This document shows positions 1 through 64,000 of a stretch of 64,000 bases of DNA, one piece after another. Where the stretch lies: positions 124,001 through 188,000 of the IMG/VR virus record IMGVR_UViG_3300008952_000002, one strand, 5' to 3'. The translations under genes were made by a program, and so were the position numbers. The stretch comes from a virus. The notes below the pieces were generated by a model, which saw only the letters and a program-made list of their open reading frames with translations, searched no databases and had not been told where the DNA came from. Numbering within the stretch: position 1 is the stretch's first letter; each line of letters starts with the position of its first letter.

Positions 1-1
1 A

Positions 2-742
2 GGTAATGCCGCCCACCACAAGGTATTCATGGAGAAAATCATCCGACTCTATGATGACCAAGCATCTGCCTATGTTGCTTGTCTAGAATGTGATGAGTAT
101 TGGTCACCCGAACAAGTGAATGATTATGTTGCTTTCATAAAGTCAAAGACAGACAAACCTGTTGCGGTACATTTGTCAGATGGTGTTGGTGGATACAAAC
201 ACGATACACGATACTACACCAATGCAGATTACATCTATCTACAAATAGGTAGACATACTACAGGTGATTACATATCAGATGTAGAGACAGCAAAAAGAAT
301 GTTGACTGAGGCATTGAAACTGGGCAAACCAGTAGTAGTTTCTGAGTATTCGTTATTCAGTGAGTCGGCACAAGCAAAAGCATTAGGTGATCTAATGTGC
401 TCTATGGGTGCCGTAGGTACAGGCAATGGTAGAAACATAACATACTGTGGCCATGAAGATGCACCTAAGAAGAAAAATAGTGATTCTGATACTGCTCTAG
501 CAGTCATAGGTATAGCCGCCATTGCTATAGGCGCCTATTACCTACACACTAGTTATGATTTTGAATTAAAGTTTGACTTGACGGACAACTATCAAATGTA
601 TGGAACTAAAAAAACATTCAATTTGTTTGAGAAAGATGATAACTCATTAAACTTTGAGATGGATTTTTCTCATATAGTTACAGATGACTTTAATAGAAAT
701 AGAATTTTCTTTGGCTTTTCTGGCACATTTGGCAATGGGTAA
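2..742 (+). CDS. C-terminal part of a secreted or membrane TIM-barrel-like protein (5' end outside window)
   Basis: The reading frame is open to the left edge, so the first visible ATG (position 29) is probably internal. The protein aligns throughout with the complete 360-residue protein at 59659-60741, which has a signal peptide. Both share a CLECDEYW motif, a PVVxSEYS strand, a GAxGTGNGR loop, one hydrophobic segment ending AYYLHT and a C-terminal domain beginning DFEL and ending FFGF-GTF. The alternating strand and helix pattern resembles a glycoside-hydrolase-like barrel, but no catalytic family is recognised. It is a surface or periplasmic paralogue whose function is unknown. Confidence 0.75.
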   Translation, partial: GNAAHHKVFMEKIIRLYDDQASAYVACLECDEYWSPEQVNDYVAFIKSKTDKPVAVHLSDGVGGYKHDTRYYTNADYIYLQIGRHTTGDYISDVETAKRMLTEALKLGKPVVVSEYSLFSESAQAKALGDLMCSMGAVGTGNGRNITYCGHEDAPKKKNSDSDTALAVIGIAAIAIGAYYLHTSYDFELKFDLTDNYQMYGTKKTFNLFEKDDNSLNFEMDFSHIVTDDFNRNRIFFGFSGTFGNG

Positions 743-1016
743 AATTTTAAAATTTTGGGAAGAGTCTTACTACAGTGACAAGGTAGCATTTTATTTTGAA
801 TTAGTAAGTTTTATTTTTACTGTAGCCGCGAGTTTAAATTTGGCATTAACAGCAGACGATCCTAATATGTTAATAGTATATCCGGCCTTTTTAATAGGAT
901 CAATAACAGGAATTTATGCATATTACAGACGTAAACTTGCTTGGCCGGTATTACTAACAGGTTATTTTGCCGTTGTAAATGTAATAGGAATAGTTGTAGC
1001 GGCAGGATGGTGGTGA
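735..1016 (+). CDS. Small inner-membrane protein
   Basis: This 93-residue protein starts at ATG 735, inside the last codons of the upstream gene, and ends by overlapping the next gene. After a short charged N-terminus (KILKFWEESYYSDK) it has about three hydrophobic helices: FELVSFIFTVAASLNLAL, a second around YPAFLIGSITGIYAYY, and LLTGYFAVVNVIGIVVAA. No enzymatic motif is visible. Tight overlap with both neighbours suggests co-transcription. The upstream in-frame codons were not chosen because they would extend deep into the previous gene. Function unknown. Confidence 0.6.
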   Translation: MGKILKFWEESYYSDKVAFYFELVSFIFTVAASLNLALTADDPNMLIVYPAFLIGSITGIYAYYRRKLAWPVLLTGYFAVVNVIGIVVAAGWW

Positions 1017-1546
1017 AAGCATTAGTAGTAGGCAATGGCGAAAGCCGTAGGCAAATAGATTTAAACTTGTTTAAAAGAAACGAGTGGGAAATTTATGGAT
1101 GCAATGCTTTATATAGAGAGTTTATTCCAGATCACTTAATAATACTTGATTCACCAATGCGTGAGGAGTTTGAACAAAGTGGCGTTAATGTAGCAAATGT
1201 GCATTATTTAGAAGATATTCCTGAATATGAACCAATGATGAATTCAGGATTAATTGCATTAATAATAGCAATGCGAACACATAACGAAATACATATGATT
1301 GGTTTTGATTTAGAAAGTACAAGTGGAAAGGTAAATAATATATATAACGACACAGAAAACTATTATAGCGGTAATAAAGAATCAGGCGGTTTTATTATCG
1401 AACAATATAACATTAAAGCAGTATGTAACAGATACAGAGGAAAAGGCAGAATTGTTAGAATTGCTAATAATTGCCCATTTGAACTTGACAAATACTTAGA
1501 AAATGTTACAATAAAAGAGTATATAAAAGGACTCGAGAATGCCTAA
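1007..1546 (+). CDS. Rossmann-like protein of a GNGxSR family (DUF115-like), paralogue 1 of 3
   Basis: The protein opens with a beta-strand and glycine loop (VVGNGESRRQIDL), then YGCNALYREF, and has a later strand MIGFDLES. The same layout recurs at 49380-49964 (minus strand) and 61390-62034, so the virus carries three paralogues. The fold resembles DUF115 / MptE-like nucleotide-binding proteins seen near surface-glycan genes, but this is recognition by pattern only. ATG 1007 was chosen because it directly precedes the first strand; it overlaps the upstream stop codon. Substrate unknown. Confidence 0.6.
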   Translation: MVVKALVVGNGESRRQIDLNLFKRNEWEIYGCNALYREFIPDHLIILDSPMREEFEQSGVNVANVHYLEDIPEYEPMMNSGLIALIIAMRTHNEIHMIGFDLESTSGKVNNIYNDTENYYSGNKESGGFIIEQYNIKAVCNRYRGKGRIVRIANNCPFELDKYLENVTIKEYIKGLENA

Positions 1547-2006
1547 GCCAGCAGTATTACCATTAAGCGAAATATTTAACGCAATAGATAAAAAGGATTA
1601 CAACTGGTACAAGAATTTAAGCGCAGAAAAAAAGAAAGCGTTTAGCCCATATTTACAACTTAAATATTCCGCAAGTGCAACAGGCTCCAATGATCTACAG
1701 GAGTATATGATTCGCGCAACCAATAATGAACTAAACATTAACTTTTGGGAGGTAAGTAAGCATCCCGACTTAACTTACAAAATACTGTGTGCTATCAATC
1801 CAAGCATTGGCACATTTAAACGCAAGTATTTGCCAATGAAAAAAGAAACAAAAGATAATAAGAAAACTAGGTTTCTCAAAGAAATATATACGTCGTGGAA
1901 ACTTAGTGACATAGAAGCATATGCAGAAGTATGCGATAAAAAGGAACTCAAACAATTAGCAATAGAACATGGATACGACGATAAGTCAATCAAACAGTGG
2001 CTATGA
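1539..2006 (+). CDS. Possible sliding-clamp-loader small subunit (T4 gp62-like)
   Basis: A 155-residue helical protein with the segment HPDLTYKILCAI followed by a basic stretch and a C-terminus KKELKQLAIEHGYD. This resembles the divergent gp62 clamp-loader subunit of marine T4-like phages, which joins gp44 to load the gp45 clamp. gp62 has no catalytic motif, so the assignment rests on size, helical character and position in an overlapping cluster of small replication-type genes. It overlaps the previous gene by 8 bases and the next by 38. An unrelated small helical protein is possible. Confidence 0.45.
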   Translation: MPKPAVLPLSEIFNAIDKKDYNWYKNLSAEKKKAFSPYLQLKYSASATGSNDLQEYMIRATNNELNINFWEVSKHPDLTYKILCAINPSIGTFKRKYLPMKKETKDNKKTRFLKEIYTSWKLSDIEAYAEVCDKKELKQLAIEHGYDDKSIKQWL

Positions 2007-2670
2007 ATGTAAATTTTGTAACAGGAGTTTTGCTAGAGAAAAAACACTAGCGGCTCATGTATGTGAACAAAAACGTAGACACGGACAGAAAGACGAAAAG
2101 CATGTACAGATAGGATACATTGCTTATAAACGTTTTTATGAACTAACACAAGGTTCTGCTAACTTTAAAGACTACCAGCACTTTGCTAGTAGCCAATATT
2201 ATAATGCGTTTGTAAAGTTTGGCAAACATATTATAAACATCAACGTAATCAATCCGGATTACTTTATTGATTATGTTATTAAAAGTAACATTAAGTTAGA
2301 TAATTGGTGTAAGGATTCTGTGTATGAAGAATATTTACTTCCATATATTAAAACAGAAAATGCTAGAGATGCATTAGAGCGTAGCATATTAAGTATGGAG
2401 GATTGGGCAAATAATAACAATTCTTCGTTCAATCATTTTTTTAAATTTGTAAGTTTTAATAAAGCAGTAGCACTAATAAGAAATGGGAAAATAAGTCCAT
2501 GGGTTATATACCATAGCGATACAGGAATGGATATGCTCGATAAAATGACAGACGAGCAGTTAGGATTAATAAATGACTTCATAGATCCGGTATACTGGAG
2601 TAAACGCTTCGAAGCGTTTCCGGCGGACGTAGAATGGGCAAAGCACATTTTAAGTGAAGCAACCATGTAG
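1969..2670 (+). CDS. C2H2 zinc-finger protein, T4-like phage conserved
   Basis: The N-terminus carries one classical C2H2 finger, CKFCNRSFAREKTLAAHVC, with the last ligand C rather than H (C-x2-C-x12-H-x3-C). The remaining ~200 residues are helical and end in a motif around FIDPVYWSKRFEAFPADVEW. Proteins with this layout occur in marine T4-like phages beside replication and late-transcription genes, but the role is not known to me. The long overlap with the upstream gene makes the start uncertain. An 18-bp perfect palindrome lies in its 3' part (2602-2619). A nucleic-acid-binding role is inferred from the finger. Confidence 0.6.
   Translation: MDTTISQSNSGYECKFCNRSFAREKTLAAHVCEQKRRHGQKDEKHVQIGYIAYKRFYELTQGSANFKDYQHFASSQYYNAFVKFGKHIININVINPDYFIDYVIKSNIKLDNWCKDSVYEEYLLPYIKTENARDALERSILSMEDWANNNNSSFNHFFKFVSFNKAVALIRNGKISPWVIYHSDTGMDMLDKMTDEQLGLINDFIDPVYWSKRFEAFPADVEWAKHILSEATM
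2602..2619. repeat. 18-bp perfect palindrome inside the zinc-finger gene
   Basis: AAACGCTTCGAAGCGTTT reads identically on both strands and encodes part of the SKRFEAF segment. It could be a protein-binding site or chance. Confidence 0.5.
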
Positions 2671-2679
2671 GAGAAAACG

Positions 2680-2865
2680 ATGACAGATAATATAGTAGAT
2701 TTTGATTTAAAATTGTTAAAGAAACGGCATAAAGAATTAGATAACATAATTTGGAAACTAGAGAATAATGACATAGGCGAAACTCACTCAAAGTTAACTG
2801 AACTCAAGAAAGAAAAGTTACACCTCAAAGATAAAATAGCATGGATGGAAAGTAAATTTGGATGA
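2680..2865 (+). CDS. Small helical protein resembling DUF465/YdcH
   Basis: A 61-residue protein preceded by a good ribosome binding site (TAGGAG, 6 bases before ATG). It begins with an acidic N-terminus (DNIVDFDLKLLKKRHKEL) and has two helices forming a probable coiled-coil hairpin, ending LKKEKLHLKDKIAWM, like bacterial DUF465 (YdcH) proteins. The N-terminus MxDxIxDFDxxxLKK is echoed by the minus-strand gene at 49954-50187. Function unknown. Confidence 0.55.
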   Translation: MTDNIVDFDLKLLKKRHKELDNIIWKLENNDIGETHSKLTELKKEKLHLKDKIAWMESKFG

Positions 2866-3052
2866 TTCGGAAGCCTATAAAAAATACCCACACCACCATA
2901 AATGGTTTAATAAGTTATGGTTAAGTGAAAAATTAGGATATAAATGTGGTCCTGGTGGCGTAAATGTATCACGTAATGATGAATACATTGTTCGTCCAAT
3001 TATGAATTTAGTTAGCATTACCAATTGTACCAAGAGCAAGAAACCAATATGA
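2858..3052 (+). CDS. Conserved small phage protein, probable TTG start
   Basis: A 64-residue protein that appears to start at TTG 2858, overlapping the upstream stop and ending in an ATGA overlap with the next gene. The segment LWLSEKLGYKCGPGGV followed by YIVRPIMNL is, as I recall it, conserved in marine T4-like phages. No catalytic motif is apparent. The coupling on both sides suggests translation as one unit with its neighbours. Confidence 0.5.
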   Translation: MDDSEAYKKYPHHHKWFNKLWLSEKLGYKCGPGGVNVSRNDEYIVRPIMNLVSITNCTKSKKPI

Positions 3053-3618
3053 GCCTTAAATTTGACATTGATATAGACTTCGCGAATAGAAACGAAGTAC
3101 TTGAAAAGTTACAAAACCATACTCCTGCGACTATTATACGCAATAATGAACTAATAAAACATAATACTGGAGTTTATTTTACTGATGTTCCAACAGACCC
3201 AGTAAAAGGTATTTGCTCACTCGATCATAAGGACGCAGAAGAGCGAGGATACTTTAAATTAGATTTACTTAATGTTAATATATACAACCAAGTACAAAGC
3301 GAAGAACATTTAATAGATTTAATGTTTACAGAGCCACCGTGGGAAAGACTTGCTGAAAGAGAATATACTGAACAGATTATACATATCAGCAATCATTATG
3401 ATTTAATAAAGAAGATGATGCCTGACAGTATTCCTAGAATGGCAATGTTTTTAGCAGTAATACGCCCTGCTAAACGCTATCTAGCAAATAGAACGTGGAA
3501 GGAAATAGGGCAAGAAGTTTGGAAAGTACCAACTGATCCTAATTCGTATTATTTTAAAAAGAGTCACTCAGTAGGTTATGCACATTTAGTGGTTGTGCAT
3601 ATGAATTTATTAAAGTAA
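3049..3618 (+). CDS. Conserved phage protein of the replication cluster
   Basis: A 189-residue protein starting at ATG 3049 (ATGA overlap with the upstream stop), beginning MSLKFDIDIDFANR. A central segment KHNTGVYFTDVP ... GYFKLDLLNV loosely resembles a strand found in bacterial DNA polymerase III alpha subunits, but the length excludes a polymerase. The C-terminus FKKSHSVGYAHLVVVHMNLL is strongly hydrophobic. It ends 9 bases before the convergent gene at 3627. I recognise the family as T4-like phage-conserved but cannot name a function. Confidence 0.5.
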   Translation: MSLKFDIDIDFANRNEVLEKLQNHTPATIIRNNELIKHNTGVYFTDVPTDPVKGICSLDHKDAEERGYFKLDLLNVNIYNQVQSEEHLIDLMFTEPPWERLAEREYTEQIIHISNHYDLIKKMMPDSIPRMAMFLAVIRPAKRYLANRTWKEIGQEVWKVPTDPNSYYFKKSHSVGYAHLVVVHMNLLK

Positions 3619-3626
3619 TATATACC

Positions 3627-5252
3627 TTACTTATTACGTTTGTGACTCACATTAGTAACTTTCTTCAGTAGAGGTCCCTTTTTTACAGCCAGTTTATATG
3701 TGGATTGCCCTGCTCTCGGCTGAAAATATAAAGACACCAATACATCTTTTGGATTATTGATATCATAAACTTTAAATCCTACGTTACCCGCGTTTGTCTT
3801 ATATTCCCCGACATCAAAATCTATATCTTTAAGTAGTTTATATAAGTTTTTAAAAGAATGGACACTATAATCGCCGGTTGCCTTAAAATCAACTAACTCT
3901 ACATTATCTTCTCTGGCTGCATGATATTCAACAAAGTTTACCAGTGCTTGTATAAAATCGTATTCTGATTGTGAATCATCGTTTTTAAGCCAAATTTGTT
4001 TAATATTGTTCGCAACTGCGCTGAACATTTTTTGTATACCGGGCCGAACCTTTTTCTGGCTAGCTTGTAATTGGCTGTTTATTGCCTTTTCGATTTGATT
4101 AGAATCCATATCACTAGTGATACCAATGGAATTTAAATACTCTTCTTTTGAAAGTATATTTTCAACATTGATATAGTTTGTACCATCGTCAAACCCTTTC
4201 CATAAAGTTATCAAATTGTTCCACAAATGATCTTTTAGTTTTTCTGCTGTTAGGTTTCCTTGTGGTTTACCAACAAGTGCTTGTTGTCCAATATCTGGAT
4301 TAGTGGCTTTTAATGAAAGATTTGCATATCTAAGTTTTTTTCCGTTAGCAACTATAAATAGGTCTGCTTTAGTACCTCCTCCAGACTGCAAGGAAGCGGC
4401 ACCACCTATACCGTCGGTATCTACTATAATCTCATCAACTTTGAGATTCGTTGCAAAAAATCTAGAGTATTGCGTCATTAATCGAGAATTAGCATAATTT
4501 GCAACTGCCCCAAGCAAGCCTAATAGTTTTGGATTATCTAAATGCTTCCCTTCTCCAATCGCTACTAGTTCCCTAAAAGCCTGTTCTTGAGTTTTAATTC
4601 TCCAAACAATTTTATCTTGTAAATTACTTTTATATTCTGCAGAAGCATACACCACGTCTTCTTTGTGTAATTCTTTTGAATTAATTTTTACTTCTTGACT
4701 ACTACTATTATCTACTGTTAATTTTGAAATTATTTTAAGAATGTCTTTAACTTCGATAGGCTGGACTCCGCCTTGTACACGTTTAGTAAATTTTGCTGTT
4801 AAACCTGCACCTGCCAAGGATTCTGTTAAATTACCAAAATTTGCGATTTGATCTTTACTTTTAATACGATGTGGTTCGGCAAATTGATGATCTTTAAAGA
4901 GATTTGAAATTCTATAATTGTCTAATTGTGTATTAGTTTTAGGATCATAAACCGGTACTACCCAAGATTTACCGTCTAGATAGCCATAGAAGGATCCTGA
5001 TTGAATTGACTTTAAAAGTTTACTTTGGCTGGTGGCATTTGCGTATCCAATGTATATATTATAAGGATACGTTCCGGATCTTGCTTTGGGATAATCATAT
5101 TCTTGCCCACCCAAAGTAGGTGCAATTGTGCCGTCCCATGGAATCTTTCCTTTGACGCGATTTAAAAAAACATCCCATCGTTCTTCAGCAGCTTGATGGA
5201 AATCACCAAACGATAAATTTGCTTCAAATAATTTAAATTCATTAAAACGCAT
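3627..5252 (-). CDS. Leader-bearing virion protein with a PD-(D/E)XK-like segment, candidate packaged nuclease
   Basis: A 541-residue minus-strand protein. It opens MRFNEFKLFE-A, matching the T4 capsid-targeting sequence with a prohead-protease-type cut site L-F-E after residue 10. Mid-protein, a glycine-rich turn leads to KADLFIVANGKKLRYANLSL followed by KAT, where D and the LSLK strand fit the D-x(n)-(D/E/S)-x-K layout of restriction-like nucleases; the middle acidic residue is not canonical. If real, this would be a nuclease packed with the DNA and delivered to the host. The late box lies exactly five bases upstream of its ATG. The nuclease call is tentative; the leader call is firmer. Confidence 0.5.
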   Translation of the reverse strand: MRFNEFKLFEANLSFGDFHQAAEERWDVFLNRVKGKIPWDGTIAPTLGGQEYDYPKARSGTYPYNIYIGYANATSQSKLLKSIQSGSFYGYLDGKSWVVPVYDPKTNTQLDNYRISNLFKDHQFAEPHRIKSKDQIANFGNLTESLAGAGLTAKFTKRVQGGVQPIEVKDILKIISKLTVDNSSSQEVKINSKELHKEDVVYASAEYKSNLQDKIVWRIKTQEQAFRELVAIGEGKHLDNPKLLGLLGAVANYANSRLMTQYSRFFATNLKVDEIIVDTDGIGGAASLQSGGGTKADLFIVANGKKLRYANLSLKATNPDIGQQALVGKPQGNLTAEKLKDHLWNNLITLWKGFDDGTNYINVENILSKEEYLNSIGITSDMDSNQIEKAINSQLQASQKKVRPGIQKMFSAVANNIKQIWLKNDDSQSEYDFIQALVNFVEYHAAREDNVELVDFKATGDYSVHSFKNLYKLLKDIDFDVGEYKTNAGNVGFKVYDINNPKDVLVSLYFQPRAGQSTYKLAVKKGPLLKKVTNVSHKRNK

Positions 5253-5257
5253 AACTG

Positions 5258-5265
5258 TATTTATG
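5258..5265 (-). promoter_or_regulatory. T4-type late promoter box (leaderless geometry)
   Basis: Minus-strand CATAAATA followed by CAGTT and the ATG of the gene ending at 3627. The predicted start site is the A of ATG 5252. Confidence 0.65.
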
Positions 5266-5267
5266 TT

Positions 5268-6581
5268 TTATTGCTTATGAATCTCTTCGTAGATTATAGG
5301 GAAAAGTTCTCTATAATCTGTTCCACGCCTGCGATCCAGTTCTGTTAGATATCTATGTAATTCCTGTTGTGCTTTTTTATTAGGAATATCCGACTCAATT
5401 GCTTTTTTTATTCCTTCAAGATATTCAATGACAGATTCCCTGGTTGTGCTTTCAGAATTTTCGTTTGCAATATTTATTAACATGTCAATTGATTGGTTGT
5501 ATCCCCAATCTAAAATTTTCGGACCAAATATTGAAGGGTGCATCCAGTCTTTACCAGAGGCTTGCATTAAACTAATATTCATACCCCATTCCTTCCCTCT
5601 CGTAATATGTCGTTGATTCCATTCTTGATATTTTTCAATAAGATCAGGCATAGTAAAAGTAGATATAGGAGACCAACATATGTTTATTGTAGTGTCAAGT
5701 CCGGCGTCGATTATATATTTCATGTTTTTATCAAATAATTCTATATCTAGTCCATATCTTACATACTCTGCTTCCTTACCCCAACAATCAATACTGCCGA
5801 CAATATGAGCATTGTGTAATCTACCCTCTTCTAGAAGTTGCTTTAATTTAATAATTTTTGGTTCTATATTATCACTTGATAGATTACTAAAAAAGAATAA
5901 ATCTAAATTTTTAAATTTATCACCATTTCCTGCAATGAAATCTAACAAACGATCAGACTGTGGTTGTATAAAGGGTTCTCCCCCTAAAATGTATAATGAT
6001 CTTAGGTGCTGGCCATTTTTATCTAACCAGTCAAATACTTTATCTAAATATTTAAGTTCTTGATAATTAGGCCGGCCGGCCTTGTGGTCATCAGGATACA
6101 TGAAATCATGTATGTCACCATATTTTTTGTCTTCTGCCTCCCATGTACTACTAAAATACGAACCACAATATGTACAGGATAATTGGCAAAGATTACTGAA
6201 ATATATTTCAAGTTGCGTTGGAGTAACATGAACTGCATTTGGATTATCAAATAATTCAGGCGGAGATGACGGGGCAAATCCCATGTCGTCATGTAAGAGT
6301 CTATCACTCATTCCTCCTGCCTGCTCAATAACTCTACAGTGTTCGCATCCTAACTCTGGCCACTCATCGCGCAACATCTGCAATCGAGCATGTACCTTTT
6401 GATGAGTATTATGAAAATTAAAATCTTCCGTAATTGGATTATGATCACATCTATGGCAACTTGCAGTCGTATTTGTAGTTAAAAATATGGTGCTAAGTGA
6501 CCATTTTAATCTACATTGTAATTTAGACTGTTTAGTGTTAATAATTGATCTATTGTGTACTTGATGTGCATTATCACTCAT
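5268..6581 (-). CDS. Radical SAM protein, twitch/SPASM-like (1 of 5)
   Basis: A 437-residue protein. The [4Fe-4S]-SAM motif C-x3-C-x2-C is CQLSCTYC near residue 131-138, followed by the SAM-binding LYILGGEPF strand (GGE motif). Upstream lie extra cysteine pairs (SCHRCDHN, CEHC) typical of the N-terminal twitch or auxiliary cluster arrangement. Radical SAM enzymes of this type modify peptides, sugars or other small substrates through a 5'-deoxyadenosyl radical; the substrate here is unknown. It sits 5 bases downstream of the gene at 6587-6961 in the same orientation, with a GGTAAA-type weak ribosome binding site. Confidence 0.8.
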   Translation of the reverse strand: MSDNAHQVHNRSIINTKQSKLQCRLKWSLSTIFLTTNTTASCHRCDHNPITEDFNFHNTHQKVHARLQMLRDEWPELGCEHCRVIEQAGGMSDRLLHDDMGFAPSSPPELFDNPNAVHVTPTQLEIYFSNLCQLSCTYCGSYFSSTWEAEDKKYGDIHDFMYPDDHKAGRPNYQELKYLDKVFDWLDKNGQHLRSLYILGGEPFIQPQSDRLLDFIAGNGDKFKNLDLFFFSNLSSDNIEPKIIKLKQLLEEGRLHNAHIVGSIDCWGKEAEYVRYGLDIELFDKNMKYIIDAGLDTTINICWSPISTFTMPDLIEKYQEWNQRHITRGKEWGMNISLMQASGKDWMHPSIFGPKILDWGYNQSIDMLINIANENSESTTRESVIEYLEGIKKAIESDIPNKKAQQELHRYLTELDRRRGTDYRELFPIIYEEIHKQ

Positions 6582-6586
6582 TTTAC

Positions 6587-6961
6587 CTATTTTACCTTTT
6601 GGACTAATTGAATATTTCTACGTTTTGTTCTGCGTTGAGCAAGTTCATTCATACTAACATATGGGCCATGGACTATTTCTACATCTTTCGCCATAAATGT
6701 TTTAATATAAGGTTTGAAAGGTACAAATTCTTTTTTAAGAAAAACGTTAATAGGAAATAATCTATTGGATTCCCACCACCAGACATCTCCCAATTCTAAA
6801 AATTTTTGCTTTACTTTAATGCTAGGAAGCGCATTATAGTCATATATACTAATAATTGATGCATCTTTATTTAAAATAATGCCAATAAACTCTTTATCAA
6901 CATACTTGATATAACTTATAAACGGGTATTTCTCGGTTAGTTCTTGATAAATGTTAGACAT
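6587..6961 (-). CDS. Conserved small T4-like phage protein
   Basis: A 124-residue protein with a central LGDVWWWESNRLFPINVFL motif, then FKPYIKTF and a basic C-terminus (RRTKRRNIQLVQK). The tryptophan-rich core is, as far as I recall, conserved in marine T4-like phages. No enzymatic motif is visible. It is the first gene of the short leftward pair that continues into the radical SAM gene. Confidence 0.55.
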   Translation of the reverse strand: MSNIYQELTEKYPFISYIKYVDKEFIGIILNKDASIISIYDYNALPSIKVKQKFLELGDVWWWESNRLFPINVFLKKEFVPFKPYIKTFMAKDVEIVHGPYVSMNELAQRRTKRRNIQLVQKVK

Positions 6962-6963
6962 AA

Positions 6964-6971
6964 AATAAATA
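6964..6971 (+). promoter_or_regulatory. Late promoter box (AATAAATA)
   Basis: Predicted start near 6977 would give a short leader containing AAAGGA before ATG 6991. Confidence 0.45.
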
Positions 6972-6990
6972 TAGTAAAGGATTTTATAAA

Positions 6991-7761
6991 ATGCTAGTTA
7001 CTACTGTCTATTTATATGACCAAATTATTAATTTGAAAATTAAGGTTGACACTGACAAACAACATTGGGGGTATGAAATGTATAATCATCCGATTAAATT
7101 ATACAAAGGTATTGATAACACAATACAAATACAATTGAAAAACGATAACCAAAAAACTTTAACCATTACAGACAAGACGATTACGTTTAGTATACTAAAC
7201 TCGTCGGACGGAACAAGTGTGCTTTTAAATAAAACAGCAACGATTGTAGATGGTATTAATGGCAAGGCAAAGGTTACTATTACAGAAGGTGATTTGTTAA
7301 ATTTAGATAGCCAATATCTAAATTATTCAGTGAAGGTTGTAGACGGTGAAGAAAATCAAATGATTGGGTACGTAGACGGCGCATATGATGTTATTGGCCA
7401 ATTACAAATCTTAGATGGAGTGTTCCCAGACATAAAAGAAAGTCTAGAATTAAAATTAGCAGACTTCCAGGAAGCAGGCGGTACATATACCAGTGATCCT
7501 TTAGTGGCAGAGTCAAAATTAAACCAAAATACAGGATTACATACTGCCGCATTTTATGTAAATGGTTACAGTGGTGATATCAAAGTACAAGCAACATTAA
7601 ATGATAATGTGGCGCCTGCCGATTATTTTGACATTAAAACTGTAACTTTGGCATCAAAAACCGGCATTGCATATACTAACTGGAATGGAGTTTATAACAG
7701 AGTACGATTTGTACACACACCAACTGCAGGTAGTATGGAAAAAATTCTTTACCGCTCATAA
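6991..7761 (+). CDS. Virion structural protein, beta-rich (baseplate or fibre type)
   Basis: A 256-residue protein with AAAGGA upstream of ATG 6991. The first ~130 residues are repeating beta-strands of the type KGIDNTIQIQLKNDNQKT ... TITFSILNS, the immunoglobulin-like layout of phage baseplate upper (BppU-type) or fibre-attachment proteins. The C-terminal half has further strands (AAFYVNGYSGDIKVQATL). It stands alone with its own late box and is followed by a separate radical SAM gene. A structural role is inferred from composition and layout. Confidence 0.55.
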   Translation: MLVTTVYLYDQIINLKIKVDTDKQHWGYEMYNHPIKLYKGIDNTIQIQLKNDNQKTLTITDKTITFSILNSSDGTSVLLNKTATIVDGINGKAKVTITEGDLLNLDSQYLNYSVKVVDGEENQMIGYVDGAYDVIGQLQILDGVFPDIKESLELKLADFQEAGGTYTSDPLVAESKLNQNTGLHTAAFYVNGYSGDIKVQATLNDNVAPADYFDIKTVTLASKTGIAYTNWNGVYNRVRFVHTPTAGSMEKILYRS

Positions 7762-7795
7762 CATTGTTAAATAATAATGTAATATATAATACGTT

Positions 7796-9538
7796 ATGAA
7801 AGTGCAGTTTATTAATTTACATACAGGCACGGATCAGTCGAGATACACCGGCCCCATAATCAGTTTAGTTTCTTATAGTTTAAGATCTTTTTATAAAAAG
7901 ACAGGAAAACATTATAAAAATTATACCTGGTTACCGAATGAGAATGGGTTCAGCCCCAACACAAAAGGTAACCAAGTTAATAAAGCGTTTAACGTAATCA
8001 AAGAAAAAAAACCTGATATTGTTTGTCTTACCCTTTATCTTTGGAATTCTAATAATTCGATTCGATTAGCAAAGAAAATTAAAAAGGTCTTTCCTAATTG
8101 TATTATAATAGCAGGTGGTCCTGAAGTTGAACATGTTTTGGGCACAGAATACGCAAAAAAGAATCCTTATTTTGACTATGTTTGTTATGGAGATGGTGAA
8201 GAAACATTCCAAATGCTATTAGATAGTTTTATTACTCCAATAAACGAGCAGACTATTCCTAATTTAATAACTAAAGAGTTTAAAACCCGGTATAAGATTT
8301 TTAAATTTAAAGATCATCTAGCATATAATCCTTACTTGGATTTAAAACAAGATCTACTACAAGAGTATGAAGTTGCAAAAAAGAATAGAGTAAAATGGTT
8401 AGAGGCGAAAGGCCTGGATGCAAAACAAAATGACAGTAATTCGGATTCGTTTATATTTATTCCATGGGAAAGAGTCCGAGGATGTCCGTATGCTTGTACT
8501 TTTTGCGACTGGTCTTCTGGGTTACATCATAAAGTTAATGTAGCTACATTGGATTGGAGGGAAGAAATAAAATTTTTATCAAAACTTAAATATGTAGTTC
8601 TTATGATTACGGATGCAAATGTGGGAATACTTAAAGATGACGTAGATGTAGTTAAGTTTGGCCATGATAATTTTAGTAATGATTACCATTATTTTGAAAA
8701 TCCTAGTAATGCAAAATTACATAAAGATCGTGTATTAGAACTTGAGTTATATAAAGCCAAAAATTCAAAAACACCCAAAGGCAGCATATCTAAAGTTTCT
8801 TTGCAACACATAGATAAAGAAGTTTTGGATAATATTAATAGACCAAGTATTACTTGGGAAGAAAATAAAGAACTTATAAAAACATTAAAAAAAGCAGGAC
8901 AATATATAAAAGCAGAGGTTATAAATGGCTTACCAGGCGCCACCTTAGAAAAAAATATATATATGTTTAAAGAATTTTCTCTCGTTAATATAGACTTGGT
9001 ATTACTTCATCCCTGGATAATACTTCCAAATTCACCAGCCTATGATATTAATTATCAAAAAAAACACAATTTATCTAAGATAAGATTTATTAAATTTAGT
9101 AATTCAAGTTATTCGTTTGGCGAGGAAATTCCATTAAATGGCATTGATAGCACATATAAAAGTATTATAAACAAAGATGTAGATTTAGATTTGATAGATG
9201 TAAATTTAATAATGGATACAAATTACATACAAGATTATTTTTTATCTAGGAACATATCGGCACTGTATAACCATTACCAATTGCAGAGGCAACAAAATAG
9301 CTATGACTTGGCACCATTTTCGTATTATCTAGATAAGCATTATTATTTTCTAAAGTTTATGGCAGACCAATTAGTAAAAAAGTTAAACTTTTTCAATGAA
9401 AAGTATGGATTTTTTATAGACGTCATTGAAATTAATAATAAATTATATAGTCATTCATTTGTTATTGAACAATATCTTTATCATTCTTTTTCCCAGGAAG
9501 GTATAGCAAATATTACTAATTCATTTGCTATTGAATAA
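7796..9538 (+). CDS. Cobalamin-binding-type radical SAM protein (2 of 5)
   Basis: A 580-residue protein. The N-terminal ~150 residues form a Rossmann-like B12-binding-type domain (KKPDIVCLTLYLWNS, IIIAGGPEVEH, VCYGDGEETF), followed by the radical SAM motif CPYACTFC at residues 230-237. This is the class B layout used by B12-dependent methyltransferases and related enzymes. The cobalamin histidine motif DxHxxG is not seen, as in many class B members. A TATAAT lies 5 bases before ATG 7796, but with a poor -35. The substrate is unknown; the marked AT-richness of the C-terminal half matches other accessory genes here. Confidence 0.8.
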   Translation: MKVQFINLHTGTDQSRYTGPIISLVSYSLRSFYKKTGKHYKNYTWLPNENGFSPNTKGNQVNKAFNVIKEKKPDIVCLTLYLWNSNNSIRLAKKIKKVFPNCIIIAGGPEVEHVLGTEYAKKNPYFDYVCYGDGEETFQMLLDSFITPINEQTIPNLITKEFKTRYKIFKFKDHLAYNPYLDLKQDLLQEYEVAKKNRVKWLEAKGLDAKQNDSNSDSFIFIPWERVRGCPYACTFCDWSSGLHHKVNVATLDWREEIKFLSKLKYVVLMITDANVGILKDDVDVVKFGHDNFSNDYHYFENPSNAKLHKDRVLELELYKAKNSKTPKGSISKVSLQHIDKEVLDNINRPSITWEENKELIKTLKKAGQYIKAEVINGLPGATLEKNIYMFKEFSLVNIDLVLLHPWIILPNSPAYDINYQKKHNLSKIRFIKFSNSSYSFGEEIPLNGIDSTYKSIINKDVDLDLIDVNLIMDTNYIQDYFLSRNISALYNHYQLQRQQNSYDLAPFSYYLDKHYYFLKFMADQLVKKLNFFNEKYGFFIDVIEINNKLYSHSFVIEQYLYHSFSQEGIANITNSFAIE

Positions 9539-9552
9539 TATCATTATGATTC

Positions 9553-9581
9553 TTGACATATAGCACATCAGGTTGTATAAT
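9553..9581 (+). promoter_or_regulatory. Consensus sigma70 promoter, leaderless geometry
   Basis: TTGACA, a 17-base spacer, then TATAAT. The -10 box ends six bases before ATG 9588, so +1 should be the A of the primase start codon. Confidence 0.8.
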
Positions 9582-9587
9582 AGTACT

Positions 9588-10571
9588 ATGAACTTAGTAC
9601 AGTCAGTTATTATGAACAATTTGCCTGGAAGGGTAAAGAAAAGTTCTAGTGGCTGGAATTCATTTAATGCGCCTTGTTGCATACATAACGGAGAAACACA
9701 AGATAAGCGTGGCCGAGGCGGTATTATAATCAACGGTGAGGCGATCTCATATAATTGTTTCAACTGTGGGTATAAAACAGGCTGGCAACCCGGAAGACAT
9801 TTAAGCAGAAAAATGCGGCAGTTAATGTCGTGGCTAAGTGTTCCGGAAGGTGATATTAAGCGCCTTGTATTAACAGCAATACAGTTAAAAGAAACTGCTA
9901 TTGAACACGATCTTATTGAAGAAGAAACAGAGTTTAACTTTGAACTTAAAGATTTTCCAAAAGAAAGCAACCTGCTAAAAAGCGATAATACCCAAATTGT
10001 AAAGTATTTGGCAAACAGAGGGCTAAGTATTAATGACTACAATTTTTATTGGACGCCAATAACAGAAACAAAGTTTGACAGGCGTGTAATAATACCATTC
10101 TTTTGGAAAGGAGAAATTGTAGGATACACCGCACGTTTAACTGTGCGTGGTAATCCAAAATATTTTACTAGCACACCACAGGGGTTTGTGTTTAATATGG
10201 ATGGGCAAACAGAAGATCGCAAGTTTGTTATTGTGACAGAAGGCCCATTTGATGCTATTGCTGTAGAAGGCGTTGCTATACTAGGCAGTGATATAAGTGA
10301 TGCACAGGTTGATTTGATTGAGAGTTTAAACAGGCAAGTTATAATGGTACCTGATAACGATAGTGCCGGAAACAAACTTATACAGCAAGCACTAAAATAT
10401 AACTGGGACGTAAGTTTTCCAACGTGGCACGACACTTGTAAGGATATAAACGAAGCAATAGTCCAATATGGTAGAATATTTACACTAAAAAATATAATAG
10501 ATAATGTTGAGACATCGAGTCTCAAGATAAACTTAATGGCAAAGAAAAGACTAAATGAACAAAGAGTATAA
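9588..10571 (+). CDS. 61: DNA primase (T4 gp61 type)
   Basis: A 327-residue primase that makes RNA primers for lagging-strand synthesis with the adjacent helicase. An N-terminal zinc-ribbon is visible as C30, C31, H33 and C57-x2-C60, and the TOPRIM fold follows with the acidic strand VTEGPFDAIA near residue 213 and VPDNDSAG near residue 253. ATG 9588 is chosen because a perfect sigma70 promoter fixes it; an earlier TTG lies inside the -10 region. Its last codons overlap the helicase start, as expected for the primosome pair. An internal ATG at 9612 is an alternative start. Confidence 0.9.
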   Translation: MNLVQSVIMNNLPGRVKKSSSGWNSFNAPCCIHNGETQDKRGRGGIIINGEAISYNCFNCGYKTGWQPGRHLSRKMRQLMSWLSVPEGDIKRLVLTAIQLKETAIEHDLIEEETEFNFELKDFPKESNLLKSDNTQIVKYLANRGLSINDYNFYWTPITETKFDRRVIIPFFWKGEIVGYTARLTVRGNPKYFTSTPQGFVFNMDGQTEDRKFVIVTEGPFDAIAVEGVAILGSDISDAQVDLIESLNRQVIMVPDNDSAGNKLIQQALKYNWDVSFPTWHDTCKDINEAIVQYGRIFTLKNIIDNVETSSLKINLMAKKRLNEQRV

Positions 10572-11973
10572 CGTAGATCTACAAAAACTGTATCTTGAAA
10601 TGCTTGTGGCAAATCCGGAAGCATACGTAAGAGTACAGAACATTTTTAATCCGCAAAACTTTGATAGAAGTTTGCGTCCAGTAGCAAAGTTTATAAAAGA
10701 ATATGTGAATGAATATAAATCTTTGCCCGAAATAAAACAAATAAACAGTAAAACAGGTTCTAAATTAAATATTATAGAAGAAGTAGCAGAAGACCACACT
10801 AATTGGTTAATGGATGAGTTTGAAACTTTTAGTAGGCATAAAGAACTTGAGAGAGCAATTTTAGATAGTGCTGATCTATTAGAAAAGGGTGACTACAACC
10901 TAGTTGAGTCTAAAATTAAGAAAGCAGTACAGATTGGTCTTACAAAAGATATGGGTACAGACTATTGGGACAATCCAAGAGAAAGACTACTATCGCTAAA
11001 ATCTAATAACGGACAGTTGAGCACAGGTTGGCCAACGTTTGACAAGAAACTGTTTGGTGGCTTTAACAAGGGCGAGTTAAATATTTTTGCAGGTGGCAGT
11101 GGTAGTGGTAAAAGTTTGTTTATGCAAAACGTAGCAGTTAACTGGGTATTGGCCGGATTAAATGTTTTATATTTTACATTGGAATTAAGCGAAGAACTTA
11201 CAGCAATGCGTATTGACAGTATGATATCTAACATTGCAACAAAAGAAATTTTTAAAGATCTTGATACAGTTGAAATGAAAATTAAGTTAGTATCTAAGAA
11301 GGCGGGTAAATTACAAATTAAGTATATGCCAGCACAAAGTAACATTAATGATTTTCGCAGTTATGTAAAAGAATTAAGTGTGCAAAAGGGTATAAAGCCA
11401 GATGCGATTTTGATTGATTACTTAGATCTGTGTATGCCGGTAAGTGCTAAAGTAGCACCAAGTGATTTGTTTGTTAAAGACAAGTATGTAGCAGAAGAAC
11501 TAAGAAACTTTGCTAAAGAACTAGACACTGTATTAGTTACAGCATCGCAGTTAAACAGAGGTGCTGTGGATGAAATTGAGTTTGATCATTCACATATTGC
11601 AGGCGGTATTAGTAAAGTTAATACAGCAGACAATGTTATTGGTATTTTTACAAGTAGAGCAATGCGTGAGCGTGGAAGATATCAAATACAGTTTATGAAA
11701 ACTAGAAGTAGTAGTGGTGTTGGCCAAAAACTTGATCTAGAATTTGATTTGGAAAGTTTACGTATTAGAGATCTGGGAGAAGATGCACAGTCATATCAAA
11801 ATGATGAAAGCACAGAATATACACCAGCAGGATCCCAAACAGACATATTCAACAAAATTAACAGAAGTGCAACAGTCAGTAGTGCAGGTGATGCTCCCAA
11901 AGTTACAGCAGAAGCAAGTGGTAGTAAAATTCGTTCTCTACTCAGCAACATGCGAAACAACGAGGAATTATAA
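10555..11973 (+). CDS. 41: Replicative DNA helicase (DnaB family, T4 gp41 type)
   Basis: A 472-residue hexameric 5'-3' helicase for the phage replisome. After a helical N-terminal domain comes the RecA-like core with Walker A AGGSGSGKSLF near residues 178-188, a Walker B-type strand DAILIDYLDL, and the TASQLNRGA motif. The C-terminal ~50 residues are low-complexity. The gene starts within the last codons of the primase gene (17-base overlap), so both are probably read from the promoter at 9553. Confidence 0.92.
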   Translation: MNKEYNVDLQKLYLEMLVANPEAYVRVQNIFNPQNFDRSLRPVAKFIKEYVNEYKSLPEIKQINSKTGSKLNIIEEVAEDHTNWLMDEFETFSRHKELERAILDSADLLEKGDYNLVESKIKKAVQIGLTKDMGTDYWDNPRERLLSLKSNNGQLSTGWPTFDKKLFGGFNKGELNIFAGGSGSGKSLFMQNVAVNWVLAGLNVLYFTLELSEELTAMRIDSMISNIATKEIFKDLDTVEMKIKLVSKKAGKLQIKYMPAQSNINDFRSYVKELSVQKGIKPDAILIDYLDLCMPVSAKVAPSDLFVKDKYVAEELRNFAKELDTVLVTASQLNRGAVDEIEFDHSHIAGGISKVNTADNVIGIFTSRAMRERGRYQIQFMKTRSSSGVGQKLDLEFDLESLRIRDLGEDAQSYQNDESTEYTPAGSQTDIFNKINRSATVSSAGDAPKVTAEASGSKIRSLLSNMRNNEEL

Positions 11974-11976
11974 ATA
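11969..11976 (+). promoter_or_regulatory. Consensus late promoter (TATAAATA)
   Basis: A perfect box spanning the helicase stop codon, serving the gene at 12006 with a ~24-base leader that contains ACAGGA. Confidence 0.65.
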
Positions 11977-12005
11977 GTATAAACAACCTAACAGGAATTT
12001 ATACT

Positions 12006-12494
12006 ATGCGGTGGCATGATTATTTACAAGCAGATTTTCTTGGCCCGAGAGAATGGGTATTAACTGAGTCTCTTACATTTGAGATTGAAAAAAGTAGAGT
12101 TGCTGATATTGTTAATTCAATGTCAGTTTGGAAACTTACAGATGTAAAAATTAGAGAAACTGATGATCATATTATGATCACAGCTCCAGTTGGATATAAA
12201 ACAGATTTAGCATCAATATCCAGAGCAATGTGGAGTATTATTTCTCCGTGGGATGTTGCCCGTGGTGCAGTTATACATGATGCTCTTTACGGTGCTATTA
12301 GAAAACACAAAGACCAAGGCGCTTTAGACAAAACAAGTATCAAAAGCCTTCGAAAACAAGCAGACAATATATTCAAATTGGGAATGGAATCAGCAGAACC
12401 TAAAATTCCAAGTTGGAAAGTTGTTTCTTGTTACTACTCTGTTAGAGGATTTGGTTGGACATCTATTAATAAGAAAGCAAAATTTAACAATTAA
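12006..12494 (+). CDS. DUF1353-like protein
   Basis: A 162-residue protein with the DUF1353 signature: a strand ending GYKTDLAS followed by AVIHDALYGAI. DUF1353 proteins are common in tailed phages and are often found near lysis or tail genes; their biochemical function is not established. The D-x-A-S and IHD-x-LY residues look like a conserved active or metal site. It has its own late box at 11969 and is followed by the conserved small gene at 12536. Confidence 0.7.
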   Translation: MRWHDYLQADFLGPREWVLTESLTFEIEKSRVADIVNSMSVWKLTDVKIRETDDHIMITAPVGYKTDLASISRAMWSIISPWDVARGAVIHDALYGAIRKHKDQGALDKTSIKSLRKQADNIFKLGMESAEPKIPSWKVVSCYYSVRGFGWTSINKKAKFNN

Positions 12495-12507
12495 TAGTGG
12501 AAATTTA

Positions 12508-12515
12508 ACTAAATA
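12508..12515 (+). promoter_or_regulatory. Possible late promoter box (ACTAAATA)
   Basis: Six of eight bases match TATAAATA; it would give a ~15-base leader to ATG 12536. Confidence 0.35.
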
Positions 12516-12535
12516 TATACAGAGTGTATATTAAT

Positions 12536-12790
12536 ATGAAACGTAAAACTAGAACTATACTTGAAGAATTGAATTCTCTATATAGCGAGAAAAATAAGAG
12601 TGCGATTATTGAAAGTCGCGCTATACATATCATTGACAGTGCAGTAAATCTTATTAATAATATTTATGAAAACTATGACCATGCTACTGCTTCTGAACTA
12701 GAAAGACGACTTCTTAATAGTATACGCGGACAAGATAATAAAAAATTTGTGCGTAGTATTCGCAAGGCGGGCGACAGTGAAACTGAGTGA
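12536..12790 (+). CDS. Conserved small phage protein
   Basis: An 84-residue helical protein beginning MKRKTRTILEELNSLY, then HIIDSAVNLINNI and a basic C-terminus with ASELERRLLNSIRGQD. I recall the same layout in T4-like cyanophages, where the function is also unassigned. ATG 12536 was chosen over the upstream ATT-frame codons because it gives the conserved KTRTILEELN start. The next gene begins inside its 3' end. Confidence 0.55.
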   Translation: MKRKTRTILEELNSLYSEKNKSAIIESRAIHIIDSAVNLINNIYENYDHATASELERRLLNSIRGQDNKKFVRSIRKAGDSETE

Positions 12791-13022
12791 AATATCGCCG
12801 TACGTAGACTCAAAAGTTTTAACTAGGCGGCCGCCCCCACGTTATAAAAGATTCCCACCAGGTAAAACAAGTGGTATTGTAGATCAAATGTCCGGCGAAT
12901 TAGAAAACGTTGTAGATGATTGGATTAAAATAGATTGGGACGATGTTGATGAAGCAACTAAAAAACGTTTTAGTGATGCTATAACAGAATTATTGGATAT
13001 TGTTAATAATGAAGATATCTGA
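12777..13022 (+). CDS. Small acidic protein with GTG start and leader-like N-terminus
   Basis: An 81-residue protein if started at GTG 12777, giving (M)KLSEISPYVDSKV. The first residues fit the MKxxE leader seen across this virus, with a possible L-S-E site, but the match is weaker than elsewhere. The rest is proline-rich and basic (RRPPPRYKRFPPGK) and then acidic (DDWIKIDWDDVDE). It overlaps genes on both sides. An ATG start is not available in a sensible position, so the start is inferred. Confidence 0.45.
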   Translation: MKLSEISPYVDSKVLTRRPPPRYKRFPPGKTSGIVDQMSGELENVVDDWIKIDWDDVDEATKKRFSDAITELLDIVNNEDI

Positions 13023-14352
13023 TCTACACGAAGAACGACCAGCAAGAGCAAAACGTCGCAAGGACCGTGCACCACGCAAAGACCGCGAAGGAAATCTTAT
13101 TAACGAATCTAAATGGCTTTTTGAAAAAGAAGACCGCACACATATGACACACCTTGAAGACTTGGTATTTACGCAAGGATACAAAGGCGCTAAACAAGCA
13201 TTAAACTATTTGGCCAACGTTGCTGGTATGCTTTCCGGACACGGAGGCAAACGTACCAAAATAACAACTAAGTGGGATGGTGCTCCTGCTATTGTTGCTG
13301 GCACTGATCCAAAGGACGGTAAGTTTTTTGTAGCAACAAAGCACGGCTTTTTTAATAAAAATCCTAAATTAAACAAAACACCTAAAGATATTGACAAGAA
13401 CCATTCTGATGCTGGTTTAGAAAAAGGTAAGACAAGAGCAGGCCTGCGTAATAAGTTTAAGATGGCTTTAAAAGAATTGCCAAAATTAAACTTTGATGGC
13501 ATACTGCATGGCGACTTTATGTTTGCTAAAGGTGATTTAAAAACAGTAACTATTGAAGGGGAAAAATATATTGCTTTTAGACCACAAGAAATTACATATG
13601 CTGTCCCTGTCGGCAGTGAATTAGCACAGCAATTACTGGCCGCAGACTTTGGTATAGTATGGCATACGCAATATACTGGCGGGCCTGAGATTAGTGACAT
13701 GCAAACACAATATGGTGTAATAGCACCAGAAGGTAACAAAAAAGTTTGGATGGATGATGCTACGTATAAAGATTTAACAGGCGTTGCTACATTAACTGCA
13801 AGAGAAACAGATTCTGTAAGGCGCGGTGTTGAGAAGATGAGTGATATTTTATCTAAAACAAATGCCTCAAAATTCAACACAATGTTGAAAAATGAAGAGT
13901 TTATGAAATATATTCCCATCTTTATTAACGAAAAGATTCGCCAAGGAGAAGGACAAGTATCCAATGCTACAAATTTCTTGCAAGACTTTATTAACTATTA
14001 TGATGATCGTATGCAAGCCGAAATTGATAAACTAAAAACTGGTATTGAAGGGCCTGCAGGACAGGCGCGTGTACAAAAAATAGAAGCAAACAAACAGTTT
14101 ATCGAAGATAACAGTAATACATTATTAGCAATACTTGGCATATATAAACAAATCGTACAGATTAAAATGATCTTAGTAAACAAATTAAACAAAGTAGAAG
14201 GTATTGGAACATTTTATAAAACAGATGGCGGCTACGAGGTAGCAGACCCCGAGGGTTTTGTAGCAATTGATAGAATAGGTAATGCCGTAAAATTAGTAGA
14301 TAGAATGGAGTTTTCAAGAAGAAACTTTTTAAGTCAAAAGGAGTGGGGTTGA
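13009..14352 (+). CDS. Ligase-like nucleotidyltransferase (DUF6267-like) with capsid-targeting-type leader
   Basis: A 447-residue protein opening MKISDLHE-E, a capsid-targeting-type leader with an L-H-E cut site. After the motif THMTHLED it has TKWDGAPA, with K88-W-D90-G91 matching the K-x-D-G nucleotidyl-acceptor motif of ATP-dependent DNA/RNA ligases and capping enzymes, then DGILHGDFMFAKGD resembling a later ligase motif. Homologues that I recall from cyanophages are annotated DUF6267. It could seal or modify nucleic acid, possibly as a packaged protein. ATG 13009 overlaps the upstream gene; the downstream gene starts on its stop codon. Confidence 0.6.
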   Translation: MKISDLHEERPARAKRRKDRAPRKDREGNLINESKWLFEKEDRTHMTHLEDLVFTQGYKGAKQALNYLANVAGMLSGHGGKRTKITTKWDGAPAIVAGTDPKDGKFFVATKHGFFNKNPKLNKTPKDIDKNHSDAGLEKGKTRAGLRNKFKMALKELPKLNFDGILHGDFMFAKGDLKTVTIEGEKYIAFRPQEITYAVPVGSELAQQLLAADFGIVWHTQYTGGPEISDMQTQYGVIAPEGNKKVWMDDATYKDLTGVATLTARETDSVRRGVEKMSDILSKTNASKFNTMLKNEEFMKYIPIFINEKIRQGEGQVSNATNFLQDFINYYDDRMQAEIDKLKTGIEGPAGQARVQKIEANKQFIEDNSNTLLAILGIYKQIVQIKMILVNKLNKVEGIGTFYKTDGGYEVADPEGFVAIDRIGNAVKLVDRMEFSRRNFLSQKEWG

Positions 14353-15041
14353 TGGGTTTTATTAAAGATTTAACAGAAGCACGAGCACTACGCACCCAGC
14401 GTGGTTTGAATCTTAGTGCTGAACAAGTGGCAGAAAGTATTTACTTGACGGTATTATCATTGCAGGCAATGCGATTTGATCCCAGCACAGCCGCGCAGGC
14501 ATCAGAATATGCTAGAAAAACTTTGCAATATCAAGATTTCAGTAATATTAGATCAACAGCAACAGATTTACACAACTGGGTAGCTGTTTTTAGTAATCCA
14601 GAAAGATACGCAAATCAAATTGGCCCAGTTGGTAGGGCAAGTATGCCTTTATTACAATTTAAAAGGTATCTCAGAGATGTGGCACAAGGTAAGGCTAATC
14701 CGAACTTCGACAAACAATTTTTAATGAGTTTAGAGCGTAATTTAGGTATTAGAAATGGGCAGTATAGTGCTGTAAGAAGATTGTTAAGTGATTGGAATAG
14801 ATTATATGGTACTGAGCGCAAGCAAGGTACTACTAGATTGTTACAGGCATTGAGGGCCAAAACACCTAAAAGTGATTTACGCGGCCCATATGAAGGATTT
14901 ATGCGTAAGGGTGGATATGAAGATAAAAGTGCTAAAGATCCAGAAAAAACAGGCATTAGTACACCAGCAAAAATTGCACTAGCGACAGCCGGTGGTTATG
15001 TGGTAGGCAAAGGAATAGGAAAGTGGCTAGCCAATAAATAA
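14352..15041 (+). CDS. Leader-bearing virion-associated protein
   Basis: A 229-residue protein opening MGFIKDLTE-A, which fits a capsid-targeting leader with an L-T-E site after residue 9. The mature part is basic and helical (ARALRTQRGLNLSAEQVAE...), and near the C-terminus there is a glycine-rich hydrophobic segment, KIALATAGGYVVGKGIG. The start ATG 14352 overlaps the upstream TGA. Likely an internal head protein with the preceding ligase-like gene; function unknown. Confidence 0.55.
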   Translation: MGFIKDLTEARALRTQRGLNLSAEQVAESIYLTVLSLQAMRFDPSTAAQASEYARKTLQYQDFSNIRSTATDLHNWVAVFSNPERYANQIGPVGRASMPLLQFKRYLRDVAQGKANPNFDKQFLMSLERNLGIRNGQYSAVRRLLSDWNRLYGTERKQGTTRLLQALRAKTPKSDLRGPYEGFMRKGGYEDKSAKDPEKTGISTPAKIALATAGGYVVGKGIGKWLANK

Positions 15042-15080
15042 TATGCAATGAAATAGCGTAGTTTATTTTTTCTAATTAGA

Positions 15081-15113
15081 TATAAATAATATTAACGGTA
15101 TAGAGAAATCTAT
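15081..15113 (+). promoter_or_regulatory. Consensus late promoter with 5'-terminal leader hairpin
   Basis: TATAAATA at 15081-15088 predicts transcription from about 15094. The RNA would then begin with the hairpin TATAGA-GAAA-TCTATA (15098-15113), a GAAA-tetraloop stem that could protect the 5' end. Confidence 0.65.
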
Positions 15114-15141
15114 ACATTACAAGATATAGGAGATTAGAAAA

Positions 15142-15471
15142 ATGGCAGGTTATACAAATCCAGCTTATTCAACAGCACAAGATAATTCAGAGTACGCAGG
15201 TGTTCGTGACATTACATGGGTATGTTCAACAGGTGGCGACTTTACAACAGATACAGATGCACAACTAGCACTAGAAGCAATTGCACAGCACGGTACAGTT
15301 GAGTTCGTAGGCACAGTTACAGCCGCTGGCTTCGTAGTAGGTCTTTCAGGCGCACACGCTCACATTGCAGCCGGTTCAGGCGCAGTATGGACAGCACTAG
15401 AAGCACGTCTAGACGCAATTGCCGCACAAACACTAAGTGTCAAAACAATCACAGGTGTTAGCTTAGCTTAA
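15142..15471 (+). CDS. Small abundant-type virion protein
   Basis: A 109-residue protein with an ATAGGAG ribosome binding site, a consensus late promoter, a stabilising leader hairpin and a strong terminator 54 bases downstream: the layout of a highly expressed single gene. The sequence starts MAGYTNPAYSTAQDNSEYAG and then has alternating strands (GTVEFVGTVTAAGFVVGLSG) and a terminal helix and strand. It resembles small head-decoration or tail proteins of marine T4-like phages. It pairs with the similarly organised gene at 15610. Confidence 0.55.
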   Translation: MAGYTNPAYSTAQDNSEYAGVRDITWVCSTGGDFTTDTDAQLALEAIAQHGTVEFVGTVTAAGFVVGLSGAHAHIAAGSGAVWTALEARLDAIAAQTLSVKTITGVSLA

Positions 15472-15524
15472 TTATTAGCGTAAAATCACAGTTTTTAGCA
15501 TTGCTAGAAACAAATGATTCCAAG

Positions 15525-15558
15525 AAAAGCGGGATAGAAATATCCCGCTTTTTTATTT
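15525..15558 (+). terminator. Rho-independent terminator
   Basis: Perfect 12-bp stem AAAAGCGGGATA with its complement around a GAAA loop, followed by a T-run. Confidence 0.92.
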
Positions 15559-15570
15559 TGTATTTTTGTA

Positions 15571-15578
15571 TATAAATA
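15571..15578 (+). promoter_or_regulatory. Consensus late promoter (TATAAATA)
   Basis: Predicted start near 15584; the leader to ATG 15610 carries TTAGGAG. Confidence 0.7.
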
Positions 15579-15609
15579 AAGATAACAACGCTAGATTAGG
15601 AGATTTAAA

Positions 15610-15981
15610 ATGGCTTCAGTAACAAGAACAGTACCTGCATCATTTGGTCTTAGCACCAATTTTCTAGGTAAAACATTAGCACACTTAGATATTGATTTTG
15701 GCGCAGATGTTTCAGGAAAGCTAGGCCCAACATCAGCAGTAGCAGCCGCCATGGATGCAATTCAAGGCGCAGGCTTTAACATTGTAATTATTGGCGCACT
15801 ACATAGTGCAGACAACAATATTTCAGTTTGTGTCGAGGGTGAATACGGTACAGACACATATGATGGCTCAGCCAGTGAAACATTGGCCGCTCACTTAGAA
15901 GATGTTTTAATTGCTTTGGGTACAGTTGATTCTGTAAACTTTGCATCAGCAACAGTAACAGCAAAAACATACGTTCTATAA
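15610..15981 (+). CDS. Small abundant-type virion protein, second unit
   Basis: A 123-residue protein with its own late promoter, AGGAG ribosome binding site and perfect terminator, organised exactly like the gene before it. The sequence is small-residue-rich with strands NIVIIGALHSADNNISVCVEG and a C-terminal strand pair (SVNFASATVTAKTYVL). This isolated, heavily expressed layout suggests a capsid decoration or other high-copy virion protein. No enzymatic motif is present. Confidence 0.5.
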   Translation: MASVTRTVPASFGLSTNFLGKTLAHLDIDFGADVSGKLGPTSAVAAAMDAIQGAGFNIVIIGALHSADNNISVCVEGEYGTDTYDGSASETLAAHLEDVLIALGTVDSVNFASATVTAKTYVL

Positions 15982-16004
15982 TTTAATATATTATATAATA
16001 AAAC

Positions 16005-16034
16005 AGCGGAATGGTAACATTCCGCTTTTTATTT
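16005..16034 (+). terminator. Rho-independent terminator
   Basis: Perfect 9-bp stem AGCGGAATG / CATTCCGCT with loop GTAA, followed by TTTTT. Confidence 0.92.
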
Positions 16035-16035
16035 G

Positions 16036-16081
16036 GCTAAATAATCTATACTAAATATAATAGTAGCATATTATAGGTATA
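16036..16081 (+). promoter_or_regulatory. Weak late-like box plus long leader hairpin
   Basis: GCTAAATA (16036-16043) is followed by a two-part inverted repeat: TATAC (16047-16051) with GTATA (16077-16081), enclosing TATAATA (16056-16062) and TATTATA (16069-16075). The ATG follows four bases after the hairpin, and no Shine-Dalgarno sequence is visible. Confidence 0.5.
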
Positions 16082-16084
16082 CAA

Positions 16085-16636
16085 ATGGCAAGAGAAAAAG
16101 GATTAGCCGCCGGCGGCAGATTTGGTTCAGGTGTTGGTGAGTTTTTGACAATACATACTTTAATTGATATATCACAAACTGGCCTTGTAGCACAATACAG
16201 ACCTGACGCCCCTGCTTTTGTAGATGACATTAATCAATTGGTTAATAATGAAAAGTCTTGGAATAAAAGTAGAGGACAACAAAGTAATTTAGAAACTTTA
16301 ATTCAAACTATTAGTTTACGCGGCAATCCTATGTATATCGAAAAACCCCAAAAATATTCAGTAGACGACATCAAAGCTTTAAATTTTGGATCTTCATTTA
16401 AAGGAAAACATGTTTTTTGGACTACTTCCTTTACTGTTGAACAACCTGGATTATATCTAGAGCGAGGCGAAGAAGCCATACCTGCATCTGGATTAATGAA
16501 AGATCTAACAAACGTTCCAGTTATTTTAAATTTAACAGAAACTGCTAAAATAAAAACCCCCGTTTGGAATGCTTTAAACCCTAAAATTAAAAACATTTAT
16601 ATTACTTCCTCCGATAAACTATTAGTTAATTTCTAG
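16085..16636 (+). CDS. Conserved T4-like phage hypothetical protein
   Basis: A 183-residue protein beginning MAREKGLAAGGRFGSGVGEF. It has mixed strands and helices with a repeated strand near KHVFWTTSFTVEQPGLYL and a C-terminus KNIYITSSDKLLVNF. I recognise no catalytic motif. Translation initiation must proceed without a visible Shine-Dalgarno sequence, directly downstream of an AT-rich hairpin. Its position after two virion genes suggests a structural or assembly role. Confidence 0.45.
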   Translation: MAREKGLAAGGRFGSGVGEFLTIHTLIDISQTGLVAQYRPDAPAFVDDINQLVNNEKSWNKSRGQQSNLETLIQTISLRGNPMYIEKPQKYSVDDIKALNFGSSFKGKHVFWTTSFTVEQPGLYLERGEEAIPASGLMKDLTNVPVILNLTETAKIKTPVWNALNPKIKNIYITSSDKLLVNF

Positions 16637-16763
16637 AAATTTTTGAGTAAATACAGTACTAGGCAAAGACTTAGGCTCATTTTAGGCGAAATGAAGAGGC
16701 ATATAAAAGGCACATATAATACAGGGCGGGCGGTAGGCATTATTACACATTTTAGGAGTTGTT

Positions 16764-17012
16764 ATGCCATCAGAAATTGAAAGGCAGAGCCTTGAGGCAC
16801 ACGTTGAGATTTGCTCAGAGAGATACGGGTACCTGGAGGAGAATATGGAACGAATCGAAAGTCGTTTGACTGTCATTGAACAGCAACTCGATGAGATTAG
16901 GCATAACTTGCTAGTCCAAGAAAAAAACAAATACAAATCTATGTGGGTCCTTAGTGGCTCCATTATCACCGCACTATTTTCAGCATTGATCTATCTATTA
17001 ACCATTCAATAA
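16764..17012 (+). CDS. Coiled-coil protein with C-terminal membrane anchor (possible holin/XhlA-like)
   Basis: An 82-residue protein with a TTTAGGAG ribosome binding site. Residues ~5-55 form a coiled coil (YLEENMERIESRLTVIEQQL), and residues ~60-81 are one transmembrane helix (MWVLSGSIITALFSALIYLL). Short coiled-coil plus C-terminal helix proteins such as XhlA act in phage lysis, but they can also be general membrane anchors. No lysozyme is adjacent; the endolysin-like gene is at 20774. The lysis role is a guess. Confidence 0.5.
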   Translation: MPSEIERQSLEAHVEICSERYGYLEENMERIESRLTVIEQQLDEIRHNLLVQEKNKYKSMWVLSGSIITALFSALIYLLTIQ

Positions 17013-17024
17013 TAAGTATCGTAT

Positions 17025-18254
17025 ATGAATTACGAAGAATATCGTAGCACTTCAAAGTGGACGAAGGGATTTTGGGATCCTGAATTATCAGCTTTATCTA
17101 AACCGCCGTTATTTCCAGAAGGTGAAGACTTTTCAGGTCCAAATAATATATACGGTTATGAGATTTATAATAATTATATATTAAATCCTTCACGAACTTA
17201 TGAGTTTGATTTTTTTGAGTACGATAAAAAAATAATAAATCCGTATTGGAAAGGCAAAACAGTCAAGTATACCTTAAATGCACACGGATATCGCGGTCCT
17301 AGCTTTAATTCAGATGCAAAATTAAAAATAGTAACCATTGGATGCAGTCACGCATTTGGTTTAGGAATAGACGATAGTAGCACTTGGGCAGAACAACTCA
17401 AAAAATTAATATCTGCTCAATTTAATACCAATGACGTTGAAGTTTTTAACCTTGGTACACCTGGTGCTAGTTCAGATTTAAATACAGTACAATTATATCA
17501 ATTAATTGATATTATAAAACCAAATATTGTGCTGTGGGTACCTCCGGCCTGGAGAAGGTATGATATAGGAATCAATTCGTTACTATCAATAAATTCTGAA
17601 TTTATTGATTTATTTGAAAATGTAATTGAACACGGCACATACACATTGGTGCCGGGTGAAGAATTTTTAGCAATTTACAACAGGGCTGTTATAGATTACG
17701 CAAACACCGGTAGTCTTGATATACAAACACGATATCAAAACTTTTGTAAGAATTTTTCGATAGTTCGTGATTTGTGTGAATATAACAATATAATATTTTA
17801 TTCCTTTGCTAATTTTCAACAGTTTAATGGGTTATTTACTGAATTATGCAAGGCGTATACCTGTTCGTCTGGTATACGGAATTTAATGTATTACCTTAAA
17901 TTTATTAATACACGAGAATATGTTTTAGACAAAGACAACAGATCGTTTATAAATGTCATTGCCCAAGAAGAGGCTATGATGGATTACTTAGTAATTAAAA
18001 CACAAAAAAATGTTATTGGGTATGATTCTAGAAATTTAAAAAAAGCAATGGTGAAAATATATAAAGGTATAACTAGCGGATTATACGACGATTATTTTGA
18101 AGGCGTTGACTCTAACTGCAAACTTCCAAATATGCATCTTAAACTTCTTGCAAGAGACAGCGCCCATAATGGTGATTTTTTTAGTTTTGTTCTTGCTAAC
18201 GTATCTTACAGTGTAATTGAAAAAGACGTAGCAAAATTACTAAATACATTATAA
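17025..18254 (+). CDS. SGNH/GDSL-hydrolase-like protein (1 of 3)
   Basis: A 409-residue protein with SGNH-type blocks: a nucleophile strand VTIGCSHAFGLGIDD, a glycine block VFNLGTPGASSDLN, and a late ARDSAHNGD segment that may hold the catalytic Asp-His. SGNH hydrolases deacylate or deacetylate glycans and lipids; phage versions can act on host surface polysaccharide or decorate a virion. The long N-terminal region (FDPELSALSKPPLFPEG-type) is specific to this protein. It starts 12 bases after the membrane gene and ends overlapping the next gene by one base (TAATG). Confidence 0.65.
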   Translation: MNYEEYRSTSKWTKGFWDPELSALSKPPLFPEGEDFSGPNNIYGYEIYNNYILNPSRTYEFDFFEYDKKIINPYWKGKTVKYTLNAHGYRGPSFNSDAKLKIVTIGCSHAFGLGIDDSSTWAEQLKKLISAQFNTNDVEVFNLGTPGASSDLNTVQLYQLIDIIKPNIVLWVPPAWRRYDIGINSLLSINSEFIDLFENVIEHGTYTLVPGEEFLAIYNRAVIDYANTGSLDIQTRYQNFCKNFSIVRDLCEYNNIIFYSFANFQQFNGLFTELCKAYTCSSGIRNLMYYLKFINTREYVLDKDNRSFINVIAQEEAMMDYLVIKTQKNVIGYDSRNLKKAMVKIYKGITSGLYDDYFEGVDSNCKLPNMHLKLLARDSAHNGDFFSFVLANVSYSVIEKDVAKLLNTL

Positions 18255-18535
18255 TGTATTTAGAAGAACTCTTTGGCATAAACGAAACAAAAATGGCATG
18301 GCAACGCCAAGGAAATAAATTAGTTCGAAAGTATCGTTGCACCGGCGGCAGAAGAAAAGGACGCATTGTGTCCAAACCTGCCCAATGTTTTGCGGCTCCA
18401 GATATCAAAAAGCGTTTTAAATTACGTATGACTAAAGCAAAGTTAGGAGCAAGAATTGCGAGAAAATCTGCTAGAACAAAAAGAACTAATCCGGCAAGCA
18501 TTATGAAACAACGGTTAAATAAGGCCTCCAAATGA
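18254..18535 (+). CDS. Basic internal-head-type protein with capsid-targeting leader
   Basis: A 93-residue, very basic protein. It opens MYLEELFGINE-T, a capsid-targeting-type leader with an I-N-E site. After cleavage the remainder (MAWQRQGNKLVRKYRCTGG ... RKSARTKRTNPAS) is rich in R and K like DNA-condensing internal proteins, and has two cysteines (RYC... QCF). I recall close relatives in T4-like cyanophages. The small size, charge and leader fit a protein packed with the genome. It overlaps the genes on both sides. Confidence 0.6.
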   Translation: MYLEELFGINETKMAWQRQGNKLVRKYRCTGGRRKGRIVSKPAQCFAAPDIKKRFKLRMTKAKLGARIARKSARTKRTNPASIMKQRLNKASK

Positions 18536-19038
18536 AGCTAGAAGAATTATTTACAGAAGCAGTATATCAAATTTCTGGACCTGTTCGAGGCACAACCTTG
18601 CCGCTGGCTTCTAATGCGGGTGATAGTACAGAGACTAGTATAGATCTTAGAGATAAACGTATTGATCTAGATAATCCCAATGGCCCCACTTTAATGAAGA
18701 AAAAGTCGGAAGCGGAACAAAAACAAATAGTGCGCGGTATGGTGCCGGGCCAACAGTTTACGGTAATACCAAAATTAACAGACGTGGCAGAGCTTTGGTT
18801 TGTAGTATCTAAAAGTCCTTCTCGCGTAGTCGCGACACAAGATCCTAGTGCGGACAATCCCAGTACCAAGGAGTTTCTCATAGCAAATTATTATATTGAT
18901 GACGTCAACCAAGATGGCACGCCCAAGATTAGTTTTGCACAAGAAAGAGGAATCGGAGAAAAGTCTAGAGAAATTAATAAATTAGATAGACGTGATATTC
19001 CATTAAATGTAGAAAGTGTTAGTCTGACCAATAAATAA
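18532..19038 (+). CDS. Leader-bearing virion-associated protein
   Basis: A 168-residue protein starting MKLEELFTE-A, a capsid-targeting-type leader (F-T-E site after residue 9). The body is hydrophilic with strands (QFTVIPKLTDVAELWFVVSK) and charged loops (DLRDKRIDLDNPNGP), with no enzyme motif recognised. It starts inside the stop of the basic protein upstream. Probably co-packaged with its neighbours; exact function unknown. Confidence 0.5.
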   Translation: MKLEELFTEAVYQISGPVRGTTLPLASNAGDSTETSIDLRDKRIDLDNPNGPTLMKKKSEAEQKQIVRGMVPGQQFTVIPKLTDVAELWFVVSKSPSRVVATQDPSADNPSTKEFLIANYYIDDVNQDGTPKISFAQERGIGEKSREINKLDRRDIPLNVESVSLTNK

Positions 19039-19047
19039 GAAAAAATA

Positions 19048-19230
19048 ATGTTAATAAACGAATTACTTACAGAAGATTTACGTATTCTAGAAAATTTACG
19101 TAAATGGTATGACGAGCAGTATAGTAAAGGTAAAGCAGAACTCGTTACAAAACAAAACGCCACACCCAATCATAAATCAATTAATGAAAGACTTATTCCT
19201 TATAGTTTACATGGGCGGATCATGCGGTGA
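19048..19230 (+). CDS. Short leader-bearing protein, possibly truncated
   Basis: A 60-residue protein opening MLINELLTE-D, a clean capsid-targeting-type leader with L-T-E. The segment VTKQNATPNHKS resembles ITKQNATKDAP in the leader-bearing protein at 19782, but the frame then stops after an unrelated C-terminus. This suggests a truncated relative of that gene. Most of its 3' half overlaps the next gene in another frame. It may be a remnant rather than a functional gene. Confidence 0.4.
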   Translation: MLINELLTEDLRILENLRKWYDEQYSKGKAELVTKQNATPNHKSINERLIPYSLHGRIMR

Positions 19231-19774
19231 TCTTATTACTATGCTATATGATTCATGCAATGGCAAAATTAATAAGAATAGAATCAGGTCTGATATCAGG
19301 TCTGATTCTAATAGAATCAGGTCTGATTCTAATAGAATCAGGTTATCAAAAGATCGTAGTAGACTTAAAAAACCCCATTTATTTAAAAATAATAGTGAGA
19401 AAGATCATTACCTAATAGAAATTGCAAAATATTATGGTAGTATTCCAAGTCATGATTTGGCCTACCATATTGAACGAAAACACGACTTCATAGGTATTAC
19501 TGTCGATGACTTTGACATAGCAATGTGGGCCGCAGAGCGATTTAAACAGTTACATCGCCCCCACACGTGGGAAGAAATGACCCAAGTATGTGACGCTACA
19601 ACTATAAAACAATATGCAGAAATGTATATACATTTCTCTCACCTAATTAAACAGCACACTGATAATATTATTAAACTAGAAGATATAGTTAATGGAAAGT
19701 TGTTAGATGTTATTGAGATAGAAAGTTATTATCGGAGTATATATACTGCTTGGTTAGCTAACAATAACCTATAA
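19184..19774 (+). CDS. Unknown protein with an expanded basic repeat
   Basis: A 196-residue protein started at ATG 19184, giving MKDLFLIVYMGGSCGDLIT, a hydrophobic strand and glycine-rich loop typical of a nucleotide-binding-like start. Near residues 30-55 a repeat RIRSDSN occurs, produced by 21-bp palindromic DNA repeats at 19277-19342. The helical C-terminal half (HRPHTWEEMTQVCDATTIKQ) is ordinary. An earlier ATG at 19109 would add 25 residues lying in the neighbouring gene. No function recognised. Confidence 0.45.
   Translation: MKDLFLIVYMGGSCGDLITMLYDSCNGKINKNRIRSDIRSDSNRIRSDSNRIRLSKDRSRLKKPHLFKNNSEKDHYLIEIAKYYGSIPSHDLAYHIERKHDFIGITVDDFDIAMWAAERFKQLHRPHTWEEMTQVCDATTIKQYAEMYIHFSHLIKQHTDNIIKLEDIVNGKLLDVIEIESYYRSIYTAWLANNNL
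19277..19342. repeat. Tandem 21-bp palindromic repeat
   Basis: AGAATCAG-GT-CTGATTCT recurs with spacing AATAAT-type linkers; one copy is 19310-19330, and a partly deleted copy precedes it. Each unit is itself an inverted repeat. It could bind a dimeric protein or reflect slippage. Confidence 0.7.
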
Positions 19775-19777
19775 ATA
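19770..19777 (+). promoter_or_regulatory. Consensus late promoter (TATAAATA)
   Basis: A perfect box four bases before ATG 19782; transcription would start at or one base from the start codon. Confidence 0.65.
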
Positions 19778-19781
19778 CAGT

Positions 19782-20315
19782 ATGAAAATTGCAGAATTAA
19801 CTGAAGCAGTAGGCATTATTACAAAACAAAATGCCACAAAAGACGCTCCAATTGGAAGCGAATATGCTAATGTTAAAAAGTTAGGACTTGGTAGCGGAAA
19901 GCCAAAATTACTTACAAACGAAAGCTTTGTTGACGGTAAGCAGTTTCGCGTAACCAAACAAAAAAATGGTTTTACTGTAGATTTATACGTAGACGGTAAA
20001 CACGCAGGACAATATACACATACACGCAACGAAGATAATGTGCGTAACTTTGCAGAAATATTCCCAGAGTTTCGTAATAAAGGACACGGCGGCATGCTAT
20101 TGTTAAAAGCAATAGCCACAGCAGACGAATTAGGTATGGACTTTGAAGAAGATTCACACAGTCTTACACCTGCTATGAGCAGATTATATGATGAACTAGA
20201 TGGCTCAGGTTTAATTTATGGTGGCGATGGTGCTTGGGCAATTAGTCCAACTGGTGAAGATGCTCTAGACGAATACCTAAGCGAGAACTTTAACATGAAA
20301 GGCGGTAAGAAATGA
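19782..20315 (+). CDS. GNAT-like protein with capsid-targeting leader, candidate injected acetyltransferase
   Basis: A 177-residue protein opening MKIAELTE-A, with the L-T-E cut site at residue 8. The C-terminal ~90 residues have GNAT-like features: the acetyl-CoA loop FPEFRNKGHGGMLLLKAI (R-x-x-G-x-G type) followed by a helix and a strand typical of the fold. A packaged acetyltransferase would be comparable in logic to T4 Alt, an enzyme delivered with the DNA. The GNAT call is moderate because the substrate region is short. A late promoter sits four bases upstream, and the stop overlaps the next ATG. Confidence 0.5.
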   Translation: MKIAELTEAVGIITKQNATKDAPIGSEYANVKKLGLGSGKPKLLTNESFVDGKQFRVTKQKNGFTVDLYVDGKHAGQYTHTRNEDNVRNFAEIFPEFRNKGHGGMLLLKAIATADELGMDFEEDSHSLTPAMSRLYDELDGSGLIYGGDGAWAISPTGEDALDEYLSENFNMKGGKK

Positions 20316-20764
20316 AAATAGCAGAACTGTTTGAAACATTTGACCAACCTTATCCTCTATCATGGACAGGTGAAACGGATGGCTTCCAGGGCCCGGGCCC
20401 CCATGGCGGCATGCGAGCATTTGCCAACTTACCTGACGACACACCACTGCTTATTATGTTCAATCATGAAGGGAACGGGGAATATCAAGTAGAGTTTCAT
20501 AGAAATCATAGTCAAGATGTATCAGGTGAAGGCGATGCTTATAAAATATTTGCTACAGTTTTACACGCTATAAAAAAGTTTATTAAAGAACGTAGTCCCG
20601 AAATGATATTTTTTTCCGGTGAAAAAGGAGATATAGGCGACAACCCAAGCAGAACAAACCTTTATTCTAGAATGGTACAAAAGTTTGCTAGACAGTTAGG
20701 CTATAACGCATACGTTGAAGACCAAGGCGACATGGTGCAGTATGAGTTGAACAAAATAAATTAG
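20312..20764 (+). CDS. Leader-bearing conserved phage protein
   Basis: A 150-residue protein starting MKIAELFE-T, a capsid-targeting-type leader (L-F-E). The rest has a GEYQVEFHRN strand, a helix AYKIFATVLHAIKKFI and a C-terminus RTNLYSRMVQKFARQLGY that resembles conserved marine phage proteins. A GC-rich tract (GPGPHGG) is unusual for this AT-rich genome. The ATG overlaps the upstream TGA. Function unknown; probable packaged protein. Confidence 0.5.
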   Translation: MKIAELFETFDQPYPLSWTGETDGFQGPGPHGGMRAFANLPDDTPLLIMFNHEGNGEYQVEFHRNHSQDVSGEGDAYKIFATVLHAIKKFIKERSPEMIFFSGEKGDIGDNPSRTNLYSRMVQKFARQLGYNAYVEDQGDMVQYELNKIN

Positions 20765-20773
20765 GAAAAAGAA

Positions 20774-21610
20774 ATGAGATTTGCACAAATACAGAATCCT
20801 GACGTAAGTTTAGTTTATGTTAATTTACAAGAGAGTGACTATTTGTTAAAATACACTGATAAGAGAGTATTTAAAAGAGATCTAAATGAGCATGAGCAGT
20901 GGATTGCTGATGGCTTAGTTAAGAAGGATATTCTTAAACGTGTAAAAGTTGAAGGTAAGATAGCGTATATACGCAACTTTAAACTAGATGAGTCTCAAAT
21001 AAAAGTGTCATTATATAAAGATATATTGAACGAAGATCTCAAAAAAACTGCGGCCAGTGTTGCGGCCGCTGGAGCATTGGCGGCAAGTGGCATACATTCA
21101 ATTGATCAAAATACACCACAGCCTGATCTACAAACAAAAACACAAATAACACAAACAATCGAACAAGATCCATATGACAAAGAATTTGGTGATGTAAATG
21201 CTCTTAAGAGTATGATTAAGCATCACGAAGGCAAACGCTTAAAAGTTTATAAAGACACAGTTGGCAAGGACACAATTGGTTATGGACACTTAGTTAAGCC
21301 TGGCGAAGACTTTTCCAAAGGCATTACAGACCAACAAGCAGACGAAATGTTTGACAAAGACTTTGAGCATCATGTAAAGGGTGCAAGAACAACACCTGGT
21401 TATAATTTAGCGGACCAAAGACGCAAACAAGCGATGGTTGATTTGGCTTATAATATGGGTCCAAATTGGCACAAGACATGGCCAAAATTTTCCGCGGCGG
21501 CCGAAAAAGGTGATTGGAAAACTGCCGCAAAAGAACTACAAAATAGTAAGTGGTACAATCAAGTTGGTAATCGTGGTAAAACAATTGTTAACATGATTGC
21601 TGACCAATAA
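20774..21610 (+). CDS. T4-type lysozyme (GH24) with an extra N-terminal domain
   Basis: A 278-residue muramidase that cuts peptidoglycan glycan strands. The GH24 domain spans ~residues 140-278, with E152, D161 and T167 at exactly the T4 lysozyme catalytic spacing (E11/D20/T26). The N-terminal ~110 residues are not part of T4 lysozyme; they contain YKDILNE followed by a small alanine-rich stretch (ASVAAAGALAASG), so an L-N-E site could allow processing. T4's E protein lacks such a domain, so this may be virion-associated rather than a plain endolysin. AGGAAA is a modest ribosome binding site. Confidence 0.85.
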   Translation: MRFAQIQNPDVSLVYVNLQESDYLLKYTDKRVFKRDLNEHEQWIADGLVKKDILKRVKVEGKIAYIRNFKLDESQIKVSLYKDILNEDLKKTAASVAAAGALAASGIHSIDQNTPQPDLQTKTQITQTIEQDPYDKEFGDVNALKSMIKHHEGKRLKVYKDTVGKDTIGYGHLVKPGEDFSKGITDQQADEMFDKDFEHHVKGARTTPGYNLADQRRKQAMVDLAYNMGPNWHKTWPKFSAAAEKGDWKTAAKELQNSKWYNQVGNRGKTIVNMIADQ

Positions 21611-21622
21611 TATTTTTTAAAC

Positions 21623-21641
21623 AACCGTATACGGTTAAATA
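21623..21641 (+). promoter_or_regulatory. 14-bp palindrome fused to late-like box
   Basis: AACCGTATACGGTT (21623-21636) overlaps GTTAAATA (21634-21641), which is exactly five bases before ATG 21647. A dimeric regulator could cover the promoter. Confidence 0.5.
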
Positions 21642-21646
21642 TTAGT

Positions 21647-22126
21647 ATGAACCAATCTAAGAAAAAAATCGATGCGACTTTTTCGGACATGTATGACGAC
21701 ATGATGGAGAAGTTAGAAAAGCATGGAAGATTACATTATTTAAAAATTAAAAAACTTAATAAAGGCATAAAAGTAGGCGATATTCGAATTAGAAAAACAC
21801 AAAATGGATATGTTCTTAAGAAAGGATATAACAAAGGTTATTCAATTATCGAGAAAAATATATACACAAAAAAGGCTGCTATTATGCTGGCTGTTTTTCA
21901 TAATAATGGTGATCAAGTAAAATATAAGCAAGTACTCGAGAGCGATATAAAATATGGCAATGCAGTTGAAAAATTATTAATATCCAAAGAAAAAATTAAG
22001 TATTATGCTGAAGAAAGCGATTGGTTTAAAGTAGATTTTATAGAATCTAGAGTTAAAACCTACGTTTGGAATGCCCAAGAGGCAAAAGACAACTTAACGC
22101 AACTATATTATAATTGCGTTTTTTAA
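21647..22126 (+). CDS. Conserved T4-like phage hypothetical protein
   Basis: A 159-residue basic protein beginning MNQSKKKIDATFSDMYDDMM. It has strands VGDIRIRKTQNGYVLKKG and a helical C-terminus with ESRVKTYVWNAQEAKDNL. The late-like box gives a predicted start on the ATG. The final codons lie inside a rho-independent terminator. No function recognised. Confidence 0.45.
   Translation: MNQSKKKIDATFSDMYDDMMEKLEKHGRLHYLKIKKLNKGIKVGDIRIRKTQNGYVLKKGYNKGYSIIEKNIYTKKAAIMLAVFHNNGDQVKYKQVLESDIKYGNAVEKLLISKEKIKYYAEESDWFKVDFIESRVKTYVWNAQEAKDNLTQLYYNCVF
22096..22124 (+). terminator. Rho-independent terminator overlapping a gene end
   Basis: Stem AACGCAA / TTGCGTT with an 11-base loop and T-run; it overlaps the stop region of the gene at 21647. 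Confidence 0.75.
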
Positions 22127-22132
22127 TAAATA
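22125..22132 (+). promoter_or_regulatory. Late promoter box (AATAAATA)
   Basis: Directly after the terminator; predicted start near 22138 leaves a ~34-base leader to ATG 22172. Confidence 0.5.
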
Positions 22133-22171
22133 CGAATAACTTATTTTATATTACAGATTTGGAAACATATT

Positions 22172-23320
22172 ATGAATTTAACAGATTTAAATACAACACA
22201 AACAGCAGGAGAATTAAGCAATAGTGTCCAAAATGCCTTTGGTGTAAAGGTAGACATTACTAAATTGGACCTAGATCATACACAAAAATTACTCCTAACA
22301 GTAAATGAAGAGATTAAAAAGCAACGCTTATCAGAAGATAGGCACAATTTGCATAACTCAAAATCATATCTAGCAAAGATCTTTATTAAAGAAAATTTAG
22401 AAAAGCATATTGAAGAGTTGTTAGAATTTAGTCCTGAAAATGAAAAGGCCGCAGATGCAGAAAAAATTCCAAACCAAGGCAGTACTGCCGATGCTGGATT
22501 TGGTGCAGGACCAGGCAAAAAGAAAGCAAGACCAGGCAAAAAGAAAGCAAAAGTAAAAGAAGCGGCAGGTAAGATGAAGAAAAAGAAACCTTGTCCGGAA
22601 GATGTAAATGAAGAAGAAATTTCAGAAAAGAAAGAGAAAGACGACAGATATACATTTGATCCTAAAGGTATGCAAGCACTTCGTATTCTAGTTGGCGGTC
22701 AAAACATGGTGCGAGCGAAAACTGCTATTGAAATGGCTATGAATGGCAAGTCTGTTCCTGCTATATATGTTAAAACATTCCTTCCTCTAATTAATATTTT
22801 AGATGACATTATGCGATCAGGCATGGCTAATGTGCAACTACTAAAAAATATTGATAAAAGAGCAAAGAAACAACTTGGCTTAGAATCAACAGAGGTAGAG
22901 ATTTCAGAAAGATTACGCGCATTGTACGAAAGTCAAGAAGACCAAGCAGAACTACTACTAGCATCTAAAGATGTTGTAGATAGAGTACAAAAAGCAGTTG
23001 ATGATTTAAGCAAACTACGCAACGAAGATTTACCACCATTGTTAGATGCAATGCGTGATGAATTAGGCTCCGAGATGAGCGAAGCATATGCTAACATTGC
23101 CCTTCCTACATTAGACAATTTGGTTGATACAAATGGACAAGGACGTGAAACATTAGCACAAGCAAGCAGAATCATTACAGGTGAAGAACAACCTGTAGAG
23201 CAAATGGGTGCTGATGTTGAAGAAATTCCAGGTGAAGAAATTCCAGGTGAAGAAGAGTTTTCAACTGCTGATGTAGCGGCTGGCGCAGAAGAGCCAGAAG
23301 GAAGAGAAGAGCGCGAGTAA
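22172..23320 (+). CDS. Large charged virion-associated protein (core/scaffold-like)
   Basis: A 382-residue protein with a lysine-rich linker (two copies of PGKKKA) and an acidic C-terminus containing a tandem EIPGEE repeat. The central part has ALYESQEDQAELLLASKDVVDR followed by a long helix, a layout I recall in T4-like marine phage virion proteins. The highly charged, low-complexity linkers would suit a head core or scaffold. It precedes the leader-bearing gene at 23322 by one base. Confidence 0.45.
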   Translation: MNLTDLNTTQTAGELSNSVQNAFGVKVDITKLDLDHTQKLLLTVNEEIKKQRLSEDRHNLHNSKSYLAKIFIKENLEKHIEELLEFSPENEKAADAEKIPNQGSTADAGFGAGPGKKKARPGKKKAKVKEAAGKMKKKKPCPEDVNEEEISEKKEKDDRYTFDPKGMQALRILVGGQNMVRAKTAIEMAMNGKSVPAIYVKTFLPLINILDDIMRSGMANVQLLKNIDKRAKKQLGLESTEVEISERLRALYESQEDQAELLLASKDVVDRVQKAVDDLSKLRNEDLPPLLDAMRDELGSEMSEAYANIALPTLDNLVDTNGQGRETLAQASRIITGEEQPVEQMGADVEEIPGEEIPGEEEFSTADVAAGAEEPEGREERE

Positions 23321-23321
23321 T

Positions 23322-23702
23322 ATGCGATTTGCTGAAATTTTAAATTTGACGGAGCAAGGACCTGTAGACGACGACATGGTCGAAGCGTTGATTACCGTAT
23401 TAAATCACGAACTTAAAAGTGCAGATAATTCAGCAGAAATAGGTGATAATGAAATAAGTTTTGTAGAATTAGTTCATACTATGAGAAACTTAGGGCATGT
23501 TATAGATTTTGATGGTTTTAAACAAATTTATGATATGGACCCCGGAGTCCAAAATTTAATTAAAAACTTCGATAAAGATTTCATTACATTAAACACAGAA
23601 GAAGAATTAGAAGTAGATGTTTCGGATGAAGCAAATATTGATGAGCCAAGTCAAAACAAAGTTGACAGTATGGCTAAAAGAGCATTGAAGAAGAGAACAT
23701 AA
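23322..23702 (+). CDS. Leader-bearing acidic protein
   Basis: A 126-residue protein opening MRFAEILNLTE-Q, a capsid-targeting-type leader with L-T-E after residue 11. The rest is acidic (EELEVDVSDEANIDEP) and ends in a basic tail. It follows the core-like gene by one base and precedes a small gene by three bases. Probably an internal or scaffold-associated protein; function unknown. Confidence 0.5.
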   Translation: MRFAEILNLTEQGPVDDDMVEALITVLNHELKSADNSAEIGDNEISFVELVHTMRNLGHVIDFDGFKQIYDMDPGVQNLIKNFDKDFITLNTEEELEVDVSDEANIDEPSQNKVDSMAKRALKKRT

Positions 23703-23705
23703 ATT

Positions 23706-24071
23706 ATGGCATATTTTCCAACGGCATCCCACGCAAGAGATCGCGGACAAGATAATCAGTTAATTGCTCAAGAAATATTAATACTAGAATTACGTGTATT
23801 AGCCGCTGTTGCTAGTAACGCTTTGTCAACAACGGCAACTGATACAACCACAGTTACTATTAATGGCACAGTAGTTACAGGTAGCCCAATGACAAATGAT
23901 GACGCAACAGGTGAAGCGTTTTATAGTGTATGGAAAGGTAATACAGAAAGCACACTACGATCTGAACAAATGTCAGAAGTAATGAGTCATTTTACCAATA
24001 AAAAGTACACAATTGTTAGAAAGAAAAACACCACAACAAATGATACATTTTATTGGGAAATTTCTTGGTAA
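23706..24071 (+). CDS. Small virion-type protein
   Basis: A 121-residue protein starting MAYFPTASHARDRGQDNQL with a helix QEILILELRVLAAVASNAL and a threonine-rich strand region (TDTTTVTINGTVV). It ends with an aromatic strand FYWEISW. The stop codon overlaps the ATG of the next gene. No recognised domain; position and composition suggest a structural component. Confidence 0.45.
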   Translation: MAYFPTASHARDRGQDNQLIAQEILILELRVLAAVASNALSTTATDTTTVTINGTVVTGSPMTNDDATGEAFYSVWKGNTESTLRSEQMSEVMSHFTNKKYTIVRKKNTTTNDTFYWEISW

Positions 24072-24622
24072 TGAGACTTTTCGAATTTGCTAATAGTAAA
24101 GATGCTTTAACACTGTTTAGAACTGTGCAAAACGCAATGGGTGTTAAAACATTTAAAGAATGGCATGGACTTGATGAAGGAGAAGAAAGAGAGTATCGCC
24201 TGGGAGCTGGAGCTACTAAAAAGAAAATATTTCAATTGATTTGGACTAATCCCAAAGGTAAGAAACAAAAAAATTGGGTAAAACAATTAAGTAAAAACAG
24301 TTTTCAACAATTAAAAAAAGATGGTATGCCTAAAGAAACATCAACAAAAACTACAGACAAATATGAAATAATTATACCAGACCCAGGGTTTAAATTAAAG
24401 CCTGCGGTAATGAATAACAAATATGCTGAATTGGAACTTGATGAAGGTAAACTAATGACAGCAATAAAAAATAAGGCATATAAGTTGGCGGCAAAGTATT
24501 ATATACAATATAAAAAACGAGGAGATAATTCTGGAGTAGCTTTACATAAGGCAGCTAGCACTGTTAAAGGTGTTAATGATAAAGATTTACAGTTGTATCT
24601 TACAAAACTAAAACTATTATAA
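24071..24622 (+). CDS. Basic protein with short leader-like N-terminus
   Basis: A 183-residue lysine-rich protein starting MRLFEFANSKD. The start matches the family leader loosely (R-L-F-E), but without a later cut site. The body contains a repeated basic helix region (KNKAYKLAAKYYIQYKKRG) and is lysine-rich throughout, like DNA-binding internal proteins. ATG 24071 overlaps the upstream TAA. Function unknown. Confidence 0.4.
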   Translation: MRLFEFANSKDALTLFRTVQNAMGVKTFKEWHGLDEGEEREYRLGAGATKKKIFQLIWTNPKGKKQKNWVKQLSKNSFQQLKKDGMPKETSTKTTDKYEIIIPDPGFKLKPAVMNNKYAELELDEGKLMTAIKNKAYKLAAKYYIQYKKRGDNSGVALHKAASTVKGVNDKDLQLYLTKLKLL

Positions 24623-24625
24623 ATA
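24618..24625 (+). promoter_or_regulatory. Consensus late promoter, leaderless geometry
   Basis: TATAAATA followed by TTATT and ATG 24631; it overlaps the upstream stop codon. Confidence 0.75.
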
Positions 24626-24630
24626 TTATT

Positions 24631-26511
24631 ATGACTGACGATAATAATACTGATGATACTGATGAAGTCTCAACCGGAGCGTATGGAACTCCTACAACTA
24701 TACGGTATACATATGATCCGGCTGTAGGTACTACTGGAGATAATACTGAAACACCGCCTGCGACTACGTTACGCAGTAGAACAATATTAGGCGATGCATC
24801 TGTAAAGCAAGAAGTACAGTTCATTAATCAAGTTCTTAAAACATCGTCAGAAGCAGGAAATGTTAGGGCAGTAGTAGATACTGGCCCAGTGATGGCTGGC
24901 AAGTATACATATGGCCATTGGTTTTTACTTGAAGAAATATTTCAATATGGCGCGGCATGGACAGGTGATCCTTTCACTTCCATTATGGAGATTCCTGATG
25001 CCCAAGATATGACAATGCCAGAACTTATGGCCGCTATAAAAGAAAAAGAACCACAGATTTTCCAAAGACACAAACAAATTAATGCTGTTCTTACTCATTT
25101 TCGAAAACTAGGATACCAAATACATCCTGGAAATTGGTTTGATGCAAGAGTAACTGAACCTATTAAATGGGTAATTAATTGGAATAATACGATATTAGAT
25201 CATATCTCAATAATAGATGATACACTAGTTATAGGCAAACCTGACCAAATGGGGCCAGTGGGGCCTAAAGAAAGGTCAGGCGAAGCTTTAACACAAAGTA
25301 CTAGTGGAGTCCTTGCGCCAGTCGAAGGATTAACTGAGCCAATACACCCACAAACAAAGATAAACTTTTTTGGCTTAGGTGATAAAGGAAATGGACAAGT
25401 AGTAATGAGACCTGCCGGCCAAGCAATGGGAACAGAGAATTACCTGTATGAAGATTTAAATACAGATATAAGCGGCGGATCATACGACTTTGCAGATCCA
25501 GGCGATACGAATGGTGCCCTTAACGCAGTAATGGGTTTAATCAATACTATGGCAGGAAACATTGATAATTCAATGGGACAATTATCAGGAATTGGTTTAT
25601 TCCGTACGGAAGTAGATAATGATTTCGCAAGAGTGCCTGGCATTATAAACAGTGGAGATGGCACAGTCCAAGATGTATCTAACGTAACAACATTTAGTCC
25701 AACAGGAAAACTGTTAACTGGTGGCTCGTTGATAGACGAGATCCCCGTCGGAGGCACTGTCACTATTAATGGTGTACCGGTCGCCGCAAATCCATGGGTA
25801 TTTGTTAATTTAAGTGGCCATTGGTATGCAGCCACGTGGGAATGGATGCGCCCGGGACAAGTAACTAAATCACGAAAAGCCGTAAATGGTGACCATATAA
25901 AACAGCCGCCATTGGCGTCTTGGTCTCCAAGCACAGGAGAAACACTCTATTTTATGGTATCTGGTTTAGCGCGGGGAAGCGAAAGAAATGTTAACGAAAG
26001 ATCTAACTTAATTAAAGTTACTTGGCCTGCACCGGGCGGATCGACAACATCATCACAATCAAGTGGTATGGTCGGTGCATCTTGGTTACATCACAATGTA
26101 TCTAGTTGGCCAGTCACTAGTAAGTTATCGTCAGTGACAGTTACTGCCGGTAATATTACTTTGAATCATGATAAAGCAAGTGCTTGGGCTTCAGTCGGCG
26201 ACAAGGACGGCGGCAACGGCGGATCTATTACAACTTTTATAGGGATTCATTCATTCAGTGCTTTGGGAGCTGGAGCAGTTTGGAAACCAAAATCTGAAAA
26301 AGATAATAAGCTTGTTGTAGTGTTGCCTTCCAAATATGCCAAAACAACTGTTATTGTGGGCGGAGATACTGGTGTATTTACAGGATTTAACAATGGCAAT
26401 CGTGGACACTACCGTTTTCCAAAACCAGGTGATGGGTATGAGCCAGCAGTAAGTGTCACAGTTGGTAATACTTCTTTTACGGTGAATAATCCAGCCAGAC
26501 GTATAGGTTAA
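24631..26511 (+). CDS. Large virion structural protein (fibre or baseplate type)
   Basis: A 626-residue protein. The N-terminus is acidic and disordered (TDDNNTDDTDEVSTG). Later parts are rich in G, S and T with repeated beta-strand phrases such as GNGQVVMRPAGQAMG and ITLNHDKASAW, and aromatic clusters (WYAATWEWMRPG). This is the composition of a phage tail fibre, wedge or capsid decoration protein, without a family I can name. It has its own consensus late promoter and ends before a sigma70 promoter. Confidence 0.5.
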   Translation: MTDDNNTDDTDEVSTGAYGTPTTIRYTYDPAVGTTGDNTETPPATTLRSRTILGDASVKQEVQFINQVLKTSSEAGNVRAVVDTGPVMAGKYTYGHWFLLEEIFQYGAAWTGDPFTSIMEIPDAQDMTMPELMAAIKEKEPQIFQRHKQINAVLTHFRKLGYQIHPGNWFDARVTEPIKWVINWNNTILDHISIIDDTLVIGKPDQMGPVGPKERSGEALTQSTSGVLAPVEGLTEPIHPQTKINFFGLGDKGNGQVVMRPAGQAMGTENYLYEDLNTDISGGSYDFADPGDTNGALNAVMGLINTMAGNIDNSMGQLSGIGLFRTEVDNDFARVPGIINSGDGTVQDVSNVTTFSPTGKLLTGGSLIDEIPVGGTVTINGVPVAANPWVFVNLSGHWYAATWEWMRPGQVTKSRKAVNGDHIKQPPLASWSPSTGETLYFMVSGLARGSERNVNERSNLIKVTWPAPGGSTTSSQSSGMVGASWLHHNVSSWPVTSKLSSVTVTAGNITLNHDKASAWASVGDKDGGNGGSITTFIGIHSFSALGAGAVWKPKSEKDNKLVVVLPSKYAKTTVIVGGDTGVFTGFNNGNRGHYRFPKPGDGYEPAVSVTVGNTSFTVNNPARRIG

Positions 26512-26524
26512 TGCGGAATAAATC

Positions 26525-26553
26525 TTGACATCTAAATTTAAATCAATTATAAT
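26525..26553 (+). promoter_or_regulatory. Consensus sigma70 promoter, leaderless geometry
   Basis: TTGACA, 17 bases, TATAAT; the -10 box ends six bases before ATG 26560. Confidence 0.8.
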
Positions 26554-26559
26554 ATATAC

Positions 26560-27246
26560 ATGATATTACTGGAAAAATACGATTACAACGAATTAAAACG
26601 TGTTACGACTATAGATAGAAAACGCAAGTATCAATTACCTGATGGATCAGCAGTTCCTAGCGTTACAACTATATTAGACGCGACTAAATCCCAACAAGAA
26701 AGAGAAGCATTAGCAAACTGGAAAAAGCGTGTTGGCGAAACGCAAGCACAGCAAATTAGTACAGAAGCCGCAAATGTCGGCACACTAATGCATAAAAATT
26801 TAGAATTATATATTGAGAGCCATGAACGCAAAGTTGGCAGTAATGTCATACACCAAAAAGCATACAACATGTCAAATGTTATTATTGCCGAAGGACTTAG
26901 GAAAGTTAGCGAAATATATGGTACAGAAGTCTCGCTATACTATGAAGGATTATACGCAGGCACAACAGATTGTGTAGGACTTTGGAAAGGTAACTTAGCA
27001 ATACTTGACTTTAAGCAAACTAATAAACCTAAGAAAAAAGAATGGATTAGCAACTATTTTTGCCAGTTAGCCGCATACGCACAAGCACACAATGAAATGT
27101 TTGGTACAGACATTAAAACCGGGGTTGTGTTAATGTGCTCTAAAGACTTAAATTATCAAGAGTTTGTTATCGAAGGCAAGGAGTTTGAGAACGCAGCTAA
27201 CGAATGGAACAGACGCGTTGCTCAATATTATAATTTGGATGTATAG
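26560..27246 (+). CDS. PD-(D/E)XK exonuclease (RecB-like)
   Basis: A 228-residue nuclease. The conserved core is visible as GTLMHKNLELYIE, then GTTDCVG with the metal-binding D, LAILDFKQTNK with the D-x-K strand, and QLAAYAQAHNEMFG. This layout is shared by RecB-like and Cas4-like nucleases and by marine phage exonucleases. It probably degrades or processes DNA early in infection, since a perfect sigma70 promoter places transcription on its start codon. The 3' end overlaps the next radical SAM gene by 8 bases. Confidence 0.75.
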   Translation: MILLEKYDYNELKRVTTIDRKRKYQLPDGSAVPSVTTILDATKSQQEREALANWKKRVGETQAQQISTEAANVGTLMHKNLELYIESHERKVGSNVIHQKAYNMSNVIIAEGLRKVSEIYGTEVSLYYEGLYAGTTDCVGLWKGNLAILDFKQTNKPKKKEWISNYFCQLAAYAQAHNEMFGTDIKTGVVLMCSKDLNYQEFVIEGKEFENAANEWNRRVAQYYNLDV

Positions 27247-28678
27247 ATATAAAGATATTACTAGTGTACAAATTGAAATAACCGAAAAGTGTAACGCGGC
27301 ATGCCCTGCCTGTAGTAGAGCATATTATGGATATGGAGAACTAGCAGGCACCTATCAAAAACACATGTCGCTAGATGAGTTTAAATTTTTATTAACATCA
27401 AAACTGGTATCCAACTTAGAACGTGTTATATTTTGTGGAAATGTTGGAGACGCCCAAGTAAATCCTAATCTACCTCAAATGGTAGATTATCTTTATTCCT
27501 GTAATAATGATATTATAATTGAAATTAATACCAACGGCGGAATGCATAGTACTGATTATTGGGCAAATTTTGCAAAGTATAAAAATATGAAAATATGGTT
27601 TGCAGTAGATGGCACAACGCAAGAAGTACATTCTTATTATAGACAAAACACAAATCTTAAAAAAGTTTTAGAAAACGCAAAAGCATTTATAGACGCAGGT
27701 GGAAATGCTATTTTACAGTTTATACTTTTTAAACATAATCAACATCAATTTGAAGATGTTAAAGAACTTGCCAAAGAATATAATTTTGCAAAAATAGAAA
27801 TTATCAATACGGATAGGCCAGAAGATACTCCAGTATATACCAGTAAAGGAGAATATGTTGGTCAACTTCAAGGTGCGGAAGGCTTAGAAGATTATGACAG
27901 ATACTTAACTGATCAAACAGAAAACATCAAAAATAATGAAGAACAAACAGATATAAAAATATCATATCCATATTTAGATGCAATGCTTTATGAAGTAAAT
28001 GAAACATTGTCTGATCTTTTTAAAAAGGCTATCCAAAAACACGGAAAGGGTCCTGTATACAATATTGCAAAAAAATATAAGGCACATATGTTTGTTAGTG
28101 AAGATGATAACCAAATTGATCAAATTAATATAAAAGAATATACATCATTTTTAAAAATCGCACAAGAAAAATATGTTAGTCAAAATAAATCATGGGAAGA
28201 AGAAGCAGAAAAATTTATTTGGGTTAAAGATTCGCTATGGAAAGTGACCAATATTGAAGAATATGACAACGTTGATGTCAATAAAGTTCTGAGAGGTTTA
28301 CCATCGAGTAAAAAGCACAGTAATAGAAAAATAAATTGCATGGCTGTAACAGAATCTAAAGTTTTTATTACAGCAGACGGCTTTGTTTATCCGTGTTGTA
28401 TGATGGGTCATAATCACACAAGAATTGCAAATGAGTACACTTACGATCTGAGAGAATTGTTATTAACTTTTGGTTTTAAAAACGATGCTAACAATGCTCT
28501 AAAATATGGTGGTATAGAAGAAGTATTCAAAACAGGATTTTTTGACACAATAGCAAATACATGGACTCCAAATACAACAGAGAATAGGTTTCTACAGACT
28601 CTAAATGCCGACTACGGTGATTGTGGTAATTTAAATATGTGTGCCTCTGCTTGTAGCAACTGTGATTATAATGCCTAA
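27239..28678 (+). CDS. Radical SAM protein with SPASM-like C-terminus (3 of 5)
   Basis: A 479-residue protein. The [4Fe-4S] motif is C18-x3-C22-x2-C25 (EKCNAACPAC). A late cysteine cluster is visible as VYPCCMMGH and CASACSNC at the C-terminus, the usual layout for an auxiliary Fe-S site. Such proteins modify peptides or carbohydrates. ATG 27239 is inside the nuclease gene (8-base overlap), so both are probably made from one early mRNA. Substrate unknown. Confidence 0.8.
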   Translation: MYRYKDITSVQIEITEKCNAACPACSRAYYGYGELAGTYQKHMSLDEFKFLLTSKLVSNLERVIFCGNVGDAQVNPNLPQMVDYLYSCNNDIIIEINTNGGMHSTDYWANFAKYKNMKIWFAVDGTTQEVHSYYRQNTNLKKVLENAKAFIDAGGNAILQFILFKHNQHQFEDVKELAKEYNFAKIEIINTDRPEDTPVYTSKGEYVGQLQGAEGLEDYDRYLTDQTENIKNNEEQTDIKISYPYLDAMLYEVNETLSDLFKKAIQKHGKGPVYNIAKKYKAHMFVSEDDNQIDQINIKEYTSFLKIAQEKYVSQNKSWEEEAEKFIWVKDSLWKVTNIEEYDNVDVNKVLRGLPSSKKHSNRKINCMAVTESKVFITADGFVYPCCMMGHNHTRIANEYTYDLRELLLTFGFKNDANNALKYGGIEEVFKTGFFDTIANTWTPNTTENRFLQTLNADYGDCGNLNMCASACSNCDYNA

Positions 28679-28680
28679 AG

Positions 28681-28688
28681 TATAAATA
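28681..28688 (+). promoter_or_regulatory. Consensus late promoter, leaderless geometry
   Basis: TATAAATA, five bases, ATG 28694. Confidence 0.75.
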
Positions 28689-28693
28689 TACAT

Positions 28694-30526
28694 ATGGCAA
28701 TTGTACAAATTTCTAGAATTCAACATCGTAGAGGGTTAGCAGAAAATCTTCCACAGTTATCACATGCTGAATTGGGTTGGGTAACCAACACAAGAGAATT
28801 ATACATCGGTAATGGGCCGTTAAGTGCTGGTGCACCTGTAGTTGGCAATACAGCAATTCTAACAGAACACAGTGATTTAGCAGGTCTCATCAATTTTACT
28901 TATGAAGGCAATGCAAGCGCAACAGTAGATACCGGCGCAACGGCGGGAGCTCCTATTGTTAGAACATTGCAAGATAGACTTGATGACCACGTAAGTATAA
29001 TGGACTTTGGTGCCAGTGGCAACGGCACAGTAGATGATACTGCGGCGATTGCAAGAGCAATATACCAACTGTTTGTTAGAGACACAACACAAAAGGCCCG
29101 CAGAAGTTTATATTTCCCTGCAGGTGTATATAAAGTCACTGCACCTATAGAAGTTCCTACTTGGGCGACATTATACGGTGATGGCTCTGGAAAAACAATT
29201 ATACAATATGAAGAGACACAAACCAATGCAACAGCCACAGCGACTATCACTGCCGGCGCAGTAAGTTCATTAACTGTTGCCACACCAGGCGCTGGTTATG
29301 CTACTGCCCCTGTTGTAACAATTACAGGTGATGGTGCTGGTGCATCATTTACAGCAAATATAACAGACGGCGCAATTACATCATTTACACAAGTAAGTGG
29401 TGGTGCCGGCTATTCAACTGCCAGCGTGTCTATTACGTCAAGTAAAACGGCAGGGCATGATAGTTGCGTTATACGTACAGTTGACTCCAAAGGCCAAGCC
29501 GCTCCAAATATTGGTAATAATAGTGCAACCCAACCGCAAAATATTGTGATTAGAGGTATGACTATTAAAACTACTGATTCAACACATTTAATTCAAGACT
29601 GTATTCAAATTGATTCTACATTAAATTCTTATTTTGAAGATGTAGCATTTGTTGGCACATATAACAGTACTGATGGATTGAATAGTAGTGACAGACCGGC
29701 CGGTTTTAATATATCTGAAACACTCGCACTAAGAACAAGAAACTTAGTTTTTAATGCTTGTTCGTTCCAGGGTGTTCCACTTGGTGTTTATTCCAATGAT
29801 GCTATCGAAGGATTATCATTCCATAACTGTAACTTTGATACAATGTATAAAGGTTTTTGGTTAGGTGAGACAACCGCATCAGGCACAGGCCCACACAGTA
29901 TTAAAATTACAAGTTCTTTATTCCGTGATATTGATTATGAAGCAATTGATGTTGATCGCGCACAAGGAATTTATTCTATAGGCAATACATTTGTTGACGT
30001 GGCCAATAACGGCAACGCAGATGCTACTGCTAGTGCTGTTGCTGATGTTATTAATTTTAACTCCGTAAACGTTTCAGATTGCACAAGTATATCAGATAAA
30101 TTTGGTAGAACAGATGGTGATGTTGGCACATATGACAGAGTGCAACTAAATCACGCTGACGGATATGTATTAATACCTGACACTAAGGAATTATTTGGTA
30201 GAAGAGAGCATACTATTAGTAATCAACTGTCATTACTAGACAATCAAACAGCCACGTCTACTGGTATTACTTTCCTTGAGTCGGAAGTTAAATATGTAAA
30301 AATGTATTATAGTATAACAAGAGGTACTGAATCACAAGTTGGCGAACTTAGCATAGCAATTAAATCAGGTGCTTCTACTGTAACAGATTCTATTACTCAA
30401 ACTGGAGCAACTGGTGTTACATTTACAGTAACGCACAGTGCTGGTACAGCAACAATGCGATATACTACTACCAGTACTGGTTCGGCCGCAACACTTGTAT
30501 ATTATATAGAATATTTACATTCATAG
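28694..30526 (+). CDS. Tail fibre with pectate-lyase-like beta-helix
   Basis: A 610-residue fibre protein. The N-terminus (QISRIQHRRGLAENLPQLSHAELGW ... ELYIGNGP, here split) is the attachment-type domain common in phage tail fibres, and residues ~100-200 carry the pectate-lyase-3 opening (MDFGASGNGTVDDTAAIARA, then SLYFPAGVYKVT). A long parallel beta-helix follows. It probably binds or degrades host surface polysaccharide. The single consensus late promoter fits a late structural gene. Confidence 0.8.
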   Translation: MAIVQISRIQHRRGLAENLPQLSHAELGWVTNTRELYIGNGPLSAGAPVVGNTAILTEHSDLAGLINFTYEGNASATVDTGATAGAPIVRTLQDRLDDHVSIMDFGASGNGTVDDTAAIARAIYQLFVRDTTQKARRSLYFPAGVYKVTAPIEVPTWATLYGDGSGKTIIQYEETQTNATATATITAGAVSSLTVATPGAGYATAPVVTITGDGAGASFTANITDGAITSFTQVSGGAGYSTASVSITSSKTAGHDSCVIRTVDSKGQAAPNIGNNSATQPQNIVIRGMTIKTTDSTHLIQDCIQIDSTLNSYFEDVAFVGTYNSTDGLNSSDRPAGFNISETLALRTRNLVFNACSFQGVPLGVYSNDAIEGLSFHNCNFDTMYKGFWLGETTASGTGPHSIKITSSLFRDIDYEAIDVDRAQGIYSIGNTFVDVANNGNADATASAVADVINFNSVNVSDCTSISDKFGRTDGDVGTYDRVQLNHADGYVLIPDTKELFGRREHTISNQLSLLDNQTATSTGITFLESEVKYVKMYYSITRGTESQVGELSIAIKSGASTVTDSITQTGATGVTFTVTHSAGTATMRYTTTSTGSAATLVYYIEYLHS

Positions 30527-30636
30527 CCTATAGTGTACCTAGAAACACGTTTAACTACCTACATAATTTTCTAACAGACCATTTAAATACATTTAATATC
30601 GTGATTACGATATATACATTATTAATACAAAAATTC

Positions 30637-30665
30637 GTGACATCTTAGCACTTTTGTTGTATAAT
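30637..30665 (+). promoter_or_regulatory. Sigma70-type promoter for ribonucleotide reductase
   Basis: GTGACA, 17 bases, TATAAT; start near 30672. The leader carries AAAGGA before ATG 30693. The rest of the 166-base gap holds a short ATCGT/ACGAT inverted repeat and no gene. Confidence 0.75.
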
Positions 30666-30692
30666 GTTATAACAGAATAAAGGAATCAATAA

Positions 30693-32606
30693 ATGGCGGC
30701 CCATCAATTACCCACTCTATATCAGCAGTATATTCACTTATCAAGATACTCTCGTTACAGATATGATGTTAAACGCAGAGAAACATGGGAAGAAACAGTT
30801 AGCAGATACTTCGACTTTTTCGAAGAACATTTAAAACAGCAATGTGAATACAAATTACCCACTGGACTTAAAACACAATTAAAAGATGCTGTTCTAAATT
30901 TAGACATAATGCCTTCAATGCGTTGTCTTATGACAGCAGGTGAAGCACTATCACGTGAAAACATCGCAGGATATAATTGTTCATTTGTTGCTATCGAAAC
31001 ACCAAGAGCATTTGATGAGATTTTATATATTTTAATGAATGGAACAGGCGTTGGGTTTAGTGTTGAAAGACAAATGGTTAACGAGATGCCTAGAGTTGCA
31101 GATGATTTTCATGATACTGAAACTACAATCGTGGTAAGTGACTCTAAACTTGGATGGGCAAAGGCACTTAAAGAACTTATCCATTTGCTATATGGTGGAC
31201 AAATTCCTCAGTGGGATTTGTCAAGAGTTCGCCCAGCAGGCGCACCATTAAAAACATTTGGCGGTCGTGCTTCTGGCCCAGAGCCATTGGAAGATTTGTT
31301 TAGATTTTGTATAGATATATTTAAAAACGCCGCGGGCCGTAAACTAACATCACTTGAGTGTCACGACATTACATGTAAGATTGCTGAAATTGTTGTAGTT
31401 GGTGGCGTTCGCCGCTCAGCACTTATCTCATTATCCAACCTAAGTGATGACAGAATGAGACATGCTAAAGCAGGTCAATGGTGGGAAAACAATACTCAAC
31501 GTGCGTTAGCAAACAATTCCGCTTGTTATACAGAAAGACCAGATGTAGGTATTTTTATGGAAGAGTGGAAAGCATTATATGATTCCAAATCAGGCGAGCG
31601 TGGTATCTTTAATAGAGAAGCCGCACAAAAGGTTGCCGCTTCAAGTGGACGTAGAGATCCAGAGCATAACTTTGGCACCAATCCTTGCAGTGAAATTATT
31701 TTAAGATCTGAAGAATTTTGTAATTTATCTGAAGTTGTTGTTCGTCCAGAAGACACACTCGAATCTTTAAAGAACAAAGTTATCAATGCTACAATTTTAG
31801 GCACATTCCAATCAACACTTACTAACTTTAAATACCTTAACAAGCGTTGGGAAAATAACTGCCAAGAAGAAAGACTATTAGGCGTTTCATTGACGGGCAT
31901 TATGGATAATGCTTTTACGAATGGCAAGAAGAAAGGTATTGAGGAATTATTATCAGAACTTAAACAAGTAGCAGTTGCAACAAACAAAGAAATTGCTTCA
32001 AAGTTAGGTATTGCTCAATCAGCCGCTATTACTTGTGTAAAACCAAGTGGCACGGTTAGTCAACTAGTTGATAGTGCAAGTGGCATTCACGCAAGACACA
32101 ATCCTTATTATATTAGAACTATTCGTGCTGATAAGAAGGATCCACTTGCTAAGATGATGAAGGAAGCAGGGTTTCCTTGTGAAGATGATGTGACAAAACC
32201 AAACCATACTTATGTTTTCTCATTCCCAGTTAAAGGTCCTAAAAACGGTGTATACCGTAAAGACATGACCGCTATTGAGCAACTAGAGTTATGGAAAGTA
32301 TATCAAGAACACTGGTGCGAACACAAACCATCAGTAACCATTAGTGTAAAAGAAACAGAATGGATGGAAGTAGGTGCATGGGTATATAACAACTTTGATA
32401 TGATGTCAGGAGTTTCATTCTTGCCATTTAACGATCATACTTACAGACAAGCACCATATCAAGATTGCTCAGAAGAAGAGTATAAAGAGTTATTAGCTAA
32501 AATGCCCAAAGATGTTGATTGGGGATTGCTAAGTGAATATGAAGAACAAGATATGACCACCAGTTCACAAGAACTAGCATGTGTGGCGGGTGGATGTGGA
32601 ATCTAA
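30693..32606 (+). CDS. nrdJ: Adenosylcobalamin-dependent ribonucleotide reductase (class II)
   Basis: A 637-residue class II reductase that converts ribonucleotides to deoxyribonucleotides with adenosylcobalamin. Visible motifs are the N-terminal cysteine region YNCSFVAIET, GGVRRSALISL, the active-site NPCSEI block, CVKPSGTVSQL and a C-terminal cysteine pair (CVAGGCGI) for reduction by a thioredoxin or glutaredoxin. It needs no NrdB partner. It supplies dNTPs; the neighbouring glutaredoxin may recycle its thiols. B12 dependence fits a marine host that has or takes up cobalamin. Confidence 0.93.
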   Translation: MAAHQLPTLYQQYIHLSRYSRYRYDVKRRETWEETVSRYFDFFEEHLKQQCEYKLPTGLKTQLKDAVLNLDIMPSMRCLMTAGEALSRENIAGYNCSFVAIETPRAFDEILYILMNGTGVGFSVERQMVNEMPRVADDFHDTETTIVVSDSKLGWAKALKELIHLLYGGQIPQWDLSRVRPAGAPLKTFGGRASGPEPLEDLFRFCIDIFKNAAGRKLTSLECHDITCKIAEIVVVGGVRRSALISLSNLSDDRMRHAKAGQWWENNTQRALANNSACYTERPDVGIFMEEWKALYDSKSGERGIFNREAAQKVAASSGRRDPEHNFGTNPCSEIILRSEEFCNLSEVVVRPEDTLESLKNKVINATILGTFQSTLTNFKYLNKRWENNCQEERLLGVSLTGIMDNAFTNGKKKGIEELLSELKQVAVATNKEIASKLGIAQSAAITCVKPSGTVSQLVDSASGIHARHNPYYIRTIRADKKDPLAKMMKEAGFPCEDDVTKPNHTYVFSFPVKGPKNGVYRKDMTAIEQLELWKVYQEHWCEHKPSVTISVKETEWMEVGAWVYNNFDMMSGVSFLPFNDHTYRQAPYQDCSEEEYKELLAKMPKDVDWGLLSEYEEQDMTTSSQELACVAGGCGI

Positions 32607-32619
32607 AGGCGCCTTATTA

Positions 32620-33708
32620 ATGAAAGAGTGTAACATCTGGAATAAATGGGATCCGCTTAAAAAAGTAATGCTTGGCACCGTGTGGGGGCCGGACTTCTTT
32701 GAAAATATCAAAGATGCAAAAGTTAGAAACCCTTTGCAAAGAATTGCAGAAGAAACACTCGAAGACTTATCAAATTATGAAAAAATTTTAAAAGATTTTG
32801 GATGCGAAGTTATTCGTCCTACATCTGATAAATCCGATAGAATTGAAAATTATATTAATGAAGTAGGTGAAGTAAAAATCCCTAGAAATGCATTACAACC
32901 AAGAGATAATCAAATAGTAATAGGAAATAAACTATGGACTAATTATGCTGATAATCTAAATATAACAAATGGACTCAAGTCAAACGGATATAAATTGCAT
33001 AATATGTTTGATTTTCAAAATGAGTCGGATGATTATTTAAAAATAGAAAATTTTTCCATAGAAAAACACCCTCCTACAAGTGCAAATGTCTTTTTACTAG
33101 GAAAAGATGCTTATATAAATTATACATGCTGTATGCCCTGGGCAGGCTTAAAAAGAATGTTTGCAGATACTCGAATAAATGTATTAGATAATCCATATTC
33201 TCACAGTGATGGATGTTTTCATCCAATAAAGCCTGGTGCTATTATAAGCGTATTTGATTTTCAAGACTATAATGAAACCTTTCCAAATTGGGATGTATGT
33301 TATATAGAAAATGAATCTTGGGAAAAAATTCGAGATTTTTTTAATTGGAAACAGAAAACAAACGGTAAATGGTGGCATCCTGAAGCGGTTTCAAATCCAG
33401 AATTTGCAAATTATGTTAATACCTGGTTAGATGAATGGGTAGGGTATGTTGAGGAAAGTGTATTTGACGTTAACGTTTTAGTATTAGATGAGCGCCATGT
33501 GTGTGTTAGTAGTATGACAAATAAAAATCTATTAGATTTTTTAAAAAAGCATAAAATGGAACCCGTACATGTACCATGGAGACATTGTTATTTCTGGGAT
33601 GGCGGCTTGCATTGCTTAACGTTAGATTTATATAGAGAAGGAGAGAAACAAGATTACTTTCCAAATAGAGAAGAACCAATAATTTTAAAGGAGTATTTAA
33701 ATAAATGA
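32620..33708 (+). CDS. Amidinotransferase-family protein
   Basis: A 362-residue enzyme of the glycine/inosamine amidinotransferase (guanidino-modifying) family. Key blocks are CNIWNKWDPLKKVMLGT near the N-terminus and the catalytic end HVPWRHCYFWDGGLHC followed by LTLDL, where the last C is the usual nucleophile. It would transfer an amidino group from arginine or act on a related guanidine. An earlier GTG start was passed over because ATG 32620 fits the family length and lies just after the reductase stop. It overlaps the glutaredoxin start by four bases. Confidence 0.75.
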   Translation: MKECNIWNKWDPLKKVMLGTVWGPDFFENIKDAKVRNPLQRIAEETLEDLSNYEKILKDFGCEVIRPTSDKSDRIENYINEVGEVKIPRNALQPRDNQIVIGNKLWTNYADNLNITNGLKSNGYKLHNMFDFQNESDDYLKIENFSIEKHPPTSANVFLLGKDAYINYTCCMPWAGLKRMFADTRINVLDNPYSHSDGCFHPIKPGAIISVFDFQDYNETFPNWDVCYIENESWEKIRDFFNWKQKTNGKWWHPEAVSNPEFANYVNTWLDEWVGYVEESVFDVNVLVLDERHVCVSSMTNKNLLDFLKKHKMEPVHVPWRHCYFWDGGLHCLTLDLYREGEKQDYFPNREEPIILKEYLNK

Positions 33709-33938
33709 TTACTGTATATAGTAAAGATACGTGTGGTTTTTGTGTTAGTGCAAAGAAGTATTTAGAAGAAAACAATATTGAATATAAAGAAGTTAGTTTA
33801 GATACAAACGAAGAAGCAAAGCAATGGATCCTGGGCCAGGGTTTTAGAACTGTTCCTCAGATTTATAAAGACGATACATTAATTAAAGGCGGATTTCACG
33901 GATTAATTGCACACCCCATTGATGATCTTGTTGCATAA
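33705..33938 (+). CDS. Glutaredoxin
   Basis: A 77-residue thioredoxin-fold protein with the active-site CGFC near residues 10-13, the cis-proline block TVPQ and the glutathione-binding GG in IKGGFHG. It reduces disulfides and can regenerate ribonucleotide reductase. It overlaps its upstream neighbour by four bases and shares a one-base stop/start overlap with the metal transporter, so all are probably one transcript with the reductase. Confidence 0.9.
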   Translation: MITVYSKDTCGFCVSAKKYLEENNIEYKEVSLDTNEEAKQWILGQGFRTVPQIYKDDTLIKGGFHGLIAHPIDDLVA

Positions 33939-34558
33939 TGTTTCGTTTATGTCTCGATGATACGTGCCGGCCAGTCGATCAATGCCAAGCCTGTGAACGC
34001 AACGCACTAATCATATGCTTTTTAATCAATGCACTTATGTTTGGATTAGAGTTATATTATGGTATATTGTCTCATTCAGTAAGTTTATTAAGTGATAGTG
34101 CTCATAATATAGGCGATGCACTTATATTAGGAAGTAGTATAGTTGTTATAGGATCAGCAGTAAAAACAAAAGCCAAACTAGCGTTAGTCAAATCAATAAT
34201 AATGTTTGCGTTTGGTATTATGGCATTAGTATATGTCCTTAATAACATTATGACGGGATATGTTCCTGATCCACACCCTATAACTTATGTAGGTATTTTT
34301 GTATTAATAGGAAATATTATATCAGCAGTAATATTGTTATATTATAGAAACAAAGATATTAATCTTAAGAGTGCTTATATATGTTGTAGAAATGATGCAT
34401 TATCAAGTGTTGGTATTATTATAGCAGGATTATTGGTAATGTTTACACAAAGCAATATTCCAGATATCGTTATAGGCGGAGGTATTGCTTTATTAATATG
34501 CACTAGTGCAATAAAAATATTCAAGGAAAGTACAAATGTTATTAGAAGTCAATTATAA
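33938..34558 (+). CDS. Cation-diffusion-facilitator-like membrane protein
   Basis: A 206-residue protein with six predicted membrane helices. Helix 2 carries the CDF motif LLSDSAHNIGDA (metal-binding H and D). Helix 5 has CCRNDALSS, where the usual H four residues before D is C, so the site is altered. The cytoplasmic C-terminal metal domain of ordinary CDF proteins is missing, so this is short. The cysteines near the N-terminus (CLDDTC, CQAC) are unusual. It may export or import divalent metal during infection; substrate unknown. Confidence 0.75.
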   Translation: MFRLCLDDTCRPVDQCQACERNALIICFLINALMFGLELYYGILSHSVSLLSDSAHNIGDALILGSSIVVIGSAVKTKAKLALVKSIIMFAFGIMALVYVLNNIMTGYVPDPHPITYVGIFVLIGNIISAVILLYYRNKDINLKSAYICCRNDALSSVGIIIAGLLVMFTQSNIPDIVIGGGIALLICTSAIKIFKESTNVIRSQL

Positions 34559-34826
34559 AAAGAATGATGTTATCTCAATTAAATTAACATCTGGTGAAGA
34601 AGTTATTGGTAGATTTAGTGACGAAACTGAAACTCATATCACAATAGAAAAACCTATGTCTCTACAAATGGGCCCGCAAGGGGTCGGAATTTCTCAGTTT
34701 ATGTTTACTATGGAGTTAGATTCTACTGTCACACTAGACAAATCCCATTGTATGGTTATCGGCAAAACAGTAAAGCCAATGGCAGATCAATATATCCAAG
34801 GAACAACTGGCATTAGTGTGGGATAA
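34536..34826 (+). CDS. LSm-like small protein
   Basis: A 96-residue protein whose core, VISIKLTSGEEVIGRF followed by ITIEKPMSL, follows the LSm/Hfq-type Sm1 motif of bent beta-strands. Comparable proteins occur in T4-like marine phages. It could bind RNA or form a ring, but neither is shown here. It overlaps the metal-transporter gene by 23 bases. Confidence 0.5.
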   Translation: MLLEVNYKKNDVISIKLTSGEEVIGRFSDETETHITIEKPMSLQMGPQGVGISQFMFTMELDSTVTLDKSHCMVIGKTVKPMADQYIQGTTGISVG

Positions 34827-34847
34827 TAAATAGTTATTATAATACGT

Positions 34848-34855
34848 TATAAATA
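34848..34855 (+). promoter_or_regulatory. Consensus late promoter, leaderless geometry
   Basis: TATAAATA, five bases, ATG 34861. Confidence 0.75.
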
Positions 34856-34860
34856 ACTAT

Positions 34861-35151
34861 ATGTCAGGTTGGAAAGCACAAAGAGAAAAAGATCCTAACA
34901 CGGCCGGTGGCATTGCGACTGGTGGTGCAAAGTCTGTTCTTATAAACGGAAGGAAAGCAGGTGTTCCTGACATGTCAGTGACGCCCCACGCTCCGTGCCC
35001 GAATCCAGGATCGCATTGTAGTGCGTTAACCGTTTCTACATGTGAATCAGTTATTATTGAAGGTAAACCAGCATTAAGAACTGATGTTGATATAGATACA
35101 TGCGGACACCCTAGGGCAGTAGGTAGTCCTGATGTTATAGTAGGTTCATAA
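34861..35151 (+). CDS. PAAR-repeat spike-tip protein
   Basis: A 96-residue protein with the metal-binding PAAR layout: GAKSVLINGRKAGVPDMSVTP-type repeats (here in shorter pieces), HAPCPNPGSHC, CGHPRAVGSP. T4 gp5.4 is a PAAR tip that sharpens the baseplate spike and helps pierce the outer membrane. The gene is followed after one base by the large structural gene at 35153, as expected for spike and baseplate genes. Confidence 0.85.
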   Translation: MSGWKAQREKDPNTAGGIATGGAKSVLINGRKAGVPDMSVTPHAPCPNPGSHCSALTVSTCESVIIEGKPALRTDVDIDTCGHPRAVGSPDVIVGS

Positions 35152-35152
35152 T

Positions 35153-36865
35153 ATGTCTTTTTTACTACCGGACTTTAATCAACAAAGAGAAAAAGAAAAG
35201 GCGGCGGCAGATGCCGGCGGATGTCAGACTGGCGACAATTGTTTAGGAACAGAAGCCTTAAAGGAAATGTTGAAGCCGATCGGCGATCCTAACAGAGCAA
35301 TACAAATGCCAGCGTCTACACAGGCACTTATTGATGGTATTAAATCAAAAATAGCCGTTACTACTACAATGATAGGGAATTTGGCTAACGTTGAAGCAAC
35401 TGGGCAAGAAGCAGGAATGTTTGGTTGTGCTCAAACACACGCTAACGCAATTCATCAATTAGGAGCAGATTGTGGAATGGTTCCCGATAATATGCAGGCA
35501 TCGTTAGGTAGTTCTACATTAATAGAATCTGTTGAAAATCATGTAAAAAAACTTATACCAGATGATTTATCAAAATTTACAGAAAATTTTGCACAGATAG
35601 AATCTGCTGTAGCACAATCTGCAGATGTAATGCATAACGCTGTGCAAGGTGCAAAAGAAACAGTTTCTTCAGAACTTGGTAAAGTAGCAGGGCAATTTGC
35701 TCAAATGGCTTCTGGTTCTGGAACAGCAGGCGCTGGATTTGCAAATGCCGCATCACAACTTGGCACATTGGCTGGATTACCACTAGATCAAAGTTCTGCA
35801 TCTTTGTTAGAATCAGCATTGGTATCTCCTGTAGTTTCAAATGCTGTTCGTGATAGCGGTATTGATTTAGATACTTTAACAGACAGCCAAGCAACAAGTA
35901 TATTACAAAAAGTTAACACACCGACAGGCATATCAGAAATGAAAGCAGTTTTAGGAACAACTAAAGCGTCAGGCATTACTGATGGCTCGCAGTTTTTGGA
36001 TTTTAAAAAAGCATCAGGTGGTGCTATTGGTACCTCGGAATTCAGCAATTATGTTAGCGATTTTGCTGGAGATTTTGGTGCATTATCTAACGGAGTCATA
36101 GCCGATCTAGGAGATGTGGTTTCAGGATTTGATAATATACCAGCAAATACAGGATTTCCGAGTGGAACTAGTAAAGTTTCAAGTGATTCGGCGACTGAAT
36201 TAGCAAGCCAATTTGGCGGTGGTTCAGGTACAAATGGTGAAATGAAATTTGATGACGTAATGGGAACAGTTATGGGATCAACTGTTAACGCAGACGGCAC
36301 TACTACGTTGAGTCCTTTTGAACAAGCATTGCAAGAATATCAAAATGCGTTAACTGGTTTGGGAGCAGGATCACCAATTGATTACGTTGGGCAAGCACTG
36401 ACTGGAGATTGGTCTGAAGTAACGTCATCTGCAGACGACAGCGCAGAGGATTTAGAAGGGCCTGGTGCGGCCGGTGTAACGATTGCTAACACAGCGGCAA
36501 ATCAGATGTCATTAAATGCTACACTGAACATGTTACTTCCAGATGCTATTGAATCTGTATCATCAAGTGGTGTAGCAAGCGCCGCGGCAAAATTACAGGG
36601 CATAATGGAAAAAGAAACTGCAAACTGGGAAAAATTGAGTCTGCCGTTGTCTGAAGGACCAAAAGTAGTAGAAAATATTCAATCAATGACTAGTTTTGTC
36701 GAGTCGCTTCCGCAAAAATTCCAAGATCCTAAAATAAAAGCTGCGTTGAATGGAGTATTGCAAGGCTCTGCTAAGGCTTTGGCAGATTCAGGCCAGTTTG
36801 AAGAAGCATTACAAAATGCTGTAGGTGTGCCGTCGACTAATAAAATATCACCGCATACATCCTAA
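35153..36865 (+). CDS. Large structural protein near the spike (baseplate-associated)
   Basis: A 570-residue protein rich in A, S, G and Q, predicted to be helical or low-complexity with no signal peptide. It lies immediately downstream of the PAAR tip gene, so a baseplate or spike-associated role is likely. Repeated phrases such as ASQLG, SGTAGAGFANAASQLG and DFAGDFGALSNG suggest an extended, repetitive structural rod. I cannot assign a family. Confidence 0.45.
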   Translation: MSFLLPDFNQQREKEKAAADAGGCQTGDNCLGTEALKEMLKPIGDPNRAIQMPASTQALIDGIKSKIAVTTTMIGNLANVEATGQEAGMFGCAQTHANAIHQLGADCGMVPDNMQASLGSSTLIESVENHVKKLIPDDLSKFTENFAQIESAVAQSADVMHNAVQGAKETVSSELGKVAGQFAQMASGSGTAGAGFANAASQLGTLAGLPLDQSSASLLESALVSPVVSNAVRDSGIDLDTLTDSQATSILQKVNTPTGISEMKAVLGTTKASGITDGSQFLDFKKASGGAIGTSEFSNYVSDFAGDFGALSNGVIADLGDVVSGFDNIPANTGFPSGTSKVSSDSATELASQFGGGSGTNGEMKFDDVMGTVMGSTVNADGTTTLSPFEQALQEYQNALTGLGAGSPIDYVGQALTGDWSEVTSSADDSAEDLEGPGAAGVTIANTAANQMSLNATLNMLLPDAIESVSSSGVASAAAKLQGIMEKETANWEKLSLPLSEGPKVVENIQSMTSFVESLPQKFQDPKIKAALNGVLQGSAKALADSGQFEEALQNAVGVPSTNKISPHTS

Positions 36866-36923
36866 TTACTTTCCCTTCACCACCTGAATAATAAAAAAGA
36901 ATATGTAAAATAATACTCTAACG

Positions 36924-36931
36924 TATAAATA
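36924..36931 (+). promoter_or_regulatory. Consensus late promoter (TATAAATA)
   Basis: Predicted start near 36937; the leader to ATG 36963 carries ACAGGA. Confidence 0.65.
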
Positions 36932-36962
36932 TATAAAACATTATTTACAGGATTTCATAATT

Positions 36963-37772
36963 ATGAAAATTTTAGATATTATTAAAGAGAATGATGAACT
37001 CATTATGGAAAGATGGCCGCAAAAAAGTGGTTCCTCGGACGAAACGCAGTCTGGAGGTCTATTGGGCTGGCTTAAAAAGAAGTTTACTACAGACCCAATA
37101 GCAGACAAAATCAGGCACGGGCACAGAGCAAGAAGAGCTCGCGAAGGCGACCCAACTACAAGTGCTGTAGCAAAAACAGATCAAGCATCAACACCAATGG
37201 ATGCAGGTGAGTTTGCTGGTACACCAGGAGCAAAAACAAAGAAAGCACCACTACCAAATACTCCACCACCTGGAACAGCAGTAGCGGCCAAAGGACCAAA
37301 TACTCCACCACCTGGAACAGCAGTAGCGGTCAAATTACCAAATACTCCGCCACCTGGAACAGCAGTAGCAAAAACAGATCAAGAAGCCTATGCGGGAGAT
37401 CCAAGTGCGGTACAAGACGCAGGATCCGGCGATCAAGAAGCCTATGCGGGAGATCCAAGTGTATTGGACGATACTATTGCTCGTATCAAGGCTAATGCCG
37501 GTATGAAAGACAGCGAATATAAAACGTCCCAAGGTTCTAAGAGAACGGCGCGAGATATGGCTTTAGATAAACAATATCCTTATAAGGCACCTGATGGTAG
37601 ACGTCTAAAATACCCACACGGTGATCTTAGAAACTTGTTTGAACCATCACCTGATACACGTAAAGCAGGTTCAGATGTTGTTGTAAGAGATGGTAAACGT
37701 AAGAAATCCTGGAAAAATCCAAATACTTCAACATCTCAAAACGCTTTTCGAAGTGACGACGATAGAAAATAA
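36963..37772 (+). CDS. Leader-bearing, repeat-rich basic protein
   Basis: A 269-residue protein opening MKILDIIKE-N, a capsid-targeting-type leader with an I-K-E site. It contains three copies of a 14-residue NTPPPGTAVA-type repeat, two DQEAYAGDPS repeats and a block TPMDAGEFAGTP shared with the next gene. The proline/alanine repeats look like flexible linkers; the C-terminus is basic (KRKKSWKNPNTS). Probably an internal head protein evolving by repeat gain. Confidence 0.55.
   Translation: MKILDIIKENDELIMERWPQKSGSSDETQSGGLLGWLKKKFTTDPIADKIRHGHRARRAREGDPTTSAVAKTDQASTPMDAGEFAGTPGAKTKKAPLPNTPPPGTAVAAKGPNTPPPGTAVAVKLPNTPPPGTAVAKTDQEAYAGDPSAVQDAGSGDQEAYAGDPSVLDDTIARIKANAGMKDSEYKTSQGSKRTARDMALDKQYPYKAPDGRRLKYPHGDLRNLFEPSPDTRKAGSDVVVRDGKRKKSWKNPNTSTSQNAFRSDDDRK
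37190..37227 (+). repeat. 38-bp block shared with 38021-38058
   Basis: Identical 38-base segments in two adjacent genes encode TPMDAGEFAGTP, evidence of local duplication or recombination. Confidence 0.8.
37254..37373 (+). repeat. 42-bp tandem repeats (three copies)
   Basis: Copies begin at 37254, 37296 and 37338 and encode NTPPPGTAVA-type units. Confidence 0.85.
37377..37461 (+). repeat. Two direct 31-bp repeats with 54-bp period
   Basis: Identical 31-base segments at 37377-37407 and 37431-37461 encode DQEAYAGDPS. Confidence 0.8.
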
Positions 37773-37784
37773 GGAATAATTATT

Positions 37785-38414
37785 ATGAGAATTGATGAAT
37801 TCGTATTTGGCAAAAAAAACACATCAGACGCAACTGCTAAAGTGAAGCAATATGTTCAGAAAAATAAAGCAGAATTAAATAAAGGACAAGATGAAAAAGT
37901 AGGAGGCACAATTGGTAAAATTGCCGCAGGCTCACTAGCAAGAGATACAAATGTTGCCGCCCAAAGAGAAAGAAATGTTGGCTTAGACGCATTTGGCGGA
38001 ACGGGCGCTGATAAAACACCAACACCAATGGATGCAGGTGAGTTTGCTGGTACACCAGTAGCAAAAGCAAAGAAATCAGCTATAGTTAACAAAAATGTTA
38101 AAGCAGGACAAACTGCTGACGCCGCCGGCGAATTTGGTAGTGCAAAAGCAAAAACAAGCACACCAAAAAGAGCAAGAAGCGTACTACCACGTGCTTCAAC
38201 TTCAAGCGTAGCAGGTACTGCAACAAGCACACCAAAAAGAGCAAGAAGCGTACTACCACGTGCTTCAACTTCAAGCGTAGCAGGTACTGCAACAAGCAAA
38301 GCTGCCCAAGATAAGTTTAACCAAAGACAACCAAAATCTGTTGCAAAGAAAACGAAAAAGCCTAGTGGTACAATAGGTGATATGAGTGATGAGATGTTAA
38401 ACGCTAGAAAGTAA
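37785..38414 (+). CDS. Basic repeat-rich protein with leader-like N-terminus
   Basis: A 209-residue protein beginning MRIDEFVFGKKN, a weaker match to the leader family (R-I-D-E). It carries the shared TPMDAGEFAGTP block and a tandem 23-residue repeat containing KRARSVLPRASTS, produced by a 69-bp DNA duplication. The strong basic charge suits DNA binding inside the head. AAGGAA serves as a ribosome binding site. Function unknown. Confidence 0.45.
   Translation: MRIDEFVFGKKNTSDATAKVKQYVQKNKAELNKGQDEKVGGTIGKIAAGSLARDTNVAAQRERNVGLDAFGGTGADKTPTPMDAGEFAGTPVAKAKKSAIVNKNVKAGQTADAAGEFGSAKAKTSTPKRARSVLPRASTSSVAGTATSTPKRARSVLPRASTSSVAGTATSKAAQDKFNQRQPKSVAKKTKKPSGTIGDMSDEMLNARK
38021..38058 (+). repeat. 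38-bp block shared with 37190-37227
   Basis: Second copy of the direct repeat shared by the two adjacent leader-type genes. Confidence 0.8.
38154..38291 (+). repeat. 69-bp tandem duplication
   Basis: Two consecutive near-identical 69-base units (starts 38154 and 38223) encode the 23-residue KRARSVLPRASTS-containing repeat. Confidence 0.85.
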
Positions 38415-38415
38415 A

Positions 38416-39012
38416 ATGAAAATTACAGACATACTACAAGAAAGCAAAGCAGCCGAAAAAGCAAAACAGGCAATTCTTAAGCGACAAGTTAAATTATTTA
38501 ATAAATTAATTGATAAAGCTGGCGAACTTGAAGAAAAAGGCAAGGTAGCAGACGCCGAAGAGTTAAACAACCAAGCCACTGAAGTAAATGATAAATTTAT
38601 TAAACAAACTGGTATGTCTATTCCTGATTATGAAACACAACAGACCAAAGCAGGCCGTGATGTTAGTGATATGATTAGTCGAATTAAAACAACAAACCTA
38701 AAACCAGGCAAAAGTCCTGCATTAATTTCAAAAGAAGCCGGCGCTACTGCGTTATTACTTCATATTTTAAGAGACGTAGTAGGGCAATTTGATGATGATG
38801 TTGCTAATCTACTGTCAGGCTTCTTATCATCCTCCAAAGCAAATCCACCAACAGCGGACCAAGTAGCCGTTGCTAGAGCAGTGGCAGATAGAGTTAAAGA
38901 ACTTGGCATTGCCAAGGATTATGCTAGTAAAACTGTTGGTAAATTAGAAAAGCATAGTCGCGCATATGACTATGATAAAAATAATCCTTCAGACTTCCGA
39001 GACAAGTATTAA
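38416..39012 (+). CDS. Leader-bearing helical protein
   Basis: A 198-residue protein opening MKITDILQE-S, a capsid-targeting-type leader with an L-Q-E site. The body is mostly helical (AAEKAKQAILKRQVKLFNKL, DQVAVARAVADRVKELG). It starts one base after the preceding stop and ends convergently against the gene at 39009. Part of the same block of likely packaged proteins; no family recognised. Confidence 0.5.
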   Translation: MKITDILQESKAAEKAKQAILKRQVKLFNKLIDKAGELEEKGKVADAEELNNQATEVNDKFIKQTGMSIPDYETQQTKAGRDVSDMISRIKTTNLKPGKSPALISKEAGATALLLHILRDVVGQFDDDVANLLSGFLSSSKANPPTADQVAVARAVADRVKELGIAKDYASKTVGKLEKHSRAYDYDKNNPSDFRDKY

Positions 39013-39269
39013 GTCCAGGGCCTACCAGAAGTTAAAGGCGCACTTGCTCCATCATCCGGAGCGACATTGTTTCCGTTATATGGATTAGGAAGTAAATTCT
39101 TGTCTAATGTATTTAAAGTTCTATAATATGGTTTAGATGGATCAGCCGCGCCAGTGATTGTGCCATCAGTTGCCACAACCTTACCTTGTCGCTTGGCTTC
39201 AGCAATATTAAGTTTTGCATCTTGCCTTGCTTGTCTTGTTCCTAGTGTTGAAATTCCGTTTGCTGCCAT
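39009..39269 (-). CDS. Small conserved virion-type protein
   Basis: An 86-residue protein starting MAANGISTLGTRQARQDAKL and ending SGRPWT. I recall the MAANGISTL start and GRPW end as a conserved small protein of T4-like cyanophages, probably virion-associated. A GGAG ribosome binding site and a divergent late promoter (39303-39310) precede it. The 3' end overlaps the previous gene by four bases. Confidence 0.6.
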   Translation of the reverse strand: MAANGISTLGTRQARQDAKLNIAEAKRQGKVVATDGTITGAADPSKPYYRTLNTLDKNLLPNPYNGNNVAPDDGASAPLTSGRPWT

Positions 39270-39301
39270 ATTATTACTCCATATATAGTATCTATTTTAT
39301 A

Positions 39302-39317
39302 CTATTTATATAAATAG
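39302..39317. promoter_or_regulatory. Palindromic bidirectional late promoter
   Basis: The 16-bp palindrome CTATTTATATAAATAG contains TATAAATA on both strands: 39309-39316 on plus and 39303-39310 on minus. It would drive the genes at 39365 (plus) and 39009-39269 (minus). The plus leader then starts with the hairpin TTTAGGC / GCCTAAA. Confidence 0.7.
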
Positions 39318-39364
39318 AAACAGTTTAGGCAACAGGCCTAAAAAAATTTTGAATGGAGAAAACA

Positions 39365-40198
39365 ATGACACAACTTATCAATCCACAACACTTTACACAA
39401 GCCGCAGACCTATTAAGGTCTTTTTTTATGGCTAAAGGATTCTTAGAAGTACACACACAAAATAGATTAAGCATACTAGCGGCATGCGAAGATCCAACAA
39501 CAATAGCGACCTATAATTACGCAGGGCAACTATGGCCCCTGCCACAAACGGGCCAAATGTGGCTCGAACATGAATTACTAACACGCCCCGACGTTCCGGG
39601 GTTTTTTTGTATTTCCACCTCCTATAGGCAAGAGCCAAATCCGGTAGCTGGTAGACATGAACTAATATTTCCAATGTTTGAGTTTGAGTTTCCAGGAACT
39701 ATTTTAGATTTAGAGAAGATGGAACGCGAACTTATGGACTACTTAACATGGTCCGATGGCGAAAACATTGTTGCTAAAGATTATTTAGAATGGTGTGATA
39801 TTTACGGCGTTAAAGAATTAGAACACGAGCATGAAGAAAAAATGTGCCAAAACTTTAATGGCCGTGTAGCAATGATTAAAAACTTTCCAAACTACACAAG
39901 TCCATTTTGGAACATGAAACAAAACGACGATGGCGAAACTGCGGCAAAGATTGATGTTATTATTGCTGGACAAGAAACAATTGGATCAGCAGAACGTGCT
40001 ACAGATAAAGAACAAATGAAACATATGTTCCATACTATTAGTGACGGCGGTTATGCTAATATACTATTTGATACGTTTGGTAGAGAAAGAGTTGAAAAAG
40101 AGTTGGAAGACTTTTTAGCAATGGACTTCTTTCCAAGAGTAGGCGGTGGCATTGGTATGACACGTTTTATTCGTGCTATGGAAATGTATAATAATTAA
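39365..40198 (+). CDS. Class II aminoacyl-tRNA-synthetase-like catalytic domain
   Basis: A 277-residue class II synthetase core related to the Asp/Asn/Lys group. Motif 2 is visible as TSYRQEPNP ... ELIFPMFEFEF, and motif 3 as GGGIGMTRFIR near the C-terminus. The usual N-terminal anticodon-binding domain is absent, as in AsnA or EpmA/GenX-type enzymes, so it may aminoacylate a small molecule or modify a protein rather than charge tRNA. It starts at ATG 39365 behind GGAGAAAA. It belongs with the translation genes bS21, bL33 and tmRNA. Confidence 0.75.
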   Translation: MTQLINPQHFTQAADLLRSFFMAKGFLEVHTQNRLSILAACEDPTTIATYNYAGQLWPLPQTGQMWLEHELLTRPDVPGFFCISTSYRQEPNPVAGRHELIFPMFEFEFPGTILDLEKMERELMDYLTWSDGENIVAKDYLEWCDIYGVKELEHEHEEKMCQNFNGRVAMIKNFPNYTSPFWNMKQNDDGETAAKIDVIIAGQETIGSAERATDKEQMKHMFHTISDGGYANILFDTFGRERVEKELEDFLAMDFFPRVGGGIGMTRFIRAMEMYNN

Positions 40199-40208
40199 TG
40201 GAGTGAAA

Positions 40209-40256
40209 AAGGGCGCCGGTAATCCTGCTAATAGCAAAACCATTCCGTACGCCCTT
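40209..40256. terminator. Nested hairpin between convergent genes
   Basis: Outer stem AAGGGCG / CGCCCTT encloses GGT/ACC and GCT/AGC pairs. It lies between the plus gene ending 40198 and the minus gene ending 40283, as expected for a bidirectional terminator, but has only a weak T-run. Confidence 0.55.
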
Positions 40257-40282
40257 CTCCTATAATAGAAATAAATTAATGT

Positions 40283-40498
40283 TTACTTGCGGTAATCTTC
40301 TCCGGAGCCTTCTGCACCAGGTCCTGGAAAGATAGTCCAACAAACATATGGTTTACCTTTATCATTTACTAGAACTTCGCAAGGGCCAGGAGTGCCGACT
40401 GTTCCTTGGAAATTCTCCCAAGCTACATCACGACCTTCTGCAGATGCGATTCCAGAAAGACCTAGTAATAAAGCTGCGCTTAAAAGAGCCTTTATCAT
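40283..40498 (-). CDS. Small secreted protein
   Basis: A 71-residue protein from ATG 40498, behind GGAGG. It has a signal peptide (MIKALLSAALLLGLSGIASA) and a mature part with two cysteines (GPCEVLVND, VCWTIFPG) that could form one disulfide. No family recognised. It may act in the periplasm or outside the cell during infection. A terminal hairpin and late promoter lie upstream. Confidence 0.6.
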   Translation of the reverse strand: MIKALLSAALLLGLSGIASAEGRDVAWENFQGTVGTPGPCEVLVNDKGKPYVCWTIFPGPGAEGSGEDYRK

Positions 40499-40516
40499 TA
40501 TAATACCTCCATAATA

Positions 40517-40549
40517 TAACCACACTCGGTGTGGTTACCCATATTTACA
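40517..40549 (-). promoter_or_regulatory. Late-like promoter with 5'-terminal 9-bp hairpin
   Basis: Minus-strand TGTAAATA (40542-40549) predicts transcription near 40536. The RNA would begin with TAACCACAC / GTGTGGTTA around a three-base loop (40517-40537), just before GGAGG. Confidence 0.6.
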
Positions 40550-40582
40550 GCAAAATTAGTGGTTATAAAGTTTATATATAAC

Positions 40583-40590
40583 AATAAATA
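40583..40590 (+). promoter_or_regulatory. Late promoter box (AATAAATA)
   Basis: Eight bases before ATG 40599, leaving a three-base leader. Confidence 0.45.
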
Positions 40591-40598
40591 CTAGTACA

Positions 40599-42539
40599 AT
40601 GGGTTTTGCATTATTTGTACTATTGACGGCGCTGTCTATCAGTGCCGTTGCCGCATATTATAGCATTATAGGATTAATGGCTATATTTGCCGCCGCGGCT
40701 GTACCCATTGCTATTATGGGGGCGGTTCTTGAAGTAGGTAAGTTAGTAACTGCCTCGTGGCTCTACCAGTTTTGGTTCAACATACCTAAATTTTTAAAGT
40801 ATTATCTTACTCTTGCGGTTGTTGTGCTAATGTTTATTACCTCTATGGGTATCTTTGGCTTTTTATCCAAGGCCCACGTAGAACAAACTACTGGCGCAGG
40901 ACAAGCACAAGCACAAGTAGAACGTATTGATGAAAAAATTGCTCGCTATAATGGCAGAGTAAATGTTACTAAAGAAAAAATTACTAGATTAGAAAGTAAT
41001 GATACAGGACAACACAATACAAATATAGCAAGAGCAATAGAACAGCAAGAGCAAATACGTGATGGTGCTTGGAATAGAGTCAGCAGTTTAATAGCACAAG
41101 AAGAAGCACAGATACAGTCATTACGTGAGCAGTTAGAAAACAATATTGACGTAGAAGAAGAACGCATTAAAGTAGCACAATCTCGTGTTCAAGAAGATGT
41201 TGTAGTAAAACAACAAGCCATCGAGCGTGTTAATCAAACAATAGCACAATTAGACACTGATGTTAAAGCATATACAGACAAAGGTGTAGAAAAAAGTGCG
41301 TGGGGTAATATTACAGATTGGGTTGAAAAAGGTAGAGAATTAAGAAAAGAACAGCAACCACGCAGAGATGAACTTGCCGCACAAATTAGAGAAATTGAAA
41401 ACGAAATTAATGAACTGCGACAAAAAGAGATTGATGTATCAGATGATGTTCAAAAACAAATAACAGCATTAAGAGCAGACTACACTAATAAAGTTAAACC
41501 ACATCAGCAAAAGATTGATGAGTTAAGACAGCAAACACAAGCAGAAATTACCGCCGCTAATAATGAAATTAAATCATTACAAGAGCAAATGGGCGTTAAA
41601 GCAGACGAAGTAGAAGGCAAAGTAAAAGAGTTAGAGATAGAAATTGAAAACTATTATACACAAATAGACACATTAAATGAAGAACGTTTTGTGTTAGCAA
41701 GCCAAGTAAGAGAATTAGAAGCAGAAGTGGGCCCAATTAAGTACATTGCTGGTTTAATATATGGCAATGATATTACGACTGACTTACTGGAAGATGCTGT
41801 AAGATGGGTTATTATTGTTATTATATTTGTATTTGATCCATTAGCAGTATTGTTAGTTATTGCTGGTAATATGACACTAATAAGATTCCGCACAGATAAA
41901 CCACGAAAACCAACACCACCTACAGAACCACCTGCTAGTAAAAAAAAGACTGATCAGCCAAAAGTCGTAGAGAAAATAGTAGAGGTTGAGAAGATAGTAG
42001 AAAAGGAAGTTCCTGTCGAAGTAGAGAAAGTTGTAGAGAAAATTGTAGAAGTTGAGAAACTAGTTGAGAAGGAAGTTCCTGTTGAAGTAGAGAAGGTTGT
42101 AGAAAAGATAGTAGAGGTTGAGAAGATAGTAGAAAAGGAAGTTCCTGTTGAAGTTGAAAAGATAGTAGAGGTTGAGAAACTGGTTGAGAAGGAAGTGCCA
42201 GTAGAGGTAATAGTTGAAAAGGAAGTGATTAAAGAAGTTCCTGTTGAAGTTATTGTAGAGAAAATTGTAGAAAAGAAAGTAGTAGAAAAGGAACAGTTAG
42301 AAGGCAAACCATTTGTGGTACATAAAGAAGATACTAAAAAAGTTAAAAAGTTAGAAAAAGAAATAGAAAAACTTAAGAAAGAATTAAACAAGTCTGACAA
42401 ACAAAAGAAATTAAGTCAAAAACAGATCGACGACTTAATGTCACGTGTAAATAATGGTGTAAGTGTTACAGAGTTTACAGAAGAAGAACAAGAATACTTA
42501 CAAACAACCTTAAAACGTAAAGATGTCCTCGGCGAATAA
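40599..42539 (+). CDS. Membrane protein with coiled coil and VEK repeats
   Basis: A 646-residue protein. Residues ~1-95 contain about three membrane helices (including FALFVLLTALSISAVAAYY and YYLTLAVVVLMFITSMGIF), residues ~100-390 are a long coiled coil, and a further helix near 400-425 (WVIIVIIFVFDPLAVLLVIA) precedes a ~100-residue run of VEK/VEKE-type repeats. The FDPLAVLLV helix resembles DUF4407-type proteins. It is likely an inner-membrane scaffold or long cytoplasmic/periplasmic protein; function unknown. Confidence 0.6.
   Translation: MGFALFVLLTALSISAVAAYYSIIGLMAIFAAAAVPIAIMGAVLEVGKLVTASWLYQFWFNIPKFLKYYLTLAVVVLMFITSMGIFGFLSKAHVEQTTGAGQAQAQVERIDEKIARYNGRVNVTKEKITRLESNDTGQHNTNIARAIEQQEQIRDGAWNRVSSLIAQEEAQIQSLREQLENNIDVEEERIKVAQSRVQEDVVVKQQAIERVNQTIAQLDTDVKAYTDKGVEKSAWGNITDWVEKGRELRKEQQPRRDELAAQIREIENEINELRQKEIDVSDDVQKQITALRADYTNKVKPHQQKIDELRQQTQAEITAANNEIKSLQEQMGVKADEVEGKVKELEIEIENYYTQIDTLNEERFVLASQVRELEAEVGPIKYIAGLIYGNDITTDLLEDAVRWVIIVIIFVFDPLAVLLVIAGNMTLIRFRTDKPRKPTPPTEPPASKKKTDQPKVVEKIVEVEKIVEKEVPVEVEKVVEKIVEVEKLVEKEVPVEVEKVVEKIVEVEKIVEKEVPVEVEKIVEVEKLVEKEVPVEVIVEKEVIKEVPVEVIVEKIVEKKVVEKEQLEGKPFVVHKEDTKKVKKLEKEIEKLKKELNKSDKQKKLSQKQIDDLMSRVNNGVSVTEFTEEEQEYLQTTLKRKDVLGE
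41967..42282 (+). repeat. VEKIVEVEK-coding minisatellite
   Basis: Degenerate tandem DNA repeats encode alternating VEKIVEVEKIVEKEVPVEVE phrases in the membrane protein. Confidence 0.75.
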
Positions 42540-42912
42540 CACAATTACACTTATAACTCCACCTGACAAATATTACGGATCAGCATTAAACATATTAATT
42601 GCGGCATGTGGTTTAGAAGATCAAAGAGAAATTTTAAATACACTAAAACATGTAGATTTAGATGTTAGTTTATGTATCTATGATCCGGTTATGAATGACA
42701 ATATAGATTGGTTGCTTAATACTACGCAACAATCAGATATCATAATAATTGATTTACGATACAATCATATTATTGCTCACGTGTTTGGATGGATGTTAAA
42801 TAAAAATAACTGCTATTACTTTTGCGATGATAGTATCGCAGAATCATATAGTTTATTAAATAAAAACAGAATAAAAAATATTATAGAGCCACTACAATAC
42901 TTGGAGGAATGA
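42523..42912 (+). CDS. Small conserved protein
   Basis: A 129-residue alpha/beta protein with strands TITLITPPD and SDIIIIDLRYNHI, ending IKNIIEPLQYLEE, loosely like a receiver-type domain but without a verified active site. It starts inside the previous gene and overlaps the bS21 gene by one base at the TGA/ATG junction. Probably one transcript with bS21. Function unknown. Confidence 0.45.
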   Translation: MSSANNTITLITPPDKYYGSALNILIAACGLEDQREILNTLKHVDLDVSLCIYDPVMNDNIDWLLNTTQQSDIIIIDLRYNHIIAHVFGWMLNKNNCYYFCDDSIAESYSLLNKNRIKNIIEPLQYLEE

Positions 42913-43220
42913 TGGCACAAACTTGGAATAATAGAAATACAAAATGGAATAATAATAGAAGAGCGCCATTCAAACAAAAAGATAAACGGGCTCCAGTAAA
43001 AATTACAGGACTCAGAGTTTGGGTTAATGACGGAAATGTTGAAAAGGCAATACGTAAACTTAAGAAGAAAATAGACAACGACGGCAAATTGCAAGAACTA
43101 AAAGCCCGCGAACATTATGAAAAGCCAAGTATTAAAAGAAAAAGAGCAAGAGACGTTGCCCGCAAGCGGCATCTTAAAGAGCAAGCAGAAAGAATACCTA
43201 GTAAAAATAGATTATACTAA
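42912..43220 (+). CDS. rpsU: Ribosomal protein bS21 with N-terminal extension
   Basis: A 102-residue phage-encoded small-subunit ribosomal protein. The core VNDGNVEKAIRKLKKKIDND, then AREHYEKPSIKRKRARDVARKRH and a terminal NRLY match bS21, whose helix sits near the 3' end of 16S rRNA and the anti-Shine-Dalgarno. About 38 extra residues at the N-terminus (QTWNNRNTKWNNNRRAPFKQ) are unusual. ATG 42912 was chosen over 42909 because GGAGG lies four bases upstream. Such proteins are known in marine phages. It could alter initiation on host ribosomes. Confidence 0.85.
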   Translation: MAQTWNNRNTKWNNNRRAPFKQKDKRAPVKITGLRVWVNDGNVEKAIRKLKKKIDNDGKLQELKAREHYEKPSIKRKRARDVARKRHLKEQAERIPSKNRLY

Positions 43221-43246
43221 CGACTAAGATACAAAATTTGCTATGA

Positions 43247-43270
43247 AAATGGGGGCAAACTGCCCCCACT
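43247..43270. terminator. Bidirectional terminator
   Basis: TGGGGGCA / TGCCCCCA, 8-bp stem and 3-base loop, flanked by A-run and C/T-run, between convergent genes. Confidence 0.8.
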
Positions 43271-43291
43271 TCCATCTCCTCCCTAAAAAGA

Positions 43292-43726
43292 TTAAAATTT
43301 AATCTCAATTTCCTTGGGTTTAGCGGTTTCAGGAACTTCTTGAACCAAACGAACTTCAAGCATACCGTTTTTACACTCTGCTGAGACAACCTTAACAAAT
43401 TCAGCAAGGTTCCAAGAGCGTTGGAAGTCGCGTGTAGCGATGCCCTTGTGTAACCATGTTTGCTTATCTGAATCTTCTTTGTGTCCTGAGACATTAAGAA
43501 CGCCGTTGTCAACGGTTACTGAAAGATCACCTTGATCAAAACCAGCGACAGCGATAGTGATAACATATTCTGTATCGCTAAGTTTTTCGATGTTGTAAGG
43601 TGGGTAAGATGGTGCTTGGCCCCTTGTAAACAATCTGTCCATATCGCCAAAGAGACGATCGAAGCCTACCATGTGTCGGTTAAGTGTTGGGATTAGATTC
43701 CCAGATGTGATTCTATACTCTGTCAT
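43292..43726 (-). CDS. Small heat-shock protein (Hsp20/IbpA family)
   Basis: A 144-residue alpha-crystallin-domain protein. The core is visible as YPPYNIEKLSDTEYVITIAV, VTVDNGVLNVSGHKE and a C-terminal GMLEVRLVQEVPE with a P-E-x-A-K-P-K-E-I-E-I-type end. It prevents aggregation of unfolded proteins, and Hsp20 genes are known in marine phages. An AAGGAGG ribosome binding site lies seven bases before ATG, and a perfect sigma70 promoter is at 43793-43821. The terminator at 43247 follows. Confidence 0.9.
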   Translation of the reverse strand: MTEYRITSGNLIPTLNRHMVGFDRLFGDMDRLFTRGQAPSYPPYNIEKLSDTEYVITIAVAGFDQGDLSVTVDNGVLNVSGHKEDSDKQTWLHKGIATRDFQRSWNLAEFVKVVSAECKNGMLEVRLVQEVPETAKPKEIEIKF

Positions 43727-43792
43727 TTTAAGTTCCTCCTTATATTAAGCGAGTAAAGTTATAAGCCTCCCAATTGAGCACTTATATTACAT

Positions 43793-43821
43793 ATTATAGC
43801 ATCTTTGCTTTAATATGTCAA
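43793..43821 (-). promoter_or_regulatory. Consensus sigma70 promoter for Hsp20
   Basis: Reading leftward: TTGACA, 17 bases, TATAAT. The leader is about 60 bases and ends in a strong ribosome binding site. Confidence 0.8.
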
Positions 43822-43830
43822 TAATATTTA

Positions 43831-44898
43831 TCAAAGATTTCGTAGTGTTTCTAAATTTTTTGTTTGCAAGAAAAATTCTTCTGTCTTTGTGTATTCTTCA
43901 AATTGTGCGTCTGACCAATCCATAAAAGAATGATCATTAGTAGTAAACACATATTCATCAATGCTTGCGTTTCGAATCGCAATAAGTTTGGTAAACCAAC
44001 GATCAGTGACATATTTAACGGCATTATCAAACGTTGTATAATTGTGCGGAGTTTTTACCATGTTTACACTCATTTCAAAGTGGCAGTCATCATATTTTCC
44101 ATAACAATATTCAGCCCATAGATCAATGTTGCTTTGTACTTCTTCCCATTTAGCAGGCCATCTAACATAATTAAATGTTTCTTCAATGCCATCTATACTA
44201 AAACACATATCGACACTTTTGTATTCTTTGAAAATACTCCATTTTTCATCTTCTAAATCTATTCTGACGGTACCGTTTGTGTTATAAATGACATAAACAT
44301 CCTTTCTTTGTTCTGGCGGAATTAAATTTAAAATTTTAAAGTGTGAATCTGTTAGCAAGGGTTCACCGCCGTTGAAGTGTATATTTTCCATATTTTTAAA
44401 GTCAATATTCGGAATATCTTCTTTTTTAAATTCATAAGAGTAATCTAAATTACTTACATAGTTTCCTTTATAACGTAAATCAGTTTTTCCTGCTTTATCT
44501 GCTTTTTTAAGAAGTGTAAACCATGATGAACTATTTGTATATGTACAAGTACTACAAGCCAAATTACACAAGTTTCCAGTCCAAAAATCTAACTTATACG
44601 GAGCATCATTTTCAAGAGCATCTTCAAAATTGCCGTGTTGTTCTAACCAAACATCATTAGAATGTAATCGTCTGCTATATCGACCAAACTTTTCTTGTTC
44701 AACACAGGCGCGACATTCTTCAGGAACTTCGTTGTTTAGAATTTGTTTTCGTATATTTTCAAGATAAGGATCGTTCCATAGGTCATCTTTTTGAGTGCTT
44801 TTTTGCCCTTCATTAAGACAACAAGGAAAAATATGATCTTCTTTAACTATAGAAAGACTTACGAAAGGCTCTATACAAAAGAACTTTTTGTCGTGCAT
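43831..44898 (-). CDS. Radical SAM protein (4 of 5)
   Basis: A 355-residue protein. The Fe-S motif CNLACSTC lies near residues 110-117, followed by the GGEP block (FNGGEPLLTD). An N-terminal CCLNEGQ and a CRACVEQE segment provide extra cysteines of the SPASM/twitch type. The substrate is unknown. A late box (minus TATAAATA, 44907-44914) lies eight bases before ATG 44898, within a divergent promoter pair. Confidence 0.78.
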   Translation of the reverse strand: MHDKKFFCIEPFVSLSIVKEDHIFPCCLNEGQKSTQKDDLWNDPYLENIRKQILNNEVPEECRACVEQEKFGRYSRRLHSNDVWLEQHGNFEDALENDAPYKLDFWTGNLCNLACSTCTYTNSSSWFTLLKKADKAGKTDLRYKGNYVSNLDYSYEFKKEDIPNIDFKNMENIHFNGGEPLLTDSHFKILNLIPPEQRKDVYVIYNTNGTVRIDLEDEKWSIFKEYKSVDMCFSIDGIEETFNYVRWPAKWEEVQSNIDLWAEYCYGKYDDCHFEMSVNMVKTPHNYTTFDNAVKYVTDRWFTKLIAIRNASIDEYVFTTNDHSFMDWSDAQFEEYTKTEEFFLQTKNLETLRNL

Positions 44899-44906
44899 GG
44901 TACAAA

Positions 44907-44914
44907 TATTTATA
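44907..44914 (-). promoter_or_regulatory. Late promoter, minus member of divergent pair
   Basis: TATAAATA on minus, eight bases before ATG 44898. Confidence 0.6.
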
Positions 44915-44928
44915 ATAATATTCTTTTA

Positions 44929-44936
44929 CATAAATA
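44929..44936 (+). promoter_or_regulatory. Late promoter, plus member, leaderless geometry
   Basis: CATAAATA, five bases, ATG 44942. Confidence 0.7.
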
Positions 44937-44941
44937 TATTA

Positions 44942-45412
44942 ATGAAGTCTAATAGTTTCTTAAAGTGGTGGTTATTGACCTGCGTAATAGCATGTAGTGC
45001 CGCAGTATTATATTATTTTGATATGTGGCGTACTCTTTGGTATTTAGACCAAACAAAAATTAGTTTCTTTATTATAGCATTGTTTACAGGCGTAACAGCC
45101 AATATAGGGTTACAAACATACAAAGTTTCTAAACGCAAACCATTAAACTTTAGATCTATAGAAGTATCTTGGTTCTTCGCCGAGTCGATGGTATCACTAG
45201 GACTAATTGGAACAGTAACTGGATTTATTATAATGCTTGGTGGCTCGTTTAACGATCTAGATTTATCAAACATCGGACAGGCAAAAGAAGTCATTCGCGA
45301 CATGGCTGCTGGTATGAGTACAGCATTAACTACTACATTGGTGGGTTTAACGTGTTCGTTACTTTCAAAACTTCAATTGATAAACTTAGAATATGACCAC
45401 AGGAAAGCGTGA
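44942..45412 (+). CDS. ExbB/TolQ/MotA-like proton-channel subunit
   Basis: A 156-residue membrane protein. After an N-terminal helix it has two closely spaced helices containing SLGLIGTVTGFIIMLGG and GMSTALTTTLVGLTCSLL, the core of the ExbB/TolQ/MotA family, which uses the proton-motive force across the inner membrane. The length is short relative to ExbB. The next gene, overlapping by 20 bases, encodes a plausible ExbD/MotB-like partner. It starts a late operon running into ClpS. Confidence 0.75.
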   Translation: MKSNSFLKWWLLTCVIACSAAVLYYFDMWRTLWYLDQTKISFFIIALFTGVTANIGLQTYKVSKRKPLNFRSIEVSWFFAESMVSLGLIGTVTGFIIMLGGSFNDLDLSNIGQAKEVIRDMAAGMSTALTTTLVGLTCSLLSKLQLINLEYDHRKA

Positions 45413-46223
45413 GCGATCAAAATTTTCAGGACTAGGATTTACTGATCTACTTTTTAATACATTAGTAGGTTTCGTATTTCTGTTTGTTATCTCTTTTTTG
45501 CTAATACAACCTCCTATACCTACGAATAAAAAAATAGACCCTAAGTCTGAACTAATTATTACATTGACTTGGGAAGTTGGCAATTACAGTGATATTGACT
45601 TGTGGGTAAAAGATCCTGAAGGTAATGTTGTTAGTTTTAAATCGCGCACATCAGGCTTAATGCATTTAGATAGAGATGATTTGGGCGCGGCAAACGATAC
45701 ACTTATGTTAGCAGACGGCACTATAGTAGCAGTAGATGAAAATGTTGAAGTTGCTACTATACGTGGCTGGATTCCAGGTGAATGGACAGTTAATGTACAC
45801 TATTATGCACATCGGTCAAGACTTTCCGGATACACGGGAGCAGATAATCCTGAGGACATATCTCCAAATCCTCCCAAATATCCAATACCTGTAACAGTTG
45901 AATTAGTAAGAGTAAATCCGTTTAAAGAAATTACTACTGCCAAATTTGAAATGACAGAAACTGGCGAAGAAGTTACTGCATTTAACTTTACAGTTGTACA
46001 AAGAGAGAATGGAATCGCAACCCCAGACGGTACCCAAAGTTATACATATTCTATAGAATACGTTAATAATCATCCGACACCATTTGTATATACAGATGGG
46101 TTAACACACTTTGAAGACGATAATGGCAATCATCCTATGGCAATTGGTGATACATATGATCCTAGTCTATGGGATGGAATGACAACTCAATTGAGAAAAT
46201 GGCAACAAGAGGGAACTAATTAG
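45393..46223 (+). CDS. ExbD/MotB-like partner with an extracytoplasmic domain
   Basis: A 276-residue protein. The N-terminal ~40 residues have the ExbD/MotB-style single helix with a conserved aspartate (GFTDLLFNTLVGFVFLFVIS). A proline-rich linker leads to a periplasmic domain containing the YfaP/DUF2135-type motif YSDIDLWVKDPEGN. This layout fits a proton-driven complex that reaches across the periplasm. It overlaps the upstream channel gene and is followed by a two-helix membrane gene. Confidence 0.65.
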   Translation: MTTGKRERSKFSGLGFTDLLFNTLVGFVFLFVISFLLIQPPIPTNKKIDPKSELIITLTWEVGNYSDIDLWVKDPEGNVVSFKSRTSGLMHLDRDDLGAANDTLMLADGTIVAVDENVEVATIRGWIPGEWTVNVHYYAHRSRLSGYTGADNPEDISPNPPKYPIPVTVELVRVNPFKEITTAKFEMTETGEEVTAFNFTVVQRENGIATPDGTQSYTYSIEYVNNHPTPFVYTDGLTHFEDDNGNHPMAIGDTYDPSLWDGMTTQLRKWQQEGTN

Positions 46224-46225
46224 TT

Positions 46226-46789
46226 ATGTCAGAGAAAGAAATAATAGATTTTACTGATTATACTACGGATGAAATCGTTTTATCAGACTGGTATAATATT
46301 ATATACGAGTTTGGTTTACAATTGGGTGCCATGCTAGTATTAGCAATATTAGTATTATACGCATTACTAAAAACACCAGCTAAGTTTTATATAAAGTTTT
46401 TAACAATTCCATTGATTTTTTTCTTATTCTATAGTACAATAGTGAAGTTAAATAATTTTCTAGGATATGCACTTCCTACATACCCTTCAGGAAAAGTTGT
46501 GCTACTTGATGGACAACGACAAGGGCATGTAATAGAAATATGGGTGCAACATTTAGGAGAGAGAAATACTCGTTTATATAAAATACCTTTCTCACGAGAA
46601 ATGCAAGAAGAACTTAAACGTGGAAGAGAAGCAAAGAAAAAAGGAAACCCACTAGTTATTGAATTTTTAGAGGGTATGCTGGAGCGAGGGCAAAGTGGAC
46701 AAACTCGAGAAGGCGCAAGATATAAAATATATAGACTAAAAGACTTTGTAGATAAAAATATTAAGAAAGATTACGAAAAGGATAATTAA
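46226..46789 (+). CDS. Two-helix membrane protein of the ExbBD-like operon
   Basis: A 187-residue protein with helices near residues 30-55 (QLGAMLVLAILVLYALL) and 60-80 (FLTIPLIFFLFYSTIV), then a soluble basic C-terminal domain (ERNTRLYKIPFSREMQ ... RYKIYRLKDFVDK). Genes on both sides overlap or adjoin. A third component of the proton-channel complex is plausible, but the family is unrecognised. Confidence 0.5.
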   Translation: MSEKEIIDFTDYTTDEIVLSDWYNIIYEFGLQLGAMLVLAILVLYALLKTPAKFYIKFLTIPLIFFLFYSTIVKLNNFLGYALPTYPSGKVVLLDGQRQGHVIEIWVQHLGERNTRLYKIPFSREMQEELKRGREAKKKGNPLVIEFLEGMLERGQSGQTREGARYKIYRLKDFVDKNIKKDYEKDN

Positions 46790-47088
46790 TGTCTGATACT
46801 GCAACCAAGATTAAAAAGCAATTAGATTTAAAAGAGCCATCATTGTATAAAGTTATATTCATCAATGATGATGTAACACCAATGGACTTTGTTGTTAATG
46901 TTCTTATGACTGTGTTTAGCCACACATTAGAAGAAGCACAAGAACTAACATATAAAGTAGATGCAGAAGGTTCTGCTATTGTTGCTATTTTGCCATATGA
47001 AATTGCTGAACAACACGGTATTGAAGTGACACTTTTGGCACGAAATAATAATTATCCGCTACAAGTTAAAGTAGAAGCGGATAAATAA
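46789..47088 (+). CDS. clpS: ClpS adaptor
   Basis: A 99-residue adaptor that delivers N-degron substrates to ClpAP/ClpCP. The family core is clear: YKVIFINDDVTPMDFVVNVL, SHTLEEAQELTYKVDAEG and LPYEIAEQHG ... NNYPLQVKVE. The motif residues N-D-D and the substrate-binding region are intact. ClpS genes are known in marine phages. Near a tmRNA gene it adds a second route of targeted proteolysis. The ATG overlaps the upstream stop by one base. Confidence 0.9.
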   Translation: MSDTATKIKKQLDLKEPSLYKVIFINDDVTPMDFVVNVLMTVFSHTLEEAQELTYKVDAEGSAIVAILPYEIAEQHGIEVTLLARNNNYPLQVKVEADK

Positions 47089-47111
47089 CTTATATTTTAA
47101 AGGAGCTTATT

Positions 47112-47279
47112 ATGTTTAATTTAATTGATTGGGCCAAAGCAAAATGGTCAGAAAGATCAACTTGGGATGGCACAGTACTAGTAGGTGTTGGTGTTCTTGC
47201 ACTATTATTTTCACCACTAGTTACTTGGATTGCATGGGCCGCTATTATTTACGGTGCATGGAGAATTTGGCAAGACTAA
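47112..47279 (+). CDS. Small one-to-two-helix membrane protein
   Basis: A 55-residue protein behind AAAGGAG, beginning MFNLIDWAKAKWSERSTW and containing two closely spaced hydrophobic stretches (VLVGVGVLALLFSPL, WIAWAAIIYGAW). I recall similar short proteins in marine phages. It is too short for a confident function. It sits between ClpS and the gene at 47294. Confidence 0.6.
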   Translation: MFNLIDWAKAKWSERSTWDGTVLVGVGVLALLFSPLVTWIAWAAIIYGAWRIWQD

Positions 47280-47293
47280 TATAGGATTTGATT

Positions 47294-47620
47294 ATGGATG
47301 ACTCAACTTTAAAATTAGAGTGTCTCAAACTTGCAGAAGGCGATGTTGAAAAAGCAGAAACTTTTTACGCATTTTGTAAAGATCTGCAAGAATCAAATTC
47401 AAAACAAATACTCAAAGAAACACATAGGTACACTGAAACACCATATTTCGATTGCGGGCCCGCAACATGGGGCCCATCATCACGTTGGTATAACACTTAC
47501 ACAAATCTTGATGTTCCTTTTATTCCGGAAACATCTGATGAAATGACAAATGAAAAAGCAAAAGAACATGTTATTGACAATCATGCGTTTGCCGACAACA
47601 CAACAAAAAATCAATACTAA
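47294..47620 (+). CDS. Unknown acidic protein
   Basis: A 108-residue protein starting at ATG 47294 behind TAGGA. It begins [20 protein letters not shown] and contains a pair of GP turns ([12 protein letters not shown]) and a hydrophilic tail. No domain recognised. Its TAA overlaps the ATG of bL33 by one base, so it is probably translationally coupled to it. Confidence 0.5.
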
Positions 47621-47793
47621 TGTCTTATCCTACTAGTAAATCAATTAGAATAGTTAAACTAGTGTCAACAGAAGGCACTGGCTACTATTATACTACTACT
47701 AAAAACGGACGCAATCCTGAAAAACTACGTAAAAAGAAATACGATCCAGTTTTAAGAAAACACGTCTGGTTTGAAGAAAAGAAAATTAAATAA
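47620..47793 (+). CDS. rpmG: Ribosomal protein bL33
   Basis: A 57-residue large-subunit ribosomal protein. It matches bL33 along its length: [20 protein letters not shown], then [12 protein letters not shown] and [12 protein letters not shown]. It lacks zinc cysteines, so it is the C-minus form. bL33 lies near the ribosomal E site and peptidyl-tRNA path. Phage copies are known from marine viromics. It precedes a strong stem-loop and the tmRNA gene. Confidence 0.9.
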
Positions 47794-47818
47794 AGGAATG
47801 CTCAGGTATTCCTTTATT
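47789..47818 (+). terminator. Stem-loop terminator after bL33
   Basis: AATAAAGGAAT / ATTCCTTTATT, 11-bp stem with 8-base loop, spanning the bL33 stop codon. Confidence 0.8.
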
Positions 47819-47830
47819 CTTCTACACCTA

Positions 47831-47838
47831 TATAAATA
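47831..47838 (+). promoter_or_regulatory. Consensus late promoter for tmRNA
   Basis: TATAAATA predicts transcription from about 47844, immediately before the acceptor piece. Confidence 0.65.
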
Positions 47839-47843
47839 ATTTT

Positions 47844-48100
47844 GATTGTCGTATGAAGTTGAAAGTACGCATTCTGGACCCGGGGGCAGTGCCCGGCACC
47901 TCCACCAAATTTTTTACGGGGGTGACACAGTTTCGACAGGGTGAAGAGGATAAATGGACGACATATGGGAGCAGTTCCATATTAAAAAACAGCAAACTAT
48001 ATAATTGCAAATGACGATTATTACGATTACGCATTAGCCGCCTAATTAGCGGTCGCGTAGGGGGTTTCGGGGGCGACACCTTCTTAACAAAGTCGCCCCC
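47844..48100 (+). ncRNA. ssrA: Circularly permuted two-piece tmRNA (alphaproteobacterial type)
   Basis: This RNA rescues stalled ribosomes and tags the incomplete protein. The gene is permuted: the acceptor piece comes first and ends in a T-arm (CCGGG/CCCGG with a 7-base loop) and CACCTCC-A-CCA at 47897-47907. After a short linker the coding piece begins GGGGGTGACACAG at 47918, and GGGGGTG pairs with CACCTCC over all seven positions (one G-U). The tag frame at 48007-48045 encodes ANDDYYDYALAA followed by TAA. A GC-rich 9-bp hairpin (48069-48100) ends the element. The permuted form is typical of alphaproteobacteria and suggests the host group. Confidence 0.9.
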
Positions 48101-48108
48101 ACTAAATA
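48101..48108 (+). promoter_or_regulatory. Late-like box, leaderless geometry
   Basis: ACTAAATA, five bases, ATG 48114. It directly follows the tmRNA 3' hairpin. Confidence 0.5.
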
Positions 48109-48113
48109 TGTGT

Positions 48114-48899
48114 ATGGAAACGAAAGAAGAAACGCCTTACAAATATGTTGCTTTAGGATGTAGTTTAACAGGATGTAGTTTAACTCAACAGCACGGCTAT
48201 GTGCACTATTTAAATGGTACCTATAGTTTAGATATTAAACATATTTCACAAGGCGGTGGAGACAATTATTTACAACACCATAGATTATCTAATCTTTATG
48301 CAAAAAATTTAATTAATAAAGATACCACACTACTTTGGCAGTTAACAGCGCCAGATAGACTTTTTTATCTATTGAATGACGATCAAGATGTAGAGTTTCA
48401 TGGTCTTAAATATGGGGAAGACGACGTTGAGAAGAAACCTGACTGGGATTGGATGTGGTTCTATCACAATAAACTAAAAAGTTATACTGAAGAAGAATGG
48501 AGTATTTTTAACAGGAAAGCAATAAGTATTAGAGCAAACAATCAAAGATTTCATTATGAAATGAAATTTGGCTGCCTTACCCGAACAATTTATCATTTGC
48601 AAGAAACGCTTGTTAATATAGGCTTATGGTCTAATACGGTCAAAGAAATAATATTATATTTTGGTTGGGATTGGTATGGAGAATACAAAGACGAGATGTA
48701 CCCACAAACATTGGATTTTTTACATAGATATTCTAATATTAAAGTAATACCTCTAGAAAAAAGCATACTGCAATGGTCTATAGATAAAAATATTACCCTC
48801 TATGAAGACGGGATGCATCCGAGTTATGAAGGTCATTGTGACTGGTGTAAAAATGTGTTAGTACCTTATTTAGATTTATATGGAAGTATGTATTCATGA
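48114..48899 (+). CDS. SGNH-hydrolase-like protein with a duplicated nucleophile motif (2 of 3)
   Basis: A 261-residue protein with SGNH blocks: the nucleophile strand VALGCSLTGCSLTQ, a glycine block SQGGGDN and a C-terminal DGMHPSYEGH. The GCSLT pentapeptide is duplicated in tandem by a 15-bp repeat. Esterase or acyltransferase activity on host glycans or lipids is plausible. ATG 48114 was preferred over 48108 because the promoter box predicts +1 there. The next gene overlaps by four bases. Confidence 0.6.
   Translation: METKEETPYKYVALGCSLTGCSLTQQHGYVHYLNGTYSLDIKHISQGGGDNYLQHHRLSNLYAKNLINKDTTLLWQLTAPDRLFYLLNDDQDVEFHGLKYGEDDVEKKPDWDWMWFYHNKLKSYTEEEWSIFNRKAISIRANNQRFHYEMKFGCLTRTIYHLQETLVNIGLWSNTVKEIILYFGWDWYGEYKDEMYPQTLDFLHRYSNIKVIPLEKSILQWSIDKNITLYEDGMHPSYEGHCDWCKNVLVPYLDLYGSMYS
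48156..48185 (+). repeat. 15-bp tandem repeat in the SGNH gene
   Basis: GGATGTAGTTTAACA followed by GGATGTAGTTTAACT duplicates the serine nucleophile loop (GCSLT twice). Confidence 0.8.
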
Positions 48900-49387
48900 T
48901 AACAAGAAATATTATTAAAAATGTTATATTAGTATTAGGGTTATTAGGCTTACTAACATACGCAAGCATTAATGCGGTTGCGTGTGTTGAAGGTTGTACT
49001 AACGTTAGAGAACAATTTAACTTTCGATCCTACTCAAGTGATGCAACACATGGTTGGTATACAGGCTATGAACGAGGTGTTCATCCACTATGCGACGGTA
49101 TTGACATTGACCATGTTGTAAGTTTAAAAGAAGCATGTGAGTTAGGATTACCAAAAGAACTTTGGGTAGAGTTTGCTAATGATTCGGAAAATCATGTTCC
49201 GGCATGTTCTTCTATTAACAGGTCAAAAGGATCAGCAAATCCAGAAACATGGCTAGAACGATCGCAAGATGGGCGCGGCAGAGATTACGAAATACTGCAT
49301 TATGAAAAATATGTAGATTTATATTACTATATATTAGACAAGTATGGCCTAGAAAAAGATCGTTTCCTTTCAAACCCCGCTAATTAA
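48896..49387 (+). CDS. Secreted HNH-type nuclease (DUF1524-like)
   Basis: A 163-residue protein. The first ~28 residues form a signal peptide or anchor (VILVLGLLGLLTYASINAVA). The catalytic core CDGIDIDHVVSLKEA carries the D-H of the beta-beta-alpha-metal fold, with a later NHVPACSS. DUF1524 nucleases cut DNA outside the cytoplasm. Four cysteines suggest disulfides, so the periplasmic thioredoxin-like gene nearby may matter. It overlaps the SGNH-like gene by four bases. Confidence 0.7.
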   Translation: MITRNIIKNVILVLGLLGLLTYASINAVACVEGCTNVREQFNFRSYSSDATHGWYTGYERGVHPLCDGIDIDHVVSLKEACELGLPKELWVEFANDSENHVPACSSINRSKGSANPETWLERSQDGRGRDYEILHYEKYVDLYYYILDKYGLEKDRFLSNPAN

Positions 49388-49964
49388 AAACTTTTTTAGT
49401 TCGTAATACCTGATGAATTTGGCCGATATCATTTGCTAAGTTTATTCTTTTTGCAAACATACTTATTTCCTCTTCATTGTAATTACTAAGTATAGATAAT
49501 TTTTCAGGATTATAATTGTTGTTTTTAATTCTAATATAATCTATTTGTGGGAACTCTTCTATAACTTCAGCAGTATGTTTTAACCAGTTACCATAATACA
49601 CTTCTTCAGAATCAGTGTCTAGATAGTTTGGTGTGCCGGCATATATATTATTAATTTTTCCGTTTAAACCAGTAAAGTCAAATCCTAATATGTAGATGGT
49701 GGTATGTCCAATGTTACTTGCTAACCACAATGCTGTAGGTCCAGAACTCCAGCCGTGTGGATTTTCAAAGTAGGTTGCTCCTTTATATTTTGCCTTATTA
49801 ATTTCAAATATCATTTCAGGATTAACGGCGACAAGATGATGTGGAGTGAACTCTCTATACAATGCATTACATCCATAGACTATTCCATTTTCTTTTAAAC
49901 TGTCTAAAGATATCGCTTGTCTACTTGTGCCATTCCCTAGTACAAATGCTATATTATTCTTCAT
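49380..49964 (-). CDS. Rossmann-like GNGxSR family protein, paralogue 2 of 3
   Basis: A 194-residue protein with IAFVLGNGTSRQAISL, YGCNALYREF and a later strand IYILGFDF, like the genes at 1007 and 61390. It therefore belongs to the same DUF115-like family with a probable nucleotide-binding fold. ATG 49964 overlaps the end of the upstream gene. The C-terminal half carries a charged helical tail (ENISMFAKRINLANDIG-type). Substrate unknown. Confidence 0.6.
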   Translation of the reverse strand: MKNNIAFVLGNGTSRQAISLDSLKENGIVYGCNALYREFTPHHLVAVNPEMIFEINKAKYKGATYFENPHGWSSGPTALWLASNIGHTTIYILGFDFTGLNGKINNIYAGTPNYLDTDSEEVYYGNWLKHTAEVIEEFPQIDYIRIKNNNYNPEKLSILSNYNEEEISMFAKRINLANDIGQIHQVLRTKKVFN

Positions 49965-50187
49965 CAAGATCTCTCAACTCATTTTCGATTAATGCAGCTA
50001 CAACTGCCCCGGGCGCAATTTCTTTTTCTATAGAAAAAATGAGAAACTCGGCTATTTGAATTTCCTTTTCAATCCAAAATTTGTTGTTGTTTAATTCTTT
50101 AATTCTTGTACGAAGTTCTTCAATTTCTTGTTGTTTTTTCTTCTTTAACTTCAATATTTTGTCAAAGTCTATTATGCCATCGTCCAT
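49954..50187 (-). CDS. Small coiled-coil protein
   Basis: A 77-residue protein starting MDDGIIDFDKILKLKKKKQQ, with a basic coiled coil (EIEELRTRIKELNNNKFWIE) and a hydrophobic segment near FLIFSIEKEIAPGAVVAALI. Its N-terminus echoes the protein at 2680. A late box (AATAAATA on minus) lies six bases before ATG 50187. Function unknown. Confidence 0.5.
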   Translation of the reverse strand: MDDGIIDFDKILKLKKKKQQEIEELRTRIKELNNNKFWIEKEIQIAEFLIFSIEKEIAPGAVVAALIENELRDLDEE

Positions 50188-50193
50188 AATCAA

Positions 50194-50213
50194 TATTTAT
50201 TAAATAATAAATA
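50194..50213. promoter_or_regulatory. Divergent late promoters
   Basis: Minus AATAAATA (50194-50201) and plus AATAAATA (50206-50213) are separated by four bases. The plus box is four bases before ATG 50218. Confidence 0.6.
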
Positions 50214-50217
50214 CAGT

Positions 50218-50637
50218 ATGAGAAAATTATTATTATTCTTGTTATTATTAATACCAACAACAGCGTATAGTTTACAACTATTTGTTGTAGAAGCAGATTG
50301 GTGTCCGTCGTGTCGCGCATGGCAGGCACAAGTACAGCCACTCTATACTCCAGAATTAGATTCGTATCTTCCTTTGATAGAAATTAACATTACACATGGT
50401 ATTATTGAAAACTTAGATTATATTCAATACTATCGTGACGGCAAAATAAAAAAACTTTATGCCACTCCTACGTTCTTTATATGGGACGAAGAAAAAAAGC
50501 GAGAAATTGTAAGATGGGTTGGTTATATCGACGCTGAACATTGGTTCGCAATGCTAGAAAAAGCAATAGACGTTGCTAAAAATTCTATTAAAGATTGTGA
50601 AGAACATAATGTATGTAACAATTTCAATTTAAATTAA
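50218..50637 (+). CDS. Periplasmic thioredoxin-like protein
   Basis: A 139-residue protein with a signal peptide (MRKLLLFLLLLIPTTAYS) and a thioredoxin active site WCPSC near residues 31-35, followed by TPTFFIW and the cis-proline region. It would act on disulfides in the periplasm or extracytoplasmic virion proteins. Two further cysteines (DCEEHNVC) lie near the C-terminus. The late box is four bases upstream. Confidence 0.8.
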   Translation: MRKLLLFLLLLIPTTAYSLQLFVVEADWCPSCRAWQAQVQPLYTPELDSYLPLIEINITHGIIENLDYIQYYRDGKIKKLYATPTFFIWDEEKKREIVRWVGYIDAEHWFAMLEKAIDVAKNSIKDCEEHNVCNNFNLN

Positions 50638-50666
50638 ACATAAATTCTTTATGCATAAGTATTATT

Positions 50667-51020
50667 ATGGATATCTATCACGTCTGGGCAAATATTGAAG
50701 GTGATATTACCGACGAAGAATTTGTCGACAATATTAAAAGTTTCCTTAATCAACTCAAAGAAGAAAATAAAATCGAATCATATCGTATTACACGTTGTAA
50801 GTTAGGATTTCGCAGTATACAAGATTTGCCAGAATGGCATATTATGATTGAAACAACAGACATGTCGCAATTGGAGTCAGCTTTCCATCGCGTTGCCAGG
50901 CCTGATCGCTATGTTTTAGATGAAGTGGAAGGCAAGGTTGATGAAAAACATAAGTCGTTCAATCAATTTGTAGCAGATGATATCCAACACGCATTATACA
51001 GGGACTGGCCAGATGAGTGA
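50667..51020 (+). CDS. DUF6614-like protein
   Basis: A 117-residue protein starting MDIYHVWANIEGDITDEEF, with IESYRITRCKLGF and LPEWHIMIETTDMSQLESAF. These match what I recall of DUF6614, a small conserved marine-bacterial family of unknown function. The stop overlaps the next gene start by eight bases. No catalytic role established. Confidence 0.6.
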   Translation: MDIYHVWANIEGDITDEEFVDNIKSFLNQLKEENKIESYRITRCKLGFRSIQDLPEWHIMIETTDMSQLESAFHRVARPDRYVLDEVEGKVDEKHKSFNQFVADDIQHALYRDWPDE

Positions 51021-51258
51021 TGACAACGTCGTTGATATTAAAGGAAAGAAAATAGACGAAACCAATATTGACGGAAATTTCCTACATAAAATTTTCGATG
51101 ATGAATTTACTAAAACAGTATCTGATCGTTGGTTAATTAAGACACTCGATGTTTTAGCAGAAAGCGGTATTGATACTGATAATGAAGATTTTAATCATGA
51201 TCTATCAATCATAGTTCAATTAATGGACACTTTAATTTATCGGCACAAAAATAAATGA
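51013..51258 (+). CDS. Small acidic protein
   Basis: An 81-residue protein starting at ATG 51013, with NVVDIKGKKIDETNIDGNF and a helical C-terminal half (NHDLSIIVQLMDTLIYRH). It overlaps both neighbours by a few bases, so it is probably translationally coupled between the DUF6614-like protein and the SbmA-like transporter. Function unknown. Confidence 0.5.
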   Translation: MSDDNVVDIKGKKIDETNIDGNFLHKIFDDEFTKTVSDRWLIKTLDVLAESGIDTDNEDFNHDLSIIVQLMDTLIYRHKNK

Positions 51259-52277
51259 TAAAAGCATTTTATAAAACTAAGAAATGGGCACTATGGGCTT
51301 ATGGCGGTGGCTCTCTATTAGTTATATCGTTATGGTTACAAGTTCAATTAACAGTAGCGATAAACACATGGTATGGTGGATTTTATGACTTACTACAAAA
51401 GTCTGGTGAATATAAAAATAATGCCAGTGAAGGCATTTCTTTATTTTATGAAAAATTACTAGGCTTACAATATTTTAGTGATGGTGATCCCTCATTTGCT
51501 GTATTAGCATTTCCATATGTGCTGTTAGCGGTGCTCACTGGGTGGTTTACACGCATATACGGACTCCGTTGGCGAGAGGCAATGACCTTTGACTACATTC
51601 CGCGTTGGCGCAATGTTGAAGAAGAAATTGAAGGTGCATCACAGCGTATTCAAGAGGACTGCAATCGGTTTGCTAGAATTGTAGAAAGTTTGGGATTGCA
51701 AGTTGTGCGGGCGTTAATGACACTCGTTGCGTTTATTCCAGTGCTGTGGGGGTTAAGTTCTTCAGTTACTATTCCATTCTTTAGCGACATTCCTGGCTCA
51801 CTTGTATGGGTAGCATTATTTGTATCTATAGGCGGGTTGGTTATTTCATGGTTTGTAGGTATTAAACTGCCCGGACTTGAATATAACAATCAACGTGTCG
51901 AAGCCGCATTTAGAAAGGATTTAGTGTTTGGTGAAGATGACAAAGTAAACTATGCACAACCAGAAACATTAGCAAGTTTATTCACAGGCATACGTTTCAA
52001 CTATCAACGTTTGTACTTACACTATGGATATTTTGACACATGGATGATTATGTATGATCAAGCAATGGTTATTGTGCCTTACTTAATCGTAGGTCCAAGT
52101 TTGTTTACTGGTGCTGTATTATTAGGTGTAGTAGTGCAAGTGTCAAATGCGTTCCAGAAAGTACATGGTGGGTTTGCATTATTCTTGCATAACTGGACAA
52201 CAATTACAGAATTGCGTTCAATATATAAACGTTTGAGCGAATTCGAGCGCAATCTAAACAAATACGCTATTTCTTGA
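51255..52277 (+). CDS. SbmA/BacA-family membrane transporter
   Basis: A 340-residue protein with about six membrane helices and the family blocks RWREAMTFDYIPRW, ASQRIQEDCNRFARI, LEYNNQRVEAAFRKDLVF and IYKRLSEFE. SbmA/BacA proteins are proton-driven importers of peptides (microcins, proline-rich peptides) and related ligands. It is shorter than the ~400-residue bacterial proteins. A phage copy could change uptake of peptides or cobalamin-like molecules. It overlaps the upstream gene by four bases. Confidence 0.85.
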   Translation: MIKAFYKTKKWALWAYGGGSLLVISLWLQVQLTVAINTWYGGFYDLLQKSGEYKNNASEGISLFYEKLLGLQYFSDGDPSFAVLAFPYVLLAVLTGWFTRIYGLRWREAMTFDYIPRWRNVEEEIEGASQRIQEDCNRFARIVESLGLQVVRALMTLVAFIPVLWGLSSSVTIPFFSDIPGSLVWVALFVSIGGLVISWFVGIKLPGLEYNNQRVEAAFRKDLVFGEDDKVNYAQPETLASLFTGIRFNYQRLYLHYGYFDTWMIMYDQAMVIVPYLIVGPSLFTGAVLLGVVVQVSNAFQKVHGGFALFLHNWTTITELRSIYKRLSEFERNLNKYAIS

Positions 52278-52302
52278 CAATGACCGTAATGTAATATATA
52301 AT
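52274..52302 (+). promoter_or_regulatory. Consensus sigma70 promoter
   Basis: TTGACA, 17 bases, TATAAT; start near 52309 for the nucleotidyltransferase-cupin gene. Confidence 0.8.
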
Positions 52303-52326
52303 TATAGTACAGTAAAATAGATTACG

Positions 52327-52334
52327 AATAAATA
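52327..52334 (+). promoter_or_regulatory. Late box in leaderless geometry
   Basis: AATAAATA, five bases, ATG 52340, giving the gene a second, late promoter. Confidence 0.6.
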
Positions 52335-52339
52335 TTAAT

Positions 52340-53131
52340 ATGGCGACGATAGTAGTAGTCTCAGGCGGATTTGATCCGATTCATAAAGGGCACATTGCAT
52401 TATTTAATGAGGCCAAAAAACTTGGCGACAAACTTATCGTGGCTTTAAACAGTGACAAGTGGCTTTCTCGTAAAAAAGGTAGATCATTTATGCTTTTTGA
52501 AGAGAGGGCACTTATTCTTAATAGTCTTTCAGTAGTAGACGATGTAGTTGGATTTAATGACAAAGACAATACTGCCATCCATGCATTAGAAAAAATAAAG
52601 GAACATTATCCAAATGATACAATTGTTTTTGCCAACGGGGGTGACAGAGACACCACCAATGTTCCTGAACAAGCAATAGCAGACGTTGAGTTTATTTTTG
52701 GCGTTGGTGGTTTTGAAAAGAAGACTTCATCTAGTCAATTGATTCGTAATTATAAATTTGGTATGTGTTATACGGATTATGGTTATTATAATGTTGTATA
52801 TCAAGATAGTAATTGTAGAGTAAAAGAAGTAAGTTTGGAACCCAAACATCAAATGACTTTTGGGCGCCATATGAGAAAAAGTGAATTTTGGTTTGTTATG
52901 GGTGGTCAATGTATAGTAGACTATGCATGGGAAGAAACATTAGGAAATATTAAATCACGTGATTTAGACGCTCATCAACATTTTTATATTCCATTGGGTC
53001 AATTCCATGCATTGCGTAATGAAAACAAACGCAAAGCATGTAAGTTAATGGTTATTGAATATGGAAATGCGATGTTAGCAAATGAGCATGATTTTGAATC
53101 AATTGATGAATATGGAGAACAGTTTGCATAG
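52340..53131 (+). CDS. Nucleotidyltransferase-cupin fusion
   Basis: A 263-residue fused enzyme. Residues 1-~135 form a cytidylyl/adenylyltransferase-like domain with GGFDPIHKGH (HxGH motif) and SSSQLIRN (related to the ISSSxIR block). Residues ~140-263 are a cupin like type II mannose-6-phosphate isomerases (SEFWFVMGGQCIVDY, LDAHQHFYIPLGQFHAL). This pairing suits making an activated sugar. It has both an early sigma70 promoter and a late box, so it may be made throughout infection. Confidence 0.75.
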   Translation: MATIVVVSGGFDPIHKGHIALFNEAKKLGDKLIVALNSDKWLSRKKGRSFMLFEERALILNSLSVVDDVVGFNDKDNTAIHALEKIKEHYPNDTIVFANGGDRDTTNVPEQAIADVEFIFGVGGFEKKTSSSQLIRNYKFGMCYTDYGYYNVVYQDSNCRVKEVSLEPKHQMTFGRHMRKSEFWFVMGGQCIVDYAWEETLGNIKSRDLDAHQHFYIPLGQFHALRNENKRKACKLMVIEYGNAMLANEHDFESIDEYGEQFA

Positions 53132-53143
53132 GAAATCTCAACA

Positions 53144-53440
53144 ATGCATTGGACAAAAGAAACCAGGGATGAAAAGCGTATAAGATTACAAGAATGGCAT
53201 ATTTGGTTTGCTTGGAAGCCAGTAAGACTTTGGCATATCATTTCAAAAGGCGAAGAAAGAAAGGTTGCAGAATCAAATAAAATAGTGTGGCTTGAAAAAG
53301 TTATGCGAAAGAGAAATCCAAATAGTATAGCCTATATATATATGGTTAAAGATGATGCGCTTTTAATGGAAATCGCTGATTATAAAACAGTATCACCACA
53401 TATTGAATCAATATTGGATGATCAAGATTTGGATATTTAA
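53144..53440 (+). CDS. Conserved small protein
   Basis: A 98-residue protein with an aromatic start (MHWTKETRDEKRIRLQEWHI) and FAWKPVRLWH, ending in an acidic tail. No catalytic motif visible. It lies between the sugar-nucleotide-type gene and a zinc-ribbon gene and shares their direction. Function unknown. Confidence 0.45.
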   Translation: MHWTKETRDEKRIRLQEWHIWFAWKPVRLWHIISKGEERKVAESNKIVWLEKVMRKRNPNSIAYIYMVKDDALLMEIADYKTVSPHIESILDDQDLDI

Positions 53441-53442
53441 AT

Positions 53443-53640
53443 ATGCCAATATACGAATATAAATGCACAAATGAAGTATGTGAAATGATGGTAGAAGTCA
53501 TGCAAAAAATAAATGATGAGCCATTAAAGTTTTGCCCACATTGCTCTCAAGAAACACTTAAAAAAATAATATCACAATCTAACTTTGTTCTTAAAGGGAC
53601 TGGCTGGTTTAAAACCACAGCAAAGCCTTCTAGTGAATAG
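53443..53640 (+). CDS. FmdB-type zinc-ribbon protein
   Basis: A 65-residue protein with the FmdB ribbon MPIYEYKCTNEVCEMM and CPHC, then a basic IISQSNFVLKGTGW segment. Such proteins are small regulatory or accessory zinc proteins; their role is not settled. It overlaps the next gene by one base (TAGTG). Confidence 0.7.
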   Translation: MPIYEYKCTNEVCEMMVEVMQKINDEPLKFCPHCSQETLKKIISQSNFVLKGTGWFKTTAKPSSE

Positions 53641-54299
53641 TGACTACAATATCCACATATAATATAAAAACTTATGAACAATACAAAGACATGATAAAAG
53701 ACAAAATAATACTAACAGACGTAGATGGCGTTTTACTAGATTGGGAGTTTGCTTTTCACGTATGGATGGAAAAACACGGACACACTCCTATAAAAGAACA
53801 CAAACAAATATATGGTATTGCTAAACGTTTTAGCATTACACCAGAACAAGGCAAACGACTCACATCAAGTTTTAATGAAAGTGCGTCAATTGGATTTTTG
53901 CCGCCCTCGCGTGACTCTGTTCACTATGTTAAGAAATTACATGAACAGCACGGTTATGTTTTCCATGCTATTACATCACTAAGCACAGATCCATACGCAG
54001 GTAAACTACGTGAGAGAAACTTGGCAAAACTGTTTGGTGAAACAGCATTTGAGAAAGTTATTTGTCTAGATACTGGTGCCGACAAAGATGAAGCACTATC
54101 GCCGTACAGAAATACACAATGCTGGTGGATCGAAGATAAAGTAAAAAATGCAGAAGTAGGAAAACGTTTAGGACTTAACAGCGTTATATTCGAACACGGG
54201 CATAATATGGACTATGAAGGTGACATTCCCTTAGCAAAAAATTGGGAAGAAATTTATAATTTAATTATTAATAAAAGTGTGGAAAGATTTACAGTCTAA
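53640..54299 (+). CDS. HAD-superfamily phosphatase-like protein
   Basis: A 219-residue enzyme with the HAD nucleophile motif ILTDVDGVLLDWE, followed by SLSTD and the GADKDEAL ... WWIEDKVKN region. HAD enzymes are commonly phosphatases. It is started at GTG 53640, overlapping the upstream stop; an alternative start is MIKDK at 53691. Substrate unknown; it converges with the IscA-like gene. Confidence 0.65.
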   Translation: MTTISTYNIKTYEQYKDMIKDKIILTDVDGVLLDWEFAFHVWMEKHGHTPIKEHKQIYGIAKRFSITPEQGKRLTSSFNESASIGFLPPSRDSVHYVKKLHEQHGYVFHAITSLSTDPYAGKLRERNLAKLFGETAFEKVICLDTGADKDEALSPYRNTQCWWIEDKVKNAEVGKRLGLNSVIFEHGHNMDYEGDIPLAKNWEEIYNLIINKSVERFTV

Positions 54300-54628
54300 T
54301 TATTAGGCATCTGAAAAGATTCGCCACAACCGCATGAATTAGTGTCTGGTATTGTTACTTTAAAAGCAGGCATAAAATCACCAGTATAATCTATAGTAGC
54401 ATCTTTCATATATGATGCTGTTAAACTATCTATTAGAAGTTCTTTACTTTCGCCTAGATCAAAAGTAATATCGCTTTCCTCTTTACCTGTTCCAATTGCC
54501 CATTTACCAAGCAACCCGGAACATCCGCCGCCATCTAAAAAGTATCTAACGTCGGATACTTCGTTTTTGTTTGCAATCACTAGTAGTTGTGCTAGTGCTG
54601 ATTCAGTTATTGTGATACTCTGTTCCAT
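54296..54628 (-). CDS. A-type Fe-S carrier (IscA/ErpA-like)
   Basis: A 110-residue protein with the three-cysteine A-type scaffold: GGGCSGLLG and the C-terminal CGCGESF. A-type proteins hold and deliver Fe-S clusters. With five radical SAM enzymes in this window, cluster supply may be the reason a virus carries it, which is inference. It overlaps the upstream glycosyltransferase-like gene by 26 bases. Confidence 0.85.
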   Translation of the reverse strand: MEQSITITESALAQLLVIANKNEVSDVRYFLDGGGCSGLLGKWAIGTGKEESDITFDLGESKELLIDSLTASYMKDATIDYTGDFMPAFKVTIPDTNSCGCGESFQMPNN

Positions 54629-55490
54629 ACTCTTTTTTAAAAATATTTTTTAAATTATTAAAATTTTGTGACGTCTCTCTATATTTTAGCCACCAATTAT
54701 CGTCCTTCAAGGCTAACGACATTCCTAACTTAACACCTTCTATGCAATATTTACCGTTATAACGATCATAACCTACGCTTTCCCAATGGTGCAATCTTTC
54801 TTCTTGGTAAAGTGTATCGTGCTTGGGTGTCTTCATATTTAGTATTTGATAAGTAAGTCTATTTCCTATTCTAAAGCCTGCCTTCCATGCATCGTAAGGA
54901 GAAGAATTAAATGCATCAATACTTCCGATTCGTCGTACAGGAACTCCGGACGCTTTAAATGTATCAGCTGCGGTAGCTTTTGGATAATATATATATGGTT
55001 TATTAGATTTATATGTAAAGCCTATTGGACTGTGTGGTAAAATTTCTCCGTTAATAGGATTTACTGTATCCCACATAACTGATAAATTTGGATAAATTGT
55101 TTCTATGTCAACCGGAATAGAATTTTCTTTTTGATCACGAATATTATGGTACAAAACGTTTTTATACCATTGAATAGGAAGTTTAAAGTCAAAATCATTA
55201 CATATAATATTGTCTCCTTCGACAATATAATAAAATTTTGTTTCGGACAATTCCCTACATGCGTTATAAGCATTGAGTATGCCCGTAACGCCATTTACTC
55301 TTTTTGCATTTGGTACTAGTTTTTTTAAAGTTTCAAAGTTTTTATCAGCATCTTTTTCATAATAACTCATAAAAATAACATCAAACTTTAAATTTAATGG
55401 TTTTACATTAGAATAATCTGTTTTTTCTAGTAGAAATTTGTCTAGTACATCTAAATCCATTTTACGGACTTTTTTTAAATCATCGTTCAT
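54603..55490 (-). CDS. Glycosyltransferase-like protein
   Basis: A 295-residue protein. The N-terminal half has Rossmann-type strands (FDVIFMSYYEKDADKNF, AKRVNGVTGILNAYNAC) and an acidic FYYIVEGDNIICNDFDFKL that looks like a metal-binding D-x-D-type site (EGDN). The C-terminal half is aromatic (NLSVMWDTVNP, WWLKYRETSQN). A glycosyltransferase fold is likely but not proven. Its ATG follows TGTAAATA by exactly five bases. Confidence 0.5.
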   Translation of the reverse strand: MNDDLKKVRKMDLDVLDKFLLEKTDYSNVKPLNLKFDVIFMSYYEKDADKNFETLKKLVPNAKRVNGVTGILNAYNACRELSETKFYYIVEGDNIICNDFDFKLPIQWYKNVLYHNIRDQKENSIPVDIETIYPNLSVMWDTVNPINGEILPHSPIGFTYKSNKPYIYYPKATAADTFKASGVPVRRIGSIDAFNSSPYDAWKAGFRIGNRLTYQILNMKTPKHDTLYQEERLHHWESVGYDRYNGKYCIEGVKLGMSLALKDDNWWLKYRETSQNFNNLKNIFKKEYGTEYHNN

Positions 55491-55495
55491 ATTAA

Positions 55496-55509
55496 TATTT
55501 ACATAAATA
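55496..55509. promoter_or_regulatory. Overlapping divergent late promoters
   Basis: Minus TGTAAATA (55496-55503), leaderless for ATG 55490, and plus CATAAATA (55502-55509) share two bases. The plus leader is about 33 bases long. Confidence 0.6.
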
Positions 55510-55547
55510 CAATAGTACTTTATTAACTTTACGATGGAAACATTACT

Positions 55548-56180
55548 ATGGATATGAGAAGCATTTTAACAACACTAGACTTAATTAACCAACCAAAGCC
55601 TGCAGATGTTATTGCAGAGGACGAGGTTGAAGAAGAACTTACTCTAGAAGAACTTGAAGCATTAGAAGAAGATGACGAGTTAGAAGAAGCATGGGTAAGT
55701 GTTGATGACTTTGATGATCGCCCAGCGAGTGAATATAAACTTGTAAGCAGTGAAGAAGAAGACACAGACCATGGAACACTCCATAAATCCAAGTATGAAA
55801 GAGAAGATGGCGAGTTCACAGAAAAACAAATTAGAATGGCTTTTGGTATTTTAAATGATCCACGTTATAAAGGTGGCAACTTAACAGACGCAATAGAAGC
55901 AATTGAAGGTATTGCTCCAGGCTTATCAGAGCACCCAGCCGTTCAACGTGCTATGTTAGCAACATCAGAAAGTGTTGAAGAAGTTGATGAAACTTCTGAT
56001 CAACAACTAGACGAAGCATTTTCACGCAAGCATTATGAACTATTTGCAAGTATGTTGCAAGAAATTACAGACCTTAATGCAAGAATGGACTTTGCTGATC
56101 GTTTGGTAACCTTGTTTAGACAAGACAACCCACGTTTTAACGACGAGTTATTCCTTAAGGCCGCAGGTTTAGCAGACTAG
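55548..56180 (+). CDS. Virion-associated acidic/helical protein
   Basis: A 210-residue protein with an acidic N-terminal half (EDEVEEELTLEELEALEED) and a helical C-terminus with FASMLQEITDLNARMDFADR and LFRQDNPRFNDELFLKAAG, which resembles conserved marine T4-like phage proteins. It has a plus-strand late box upstream. The N-terminus MDMRSILTTLDLI does not clearly fit the leader family. Likely a virion or assembly protein; function unknown. Confidence 0.5.
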   Translation: MDMRSILTTLDLINQPKPADVIAEDEVEEELTLEELEALEEDDELEEAWVSVDDFDDRPASEYKLVSSEEEDTDHGTLHKSKYEREDGEFTEKQIRMAFGILNDPRYKGGNLTDAIEAIEGIAPGLSEHPAVQRAMLATSESVEEVDETSDQQLDEAFSRKHYELFASMLQEITDLNARMDFADRLVTLFRQDNPRFNDELFLKAAGLAD

Positions 56181-56190
56181 AACAATATAC

Positions 56191-56219
56191 TTGACTTTCT
56201 TAGTAACATAGTATAAAAT
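56191..56219 (+). promoter_or_regulatory. Sigma70-type promoter, leaderless geometry
   Basis: TTGACT, 17 bases, TAAAAT; the -10 box ends six bases before ATG 56226. Confidence 0.65.
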
Positions 56220-56225
56220 TGTGTT

Positions 56226-56684
56226 ATGACTAAAAAATACATCTATCTCGCAGGCCCGATTGCGGAATGCACTTACGGCGAAGCGAACGACTGGCGAAAT
56301 GAAGTTAGTGAAAAACTAAATCCTAATATTATTGGAATTTCTCCGTTGCGTTGTGAGCCAATGCAAGGAGAAACATATGGTCCTGGAAATGACCCAAGAT
56401 TTAATGCTCCCGGAGCAATTGCCGCTAAAAATTGGTATGACACAGAAACATGTGACTTAGTATTAGCATTTTTGCCAAAAGAACTAAATAACCGTAGACC
56501 GTCATATGGCACAATTATTGAAATTGGTTGGGCAATTGGCTTAAGAAAACCTCTTATTGTCGTCACAGATGATGAATATCTCGCTAACCATCCACTTATT
56601 AAAGCGAAGGCAAATTGGGTGTTTAACGATTTTCAAAATGCTGTTGATGTAATACATGGTTTATTTGATGATTATGTTAATTAA
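56226..56684 (+). CDS. Nucleoside 2-deoxyribosyltransferase-like protein
   Basis: A 152-residue protein beginning with the family phrase KKYIYLAGPIAECTYGEAND (GPI and Y near the nucleotide site), later CDLVLAFLPKELN and GTIIEIGWAIGL, with the E of EIGWA as the likely nucleophile. It would swap bases between deoxyribose units or hydrolyse nucleotides in salvage. The leaderless sigma70 promoter supports early expression. Confidence 0.75.
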   Translation: MTKKYIYLAGPIAECTYGEANDWRNEVSEKLNPNIIGISPLRCEPMQGETYGPGNDPRFNAPGAIAAKNWYDTETCDLVLAFLPKELNNRRPSYGTIIEIGWAIGLRKPLIVVTDDEYLANHPLIKAKANWVFNDFQNAVDVIHGLFDDYVN

Positions 56685-56702
56685 CATATTGACTTGTAAA
56701 TA

Positions 56703-57464
56703 ATGCTTTTATACACTAACGGCGACAGCCATCTTGCGGCAACTTACCAACATCCAAACAGTGAAGAATCTATAATGTTTCAGCCTGAAGTATCATTTGC
56801 TGGATTACTAGCAAAAAAACATAATCTAGACTATATAAATGAATCCGTTGCTGGATGTAGTAACAACAGAATTATTCGCACTAGTAAAGAATTTCTAAGA
56901 GATAAAGACCCTGAAAATACTATAGTTCTAATAGGGTGGTCAACAGTTGAACGTACCGAATGGTATGCAGATGGAGTATGGCATCAAATATGTGGCGAAC
57001 CGTTATACCAGTATAATTTTCGCGAAAGTGTGCTTCCTCCCAATTTTGATAAAATACGCTGGCATGACAAAAGTGCTGAATGGATTACACTTAGCATGAT
57101 GTGGTCTAACTATACAAATAGACTATTAAATGACCATAAGGAAACAGGCAACATAATATTTCAATCTAGAACTCTAGAGTTTCAATACTACTTTAAAGAA
57201 TTTAGTGATTGGTTAACTAAAAGAAACTTTAAGCACATGTTTTTACATTTACACGAGGTTTTTAATGTAAACGAATTCTTTAAAAATAACTGGAATAATG
57301 ACGCATGGTTGTTTAATGATCCCTATGATCCATCCATTGCTTTCACTCGTAAGTCAGTGGCCTTAGGTCATAAATCGGACAAATGGCAACATTTTGGTCC
57401 CGAAGCACATAAAGATTATGCAAACTATATAGAACAGGAGTTTATAAATAAATTACTTAAATGA
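56703..57464 (+). CDS. SGNH-hydrolase-like protein (3 of 3)
   Basis: A 253-residue protein starting MLLYTNGDSHLAATYQHPN, with a nucleophile-type GDSH, a NESVAGCSNNRI block and a C-terminal FGPEAHKDYANY. This is the SGNH order D-S, G, N, H. It shares no close sequence with the two other SGNH-like proteins here. A glycan- or lipid-ester substrate is plausible. It overlaps the next small gene by four bases. Confidence 0.55.
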   Translation: MLLYTNGDSHLAATYQHPNSEESIMFQPEVSFAGLLAKKHNLDYINESVAGCSNNRIIRTSKEFLRDKDPENTIVLIGWSTVERTEWYADGVWHQICGEPLYQYNFRESVLPPNFDKIRWHDKSAEWITLSMMWSNYTNRLLNDHKETGNIIFQSRTLEFQYYFKEFSDWLTKRNFKHMFLHLHEVFNVNEFFKNNWNNDAWLFNDPYDPSIAFTRKSVALGHKSDKWQHFGPEAHKDYANYIEQEFINKLLK

Positions 57465-57661
57465 AAACAACTGAATTAACTTGTACTGACAACAATCAAA
57501 AGGTTCCAGCAGATATTTTACGTAAAAGCGATAAAATACTTGAGGTGGCTATTCATGGAACAGACGTTCCTATTAAGCTATATAGAAAAACTCCTGTTGA
57601 TAAAACATACGTTGGTAGATATGCCGGTTTAGAATTCATCTCTACTGGCGAACAATCCTAA
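57461..57661 (+). CDS. Small unknown protein
   Basis: A 66-residue protein starting at ATG 57461, overlapping the SGNH-like gene by four bases, with LTCTDNNQKVPADILRKSDK and strands LEVAIHGTDVPIKLY and TYVGRYAGLEFIST. No recognised motif. Beta-rich; function unknown. Confidence 0.45.
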   Translation: MKTTELTCTDNNQKVPADILRKSDKILEVAIHGTDVPIKLYRKTPVDKTYVGRYAGLEFISTGEQS

Positions 57662-57673
57662 ATTAATTACACT

Positions 57674-57692
57674 ATATAACAATTTGTTATAT
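57674..57692 (+). other. Perfect hairpin after the small gene
   Basis: ATATAACA-ATT-TGTTATAT, without a T-run; may be a weak terminator or RNA-end stabiliser. The rest of the 160-base gap holds a late box at 57766. Confidence 0.45.
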
Positions 57693-57765
57693 GGGTTTCT
57701 GCACGACTTCATAACCTAAAAGTATTTTAACGGCTAAACTTATAGCGTATTTCTGCGGAATTTTG

Positions 57766-57773
57766 TATAAATA
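57766..57773 (+). promoter_or_regulatory. Consensus late promoter (TATAAATA)
   Basis: Predicted start near 57779; the leader carries CCGGAGA before TTG 57822. Confidence 0.65.
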
Positions 57774-57821
57774 CCATAAAGAAATTACTTTAACTATTAT
57801 TAAGATTTACCGGAGACACTT

Positions 57822-58592
57822 TTGAAAGATTTCTATAATTTAGCGAAAACGTTAATTAATAAAGACAAGATTCAAAAAATAATTAATCGTAAAACAGAAA
57901 CTATTCTTAAAGCATTTGAAGAAAGTAATGTTAGTCCTAAAAAAATTATTAGTTTGAATTGGCATTGTTCCTTGGTCGATTTCGCCACCAGTGGTTACGA
58001 TGTCAGCTATATTTCAGATGATCCTGATGCCATAGATTATGCTAACGCATTGTGTGAAGCATATGATGTTACTATTACCAACCATAATGCACCATTAGAC
58101 ACATTTAGTATGAAGTTCCATATGGATGAAGATATTGAAAAATATGATTGTGTATTAGCACTAGATCAGTATTATACATTTTCTACTAGTGAAGACGACC
58201 AACATTCACAACTACAAGACTCACTAACGTTACTTAATGATGATGGAATATTGTTAACTACGCTAATGGATTATAAAAATATCAAATTTAACAGTAAATT
58301 ATTCGCAGATCCATTTTATCTAAGAAATGATGATTCCGAATTTATCTTTATTAACAATAGAAAATGGAATCAAGAAGATAGAAAGAAATGGCGTCATTAT
58401 GCATACGTTATTAATCAAACTACGAATGAATTAAATTCATTTGAACCAGTAGATCGCCAAGCAATGTTCTTTAAGCAACTTGCTTATCATACAGCATCAC
58501 TGGGCTGGAACAATTTTGTTGTACATAAAAAACTTATTTACAAGCCAATGTATAGTAGTGAGAATCAATATATTATATCTATAACTCGATGA
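57822..58592 (+). CDS. Methyltransferase-like protein with TTG start
   Basis: A 256-residue protein started at TTG 57822 because CGGAG lies nine bases upstream. The layout suggests a Rossmann methyltransferase fold: ISLNWHCSLVDFATSGYDVS as a variant first strand and loop, then DCVLALDQYYTFSTSEDD and a GILLTTLMDYKNI strand. The usual GxGxG is not clear, so the call is tentative. It precedes the fibre-like gene at 58603. Confidence 0.45.
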   Translation: MKDFYNLAKTLINKDKIQKIINRKTETILKAFEESNVSPKKIISLNWHCSLVDFATSGYDVSYISDDPDAIDYANALCEAYDVTITNHNAPLDTFSMKFHMDEDIEKYDCVLALDQYYTFSTSEDDQHSQLQDSLTLLNDDGILLTTLMDYKNIKFNSKLFADPFYLRNDDSEFIFINNRKWNQEDRKKWRHYAYVINQTTNELNSFEPVDRQAMFFKQLAYHTASLGWNNFVVHKKLIYKPMYSSENQYIISITR

Positions 58593-58602
58593 GGAATAAA
58601 TT

Positions 58603-59535
58603 ATGGGAAGCATTGCATCTTTAGAAACATTAATACATCCGGATTTAATTACAGTAAATTATTTAAAATTTTCTGAAGATGATTTATCAGGTGATTATAT
58701 TAAAGGCGGAACAATTACCGATTTTTCTAGTACTGGTATTAGAGATGAAGCAACACAGCAAGTTTTACATTTAGATAACGACGGTTTAAGTGTAGACAGC
58801 ATTTATGTAACAGACATTGATGCATCAGATATTAATGTACGAACGATGACGGTCAGTAATAAACTTACTGTACAAAATTTACATTATGTTTTTTCATCAA
58901 ACGAATTTGAAACTGACTTACACTTAGGCAAAGGCAACTTTATTCACATGGGTGCAGATAAGGTCTTATCTCGCAATGAATTGGGACCAAGTATTGTATA
59001 TAGTAATTTAAGAAGTGTAGGTAATTTGGAAAAACTTGGTGTAATGGGCAATCTTTCTGCTGGTTATGGTACGTTCATGGTAAATGCAACAGACCAAAGA
59101 ATTGGTATTAATACATCAGAGCCCGCCGCTACTTTACATGTTATTACACAAGGTGGCGCAGAACTTTTTATTGACGGCAAAAAAGGTGAAGGCTACATAG
59201 GTACTGCAAGAAAAGAAAAAATGCATCTGGGCACAGATGCTATGACTACCGAAAAACAATCCCATCTAACTATCACACCTGACGGCAATGTAGGCATTGG
59301 CACTATTGATCCTAGCACTAAATTAGAAGTGCGCGGTGATATTAAATTTGCACAAACTACGATGTCATCCTCTAAAATTCAACCAGACTCTGGTTATCAT
59401 GTACGTGGCGAAATTGTTTGGAACCTTGAGCCAAGACAGGGCAAACCTATAGGTTGGGTTTGCATTGGCACAGGCGAGCCAGGTATTTGGGGTGAGTTTG
59501 GCACGATACATCCATGTCCAAAATTTAAAGGATAA
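58603..59535 (+). CDS. Tail-fibre-type structural protein
   Basis: A 310-residue protein behind GAGGAATAA. Long beta-repeat phrases such as GISTSEPAATLHVITQGG-type (here GINTSEPAATLHV) and GNVGIGTIDPSTKLEVRGD are typical of phage tail fibre or tip proteins. The C-terminus (GWVCIGTGEPGIWGEFGTIH) ends in a compact aromatic cap. It may carry receptor contacts. It follows the methyltransferase-like gene by ten bases. Confidence 0.65.
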   Translation: MGSIASLETLIHPDLITVNYLKFSEDDLSGDYIKGGTITDFSSTGIRDEATQQVLHLDNDGLSVDSIYVTDIDASDINVRTMTVSNKLTVQNLHYVFSSNEFETDLHLGKGNFIHMGADKVLSRNELGPSIVYSNLRSVGNLEKLGVMGNLSAGYGTFMVNATDQRIGINTSEPAATLHVITQGGAELFIDGKKGEGYIGTARKEKMHLGTDAMTTEKQSHLTITPDGNVGIGTIDPSTKLEVRGDIKFAQTTMSSSKIQPDSGYHVRGEIVWNLEPRQGKPIGWVCIGTGEPGIWGEFGTIHPCPKFKG

Positions 59536-59658
59536 TATGCGTATATTATTCTTTGTGAAATTTTACTTAAATAATAACATACTATTATAAATTATACAGA
59601 CTTTATCAATTATTAAGAATCTCAATTAAGTCATAATAATATCGACAAGGATTCTTAT

Positions 59659-60741
59659 ATGAAAAAGTATATTGCAACATTGGTTGCGTTTATACTAGTG
59701 GTATTAGGCGTTTCCAATACATATGCATACGACCCTGCATATTCACTACATGGCCACAGTGCCAGTTTTTTGATGTTAGATAGTAAGTGGATGACACTTA
59801 ATTATCTTCACCCCAATGCCAATAAGGCTGGTATGCGAAATGCCGCCAAAGCAAACGGCGATACTCACATCTATCTCTACACCAGAAACGGTGGAGACAA
59901 TGGCGGTGGTTATAATCTCAATGCCATCAGTCCTCGACCCGATTGGGAAACAAGACTAGATGAACTTAATAACATGGGACTTAAACCAGTTCTATGGTTG
60001 ACACCTGATGATAGTCCTTCTATCACAAATCAATCCATGGAGGCCCAGAAGGCACACTTTAGTAATATGGTTGCTAGATTTGATGACAAAGTCACAGGAT
60101 ATGTTACTTGCCTAGAATGTGATGAGTATTGGAGTGCCGCGCAAGTACAGGCACTAGTCGCACATCTAAAAAGTAAAACAAATAAACCTGTTGGTGTGCA
60201 TTTAACGCCGGGCGTTAAACCGGCATACTTTGCAAATGCAGACTATGTATTTCTACAGACAGGTTTCGGTAAGACAGCAGAACAAGTAAAGGCCATGGTG
60301 GCTCATGCAATTGCAGTAACTGGTAAACCAGTTGTTGCGTCCGAGTATTCATTTGAAAGTAGATCAGCGAACGCTAGAGCATTAGGTGATGCGGCATGTG
60401 CGGCGGGCGCAATAGGCACAGGTAACGGCAGAAGTATTACGTTTTGTGGTGCAGAAGAAGTGCCTGAGAAGAAAAACAAAGATGCTGAAACTGCCATGGC
60501 AGTTGTAGGTGTTGCTTTGATTGCATTTGGTGCCTACTATCTACATACCAATTATGATTTTGAATTGAGAATGGATTTGACAGACAATTATCAAATGTAT
60601 GGTACAAGAAGAACATTTAATTTACTTGAAAGTGAAACTAATAATAATTCATTAGACTTTGTAATGGACTATACCTATACCACAACTGATGATTTTTATC
60701 AAAATAGAATCTTTTTCGGATTTGTTGGTACTTTTGACTAG
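59659..60741 (+). CDS. Complete secreted TIM-barrel-like protein (paralogue of 2-742)
   Basis: A 360-residue protein with a signal peptide (MKKYIATLVAFILVVLGVS ... AYA), a mature barrel-like region with CLECDEYW and ASEYSFES, one hydrophobic helix near residues 290-310 (VVGVALIAFGAYYLHT) and a C-terminal beta domain. It resembles secreted carbohydrate-active proteins, but no family is certain. It is intact, unlike the edge-truncated paralogue at 2-742. AAGGA precedes the ATG. A role on the host surface or in the virion is inferred from secretion. Confidence 0.7.
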   Translation: MKKYIATLVAFILVVLGVSNTYAYDPAYSLHGHSASFLMLDSKWMTLNYLHPNANKAGMRNAAKANGDTHIYLYTRNGGDNGGGYNLNAISPRPDWETRLDELNNMGLKPVLWLTPDDSPSITNQSMEAQKAHFSNMVARFDDKVTGYVTCLECDEYWSAAQVQALVAHLKSKTNKPVGVHLTPGVKPAYFANADYVFLQTGFGKTAEQVKAMVAHAIAVTGKPVVASEYSFESRSANARALGDAACAAGAIGTGNGRSITFCGAEEVPEKKNKDAETAMAVVGVALIAFGAYYLHTNYDFELRMDLTDNYQMYGTRRTFNLLESETNNNSLDFVMDYTYTTTDDFYQNRIFFGFVGTFD

Positions 60742-60746
60742 CCATA

Positions 60747-60754
60747 CTTAAATA
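60747..60754 (+). promoter_or_regulatory. Late-like box in leaderless geometry
   Basis: CTTAAATA, five bases, ATG 60760. Confidence 0.55.
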
Positions 60755-60759
60755 CTTCT

Positions 60760-60987
60760 ATGGAATATCAATTTGAAGTAAAATCTGGTACTACGCTATA
60801 TGTGACATCAGCAAAAACTCATGCAGATGCAATTAAATTCTTTAAGATGAGTTGCGGTGATTTACCAATTGATGGTGTCACTTGCCTGGGCCATAAAAGT
60901 GTGTTAGATAATGTTTATAGTCATTATAATAAAAATAGACAATTAGAAGAAGAACGTTCTTCTTATTTTGATTATATAAAGCCTTAG
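60760..60987 (+). CDS. Small unknown protein
   Basis: A 75-residue protein with strands EYQFEVKSGTTLYVTSAKT, a helix ADAIKFFKMSCGD and a charged tail. No recognised motif. It converges with the MscS-like gene with a four-base overlap. Late-promoter geometry predicts a leaderless message. Confidence 0.5.
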   Translation: MEYQFEVKSGTTLYVTSAKTHADAIKFFKMSCGDLPIDGVTCLGHKSVLDNVYSHYNKNRQLEEERSSYFDYIKP

Positions 60988-61364
60988 GCAGGTCTAACTA
61001 CTTTCTCTAGTTTTAAAAACGCAAGTCTTTCGTTCGGAACATAACGCCAAACAGTGGCGCCATTTTCAGTTCGTTCAAATATAGTTCTAATAAGTCCTAT
61101 AGATATAATAACTGCTTCTTCACCTTCTAGTAATACCAAGTCGCCCGGATTAAAAGTAGGACTCATTTTAAAACGTATACCACGAACAATAGCAACAGTC
61201 CAGTCCTTGACCATTAATGCCGCAATTACGCTGACTAGGATTGCAATCCAAGGTAATAAAAATTCAGTAGCATCTAAACTAGTATTCAGAAGTAGTTCTT
61301 CGATACTTGTTGCTGTTTTTTCTGCTTTTTCTACTGCTTCTTCTGGGGATGTTACTTCGCTCAT
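60984..61364 (-). CDS. MscS-like small membrane protein
   Basis: A 126-residue protein. Its first ~35 residues are acidic, a helix follows (TEFLLPWIAILVSVIAALMV), and the C-terminal part resembles the MscS beta domain: FNPGDLVLLEGEEAVIISIG ... VWRYVPNERL. Only one helix is present, fewer than in a full channel, so it may be a truncated or accessory form. A late box is five bases upstream of ATG 61364. Confidence 0.55.
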   Translation of the reverse strand: MSEVTSPEEAVEKAEKTATSIEELLLNTSLDATEFLLPWIAILVSVIAALMVKDWTVAIVRGIRFKMSPTFNPGDLVLLEGEEAVIISIGLIRTIFERTENGATVWRYVPNERLAFLKLEKVVRPA

Positions 61365-61377
61365 ATAAATATTTAAA
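61364..61377. promoter_or_regulatory. Overlapping divergent late promoters
   Basis: Plus TATAAATA (61364-61371) for ATG 61390 overlaps minus TTTAAATA (61370-61377), leaderless for ATG 61364. Confidence 0.65.
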
Positions 61378-61389
61378 GGTAATTACCAG

Positions 61390-62034
61390 ATGAAAAAAAT
61401 AGCATATTGTATTGGCAATGGTGAGACACGCAAAAGTTATGATTTACAAAAGTTGCGCGACATAGGACCGTTATACGGATGCGGCGCGATTTGGCGAGAC
61501 AATCACGTTGACAATTTGATATGCTGTAATAAGTTTAGGGCAAGAGAAGCAGTCAGTAATGGCGTTCACTTACGCTCTAACTTTTACACCCGTAAGGATT
61601 GGGCGCACTACTTAGCAAAAGATAAAGTAAGAGTGTTGCCCGATCTTCCTTATTTTGGTTTAGAAACATACCAACAACCTATTAATTGGAGCAGTGGATT
61701 GTATGCTGTTTATACTGCTATAAAAGAAGAAGCAGATGTTATTATGTTGTTGGGTTACGACTTTTATGGCAAGGGAAAAAACCAAAAGTATGCTAATAAC
61801 ATATATCTAAATACAGAACATTATAGAAACGAAAAGCAAGGACCACGTAATCCAGAAAAATGGATAAAACAGTTTGAGTTATTGTTTAAACATTTTTATA
61901 ATATTACTTTTATTTTTATAAAGCCAGAAGAATATCCACATCCGGCAGAGTTTGATTCGTGGCGTTATGTGCTGTACGACACATACGAAGGGTTAGATAG
62001 ATTTGTCCAATCTAAAATACAAGATAATGAATAA
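61390..62034 (+). CDS. Rossmann-like GNGxSR family protein, paralogue 3 of 3
   Basis: A 214-residue protein with IAYCIGNGETRKSYDL, LYGCGAIWRD and MLLGYDFYGK, matching the layout of genes 1007 and 49380. The YGC motif is retained, but the NALYREF part differs. ATG 61390 was chosen from the late box and AAGGT. It overlaps the radical SAM gene downstream by eight bases, so the two may work together. Confidence 0.6.
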   Translation: MKKIAYCIGNGETRKSYDLQKLRDIGPLYGCGAIWRDNHVDNLICCNKFRAREAVSNGVHLRSNFYTRKDWAHYLAKDKVRVLPDLPYFGLETYQQPINWSSGLYAVYTAIKEEADVIMLLGYDFYGKGKNQKYANNIYLNTEHYRNEKQGPRNPEKWIKQFELLFKHFYNITFIFIKPEEYPHPAEFDSWRYVLYDTYEGLDRFVQSKIQDNE

Positions 62035-63346
62035 ACCACTTTGCACTTATCCCTGGGCCCATCAAGAAATAGAAACCAATGGTGATATAAAATTTTGTTG
62101 TGCCTCGAGTAACGATAAAGAGTATGCCCACTTGGATGAGAACGGAAATCACTATAACATAAACACACATACTTTAAATGATGCGTGGAATTCCAAAAGG
62201 ATGCTTAAACTTCGAGAAAATCTATATAATGGAGTTAAGGCACCTGAATGTCAGAATTGCTGGGACTCTGAAGAACGTGGCATGTGGAGTGTTCGCCAGG
62301 CGGCGCTTGGTGCGGAGGATAGCTATCCTCACATACAAGACGTTGTTGATAAAAGTGTTAAAAATAATTTTATATTAGACGATAGCTATCCTTATTTTTA
62401 TCAAATACAGTCTGGAAATACATGTAACTTGGCATGTAAAATTTGTAATAGTGATTATAGTATTACCTATGGAAGATTTTTTAATAGACTAGGCGTTGAT
62501 GATTTAAGCCAATTTAAATATGATCTTTCTGAAACAGGCAGGCCTGACAATGAATACGCGGGTGCGAGTAGAACTTCTAAAAAACTTAAAAAATATAATT
62601 GGCCTTCAAAAATAGGATTAAAAAATATTATTGGAGAAAAAAGAATAAGCAATATTACTCGATTGTATTTAAGTGGCGGCGAACCCACTATAATATTAGA
62701 AAATTTAAAATTTTTAGAATATTTGATAGAATGCGATCACAGTAAAAATATAGAATTAGTAATAACTACAAATACGACAATGATTCATCCTAGATTCATT
62801 GAAATCATCAAGCATTTTAAACTTGTTATGTTAGTATTAAGTATTGATAGTGTAGGCCCGGCGATTGAATTACAGAGATATCCTGTAAAATGGACAAAAC
62901 TAGAAAAAAATATTGATCAATATTTACAGATTGGCCTAGAATGCGATCATACTCCAGTTTCGTTTAATATAGTTATAACAGCGTTAACGTTGCCATATTT
63001 AGATGAACTACTTTCTTTTATGGATCTAAAAAATAAAAAAATACCTATGCATAAGAGAGTGCGTATAGCAGGGCTTGTTCAAATGGTAGATAGCAGTGAT
63101 TTTAACTTGCGATTAGTTCCCTATGATGTCGTCCAAAATTGCAGAGAGAAAATTGAACACACACTGAAGAAAAGTAGTTGTTTTTACAGCGATGATATTG
63201 AACAAATAAAAAATCTAATTGAATCTTTGAAAAACTTTACATTCAATAAAGAAAATGATTATAGTAGAATTCGAAACGCTCTAGAAATACTACAAAAACA
63301 TCACCCTGAATATGACGTAAGAGAAATATATAAAATCTATTACTAA
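62027..63346 (+). CDS. Radical SAM protein (5 of 5)
   Basis: A 439-residue protein. The Fe-S motif C133-x3-C137-x2-C140 is CNLACKIC, followed by the LYLSGGEPTI block. N-terminal CTYPWAHQE and CCASSNDKEY cysteines resemble twitch-type clusters. The C-terminus is helical and charged. ATG 62027 overlaps the upstream GNGxSR gene. The next gene converges from the window edge. Substrate unknown. Confidence 0.8.
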   Translation: MNKPLCTYPWAHQEIETNGDIKFCCASSNDKEYAHLDENGNHYNINTHTLNDAWNSKRMLKLRENLYNGVKAPECQNCWDSEERGMWSVRQAALGAEDSYPHIQDVVDKSVKNNFILDDSYPYFYQIQSGNTCNLACKICNSDYSITYGRFFNRLGVDDLSQFKYDLSETGRPDNEYAGASRTSKKLKKYNWPSKIGLKNIIGEKRISNITRLYLSGGEPTIILENLKFLEYLIECDHSKNIELVITTNTTMIHPRFIEIIKHFKLVMLVLSIDSVGPAIELQRYPVKWTKLEKNIDQYLQIGLECDHTPVSFNIVITALTLPYLDELLSFMDLKNKKIPMHKRVRIAGLVQMVDSSDFNLRLVPYDVVQNCREKIEHTLKKSSCFYSDDIEQIKNLIESLKNFTFNKENDYSRIRNALEILQKHHPEYDVREIYKIYY

Positions 63347-63357
63347 CTGGTTAGAGT

Positions 63358-64000
63358 TCAGTATAAATCATTATCAAAGTTTAGCCATACATTATTATGC
63401 CCCAGTAGCTGTCGCACCAAGTCGTTAGCAAAGTTCTGCCACACATTATTATTTTTTAGCATTGTAAAATTATGTTCTATTACTTTCTGAACATCATCTT
63501 GTTGTACTCTATTGACGAAGTCTTTAAGTGGCATATCACAATACTTTTTAAGTTGTTTCGTGATAGCATTGTTTCTATCAACGTATGAATCATAATCGTC
63601 AAATGTATAATCAAAGAGCATGTCATATAACTTAAAACCATGTCGTAATAGTTCTTTATTGTTTCCTTTATCTCCGGATATAATAAAAGGCATTTTATAC
63701 ATAATTGCTTTAAATGTTTTTTCAGTTAAAAATTTAATATCGTGATCTATTAATGCTGTTTCTGTTATAACATCAATTACAGCAGCTTTATAATAAGCAT
63801 CAATTTGATTACTAGTAATATCACAGGCCTTGTTAATATTAAGGTCATATAATTTTGAATCATGATTCCATGAAGAATGCAATGCATTAGTGTAATTGTT
63901 TTGATTGATACTATCTACAGTGTAAGGTAAGGTGGAATAAAATTGTAAAAATTCAGAAATATTAGCGCCATCTTGTCTTAATACTTCTCTCATTTGATAG
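63358..64000 (-). CDS. C-terminal part of a conserved phage protein (5' end outside window)
   Basis: The minus-strand frame is open to the right edge, so the visible ATG (63993) may be internal. The segment LTEKTFKAIMYKMPFIISGDKG resembles a conserved motif in marine T4-like phage proteins, some of them glycosyltransferase-like. The C-terminus contains an imperfect tandem repeat, NNVWQNFANDL then NNVWLNFDNDL. Function unresolved. Confidence 0.5.
   Translation of the reverse strand, partial: YQMREVLRQDGANISEFLQFYSTLPYTVDSINQNNYTNALHSSWNHDSKLYDLNINKACDITSNQIDAYYKAAVIDVITETALIDHDIKFLTEKTFKAIMYKMPFIISGDKGNNKELLRHGFKLYDMLFDYTFDDYDSYVDRNNAITKQLKKYCDMPLKDFVNRVQQDDVQKVIEHNFTMLKNNNVWQNFANDLVRQLLGHNNVWLNFDNDLY

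Follow-up and report, generated by a model that had tools for sequence, protein, structure and literature searches.

A probable capsid-targeting leader shared by about twelve otherwise unrelated proteins of a marine T4-type phage

A short N-terminal leader is shared by unrelated proteins encoded in a 64,000 nt stretch of viral DNA (the window; positions 124001–188000 of the 201,690 bp virus record G000), and its presence was confirmed with motifs and a scoring matrix taken from other phages. Its layout, two hydrophobic residues three apart followed by (L/I)-x-E, fits that of the T4 capsid-targeting propeptide, and about twelve tagged proteins are well supported in this phage. Judged by analogy with T4, the leader is very probably a propeptide of the same kind, which would bind the prohead core and be cut by the prohead protease, the bodies being kept in the head and some of them ejected.

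The source is a marine phage with the gene content of the T4 type: it carries an S77 protease, a scaffold-like gene in the gp22 position, an alignable gp23 and a DUF6267 protein. Homologues of the last occur in 414 phage records, mostly cyanophages. The closest gp23 relatives found in the genome collection (74%) belong to contigs from two MAGs. Gene calling relied on a simple custom script, so individual starts may be wrong; the set comprises 218 calls over the whole record, 90 of them in the window. The 14 N-termini listed in an earlier note on this DNA translate as it described, starting with ATG in 13 cases and with GTG at 12777. The tagged proteins and weaker candidates are as follows (window coordinates; ↓ follows the E of the leader; PSSM, a matrix trained only on leaders from other phages' contigs and applied to the 218 gene N-termini).

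3627..5252, minus strand: 541-aa protein, leader MRFNEFKLFE↓A, PSSM FDR 0.025; body weakly like phrog_3560
13009..14352, plus strand: DUF6267 protein, leader MKISDLHE↓E, PSSM FDR 0.02; PF19782 from residue 44
14352..15041, plus strand: 229-aa protein, leader MGFIKDLTE↓A in the T4-like register, found by the T4-derived pattern, PSSM rank 16th; body related to proteins of the jumbo phages Atu_ph07, Phosso and SCTP-2
18254..18535, plus strand: 93-aa very basic protein, leader MYLEELFGINE↓TK, then a conserved M-A-W body start
18532..19038, plus strand: 168-aa protein, leader MKLEELFTE↓A (FTE, non-canonical), PSSM FDR 0.028
19048..19230, plus strand: 60-aa protein, leader MLINELLTE↓D, PSSM FDR 0.002
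19782..20315, plus strand: 177-aa protein, leader MKIAELTE↓A, PSSM FDR 0.03; body possibly GNAT-like
20312..20764, plus strand: 150-aa DUF6934-like protein (PF22028, E 4.8e-8), leader MKIAELFE↓T, found by the T4-derived pattern, PSSM FDR 0.18, rank 14th
23322..23702, plus strand: 126-aa acidic protein, leader MRFAEILNLTE↓Q, PSSM FDR 0.013
36963..37772, plus strand: 269-aa repeat-containing protein, leader MKILDIIKE↓N, PSSM FDR 0.010
38416..39012, plus strand: 198-aa protein, leader MKITDILQE↓S, best PSSM score in the genome
37785..38414, plus strand: borderline protein, MRIDEFVFGKK without a nearby (L/I)xE, PSSM FDR 0.086
24071..24622, plus strand: weak candidate, MRLFEFANSKD without a nearby (L/I)xE, PSSM FDR 0.16, rank 12th
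20774..21610, plus strand: lysozyme-domain protein (PF00959, E 2.1e-17), a weak candidate absent from the earlier list and lying mid-cluster among tagged genes, MRFAQIQN, PSSM FDR 0.11

The bodies behind the leader give different family matches or none, and the earlier note had called them otherwise unrelated. A GNAT fold for 19782 is at most tentative, the match to Acetyltransf_1 (E 0.031) falling below the curated cut-off and the structural model being of low confidence (pLDDT 43). PADLOC gave no match, and NCBIfam a single one, weak and unhelpful. The neighbouring proteins 36963 and 37785 (window 36963–38414) have the repeat PMDAGEFAGTP in common; 36963 also carries PNTPPPGTAVA three times, and 37785 a 24-residue tandem repeat.

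The earlier note had proposed testing the leader for enrichment against shuffled starts. A pattern modelled on its description, with the second residue widened and [LI]xE added, matched 11 of the 218 genes where 0.6 were expected (0/2000 shuffles, maximum 5). Independent motifs were used as well, the first pattern having come from these same proteins. A regular expression drawn from T4 propeptides found 12 matches among the 218 genes against 3.3 expected, and 8 against 0.87 when K/R was required at position 2. Ranked by PSSM, the top ten of the 218 are all window proteins, which has a chance probability of about 1e-4 given the share of genes in the window. Eight have an FDR of 0.03 or less (38416, 19048, 36963, 23322, 13009, 19782, 18532 and 5252 minus), every one from the strong list of the earlier note. 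That list had claimed a common leader for 11 proteins, and the other three find support elsewhere, 14352 and 20312 in the T4-derived pattern and 18254, which scores poorly by itself, in a family that carries leaders. Other T4-type phages, too, show strong enrichment of such leaders.

It is extremely improbable that the similarity stems from chance or from biased N-terminal composition in an A+T-rich genome. Loose forms of the pattern do give 3–4 chance matches per genome, and the examples in the earlier note had been chosen by eye, but column shuffles preserving the composition of every position never reached the count for the K/R form (0/3000), and a matrix built from other phages places ten window proteins at the top. 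For the strong set this explanation is essentially refuted, but it may hold for 12777, for 24071 and for part of the matches beyond the window. Recently duplicated gene starts do not account for the leaders either: those of 19782 and 20312 are alike yet use different synonymous codons.

The weaker matches proposed earlier fared unevenly: 37785 is borderline and 24071 weak, and 12777 is unsupported as a leader protein, having no (L/I)xE and a later start in our own gene calls. The L-x-E or I-x-E with which, according to the earlier note, the leader usually ends is present within 12 residues in 10 of the 14 listed proteins, the exceptions being 18532, with FTE, and 24071, 37785 and 12777, with none nearby. 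The strongest additional match beyond the window is at G000 108205 (MKSLKQYITEA), and those at G000 72900, 112854 and 200629 are tentative leader candidates.

The hydrophobic pair of the window leaders lies mostly at positions 3/6, with the same spacing as the 4/7 of T4; both registers occur. Leaders on one contig tended to agree in register: 60 of 75 pairs did so, against a permutation mean of 41.7 (0/5000), and after a post-hoc filter 46 of 48 pairs from different families did (0/5000, or 39/5000 with classes permuted within families). The registers are thus lineage-specific and need not have co-evolved with a receptor, since related contigs share ancestry. The leader also behaves as a module, being present or absent before the same body. 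In the very basic 18254 family, whose members are 51–62% identical to 18254, a conserved M-(A/V)-W opens the body. The segment immediately ahead of it keeps its leader character, although its sequence is variable and its length ranges from about 11 to 25 residues. Eight sequences of the family bear leaders, which are variable, and a homologue in the jumbo Salicola phage SCTP-2 (54%) is without the leader segment. Nearly all DUF6267 homologues on contigs have a leader directly before a conserved KNxHxEHxED start, in two registers, e.g., MKKFSTYLAE↓AKNTH and MKFLEISKP; the DUF6267 protein of cyanophage S-SM1 itself shows no clear leader at its N-terminus.

A gp21-like protease and a major capsid gene, which the earlier note had suggested looking for in the rest of the genome, are both encoded. 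The prohead protease (gp21 family; Peptidase_S77, E 1.5e-26, G000:74066-74485) retains the HP and GVSSRG motifs of the catalytic region and adjoins the genes in the gp22 and gp23 positions. S77 was found in 7/7 T4-type records checked and was absent from lambda. The gp23 homologue can be aligned to gp23 of T4 and S-SM1, and its maturation site, YLTE↓A, aligns with FLTE↓A of T4; gp22 carries 20 [LI]xE sites, several with Ala next. Alanine likewise follows the (L/I)xE of leaders more often than internal sites (31% vs 8%, P 5e-10; 20% vs 7%, P 0.002, with DUF6267 left out). Together with the enrichment, the protease and the aligned gp23 site support the earlier reading of the leader as one of the T4 capsid-targeting type. 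A docking peptide for a target outside the head (tail, baseplate, membrane or replication compartment) seems quite unlikely: the published S-SM1 proteomics, which covered whole particles, would accommodate it, but the likeness to T4 propeptides, the preference for E↓A and the encoded protease all speak against it. Applied to T4 itself, the pattern selects IPII, IPIII, Alt and gp24, every one a head protein.

The leader might instead recruit proteins to the prohead core, many of which would serve there as parts of the assembly core and, like T4 gp67 and gp68, be cut to pieces and lost from the head before the DNA enters, so that they are never delivered. This is an unlikely explanation, though less so than the preceding ones. 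A leader-like start, MILLELFGQLEE, on the small gene that lies between the portal and protease genes (G000 72900) would suit it, as would the acidic nature of 23322, a common trait of core proteins. However, leader bodies hold few additional (L/I)xE sites (median 0.7 per 100 aa vs 1.2 in other genes, P 0.02, and 5.1 in gp22), they are mostly basic (median pI 9.3 vs 5.3, P 8e-4), and enzymes occur among the tagged bodies of related phages. Retention of the bodies in the head is the preferred reading; the T4 internal proteins are also described as basic (PMC9026906).

The T4 late-promoter sequence is TATAAATA (PMC2984593). The window has 14 plus-strand TATAAATA sites, a total not above chance, yet 12 of them precede a gene start by no more than 70 nt (P 1e-11). 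One is 32 nt upstream of 36963, and another is only 5 nt from the start of 19782. These window sites are probably T4-type late promoters.

Under the T4-kind reading, the tagged proteins would be made late, and their amphipathic first six or seven residues would bind the protein core of the prohead, via the hydrophobic pair, before DNA is packed. The S77 protease would then cut most of them after (L/I)-x-E, freeing bodies that stay with the DNA in the head. Very basic bodies would probably bind DNA, and others, of the sort that are enzymes in related phages, would probably be ejected into the host with the genome. Targeting and cleavage are drawn here from the T4 analogy, and injection goes one step further. 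The ten N-terminal residues of T4 IPIII are enough for packaging, with positions 4 and 7 important in targeting and positions 8 and 10 in processing (PMC9026906). T4 mutants blocked in processing are still packaged. Because of this last result, one may speculate that 37785 and 24071, which have the hydrophobic pair and no nearby (L/I)xE, might be targeted yet uncut.

In the DUF6267 protein (13009), a disordered linker of 35 residues, which contains additional INE and LFE sites, follows the leader; in the structural model, pLDDT is below 50 for residues 1–44 and most of the remainder is folded. The invariant KWDGAP and the C-terminal EGFVA...VKLVDR resemble nucleotidyltransferase motifs I, IV and V. 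Assignment to the RNA/DNA ligase superfamily was rejected, as the resemblance is confined to these motifs (KWDG, EGFVA, VKLVD) and a profile search returned no ligase; a Foldseek search of the model against PDB gave nothing significant, with T4 Rnl1 at E 0.39.

Two other loci of this genome were noted. A tmRNA gene at window 47809–48136 matches tmRNA_permuted (121.8 bits) and alpha_tmRNA of Rfam, and ARAGORN gives its tag as ANDDYYDYALAA; marine phages, those of the Melnitz type among them, are known to carry two-piece tmRNAs (PMC9004378). A giant gene lies on the minus strand beyond the window (G000:38001-51589), where an open frame extends over at least 4529 codons and past the end of the sequence covered.

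The tag extends beyond this phage. The 80 viral contigs surveyed around DUF6267 homologues hold 809 ORFs, in which the T4-derived pattern occurs 121 times against 11.1 expected, and 66 times against 1.5 with K/R at position 2. Up to 41 of 321 families bear the pattern, some of them by chance. In a set of 54 proteins, most of them with leaders, the bodies that could be recognised comprise, among others, four NT5C-type nucleotidases, three P-loop kinases (an adenylate kinase among them), two cytidylyltransferase-like proteins and PAP2. The close relatives of the window DUF6267 and 38416 proteins in viral_contigs come from nearly identical contigs and are evolutionarily uninformative. The nucleotidyltransferase T4-GC190 of S-SM1, whose N-terminus is MKKFSAFLNEAE, was found among virion proteins by whole-particle proteomics (Sullivan et al. 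2010, PMC3037559), and 70 of its 74 contig homologues bear a leader, a count biased by MKKFS being one of the two search patterns. The expanded set is not universal, since the S-SM1 genome as a whole is not significantly enriched (4 vs 2.0 expected, P 0.15). HTVC008M gave no match to the strict pattern, its leader-like starts being seen by eye only, and lambda, a small control, gave none in 37 called genes. In Agrobacterium phage Atu_ph07, four neighbouring genes (L192:4678-8055) have leader-like starts: MRLFQLLE, on a weakly GNAT-like protein, and MRWHQLIE, MKWHQLTE and MRWDQLTE, on similar proteins with an LYRG motif and no Pfam match.

The window leaders resemble T4 capsid-targeting propeptides in being short N-terminal peptides on unrelated proteins, with hydrophobic residues three apart, an (L/I)-x-E end and an S77 protease, and the bodies resemble T4 internal proteins in being basic and, as the promoters suggest, late-made. 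They differ in that the pair is mostly shifted by one residue, and packaging and cleavage have been demonstrated in T4 only. T4 Alt, an ADP-ribosyltransferase that is packaged and injected, is a precedent for an injected enzyme, and its leader, MELITELFDE, closely resembles MLINELLTE and MKLEELFTE of the window; unlike Alt, none of the window's tagged proteins was recognised as an ADP-ribosyltransferase. In SPN3US and phiKZ, a prohead protease processes many head proteins, which leave the head along with the DNA on ejection (PMC5694885, PMC10052503); these phages belong to a separate giant-phage lineage, and the likeness noted here is one of head-protein processing. In phage P1, N-terminal residues of DarB direct the protein, and a reporter, into the capsid, but the Dar N-termini have no consensus (PMC9024508), unlike the window leaders. 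Such an expanded tagged set was not described in the open literature searched, most subscription papers lying outside that search, and its novelty is provisional.

On a broader view, which we consider about evenly poised between right and wrong, phages of the T4 superfamily would use one portable tag, in lineage-specific registers, to load and inject dozens of unrelated proteins, including nucleotide-handling enzymes, the tag being gained and lost and the arsenal readable from sequence. T4 tags a handful of proteins and this phage about twelve with good support; among those tagged in the wider group are kinases, nucleotidases and nucleotidyltransferases. If the view is correct, the registers would offer a route to the receptor of the tag in the prohead core, and the contents of T4-type heads, hence the candidates for the first proteins injected, would be predictable from N-termini alone, in uncultured phages too.

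Follow-up and report, generated by a model that had tools for sequence, protein, structure and literature searches.

Does a T4-like phage carry a nucleic acid-sealing enzyme in its head, ready for delivery into the next host? This question is raised by a 64,000-nucleotide stretch of viral DNA (hereafter the window), in which a preliminary description had proposed that a ligase-like, a GNAT-like and a PD-(D/E)XK-like protein all bear the N-terminal leader of packaged proteins and could act as enzymes early in infection. The virus, a T4 relative infecting marine bacteria, appears to load enzymes into its head by means of a short, removable T4-like tag. The best explanation in full, to which we give a probability of roughly 0.6, is that the ligase-like protein, a member of the DUF6267 family, is a head-packaged, protease-trimmed and injected RNA-ligase-like enzyme.

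The ligase-like protein (447 aa, 13009 to 14352, + strand) starts with MKISDLHEE and matched the Pfam profile DUF6267 (PF19782) over residues 44 to 444, with 315.9 bits for a cut-off of 27 (E 6e-94). It falls in PHROG 455, annotated as of unknown function. The family is widespread, with DUF6267 present in 414 of the 50,697 phage records searched and matches in at least 590 viral-contig stretches. A literature search on DUF6267 or phrog455 returned no paper, and none of Pfam, PHROGs, NCBIfam and PADLOC named a function for the ligase-like, the nuclease-like or the neighbouring leader proteins. The K-x-D-G motif announced at residues 88 to 91 was found there as K-W-D-G (13270 to 13281, + strand), with K88, the putative nucleotidylated lysine of motif I, D90 and G91 invariant among 69 aligned proteins. 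The same invariance was seen for G168-D169 and for E415, G416, V418, K428 and R432. The last five lie in E415-G-x-V418 and K428-L-V-D-R432 (14251 to 14304, + strand), which we take to be motifs IV and V of covalent nucleotidyltransferases.

The AlphaFold model of the protein had a pLDDT of 85.7 and a pTM of 0.80. When it was compared to known structures with VIA-align, rows 1 to 23 were all RNA or tRNA ligases (Z 8.7 to 7.0, 165 to 221 residues aligned), among them NgrRnl (8.7), TbREL1 (7.7), T4 Rnl2 (7.3), T4 Rnl1 (7.2) and Trl1 (7.2), in a Z range of 7 to 9 that unrelated folds can also attain. DNA ligases scored near 6. Foldseek against the PDB gave no significant match (best E 0.08), and hhalign of the DUF6267 profile against T4 RnlB found nothing. 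Because these two comparisons were negative, the link to RNA ligases rests on the fold, the motifs and the VIA-align Z of 7 to 9. No match to the Pfam RNA-ligase families was obtained at E 1, and the DUF6267 profile retrieved no ligase among PDB sequences, its weak matches being confined to the helical part of the protein. Motif I, motifs IV and V and the modelled catalytic fold place the protein in the covalent nucleotidyltransferase (ligase/capping) superfamily, and make a strong case for a predicted catalytic activity.

An alternative is that DUF6267 is packaged but does not work as a ligase. Alt modifies host protein by ADP-ribosylation, and DUF6267 might likewise be packaged to modify a host protein or RNA, by AMPylation or capping, during takeover. 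In the AlphaFold model, roughly 130 residues (264-393) form a helical segment between the strands that follow motif III and motif IV, and no domain is found C-terminal of motif V, two traits that suit such a role. Cytidylyltransferases are moreover frequent neighbours of the gene, and the DUF6267 model is matched by a 591-residue S-PM2 protein that bears the name cytidyltransferase-like. We consider this alternative somewhat unlikely, given that the nearest folds are all end-sealing ligases and that a nuclease-like gene is a recurrent partner of DUF6267.

The case for packaging comes mainly from the relatives. Their leaders, which include those of Pelagibacter phage HTVC008M and Methylophilales phage Melnitz, resemble the capsid-targeting sequence of T4 IPII and IPIII. 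In T4 IPIII, according to PMC9026906, residues 4 and 7 serve for targeting, and residues 8 and 10 for processing. The leaders of DUF6267 relatives follow this pattern, with an aromatic residue at positions 4 and 7, I or L at 8 and E at 10: of 41 relatives with E10, 32 have an aromatic residue at position 4 and 39 at position 7 (the latter count including H), for a background F/Y/W frequency of 9.1% in the DUF6267 domain. In 72 of 75 relatives, a hydrophobic-x-E cut site stands immediately N-terminal of the domain; P3 is L or I in 67 of these 72, and P1' is A, S or G in 54. The 75 were obtained from 79 loci after removal of L028, L035, L088 and L092, which had an open end or no ATG; L019 is the window's own contig. 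From a set of 80 loci, L242 and L243 were left out.

Cyanophage homologues of DUF6267 devoid of leader start with M-AKNTHLEH, which is the predicted processed end. Among 30 leaderless homologues, M-AKNTH was found in 13 and M-SKNTH in 9, and the residues most often found behind the predicted cut of leader-bearing relatives are likewise AKNT. The leader is gained or lost as one unit, the start of the domain behind it being unchanged. In a tree of 148 rows (162 before identical domains were collapsed; the label "degenerate" was given to L078 and S-CRM01 by length only), a large cyanophage clade of 36 rows has no leader, so that packaging of DUF6267 is not universal.

To measure how far such leaders point to virion content, a profile was built from the leaders of DUF6267 relatives only, T4, S-SM1 and S-CREM2 being kept out of training. 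Among 236 T4 ORFs, it placed IPIII, IPII and gp22 at the top; Alt, a truly packaged enzyme, was missed, and one unrelated ORF reached a score of 9.4. Of 204 S-SM1 ORFs, the cytidylyltransferase GC190 and gp21 took the two highest places, and both have been reported as virion proteins of this phage (PMC3037559). For S-CREM2, the virion proteome consists of 52 proteins detected by mass spectrometry, according to PMC10665884; two of them (ORF145 and ORF174) have no counterpart among the called ORFs. All 3 of its 215 ORFs that scored 10 or more with a 25-residue N-terminal window were on this list, and a 40-residue window gave 3 detected and 1 undetected. Over both cyanophages (30- and 25-residue windows), the 5 ORFs scoring at least 10 were all detected in virions by published mass spectrometry: a cytidylyltransferase twice, a kinase, gp21 and a small protein. 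The S-CREM2 DUF6267 protein (gp87) is leaderless and absent from the 52, which fits with the leader being the deciding feature. The DUF6267 protein of S-SM1 (GC71) is leaderless as well, and on this view would be missing from virions.

One could object that the N-terminal likeness is incidental, short amphipathic starts being common in T4-like phages, and that the mass spectrometry matches reflect abundant co-purified proteins; the S-CREM2 authors themselves allow for an incomplete CsCl separation (PMC10665884). This objection appears unlikely to us, as a profile ignorant of T4, S-SM1 and S-CREM2 still ranked internal head or virion proteins first, the relatives' leaders match the mapped T4 determinants position by position, and the leader comes and goes as a unit. 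A different view would make the leader a head-assembly propeptide without any role in delivery, borne by structural or scaffold-associated proteins with relic enzyme folds. T4 gp22 indeed carries a cut site of this kind, and many leader-bearing ORFs have no recognisable domain. That view is improbable, since the catalytic residues do not vary across 69 DUF6267 and 11 nuclease-like proteins, and the leader-bearing proteins of cyanophage virions are mostly enzymes. At the level of the family, packaging via the leader is well supported by the shared leader, the cut motif, the T4-mapped positions and the ability of the profile to predict virion proteins.

In the phage under study, the picture is less regular. 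The three leader-type N-termini that had been proposed could all be read (MKISDLHEE for DUF6267, MKIAELTE|A for the GNAT-like and MRFNEFKLFE|A for the nuclease-like protein), but the profile trained on relatives gave them low scores, 2.9, 0.9 and 3.6, respectively. They are best described as a local variant of the leader. That of DUF6267 is atypical and long: a predicted removable leader of 39 residues (13009 to 13125, + strand) ends with W36-L37-F38-E39, with candidate cuts at LHE|E (residue 8) and LFE|K (residue 39). E39 is nearly invariant in the 69 proteins, and residues 1-15 and 32-43 have a pLDDT below 50 in the AlphaFold model. The lysine at P1' of LFE|K is shared by 2 of 72 relatives. 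Across the window and another three stretches of this phage, the leader pattern was present in 11 of 151 called ORFs; shuffled N-termini predict 0.57, and 945 internal segments gave 6 matches. The excess is inflated, because the pattern was written after the leaders had been seen. In 9 of the 11, the hydrophobic-x-E ends at residues 8 to 11. The phage also encodes homologues of the gp21-type protease, of gp23 and of the gp55-type late sigma factor.

The PD-(D/E)XK-like protein (3627 to 5252, − strand) keeps L8 and E10 in its leader, with non-aromatic residues at positions 4 and 7. Profile searches showed that in other phages its homologues are encoded immediately 5' of DUF6267; the link emerged only with profiles, no similarity being detected with the single upstream gene of Melnitz. 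E144, D297, S313 and K315 were invariant in 11 of 11 proteins. The residues expected of a PD-(D/E)XK nuclease are present as E144, D297 and K315, but S-L-K (S313) stands where D/E-x-K is usual. The corresponding pattern was seen in 18 of 149 ORFs upstream of DUF6267, compared to 8 of 918 other ORFs and 36 of 2980 shuffles. An enzymatic function is a reasonable prediction for this protein. A loss of catalytic residues in homologues, which would have spoken against the initial proposal, was seen neither in the ligase-like (69) nor in the nuclease-like (11) proteins.

The gene that follows DUF6267 (14352 to 15041, + strand) encodes a partner protein with the leader MGFIKDLTE|A; it is fused to DUF6267 in 3 relatives' loci, where the partner leader is retained at the junction. 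Around DUF6267 in 75 loci, motifs of P-loop kinases (4), HAD proteins (4) and cytidylyltransferases (15) were found, of which 2, 2 and 8 had a leader score of at least 8. In a broader scheme, heads would contain an end-repair kit made of nuclease, P-loop kinase, HAD phosphatase, cytidylyltransferase and a new RNA-ligase-fold sealer, marked by one leader and in some cases made as polyproteins cut later. Once injected, it would, ahead of phage gene expression, mend host tRNAs or phage ends that defence systems had cleaved, and the leader would be a genome-wide code of injected content in T4-like phages of marine bacteria. We regard this scheme as unlikely. An end-healing role of the kinase, HAD and cytidylyltransferase neighbours is a guess, because the Pfam matches are AAA_33/Zeta_toxin for the kinases, and NT5C or weaker for the HAD proteins.

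Late expression is suggested by the T4-type late promoter element TATAAATA, found at the start of the run of genes (12006-15041) containing DUF6267 (element at 11969 to 11976, + strand) and 4 nt before the GNAT-like start (19770 to 19777, + strand); CATAAATA lies 5 nt before the nuclease-like start (5258 to 5265, − strand). The number of TATAAATA copies in the window was not above chance (17 for 13.2 expected), and placement alone stands out: 21 of 26 were at most 55 nt before an ORF start, compared to 208 of 1607 for permuted 8-mers. Directly before the relatives' DUF6267, a late promoter was seen in 9 of 85 genes with leader and site, 8 of 18 with a degenerate leader and 0 of 31 leaderless ones; leader-bearing genes were not separable from the background of other ORFs (92 of 835).

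Taken together, we favour the following sequence of events. DUF6267, a covalent nucleotidyltransferase of RNA-ligase fold, would be made late in infection, drawn into the prohead core by its T4-type capsid-targeting leader, trimmed after (L/I)-x-E by the gp21-type protease, packaged alongside the DNA and delivered by injection to the next host. On arrival, it would probably seal nucleic-acid ends ahead of all phage gene expression, possibly in concert with the leader-bearing PD-(D/E)XK-like nuclease and other packaged enzymes. Packaging in this particular phage, injection, the RNA substrate and the end-repair purpose are the steps that we infer. If correct, a common hypothetical protein becomes an injected RNA-ligase-like enzyme open to assay, a short leader predicts the injected proteome of T4-like phages, and the finding is relevant to the means by which phages withstand tRNA cleavage and restriction as their DNA enters.

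The resemblance to T4 IPI-III and Alt lies in the relatives' leader of about 10 residues with aromatic residues at 4 and 7, the (I/L)-x-E cut with a small residue behind it, and the presence in this phage of a prohead protease and a late promoter element. The T4 cargo consists of small basic proteins and an ADP-ribosyltransferase, whereas here it would be a ligase-fold nucleotidyltransferase and a nuclease-like protein, and the leaders of this phage are shorter than those of the T4 internal proteins, or longer for DUF6267. With Rnl1, Rnl2, Rnl5 (NgrRnl), REL1 and Trl1, DUF6267 shares a KxDG-type motif I, motifs IV and V and the catalytic fold; it differs by the lack of detectable sequence homology, the helical insertion before motif IV, the little that follows motif V and the packaging leader. 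Mass spectrometry likewise places kinases and cytidylyltransferases of S-SM1, S-CREM2 and S-SCSM1 in or with the virions. Those examined from S-SM1 and S-CREM2 virions carry the leader, while DUF6267 is leaderless in the cyanophages examined; the sections of these studies that we used do not name a targeting signal. Polyvalent proteins (Iyer et al. 2017, PMC5512222) are also injected multidomain phage enzymes with GNAT, ART and ParB-like nuclease themes, argued in the abstract from domain architecture and genomic context rather than from a leader; the main text mentions neither cyanophage, Synechococcus nor "capsid target". A literature search (titles and abstract beginnings) recognised no description of DUF6267 as leader-bearing cargo. 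Packaged enzymes were already known; the ligase-like cargo and the predictive reach of the leader appear to be new.

The third proposed enzyme, the GNAT-like protein (19782 to 20315, + strand), has L6-T7-E8 in its leader. R98-N-K-G-H-G is present, as in the R/Q-x-x-G-x-G/A motif, but the match to Acetyltransf_1 was below threshold (15 bits for a Pfam cut-off of 20.7, E 0.03) and the AlphaFold model unusable (pLDDT 45.8), so its enzymatic reading is weak. The initial proposal of packaged enzymes stands in part: the support is good for packaging at the family level and, as regards a predicted enzymatic nature, strong for the ligase-like protein, reasonable for the nuclease-like one and weak here. 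Other leader-bearing proteins are encoded nearby on the + strand: two of unknown function (MKLEELFTE|A, profile score 12.7, 18532 to 19038; MRFAEILNLTE|Q, 23322 to 23702), a DUF6934 protein (MKIAELFE|T, 20312 to 20764) and three leader-type ORFs in a row (starting at 36963, 37785 and 38416; 36963 to 39012). Behind its leader, the GNAT-like protein continues with ITKQNATKD, part of a shared module, VGIITKQNATKD...KKLGLGSGKPK (19809 to 19913, + strand). Of 80 loci, 73 matched the N-terminal part only, and the VGIITKQNATKD module occurs in other viral contigs at N-terminal, internal and C-terminal positions of unrelated proteins.

The open reading frame at 13009-14352 (plus strand, 447 residues) had been described as ligase-like from its K-x-D-G at residues 88-91. 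By profile match it belongs to DUF6267 (PF19782). This family has members in 414 phage records (402 carry the name Synechococcus, Cyanophage or Prochlorococcus) and in no fewer than 590 stretches of viral contigs. K88, W89, D90 and G91 are invariant across 69 aligned members, as are G168, D169, E415, G416, V418, K428 and R432. The AlphaFold model, good from about residue 50 onward, was compared by VIA-align with 998 of Foldseek's top chains. Ranks 1 to 23 were RNA or tRNA ligases (Z of 8.7 for Naegleria Rnl, 7.7 for REL1, 7.3 for T4 Rnl2, 7.2 for both T4 Rnl1 and fungal Trl1), against about 6 for DNA ligases. Since Foldseek by itself gave no significant match for this model and sequence methods found no ligase in DUF6267, the assignment is one of fold and motif; on these two grounds the ligase-like description holds, with an RNA-ligase fold. 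In the model about 130 helical residues precede motif IV and the chain stops shortly after motif V, an arrangement that is not known from other ligases. The description that fits best is a leader-targeted nucleotidyltransferase of RNA-ligase fold that would be packaged in T4-like heads and whose activity is predicted.

A hydrophobic-x-E stands directly ahead of the domain in 72 of 75 relatives; they were drawn from the top 80 matches of the window protein, which biases the sample to close kin. At this predicted cut, P3 is L or I in 67/72 and P1' is A, S or G in 54/72. In the T4 record, IPII and IPIII begin with MKTYQEFIAEA. A review of T4 head work (PMC9026906) ascribes targeting by the IPIII leader to residues 4 and 7 and its processing to residues 8 and 10; Asp at residue 10 inhibits only processing, leaving targeting intact. 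Among the 41 DUF6267 relatives bearing E10, an aromatic residue occupies position 4 in 32 and position 7 in 39. A clade starting with MFSFKGF (18 relatives, viral-contig loci between L073 and L306) has both aromatics in 18/18 and E10 in 0/18; by analogy with the T4 residue data, aromatics kept and E10 lost suggest that these proteins could be packaged without trimming at residue 10. The cyanophage clade has no leader, and 22 of 30 members start with M-AKNTHLEH or M-SKNTHLEH. As AKNT is also what most often follows the predicted cut, trimmed and leaderless proteins would share one N-terminal end. On a tree of 148 DUF6267 sequences the three leader states required 5 changes, compared to 50.6 in shuffles.

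A 10-column profile built from 69 DUF6267 leaders was then applied to phages outside the training set. Over the 236 T4 ORFs, IPIII and IPII (15.8) and then gp22 (11.2) took the top places and IPI came fifth (8.5); one unrelated ORF reached 9.4, and Alt was missed. Two of 204 S-SM1 ORFs scored at least 10, the cytidylyltransferase T4-GC190 (15.4) and gp21 (12.0), both among the proteins newly detected in purified S-SM1 virions (PMC3037559). Three of 215 S-CREM2 ORFs did so, a cytidylyltransferase, a 78-residue protein and an APH/ChoK-like kinase, and all are within the 52 virion proteins of that phage (PMC10665884; Fisher P 0.012). When the N-terminal window was set to 40 residues, four S-CREM2 ORFs reached 10 or more, three of them virion-detected and one not. 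The S-CREM2 authors warn of possible co-purification of such proteins. Inspection by eye shows a leader of this kind on two virion-detected proteins, the SAM hydrolase (MKDFDSFLEE) and the Cas9-like nuclease (...LRFASFMAE/A, the slash marking the predicted cut). These two genes, the kinase and two small virion proteins are clustered (L318:3837-13331), with leader-like N-termini. DUF6267 has no leader in S-SM1 or S-CREM2, and the S-CREM2 protein (gp87) is absent from the 52-protein virion list. In S-CRM01, a putative kinase two genes away from DUF6267 (L188:4658-7123) has a leader score of 10.8; a kinase was detected in virions of that phage, as cited in PMC10665884.

Leaders in the window itself are a local variant, M-K/R-hydrophobic-x-E/D-hydrophobic, with low profile scores. 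The preliminary description had reported leader-type N-termini on the ligase-like, GNAT-like and PD-(D/E)XK-like proteins and proposed packaged enzymes. That observation is sound, and several features support these N-termini as putative leaders: E39 of the DUF6267 protein aligns with the homologous predicted cut position, the GNAT-like protein (19782-20315, plus strand) shares E/A with a close relative (MRATEFINE/AVGI), the nuclease-like protein has LFE/A at residue 10, and the pattern recurs in 11 of 151 ORFs called in this phage. Its gp23 also has L-T-E/A, resembling FLTE65/A, where T4 gp23 is cleaved. T4-like phages are already known to package enzymes; within the literature searched, the DUF6267 cargo, its nuclease partner and the predictive use of the leader appear new.

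For the nuclease-like protein (3627-5252, minus strand), only two Desulfovibrio-phage records match among named phages, at 21%. Profile iteration relates it to genes immediately preceding DUF6267 in other phages (L235, E 8e-20; L249, 4e-16; L295, 2e-14), so the homologues are gene neighbours elsewhere; here the two genes occupy opposite strands and are separated by 7.8 kb. E144, D297, S313 and K315 are invariant in 11/11 aligned sequences.

Three viral-contig loci (L034, L046, L061) encode in-frame fusions of DUF6267 with the homologue of the gene that follows it in the window (14352-15041). The second protein keeps its leader at the junction (DFVNDLMTE/A, VTGLTE/S), as would be expected of a polyprotein cut by protease. 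An S-PM2 protein in BFVD, 591 residues and named cytidyltransferase-like, matches the DUF6267 model over 415 columns, which suggests another fusion.

The GNAT-like protein retains motif A residues with a sub-threshold profile match; searched at full length, it matched nothing in named phages at E 1e-3. A search with it gave 80 viral-contig loci, 73 of which resemble it over no more than part of its first 80 residues. A module of about 35 residues (19809-19913; [IV]TKQNATKD[AVS]P[IV]G...NVKKL) is conserved in loci L104 to L178, and lies at the start, middle or end of many unrelated phage proteins, mostly right behind E-A(A)GVG. In ten such proteins compared with Pfam, cytidylyltransferase-like, NT5C, zeta-toxin-type kinase, ParB-like nuclease and chitinase domains are among those accompanying it. 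Present once in this phage, the module resembles a modular spacer or a sorting element within packaged polyproteins. Close GNAT-like relatives (L104:3983-5032, L105:3983-5032) run on into a further domain, matching ParB-like nuclease PF08857 in L104 (E 5e-5).

The record (201,690 bases, the window being 124001-188000) encodes an S77 prohead protease of T4 gp21 type (G000 74066-74485, E 1.5e-26), the major head protein gp23 (E 2e-99) and a homologue of the gp55-type late sigma factor (E 1.9e-14). Positions 10555-21610 had no near match among 50,697 phage records. We take the phage for a T4-like myovirus outside named groups, probably marine judging from relatives. The sequence TATAAATA, the core of the T4 late promoter, falls at most 55 nt upstream of an ORF start in 21/26 cases, versus 208/1607 for permutations. 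One copy stands 4 nt upstream of the GNAT-like start, another heads the gene run 12006-15041, and CATAAATA lies 5 nt upstream of the nuclease-like start. Late expression suits a virion-protein role. Upstream of DUF6267 in relatives, the same test did not set leader-bearing genes apart from background.

A phage lysozyme (PF00959, 20774-21610) with a long N-terminal extension directly follows the leader genes, and a tmRNA is encoded at 47815-48136 (tag ANDDYYDYALAA). By eye, the ORFs at 941-1546, 49380-49967 and 61390-62034 all have a GNG-type start and a Y-G-C region, and are possibly one family in three copies. Radical-SAM-like CxxxCxxC motifs were seen, also by eye, in at least five ORFs (5268-6581, 7796-9538, 27164-28678, 43831-44898 and 62003-63346).

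Follow-up and report, generated by a model that had tools for sequence, protein, structure and literature searches.

Why do phages carry tmRNA genes, and what does a phage gain by keeping one next to genes for a Clp adaptor and a ribosomal protein? The locus described here bears on this question. It lies in a window of 64,000 nt (positions 124001–188000) of a 201,690-bp IMG/VR record, linear and possibly incomplete, of a T4-like phage. Genes for a portal protein, terminase large subunit, major head protein and SbcCD-type nuclease lie elsewhere in the record, and the window itself encodes a DnaB-like helicase and ribonucleotide reductase. No tRNA gene was found in the entire 201,690 bp, so the tmRNA is the sole tRNA-like gene there. 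We note that radical SAM domains match four window proteins (5268–6581 and 43831–44898 on the minus strand, 27164–28678 and 62003–63346 on the plus strand), and that an open reading frame (ORF) of 4936 codons lies outside the window at 36740–51550 of the record.

A circularly permuted tmRNA gene

The window encodes a complete circularly permuted tmRNA gene at 47844–48103 on the plus strand (Table 1). In cmscan searches, it matches the permuted tmRNA model RF04321 at 121.8 bits (cut-off 47, E = 2.9e-23) over model positions 1–213 of 213, and the alphaproteobacterial model RF01849 at 83.7 bits (cut-off 50). ARAGORN also calls a permuted tmRNA here and predicts the tag ANDDYYDYALAA. The initial annotation had proposed a phage-encoded, permuted two-piece tmRNA, with RF01849 as the model to run; that model matches, and together with the RF04321 match and the phage genes of the record it bears the proposal out. 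The one-piece model RF00023 scores at best 29.5 bits, below its cut-off throughout the record. The E-values, and the compensatory change described below, rule out a chance match.

The layout proposed for the gene was likewise recovered: the acceptor piece lies 5′ of the coding piece with 10 nt between them, GGGGGTG (47918–47924) pairs over seven positions with CACCTCC, a discriminator A and CCA are encoded at 47904–47907, and the tag frame ends in TAA. G3·U70 and A73, which are established alanine identity elements, are present with the encoded CCA, as are a resume codon, a tag with a small hydrophobic end (ALAA) and a stop. The folding energy of the whole molecule is weakly below that of shuffles (z = −1.84) and was not used as evidence.

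Table 1 Features of the tmRNA gene and its upstream neighbours (window coordinates).
Feature	Position	Strand	Basis
ClpS, 99 aa	46789..47088	+	PF02617 94.6 bits (cut-off 23); PDB ClpS matches
Small membrane protein, 55 aa; position kept in L014 and L016	47112..47279	+	no Pfam match
Protein without assigned function, 108–110 aa; start codon uncertain, position kept	47288..47620	+	ORF conservation
Ribosomal protein bL33, 57 aa	47620..47793	+	PF00471 57.1 bits (cut-off 25); bL33 chains of solved ribosomes
TATAAATA, plausible T4-type late promoter box	47831..47838	+	sequence; position preference
Acceptor piece (P2 5′ strand, T-arm, acceptor 3′ strand, ACCA)	47844..47907	+	sequence, cmscan
P2 outer strand TGTCGT, partner ACGACA at 47959–47964	47847..47852	+	all 6 pairs formed in 7/7 sequences, 2 of them doubly compensated
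T-arm CCGGG-GGCAGTG-CCCGG, alphaproteobacterial type	47880..47896	+	8/17 positions differ from L014
Acceptor stem 3′ strand CACCTCC, U70 opposite G3	47897..47903	+	U-G pair invariant in 7/7
Intervening segment AATTTTTTAC, 10 nt, presumably removed	47908..47917	+	sequence
Coding piece, 3′ end approximate	47918..48103	+	ARAGORN, cmscan
D-loop segment ACACAGTTT, A18 matching G55 of changed T-loop	47925..47933	+	sequence comparison
Tag reading frame ANDDYYDYALAA, stop TAA	48007..48045	+	ARAGORN
3′ hairpin GGGGGCGAC / GTCGCCCCC, loop ACCTTCTTAACAAA, limits approximate; HTVC008M counterpart ACCTCGTAACAGAA	48068..48100	+	sequence

The structure is kept under sequence change. Seven phage permuted tmRNAs were aligned over the tRNA-like domain and P2, with the intervening segments taken out. 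All 24 tested pairs of the tRNA-like domain are standard in all seven copies, 10 pairs are doubly changed compared with 3.2 in shuffles, and sliding the partners by 1–3 columns leaves pairing in just 42–61% of cells; with seven related sequences, which are few, the pair count supports the structure and is no precise measure. The stop-codon helix covaries between the window (CCGC/GCGG) and its relative L014 (CTGC/GCAG), as does the hairpin after P2, and the tags of relatives retain LAA or MAA despite DNA change.

A T4-type late box had also been reported just before the acceptor piece, and this was upheld in part. The octamer TATAAATA is present, and transcription beginning 6 nt downstream of it would start at G47844, the first nucleotide of the acceptor piece. 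Across the record, 22 of its 32 copies lie within 80 nt upstream of gene starts (taken from an ORF-based gene set made for this analysis), which places it first of 56 8-mers of the same composition, and a T4-type late promoter is plausible because of this preference. However, the window holds about as many copies as chance predicts (17 versus 13.2 expected), and the octamer is absent upstream of the tmRNA in both nearest relatives, L014 and L016.

ClpS and bL33 beside the tmRNA

The bL33 gene ends 53 nt before the P2 strand of the tmRNA, and the order membrane protein–ClpS–small membrane protein–unknown protein–bL33–tmRNA is common to three phage lineages, represented by the window, L014 and L016; L014 has one additional ORF between bL33 and the tmRNA. 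ClpS is the N-degron adaptor of the ClpAP protease, and E. coli ClpS binds substrates through N34, D35, D36, M40 and H66. The first four residues (E. coli numbering) are kept in the phage proteins, and at the position of H66 the window and L014 have D and L016 has H, so N-degron binding is uncertain and the specificity of this ClpS may differ. A literature search, which many subscription journals lay outside, found no paper joining ClpS, bL33 and tmRNA, and this neighbourhood appears to be the unreported part of the locus.

Further ClpS-bearing phage contigs carry related genes in varied combinations. The permuted tmRNA lies 9 kb from ClpS in G012, 7 kb in G017 and 10 kb in G018 and G020; no frequency of linkage is given because ClpS similarity was the basis for choosing the records, many of which are fragmentary. 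ClpP is encoded in the relatives G006, G012, G013, G018 and G019, and ClpA- or ClpX-sized AAA_2 ATPases in G012, G013 and G019; neither ClpP nor a ClpA/X-type ATPase was found in the window's record. As a separate observation, the phage contigs G012, G013, G018 and G019 have both ClpS and ClpP, with the ATPase too in all of these except G018. Among four isolate phages with ClpS, one has a permuted tmRNA (Phosso, 48 kb from ClpS and unannotated); it is the closest isolate encountered that combines the two, and no isolate is known to have the window's gene order.

Whether the neighbours act together with the tmRNA is finely balanced. We give about equal weight to a coincidental accumulation in a large phage, which would deny a joint role and leave the tmRNA itself untouched: large phages gather translation and proteostasis genes generally (PMC7162821, PMC7824862), the ClpS phages PA5oct, Vibrio 2.275.O and SCTP-2 gave no permuted tmRNA when searched, and of the phage records searched, only those in the clade of the window gave bL33 above cut-off. 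What coincidence accommodates less readily is an order kept across lineages although their ClpS proteins are merely 73% (L016) to 84% (L014) identical to the window's, and the proximity of ClpS and permuted tmRNA, within 7–10 kb, in the three further groups above.

Judged from its sequence, the window gene is very probably a functional phage two-piece tmRNA. The precursor would be transcribed on the plus strand, possibly from the late promoter, starting at the acceptor piece, with read-through from the ClpS–bL33 genes as a possible further source; between bL33 and the tmRNA a standard scan found no terminator, though AAAGGAAT-ATTCCTTT is visible by eye. Host tRNA-processing enzymes would cut out the 10-nt intervening segment, leaving a CCA-terminated acceptor piece and the coding piece, which the acceptor stem and P2 would hold together. 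With G3·U70 and A73 kept, the molecule is predicted to be charged by host AlaRS. No SmpB was found in the record, so the tmRNA is expected to depend on host SmpB, which would bring it to stalled ribosomes; the ALAA-ending tag would be added there, and the product would be degraded by host ClpXP or ClpAP.

That the RNA is a decoy, which would bind SmpB or stalled ribosomes and thereby inhibit host trans-translation or turn it aside, is improbable, because a decoy would not need the tag frame, stop codon, ALAA end and stop helix, all of which are kept under change. It has a precedent in the tag-less tmRNA-like form of phage DS6A, which inhibits endogenous tmRNA in E. coli according to a passage of PMC11915505, and competition with the host tmRNA would be expected of a phage copy.

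For a functional tmRNA, a joint role with its neighbours can be sketched. The tmRNA, phage ClpS and bL33 may keep ribosomes turning over and influence Clp protease targets during infection, and the tmRNA is perhaps part of a phage cassette for taking over translation and proteolysis. In E. coli, ClpS is an inhibitor of the degradation of ssrA-tagged proteins by ClpAP and favours that of N-degron substrates; a phage with both tmRNA and ClpS could therefore uncouple rescue from the fate of the tagged product. The conserved order with a Clp adaptor and a ribosomal protein offers a concrete, testable hypothesis for why a phage keeps a tmRNA, namely that rescue and degradation are controlled together.

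The T-arm, the D-loop and the host class

The window tmRNA differs from that of L014 at 8 of 17 T-arm positions and 4 of 9 D-loop positions, and elsewhere at only about 8 of 234 (hand tally). Outside these two elements L014, whose T-arm is canonical, is ~97% identical. The T-loop reads GGCAGTG in the window, TTCGACT in L014 and TTCGATC in L016. The D-loop has changed with it, at the 55/18 tertiary contact: in 23 distinct parsed tmRNAs, all 16 with G55 have A18, and six of the seven with T55 have G18, the seventh (TATAGGG) being alignable either way; these counts are not independent because the sequences are related. Read most simply, a T-arm of alphaproteobacterial type was acquired in the window lineage and the D-loop then followed, a direction suggested by L014 and L016 as outgroups. 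A T-arm and D-loop that shift together within a nearly constant tmRNA amount to a natural experiment.

A 32-nt stretch (GGAC, T-arm, acceptor strand, ACCA) is exact in nine bacterial genomes, all Alphaproteobacteria (Rhodospirillales/Acetobacteraceae and one Enterousia), and the 17-nt T-arm occurs in 30 of 385 alphaproteobacterial genomes. Tried as a guide to the host, these matches point to a possible donor, not to a host. The genuine tmRNAs of the same nine genomes score 229–261 bits against RF01849 in eight cases and 137 in the ninth, compared with 83.7 in the window. By sequence comparison, then, the window gene does not appear to be a good alphaproteobacterial tmRNA, and its alpha-like look seems to rest largely on a T-arm that differs from that of its relatives. 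The betaproteobacterial model RF01850 fits the nearest phage relatives best (L014, 87.2 bits; L016, 99.6 bits); for the window gene its score is lower than that of the alpha model, and the window T-arm is not betaproteobacterial.

A recently captured host tmRNA without function, carried as a passenger or left as a remnant of ssrA integration, is very unlikely: tmRNA genes often serve for integration (PMC9004378, PMC11915505) and some alphaproteobacteria have an identical T-arm, yet the gene is complete, stands in a conserved phage order across three diverged lineages, has low whole-gene similarity to alphaproteobacterial tmRNA and carries compensatory change, and the covariation already largely refutes this reading.

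The initial annotation had also taken the arrangement as the alphaproteobacterial one and as a pointer to the host class. The match to the alpha model stands; the exclusivity does not, and the host identification is weak, as the score is low and permuted forms exist in Alphaproteobacteria, Betaproteobacteria and cyanobacteria (PMC9004378, PMC11915505). Phage Melnitz has a gammaproteobacterial host and yet an alpha-type ssrA (PMC9004378), so tmRNA type need not give the host. Nor does bL33 place it, its best matches being phylum-wide at 63–70% identity with no class standing out. Host class is thus at most weakly indicated by this tmRNA, and the corrected inference is a warning against deducing host class from a phage tmRNA.

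The exchange and the neighbourhood can be joined in one tentative scheme, which we regard as rather doubtful taken whole: ClpS, bL33 and tmRNA would be a dedicated cassette seizing rescue and Clp proteolysis, a ClpS with an altered N-degron pocket would steer ClpAP off ssrA-tagged substrates, and the tmRNA would be a chimera, its T-arm swapped for an alphaproteobacterial one and its D-loop changed to restore the tertiary contact. The tmRNA itself is real and probably functional; further attention is merited by its neighbourhood and by the T-arm/D-loop change.

Comparison with known tmRNAs, ClpS and bL33

Other phage permuted tmRNAs yielded observations on the intervening segment. In L063 (reverse strand) and L016 (5960–6500; clade G006–G010), it is 192 nt long; short ORFs with Shine-Dalgarno-like sequences occur within it, and one of these ORFs seemingly ends in a membrane segment (MRFLRNKIKTLPRPFRKAIEYMFKIYVAWSICADIIIIGGIVYLIFF). 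ARAGORN calls in L016 were wrong because the segment is long, and the right gene was located by covariance model. A 133-nt segment in L056 (1577–1684; G018, G020) holds a 35-aa membrane-like ORF (MIKGLIFATITIIVSVCWVVYMYNNNVRVYHKIEK) behind AAGGA. In L082 (1572–1763, reverse strand; G032, also L046) the segment measures 224 nt and codes for a DUF6356 protein of 63 aa (46.2 bits, cut-off 24.4), so the two parts of a phage tmRNA flank a protein gene. The unannotated permuted tmRNA of Sinorhizobium phage Phosso (PV764938.1, 349596–350198, minus strand; 113.3 bits, tag ANDNVSTKVALAA) has an intervening segment of several hundred nt.

Two-piece phage tmRNA is already known as a kind, and the window gene is another member. 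The form is not unusual among phages, whose tmRNAs the initial annotation had regarded as mostly one-piece: of 133 unique phage tmRNAs, 53 are two-piece, and marine or aquatic phages account for 50 of these (PMC9004378, 2022); a set of 79 bacteriophage tmRNA sequences accompanied the introduction of RF04321 (PMC11915505). Melnitz, a Methylophilales phage, and the SAR11 myophages Mosig and HTVC008M (PMC9004378; KC465899) are like the window phage in being T4-like aquatic myophages with a permuted tmRNA and a tag ending in LAA. The Melnitz tmRNA adjoins a transcription coactivator and a glutamine riboswitch, the latter also in Mosig (PMC9004378). HTVC008M, whose own RF04321 score is 90.6 bits, gave a mixed answer to the suggested comparison with SAR11: the acceptor stem and 3′ hairpin loop are shared with the window, whereas the T-loop (TGCAATA) is unlike GGCAGTG; also unlike the window, neither ClpS nor bL33 was found in HTVC008M. 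Alphaproteobacterial tmRNA (RF01849) resembles the window gene in gene order, the 32-nt stretch with the T-arm and the 3′ hairpin, and is unlike it in the D-loop (except CAG), the P2 region, and the tag and its surroundings.

Virus-encoded bL33 is, as here, a ribosomal protein in aquatic phage genomes (PMC6375957, PMC13157829; the text of these papers does not mention tmRNA or ClpS), and bL33 contacts E-site tRNA (PMC6375957). The jumbo phages PA5oct, SCTP-2 and Phosso also encode ClpS (PMC7824862); there it adjoins ClpX, S21, a small heat-shock protein or thymidine kinase, in contrast to its place beside tmRNA and bL33 in the window.
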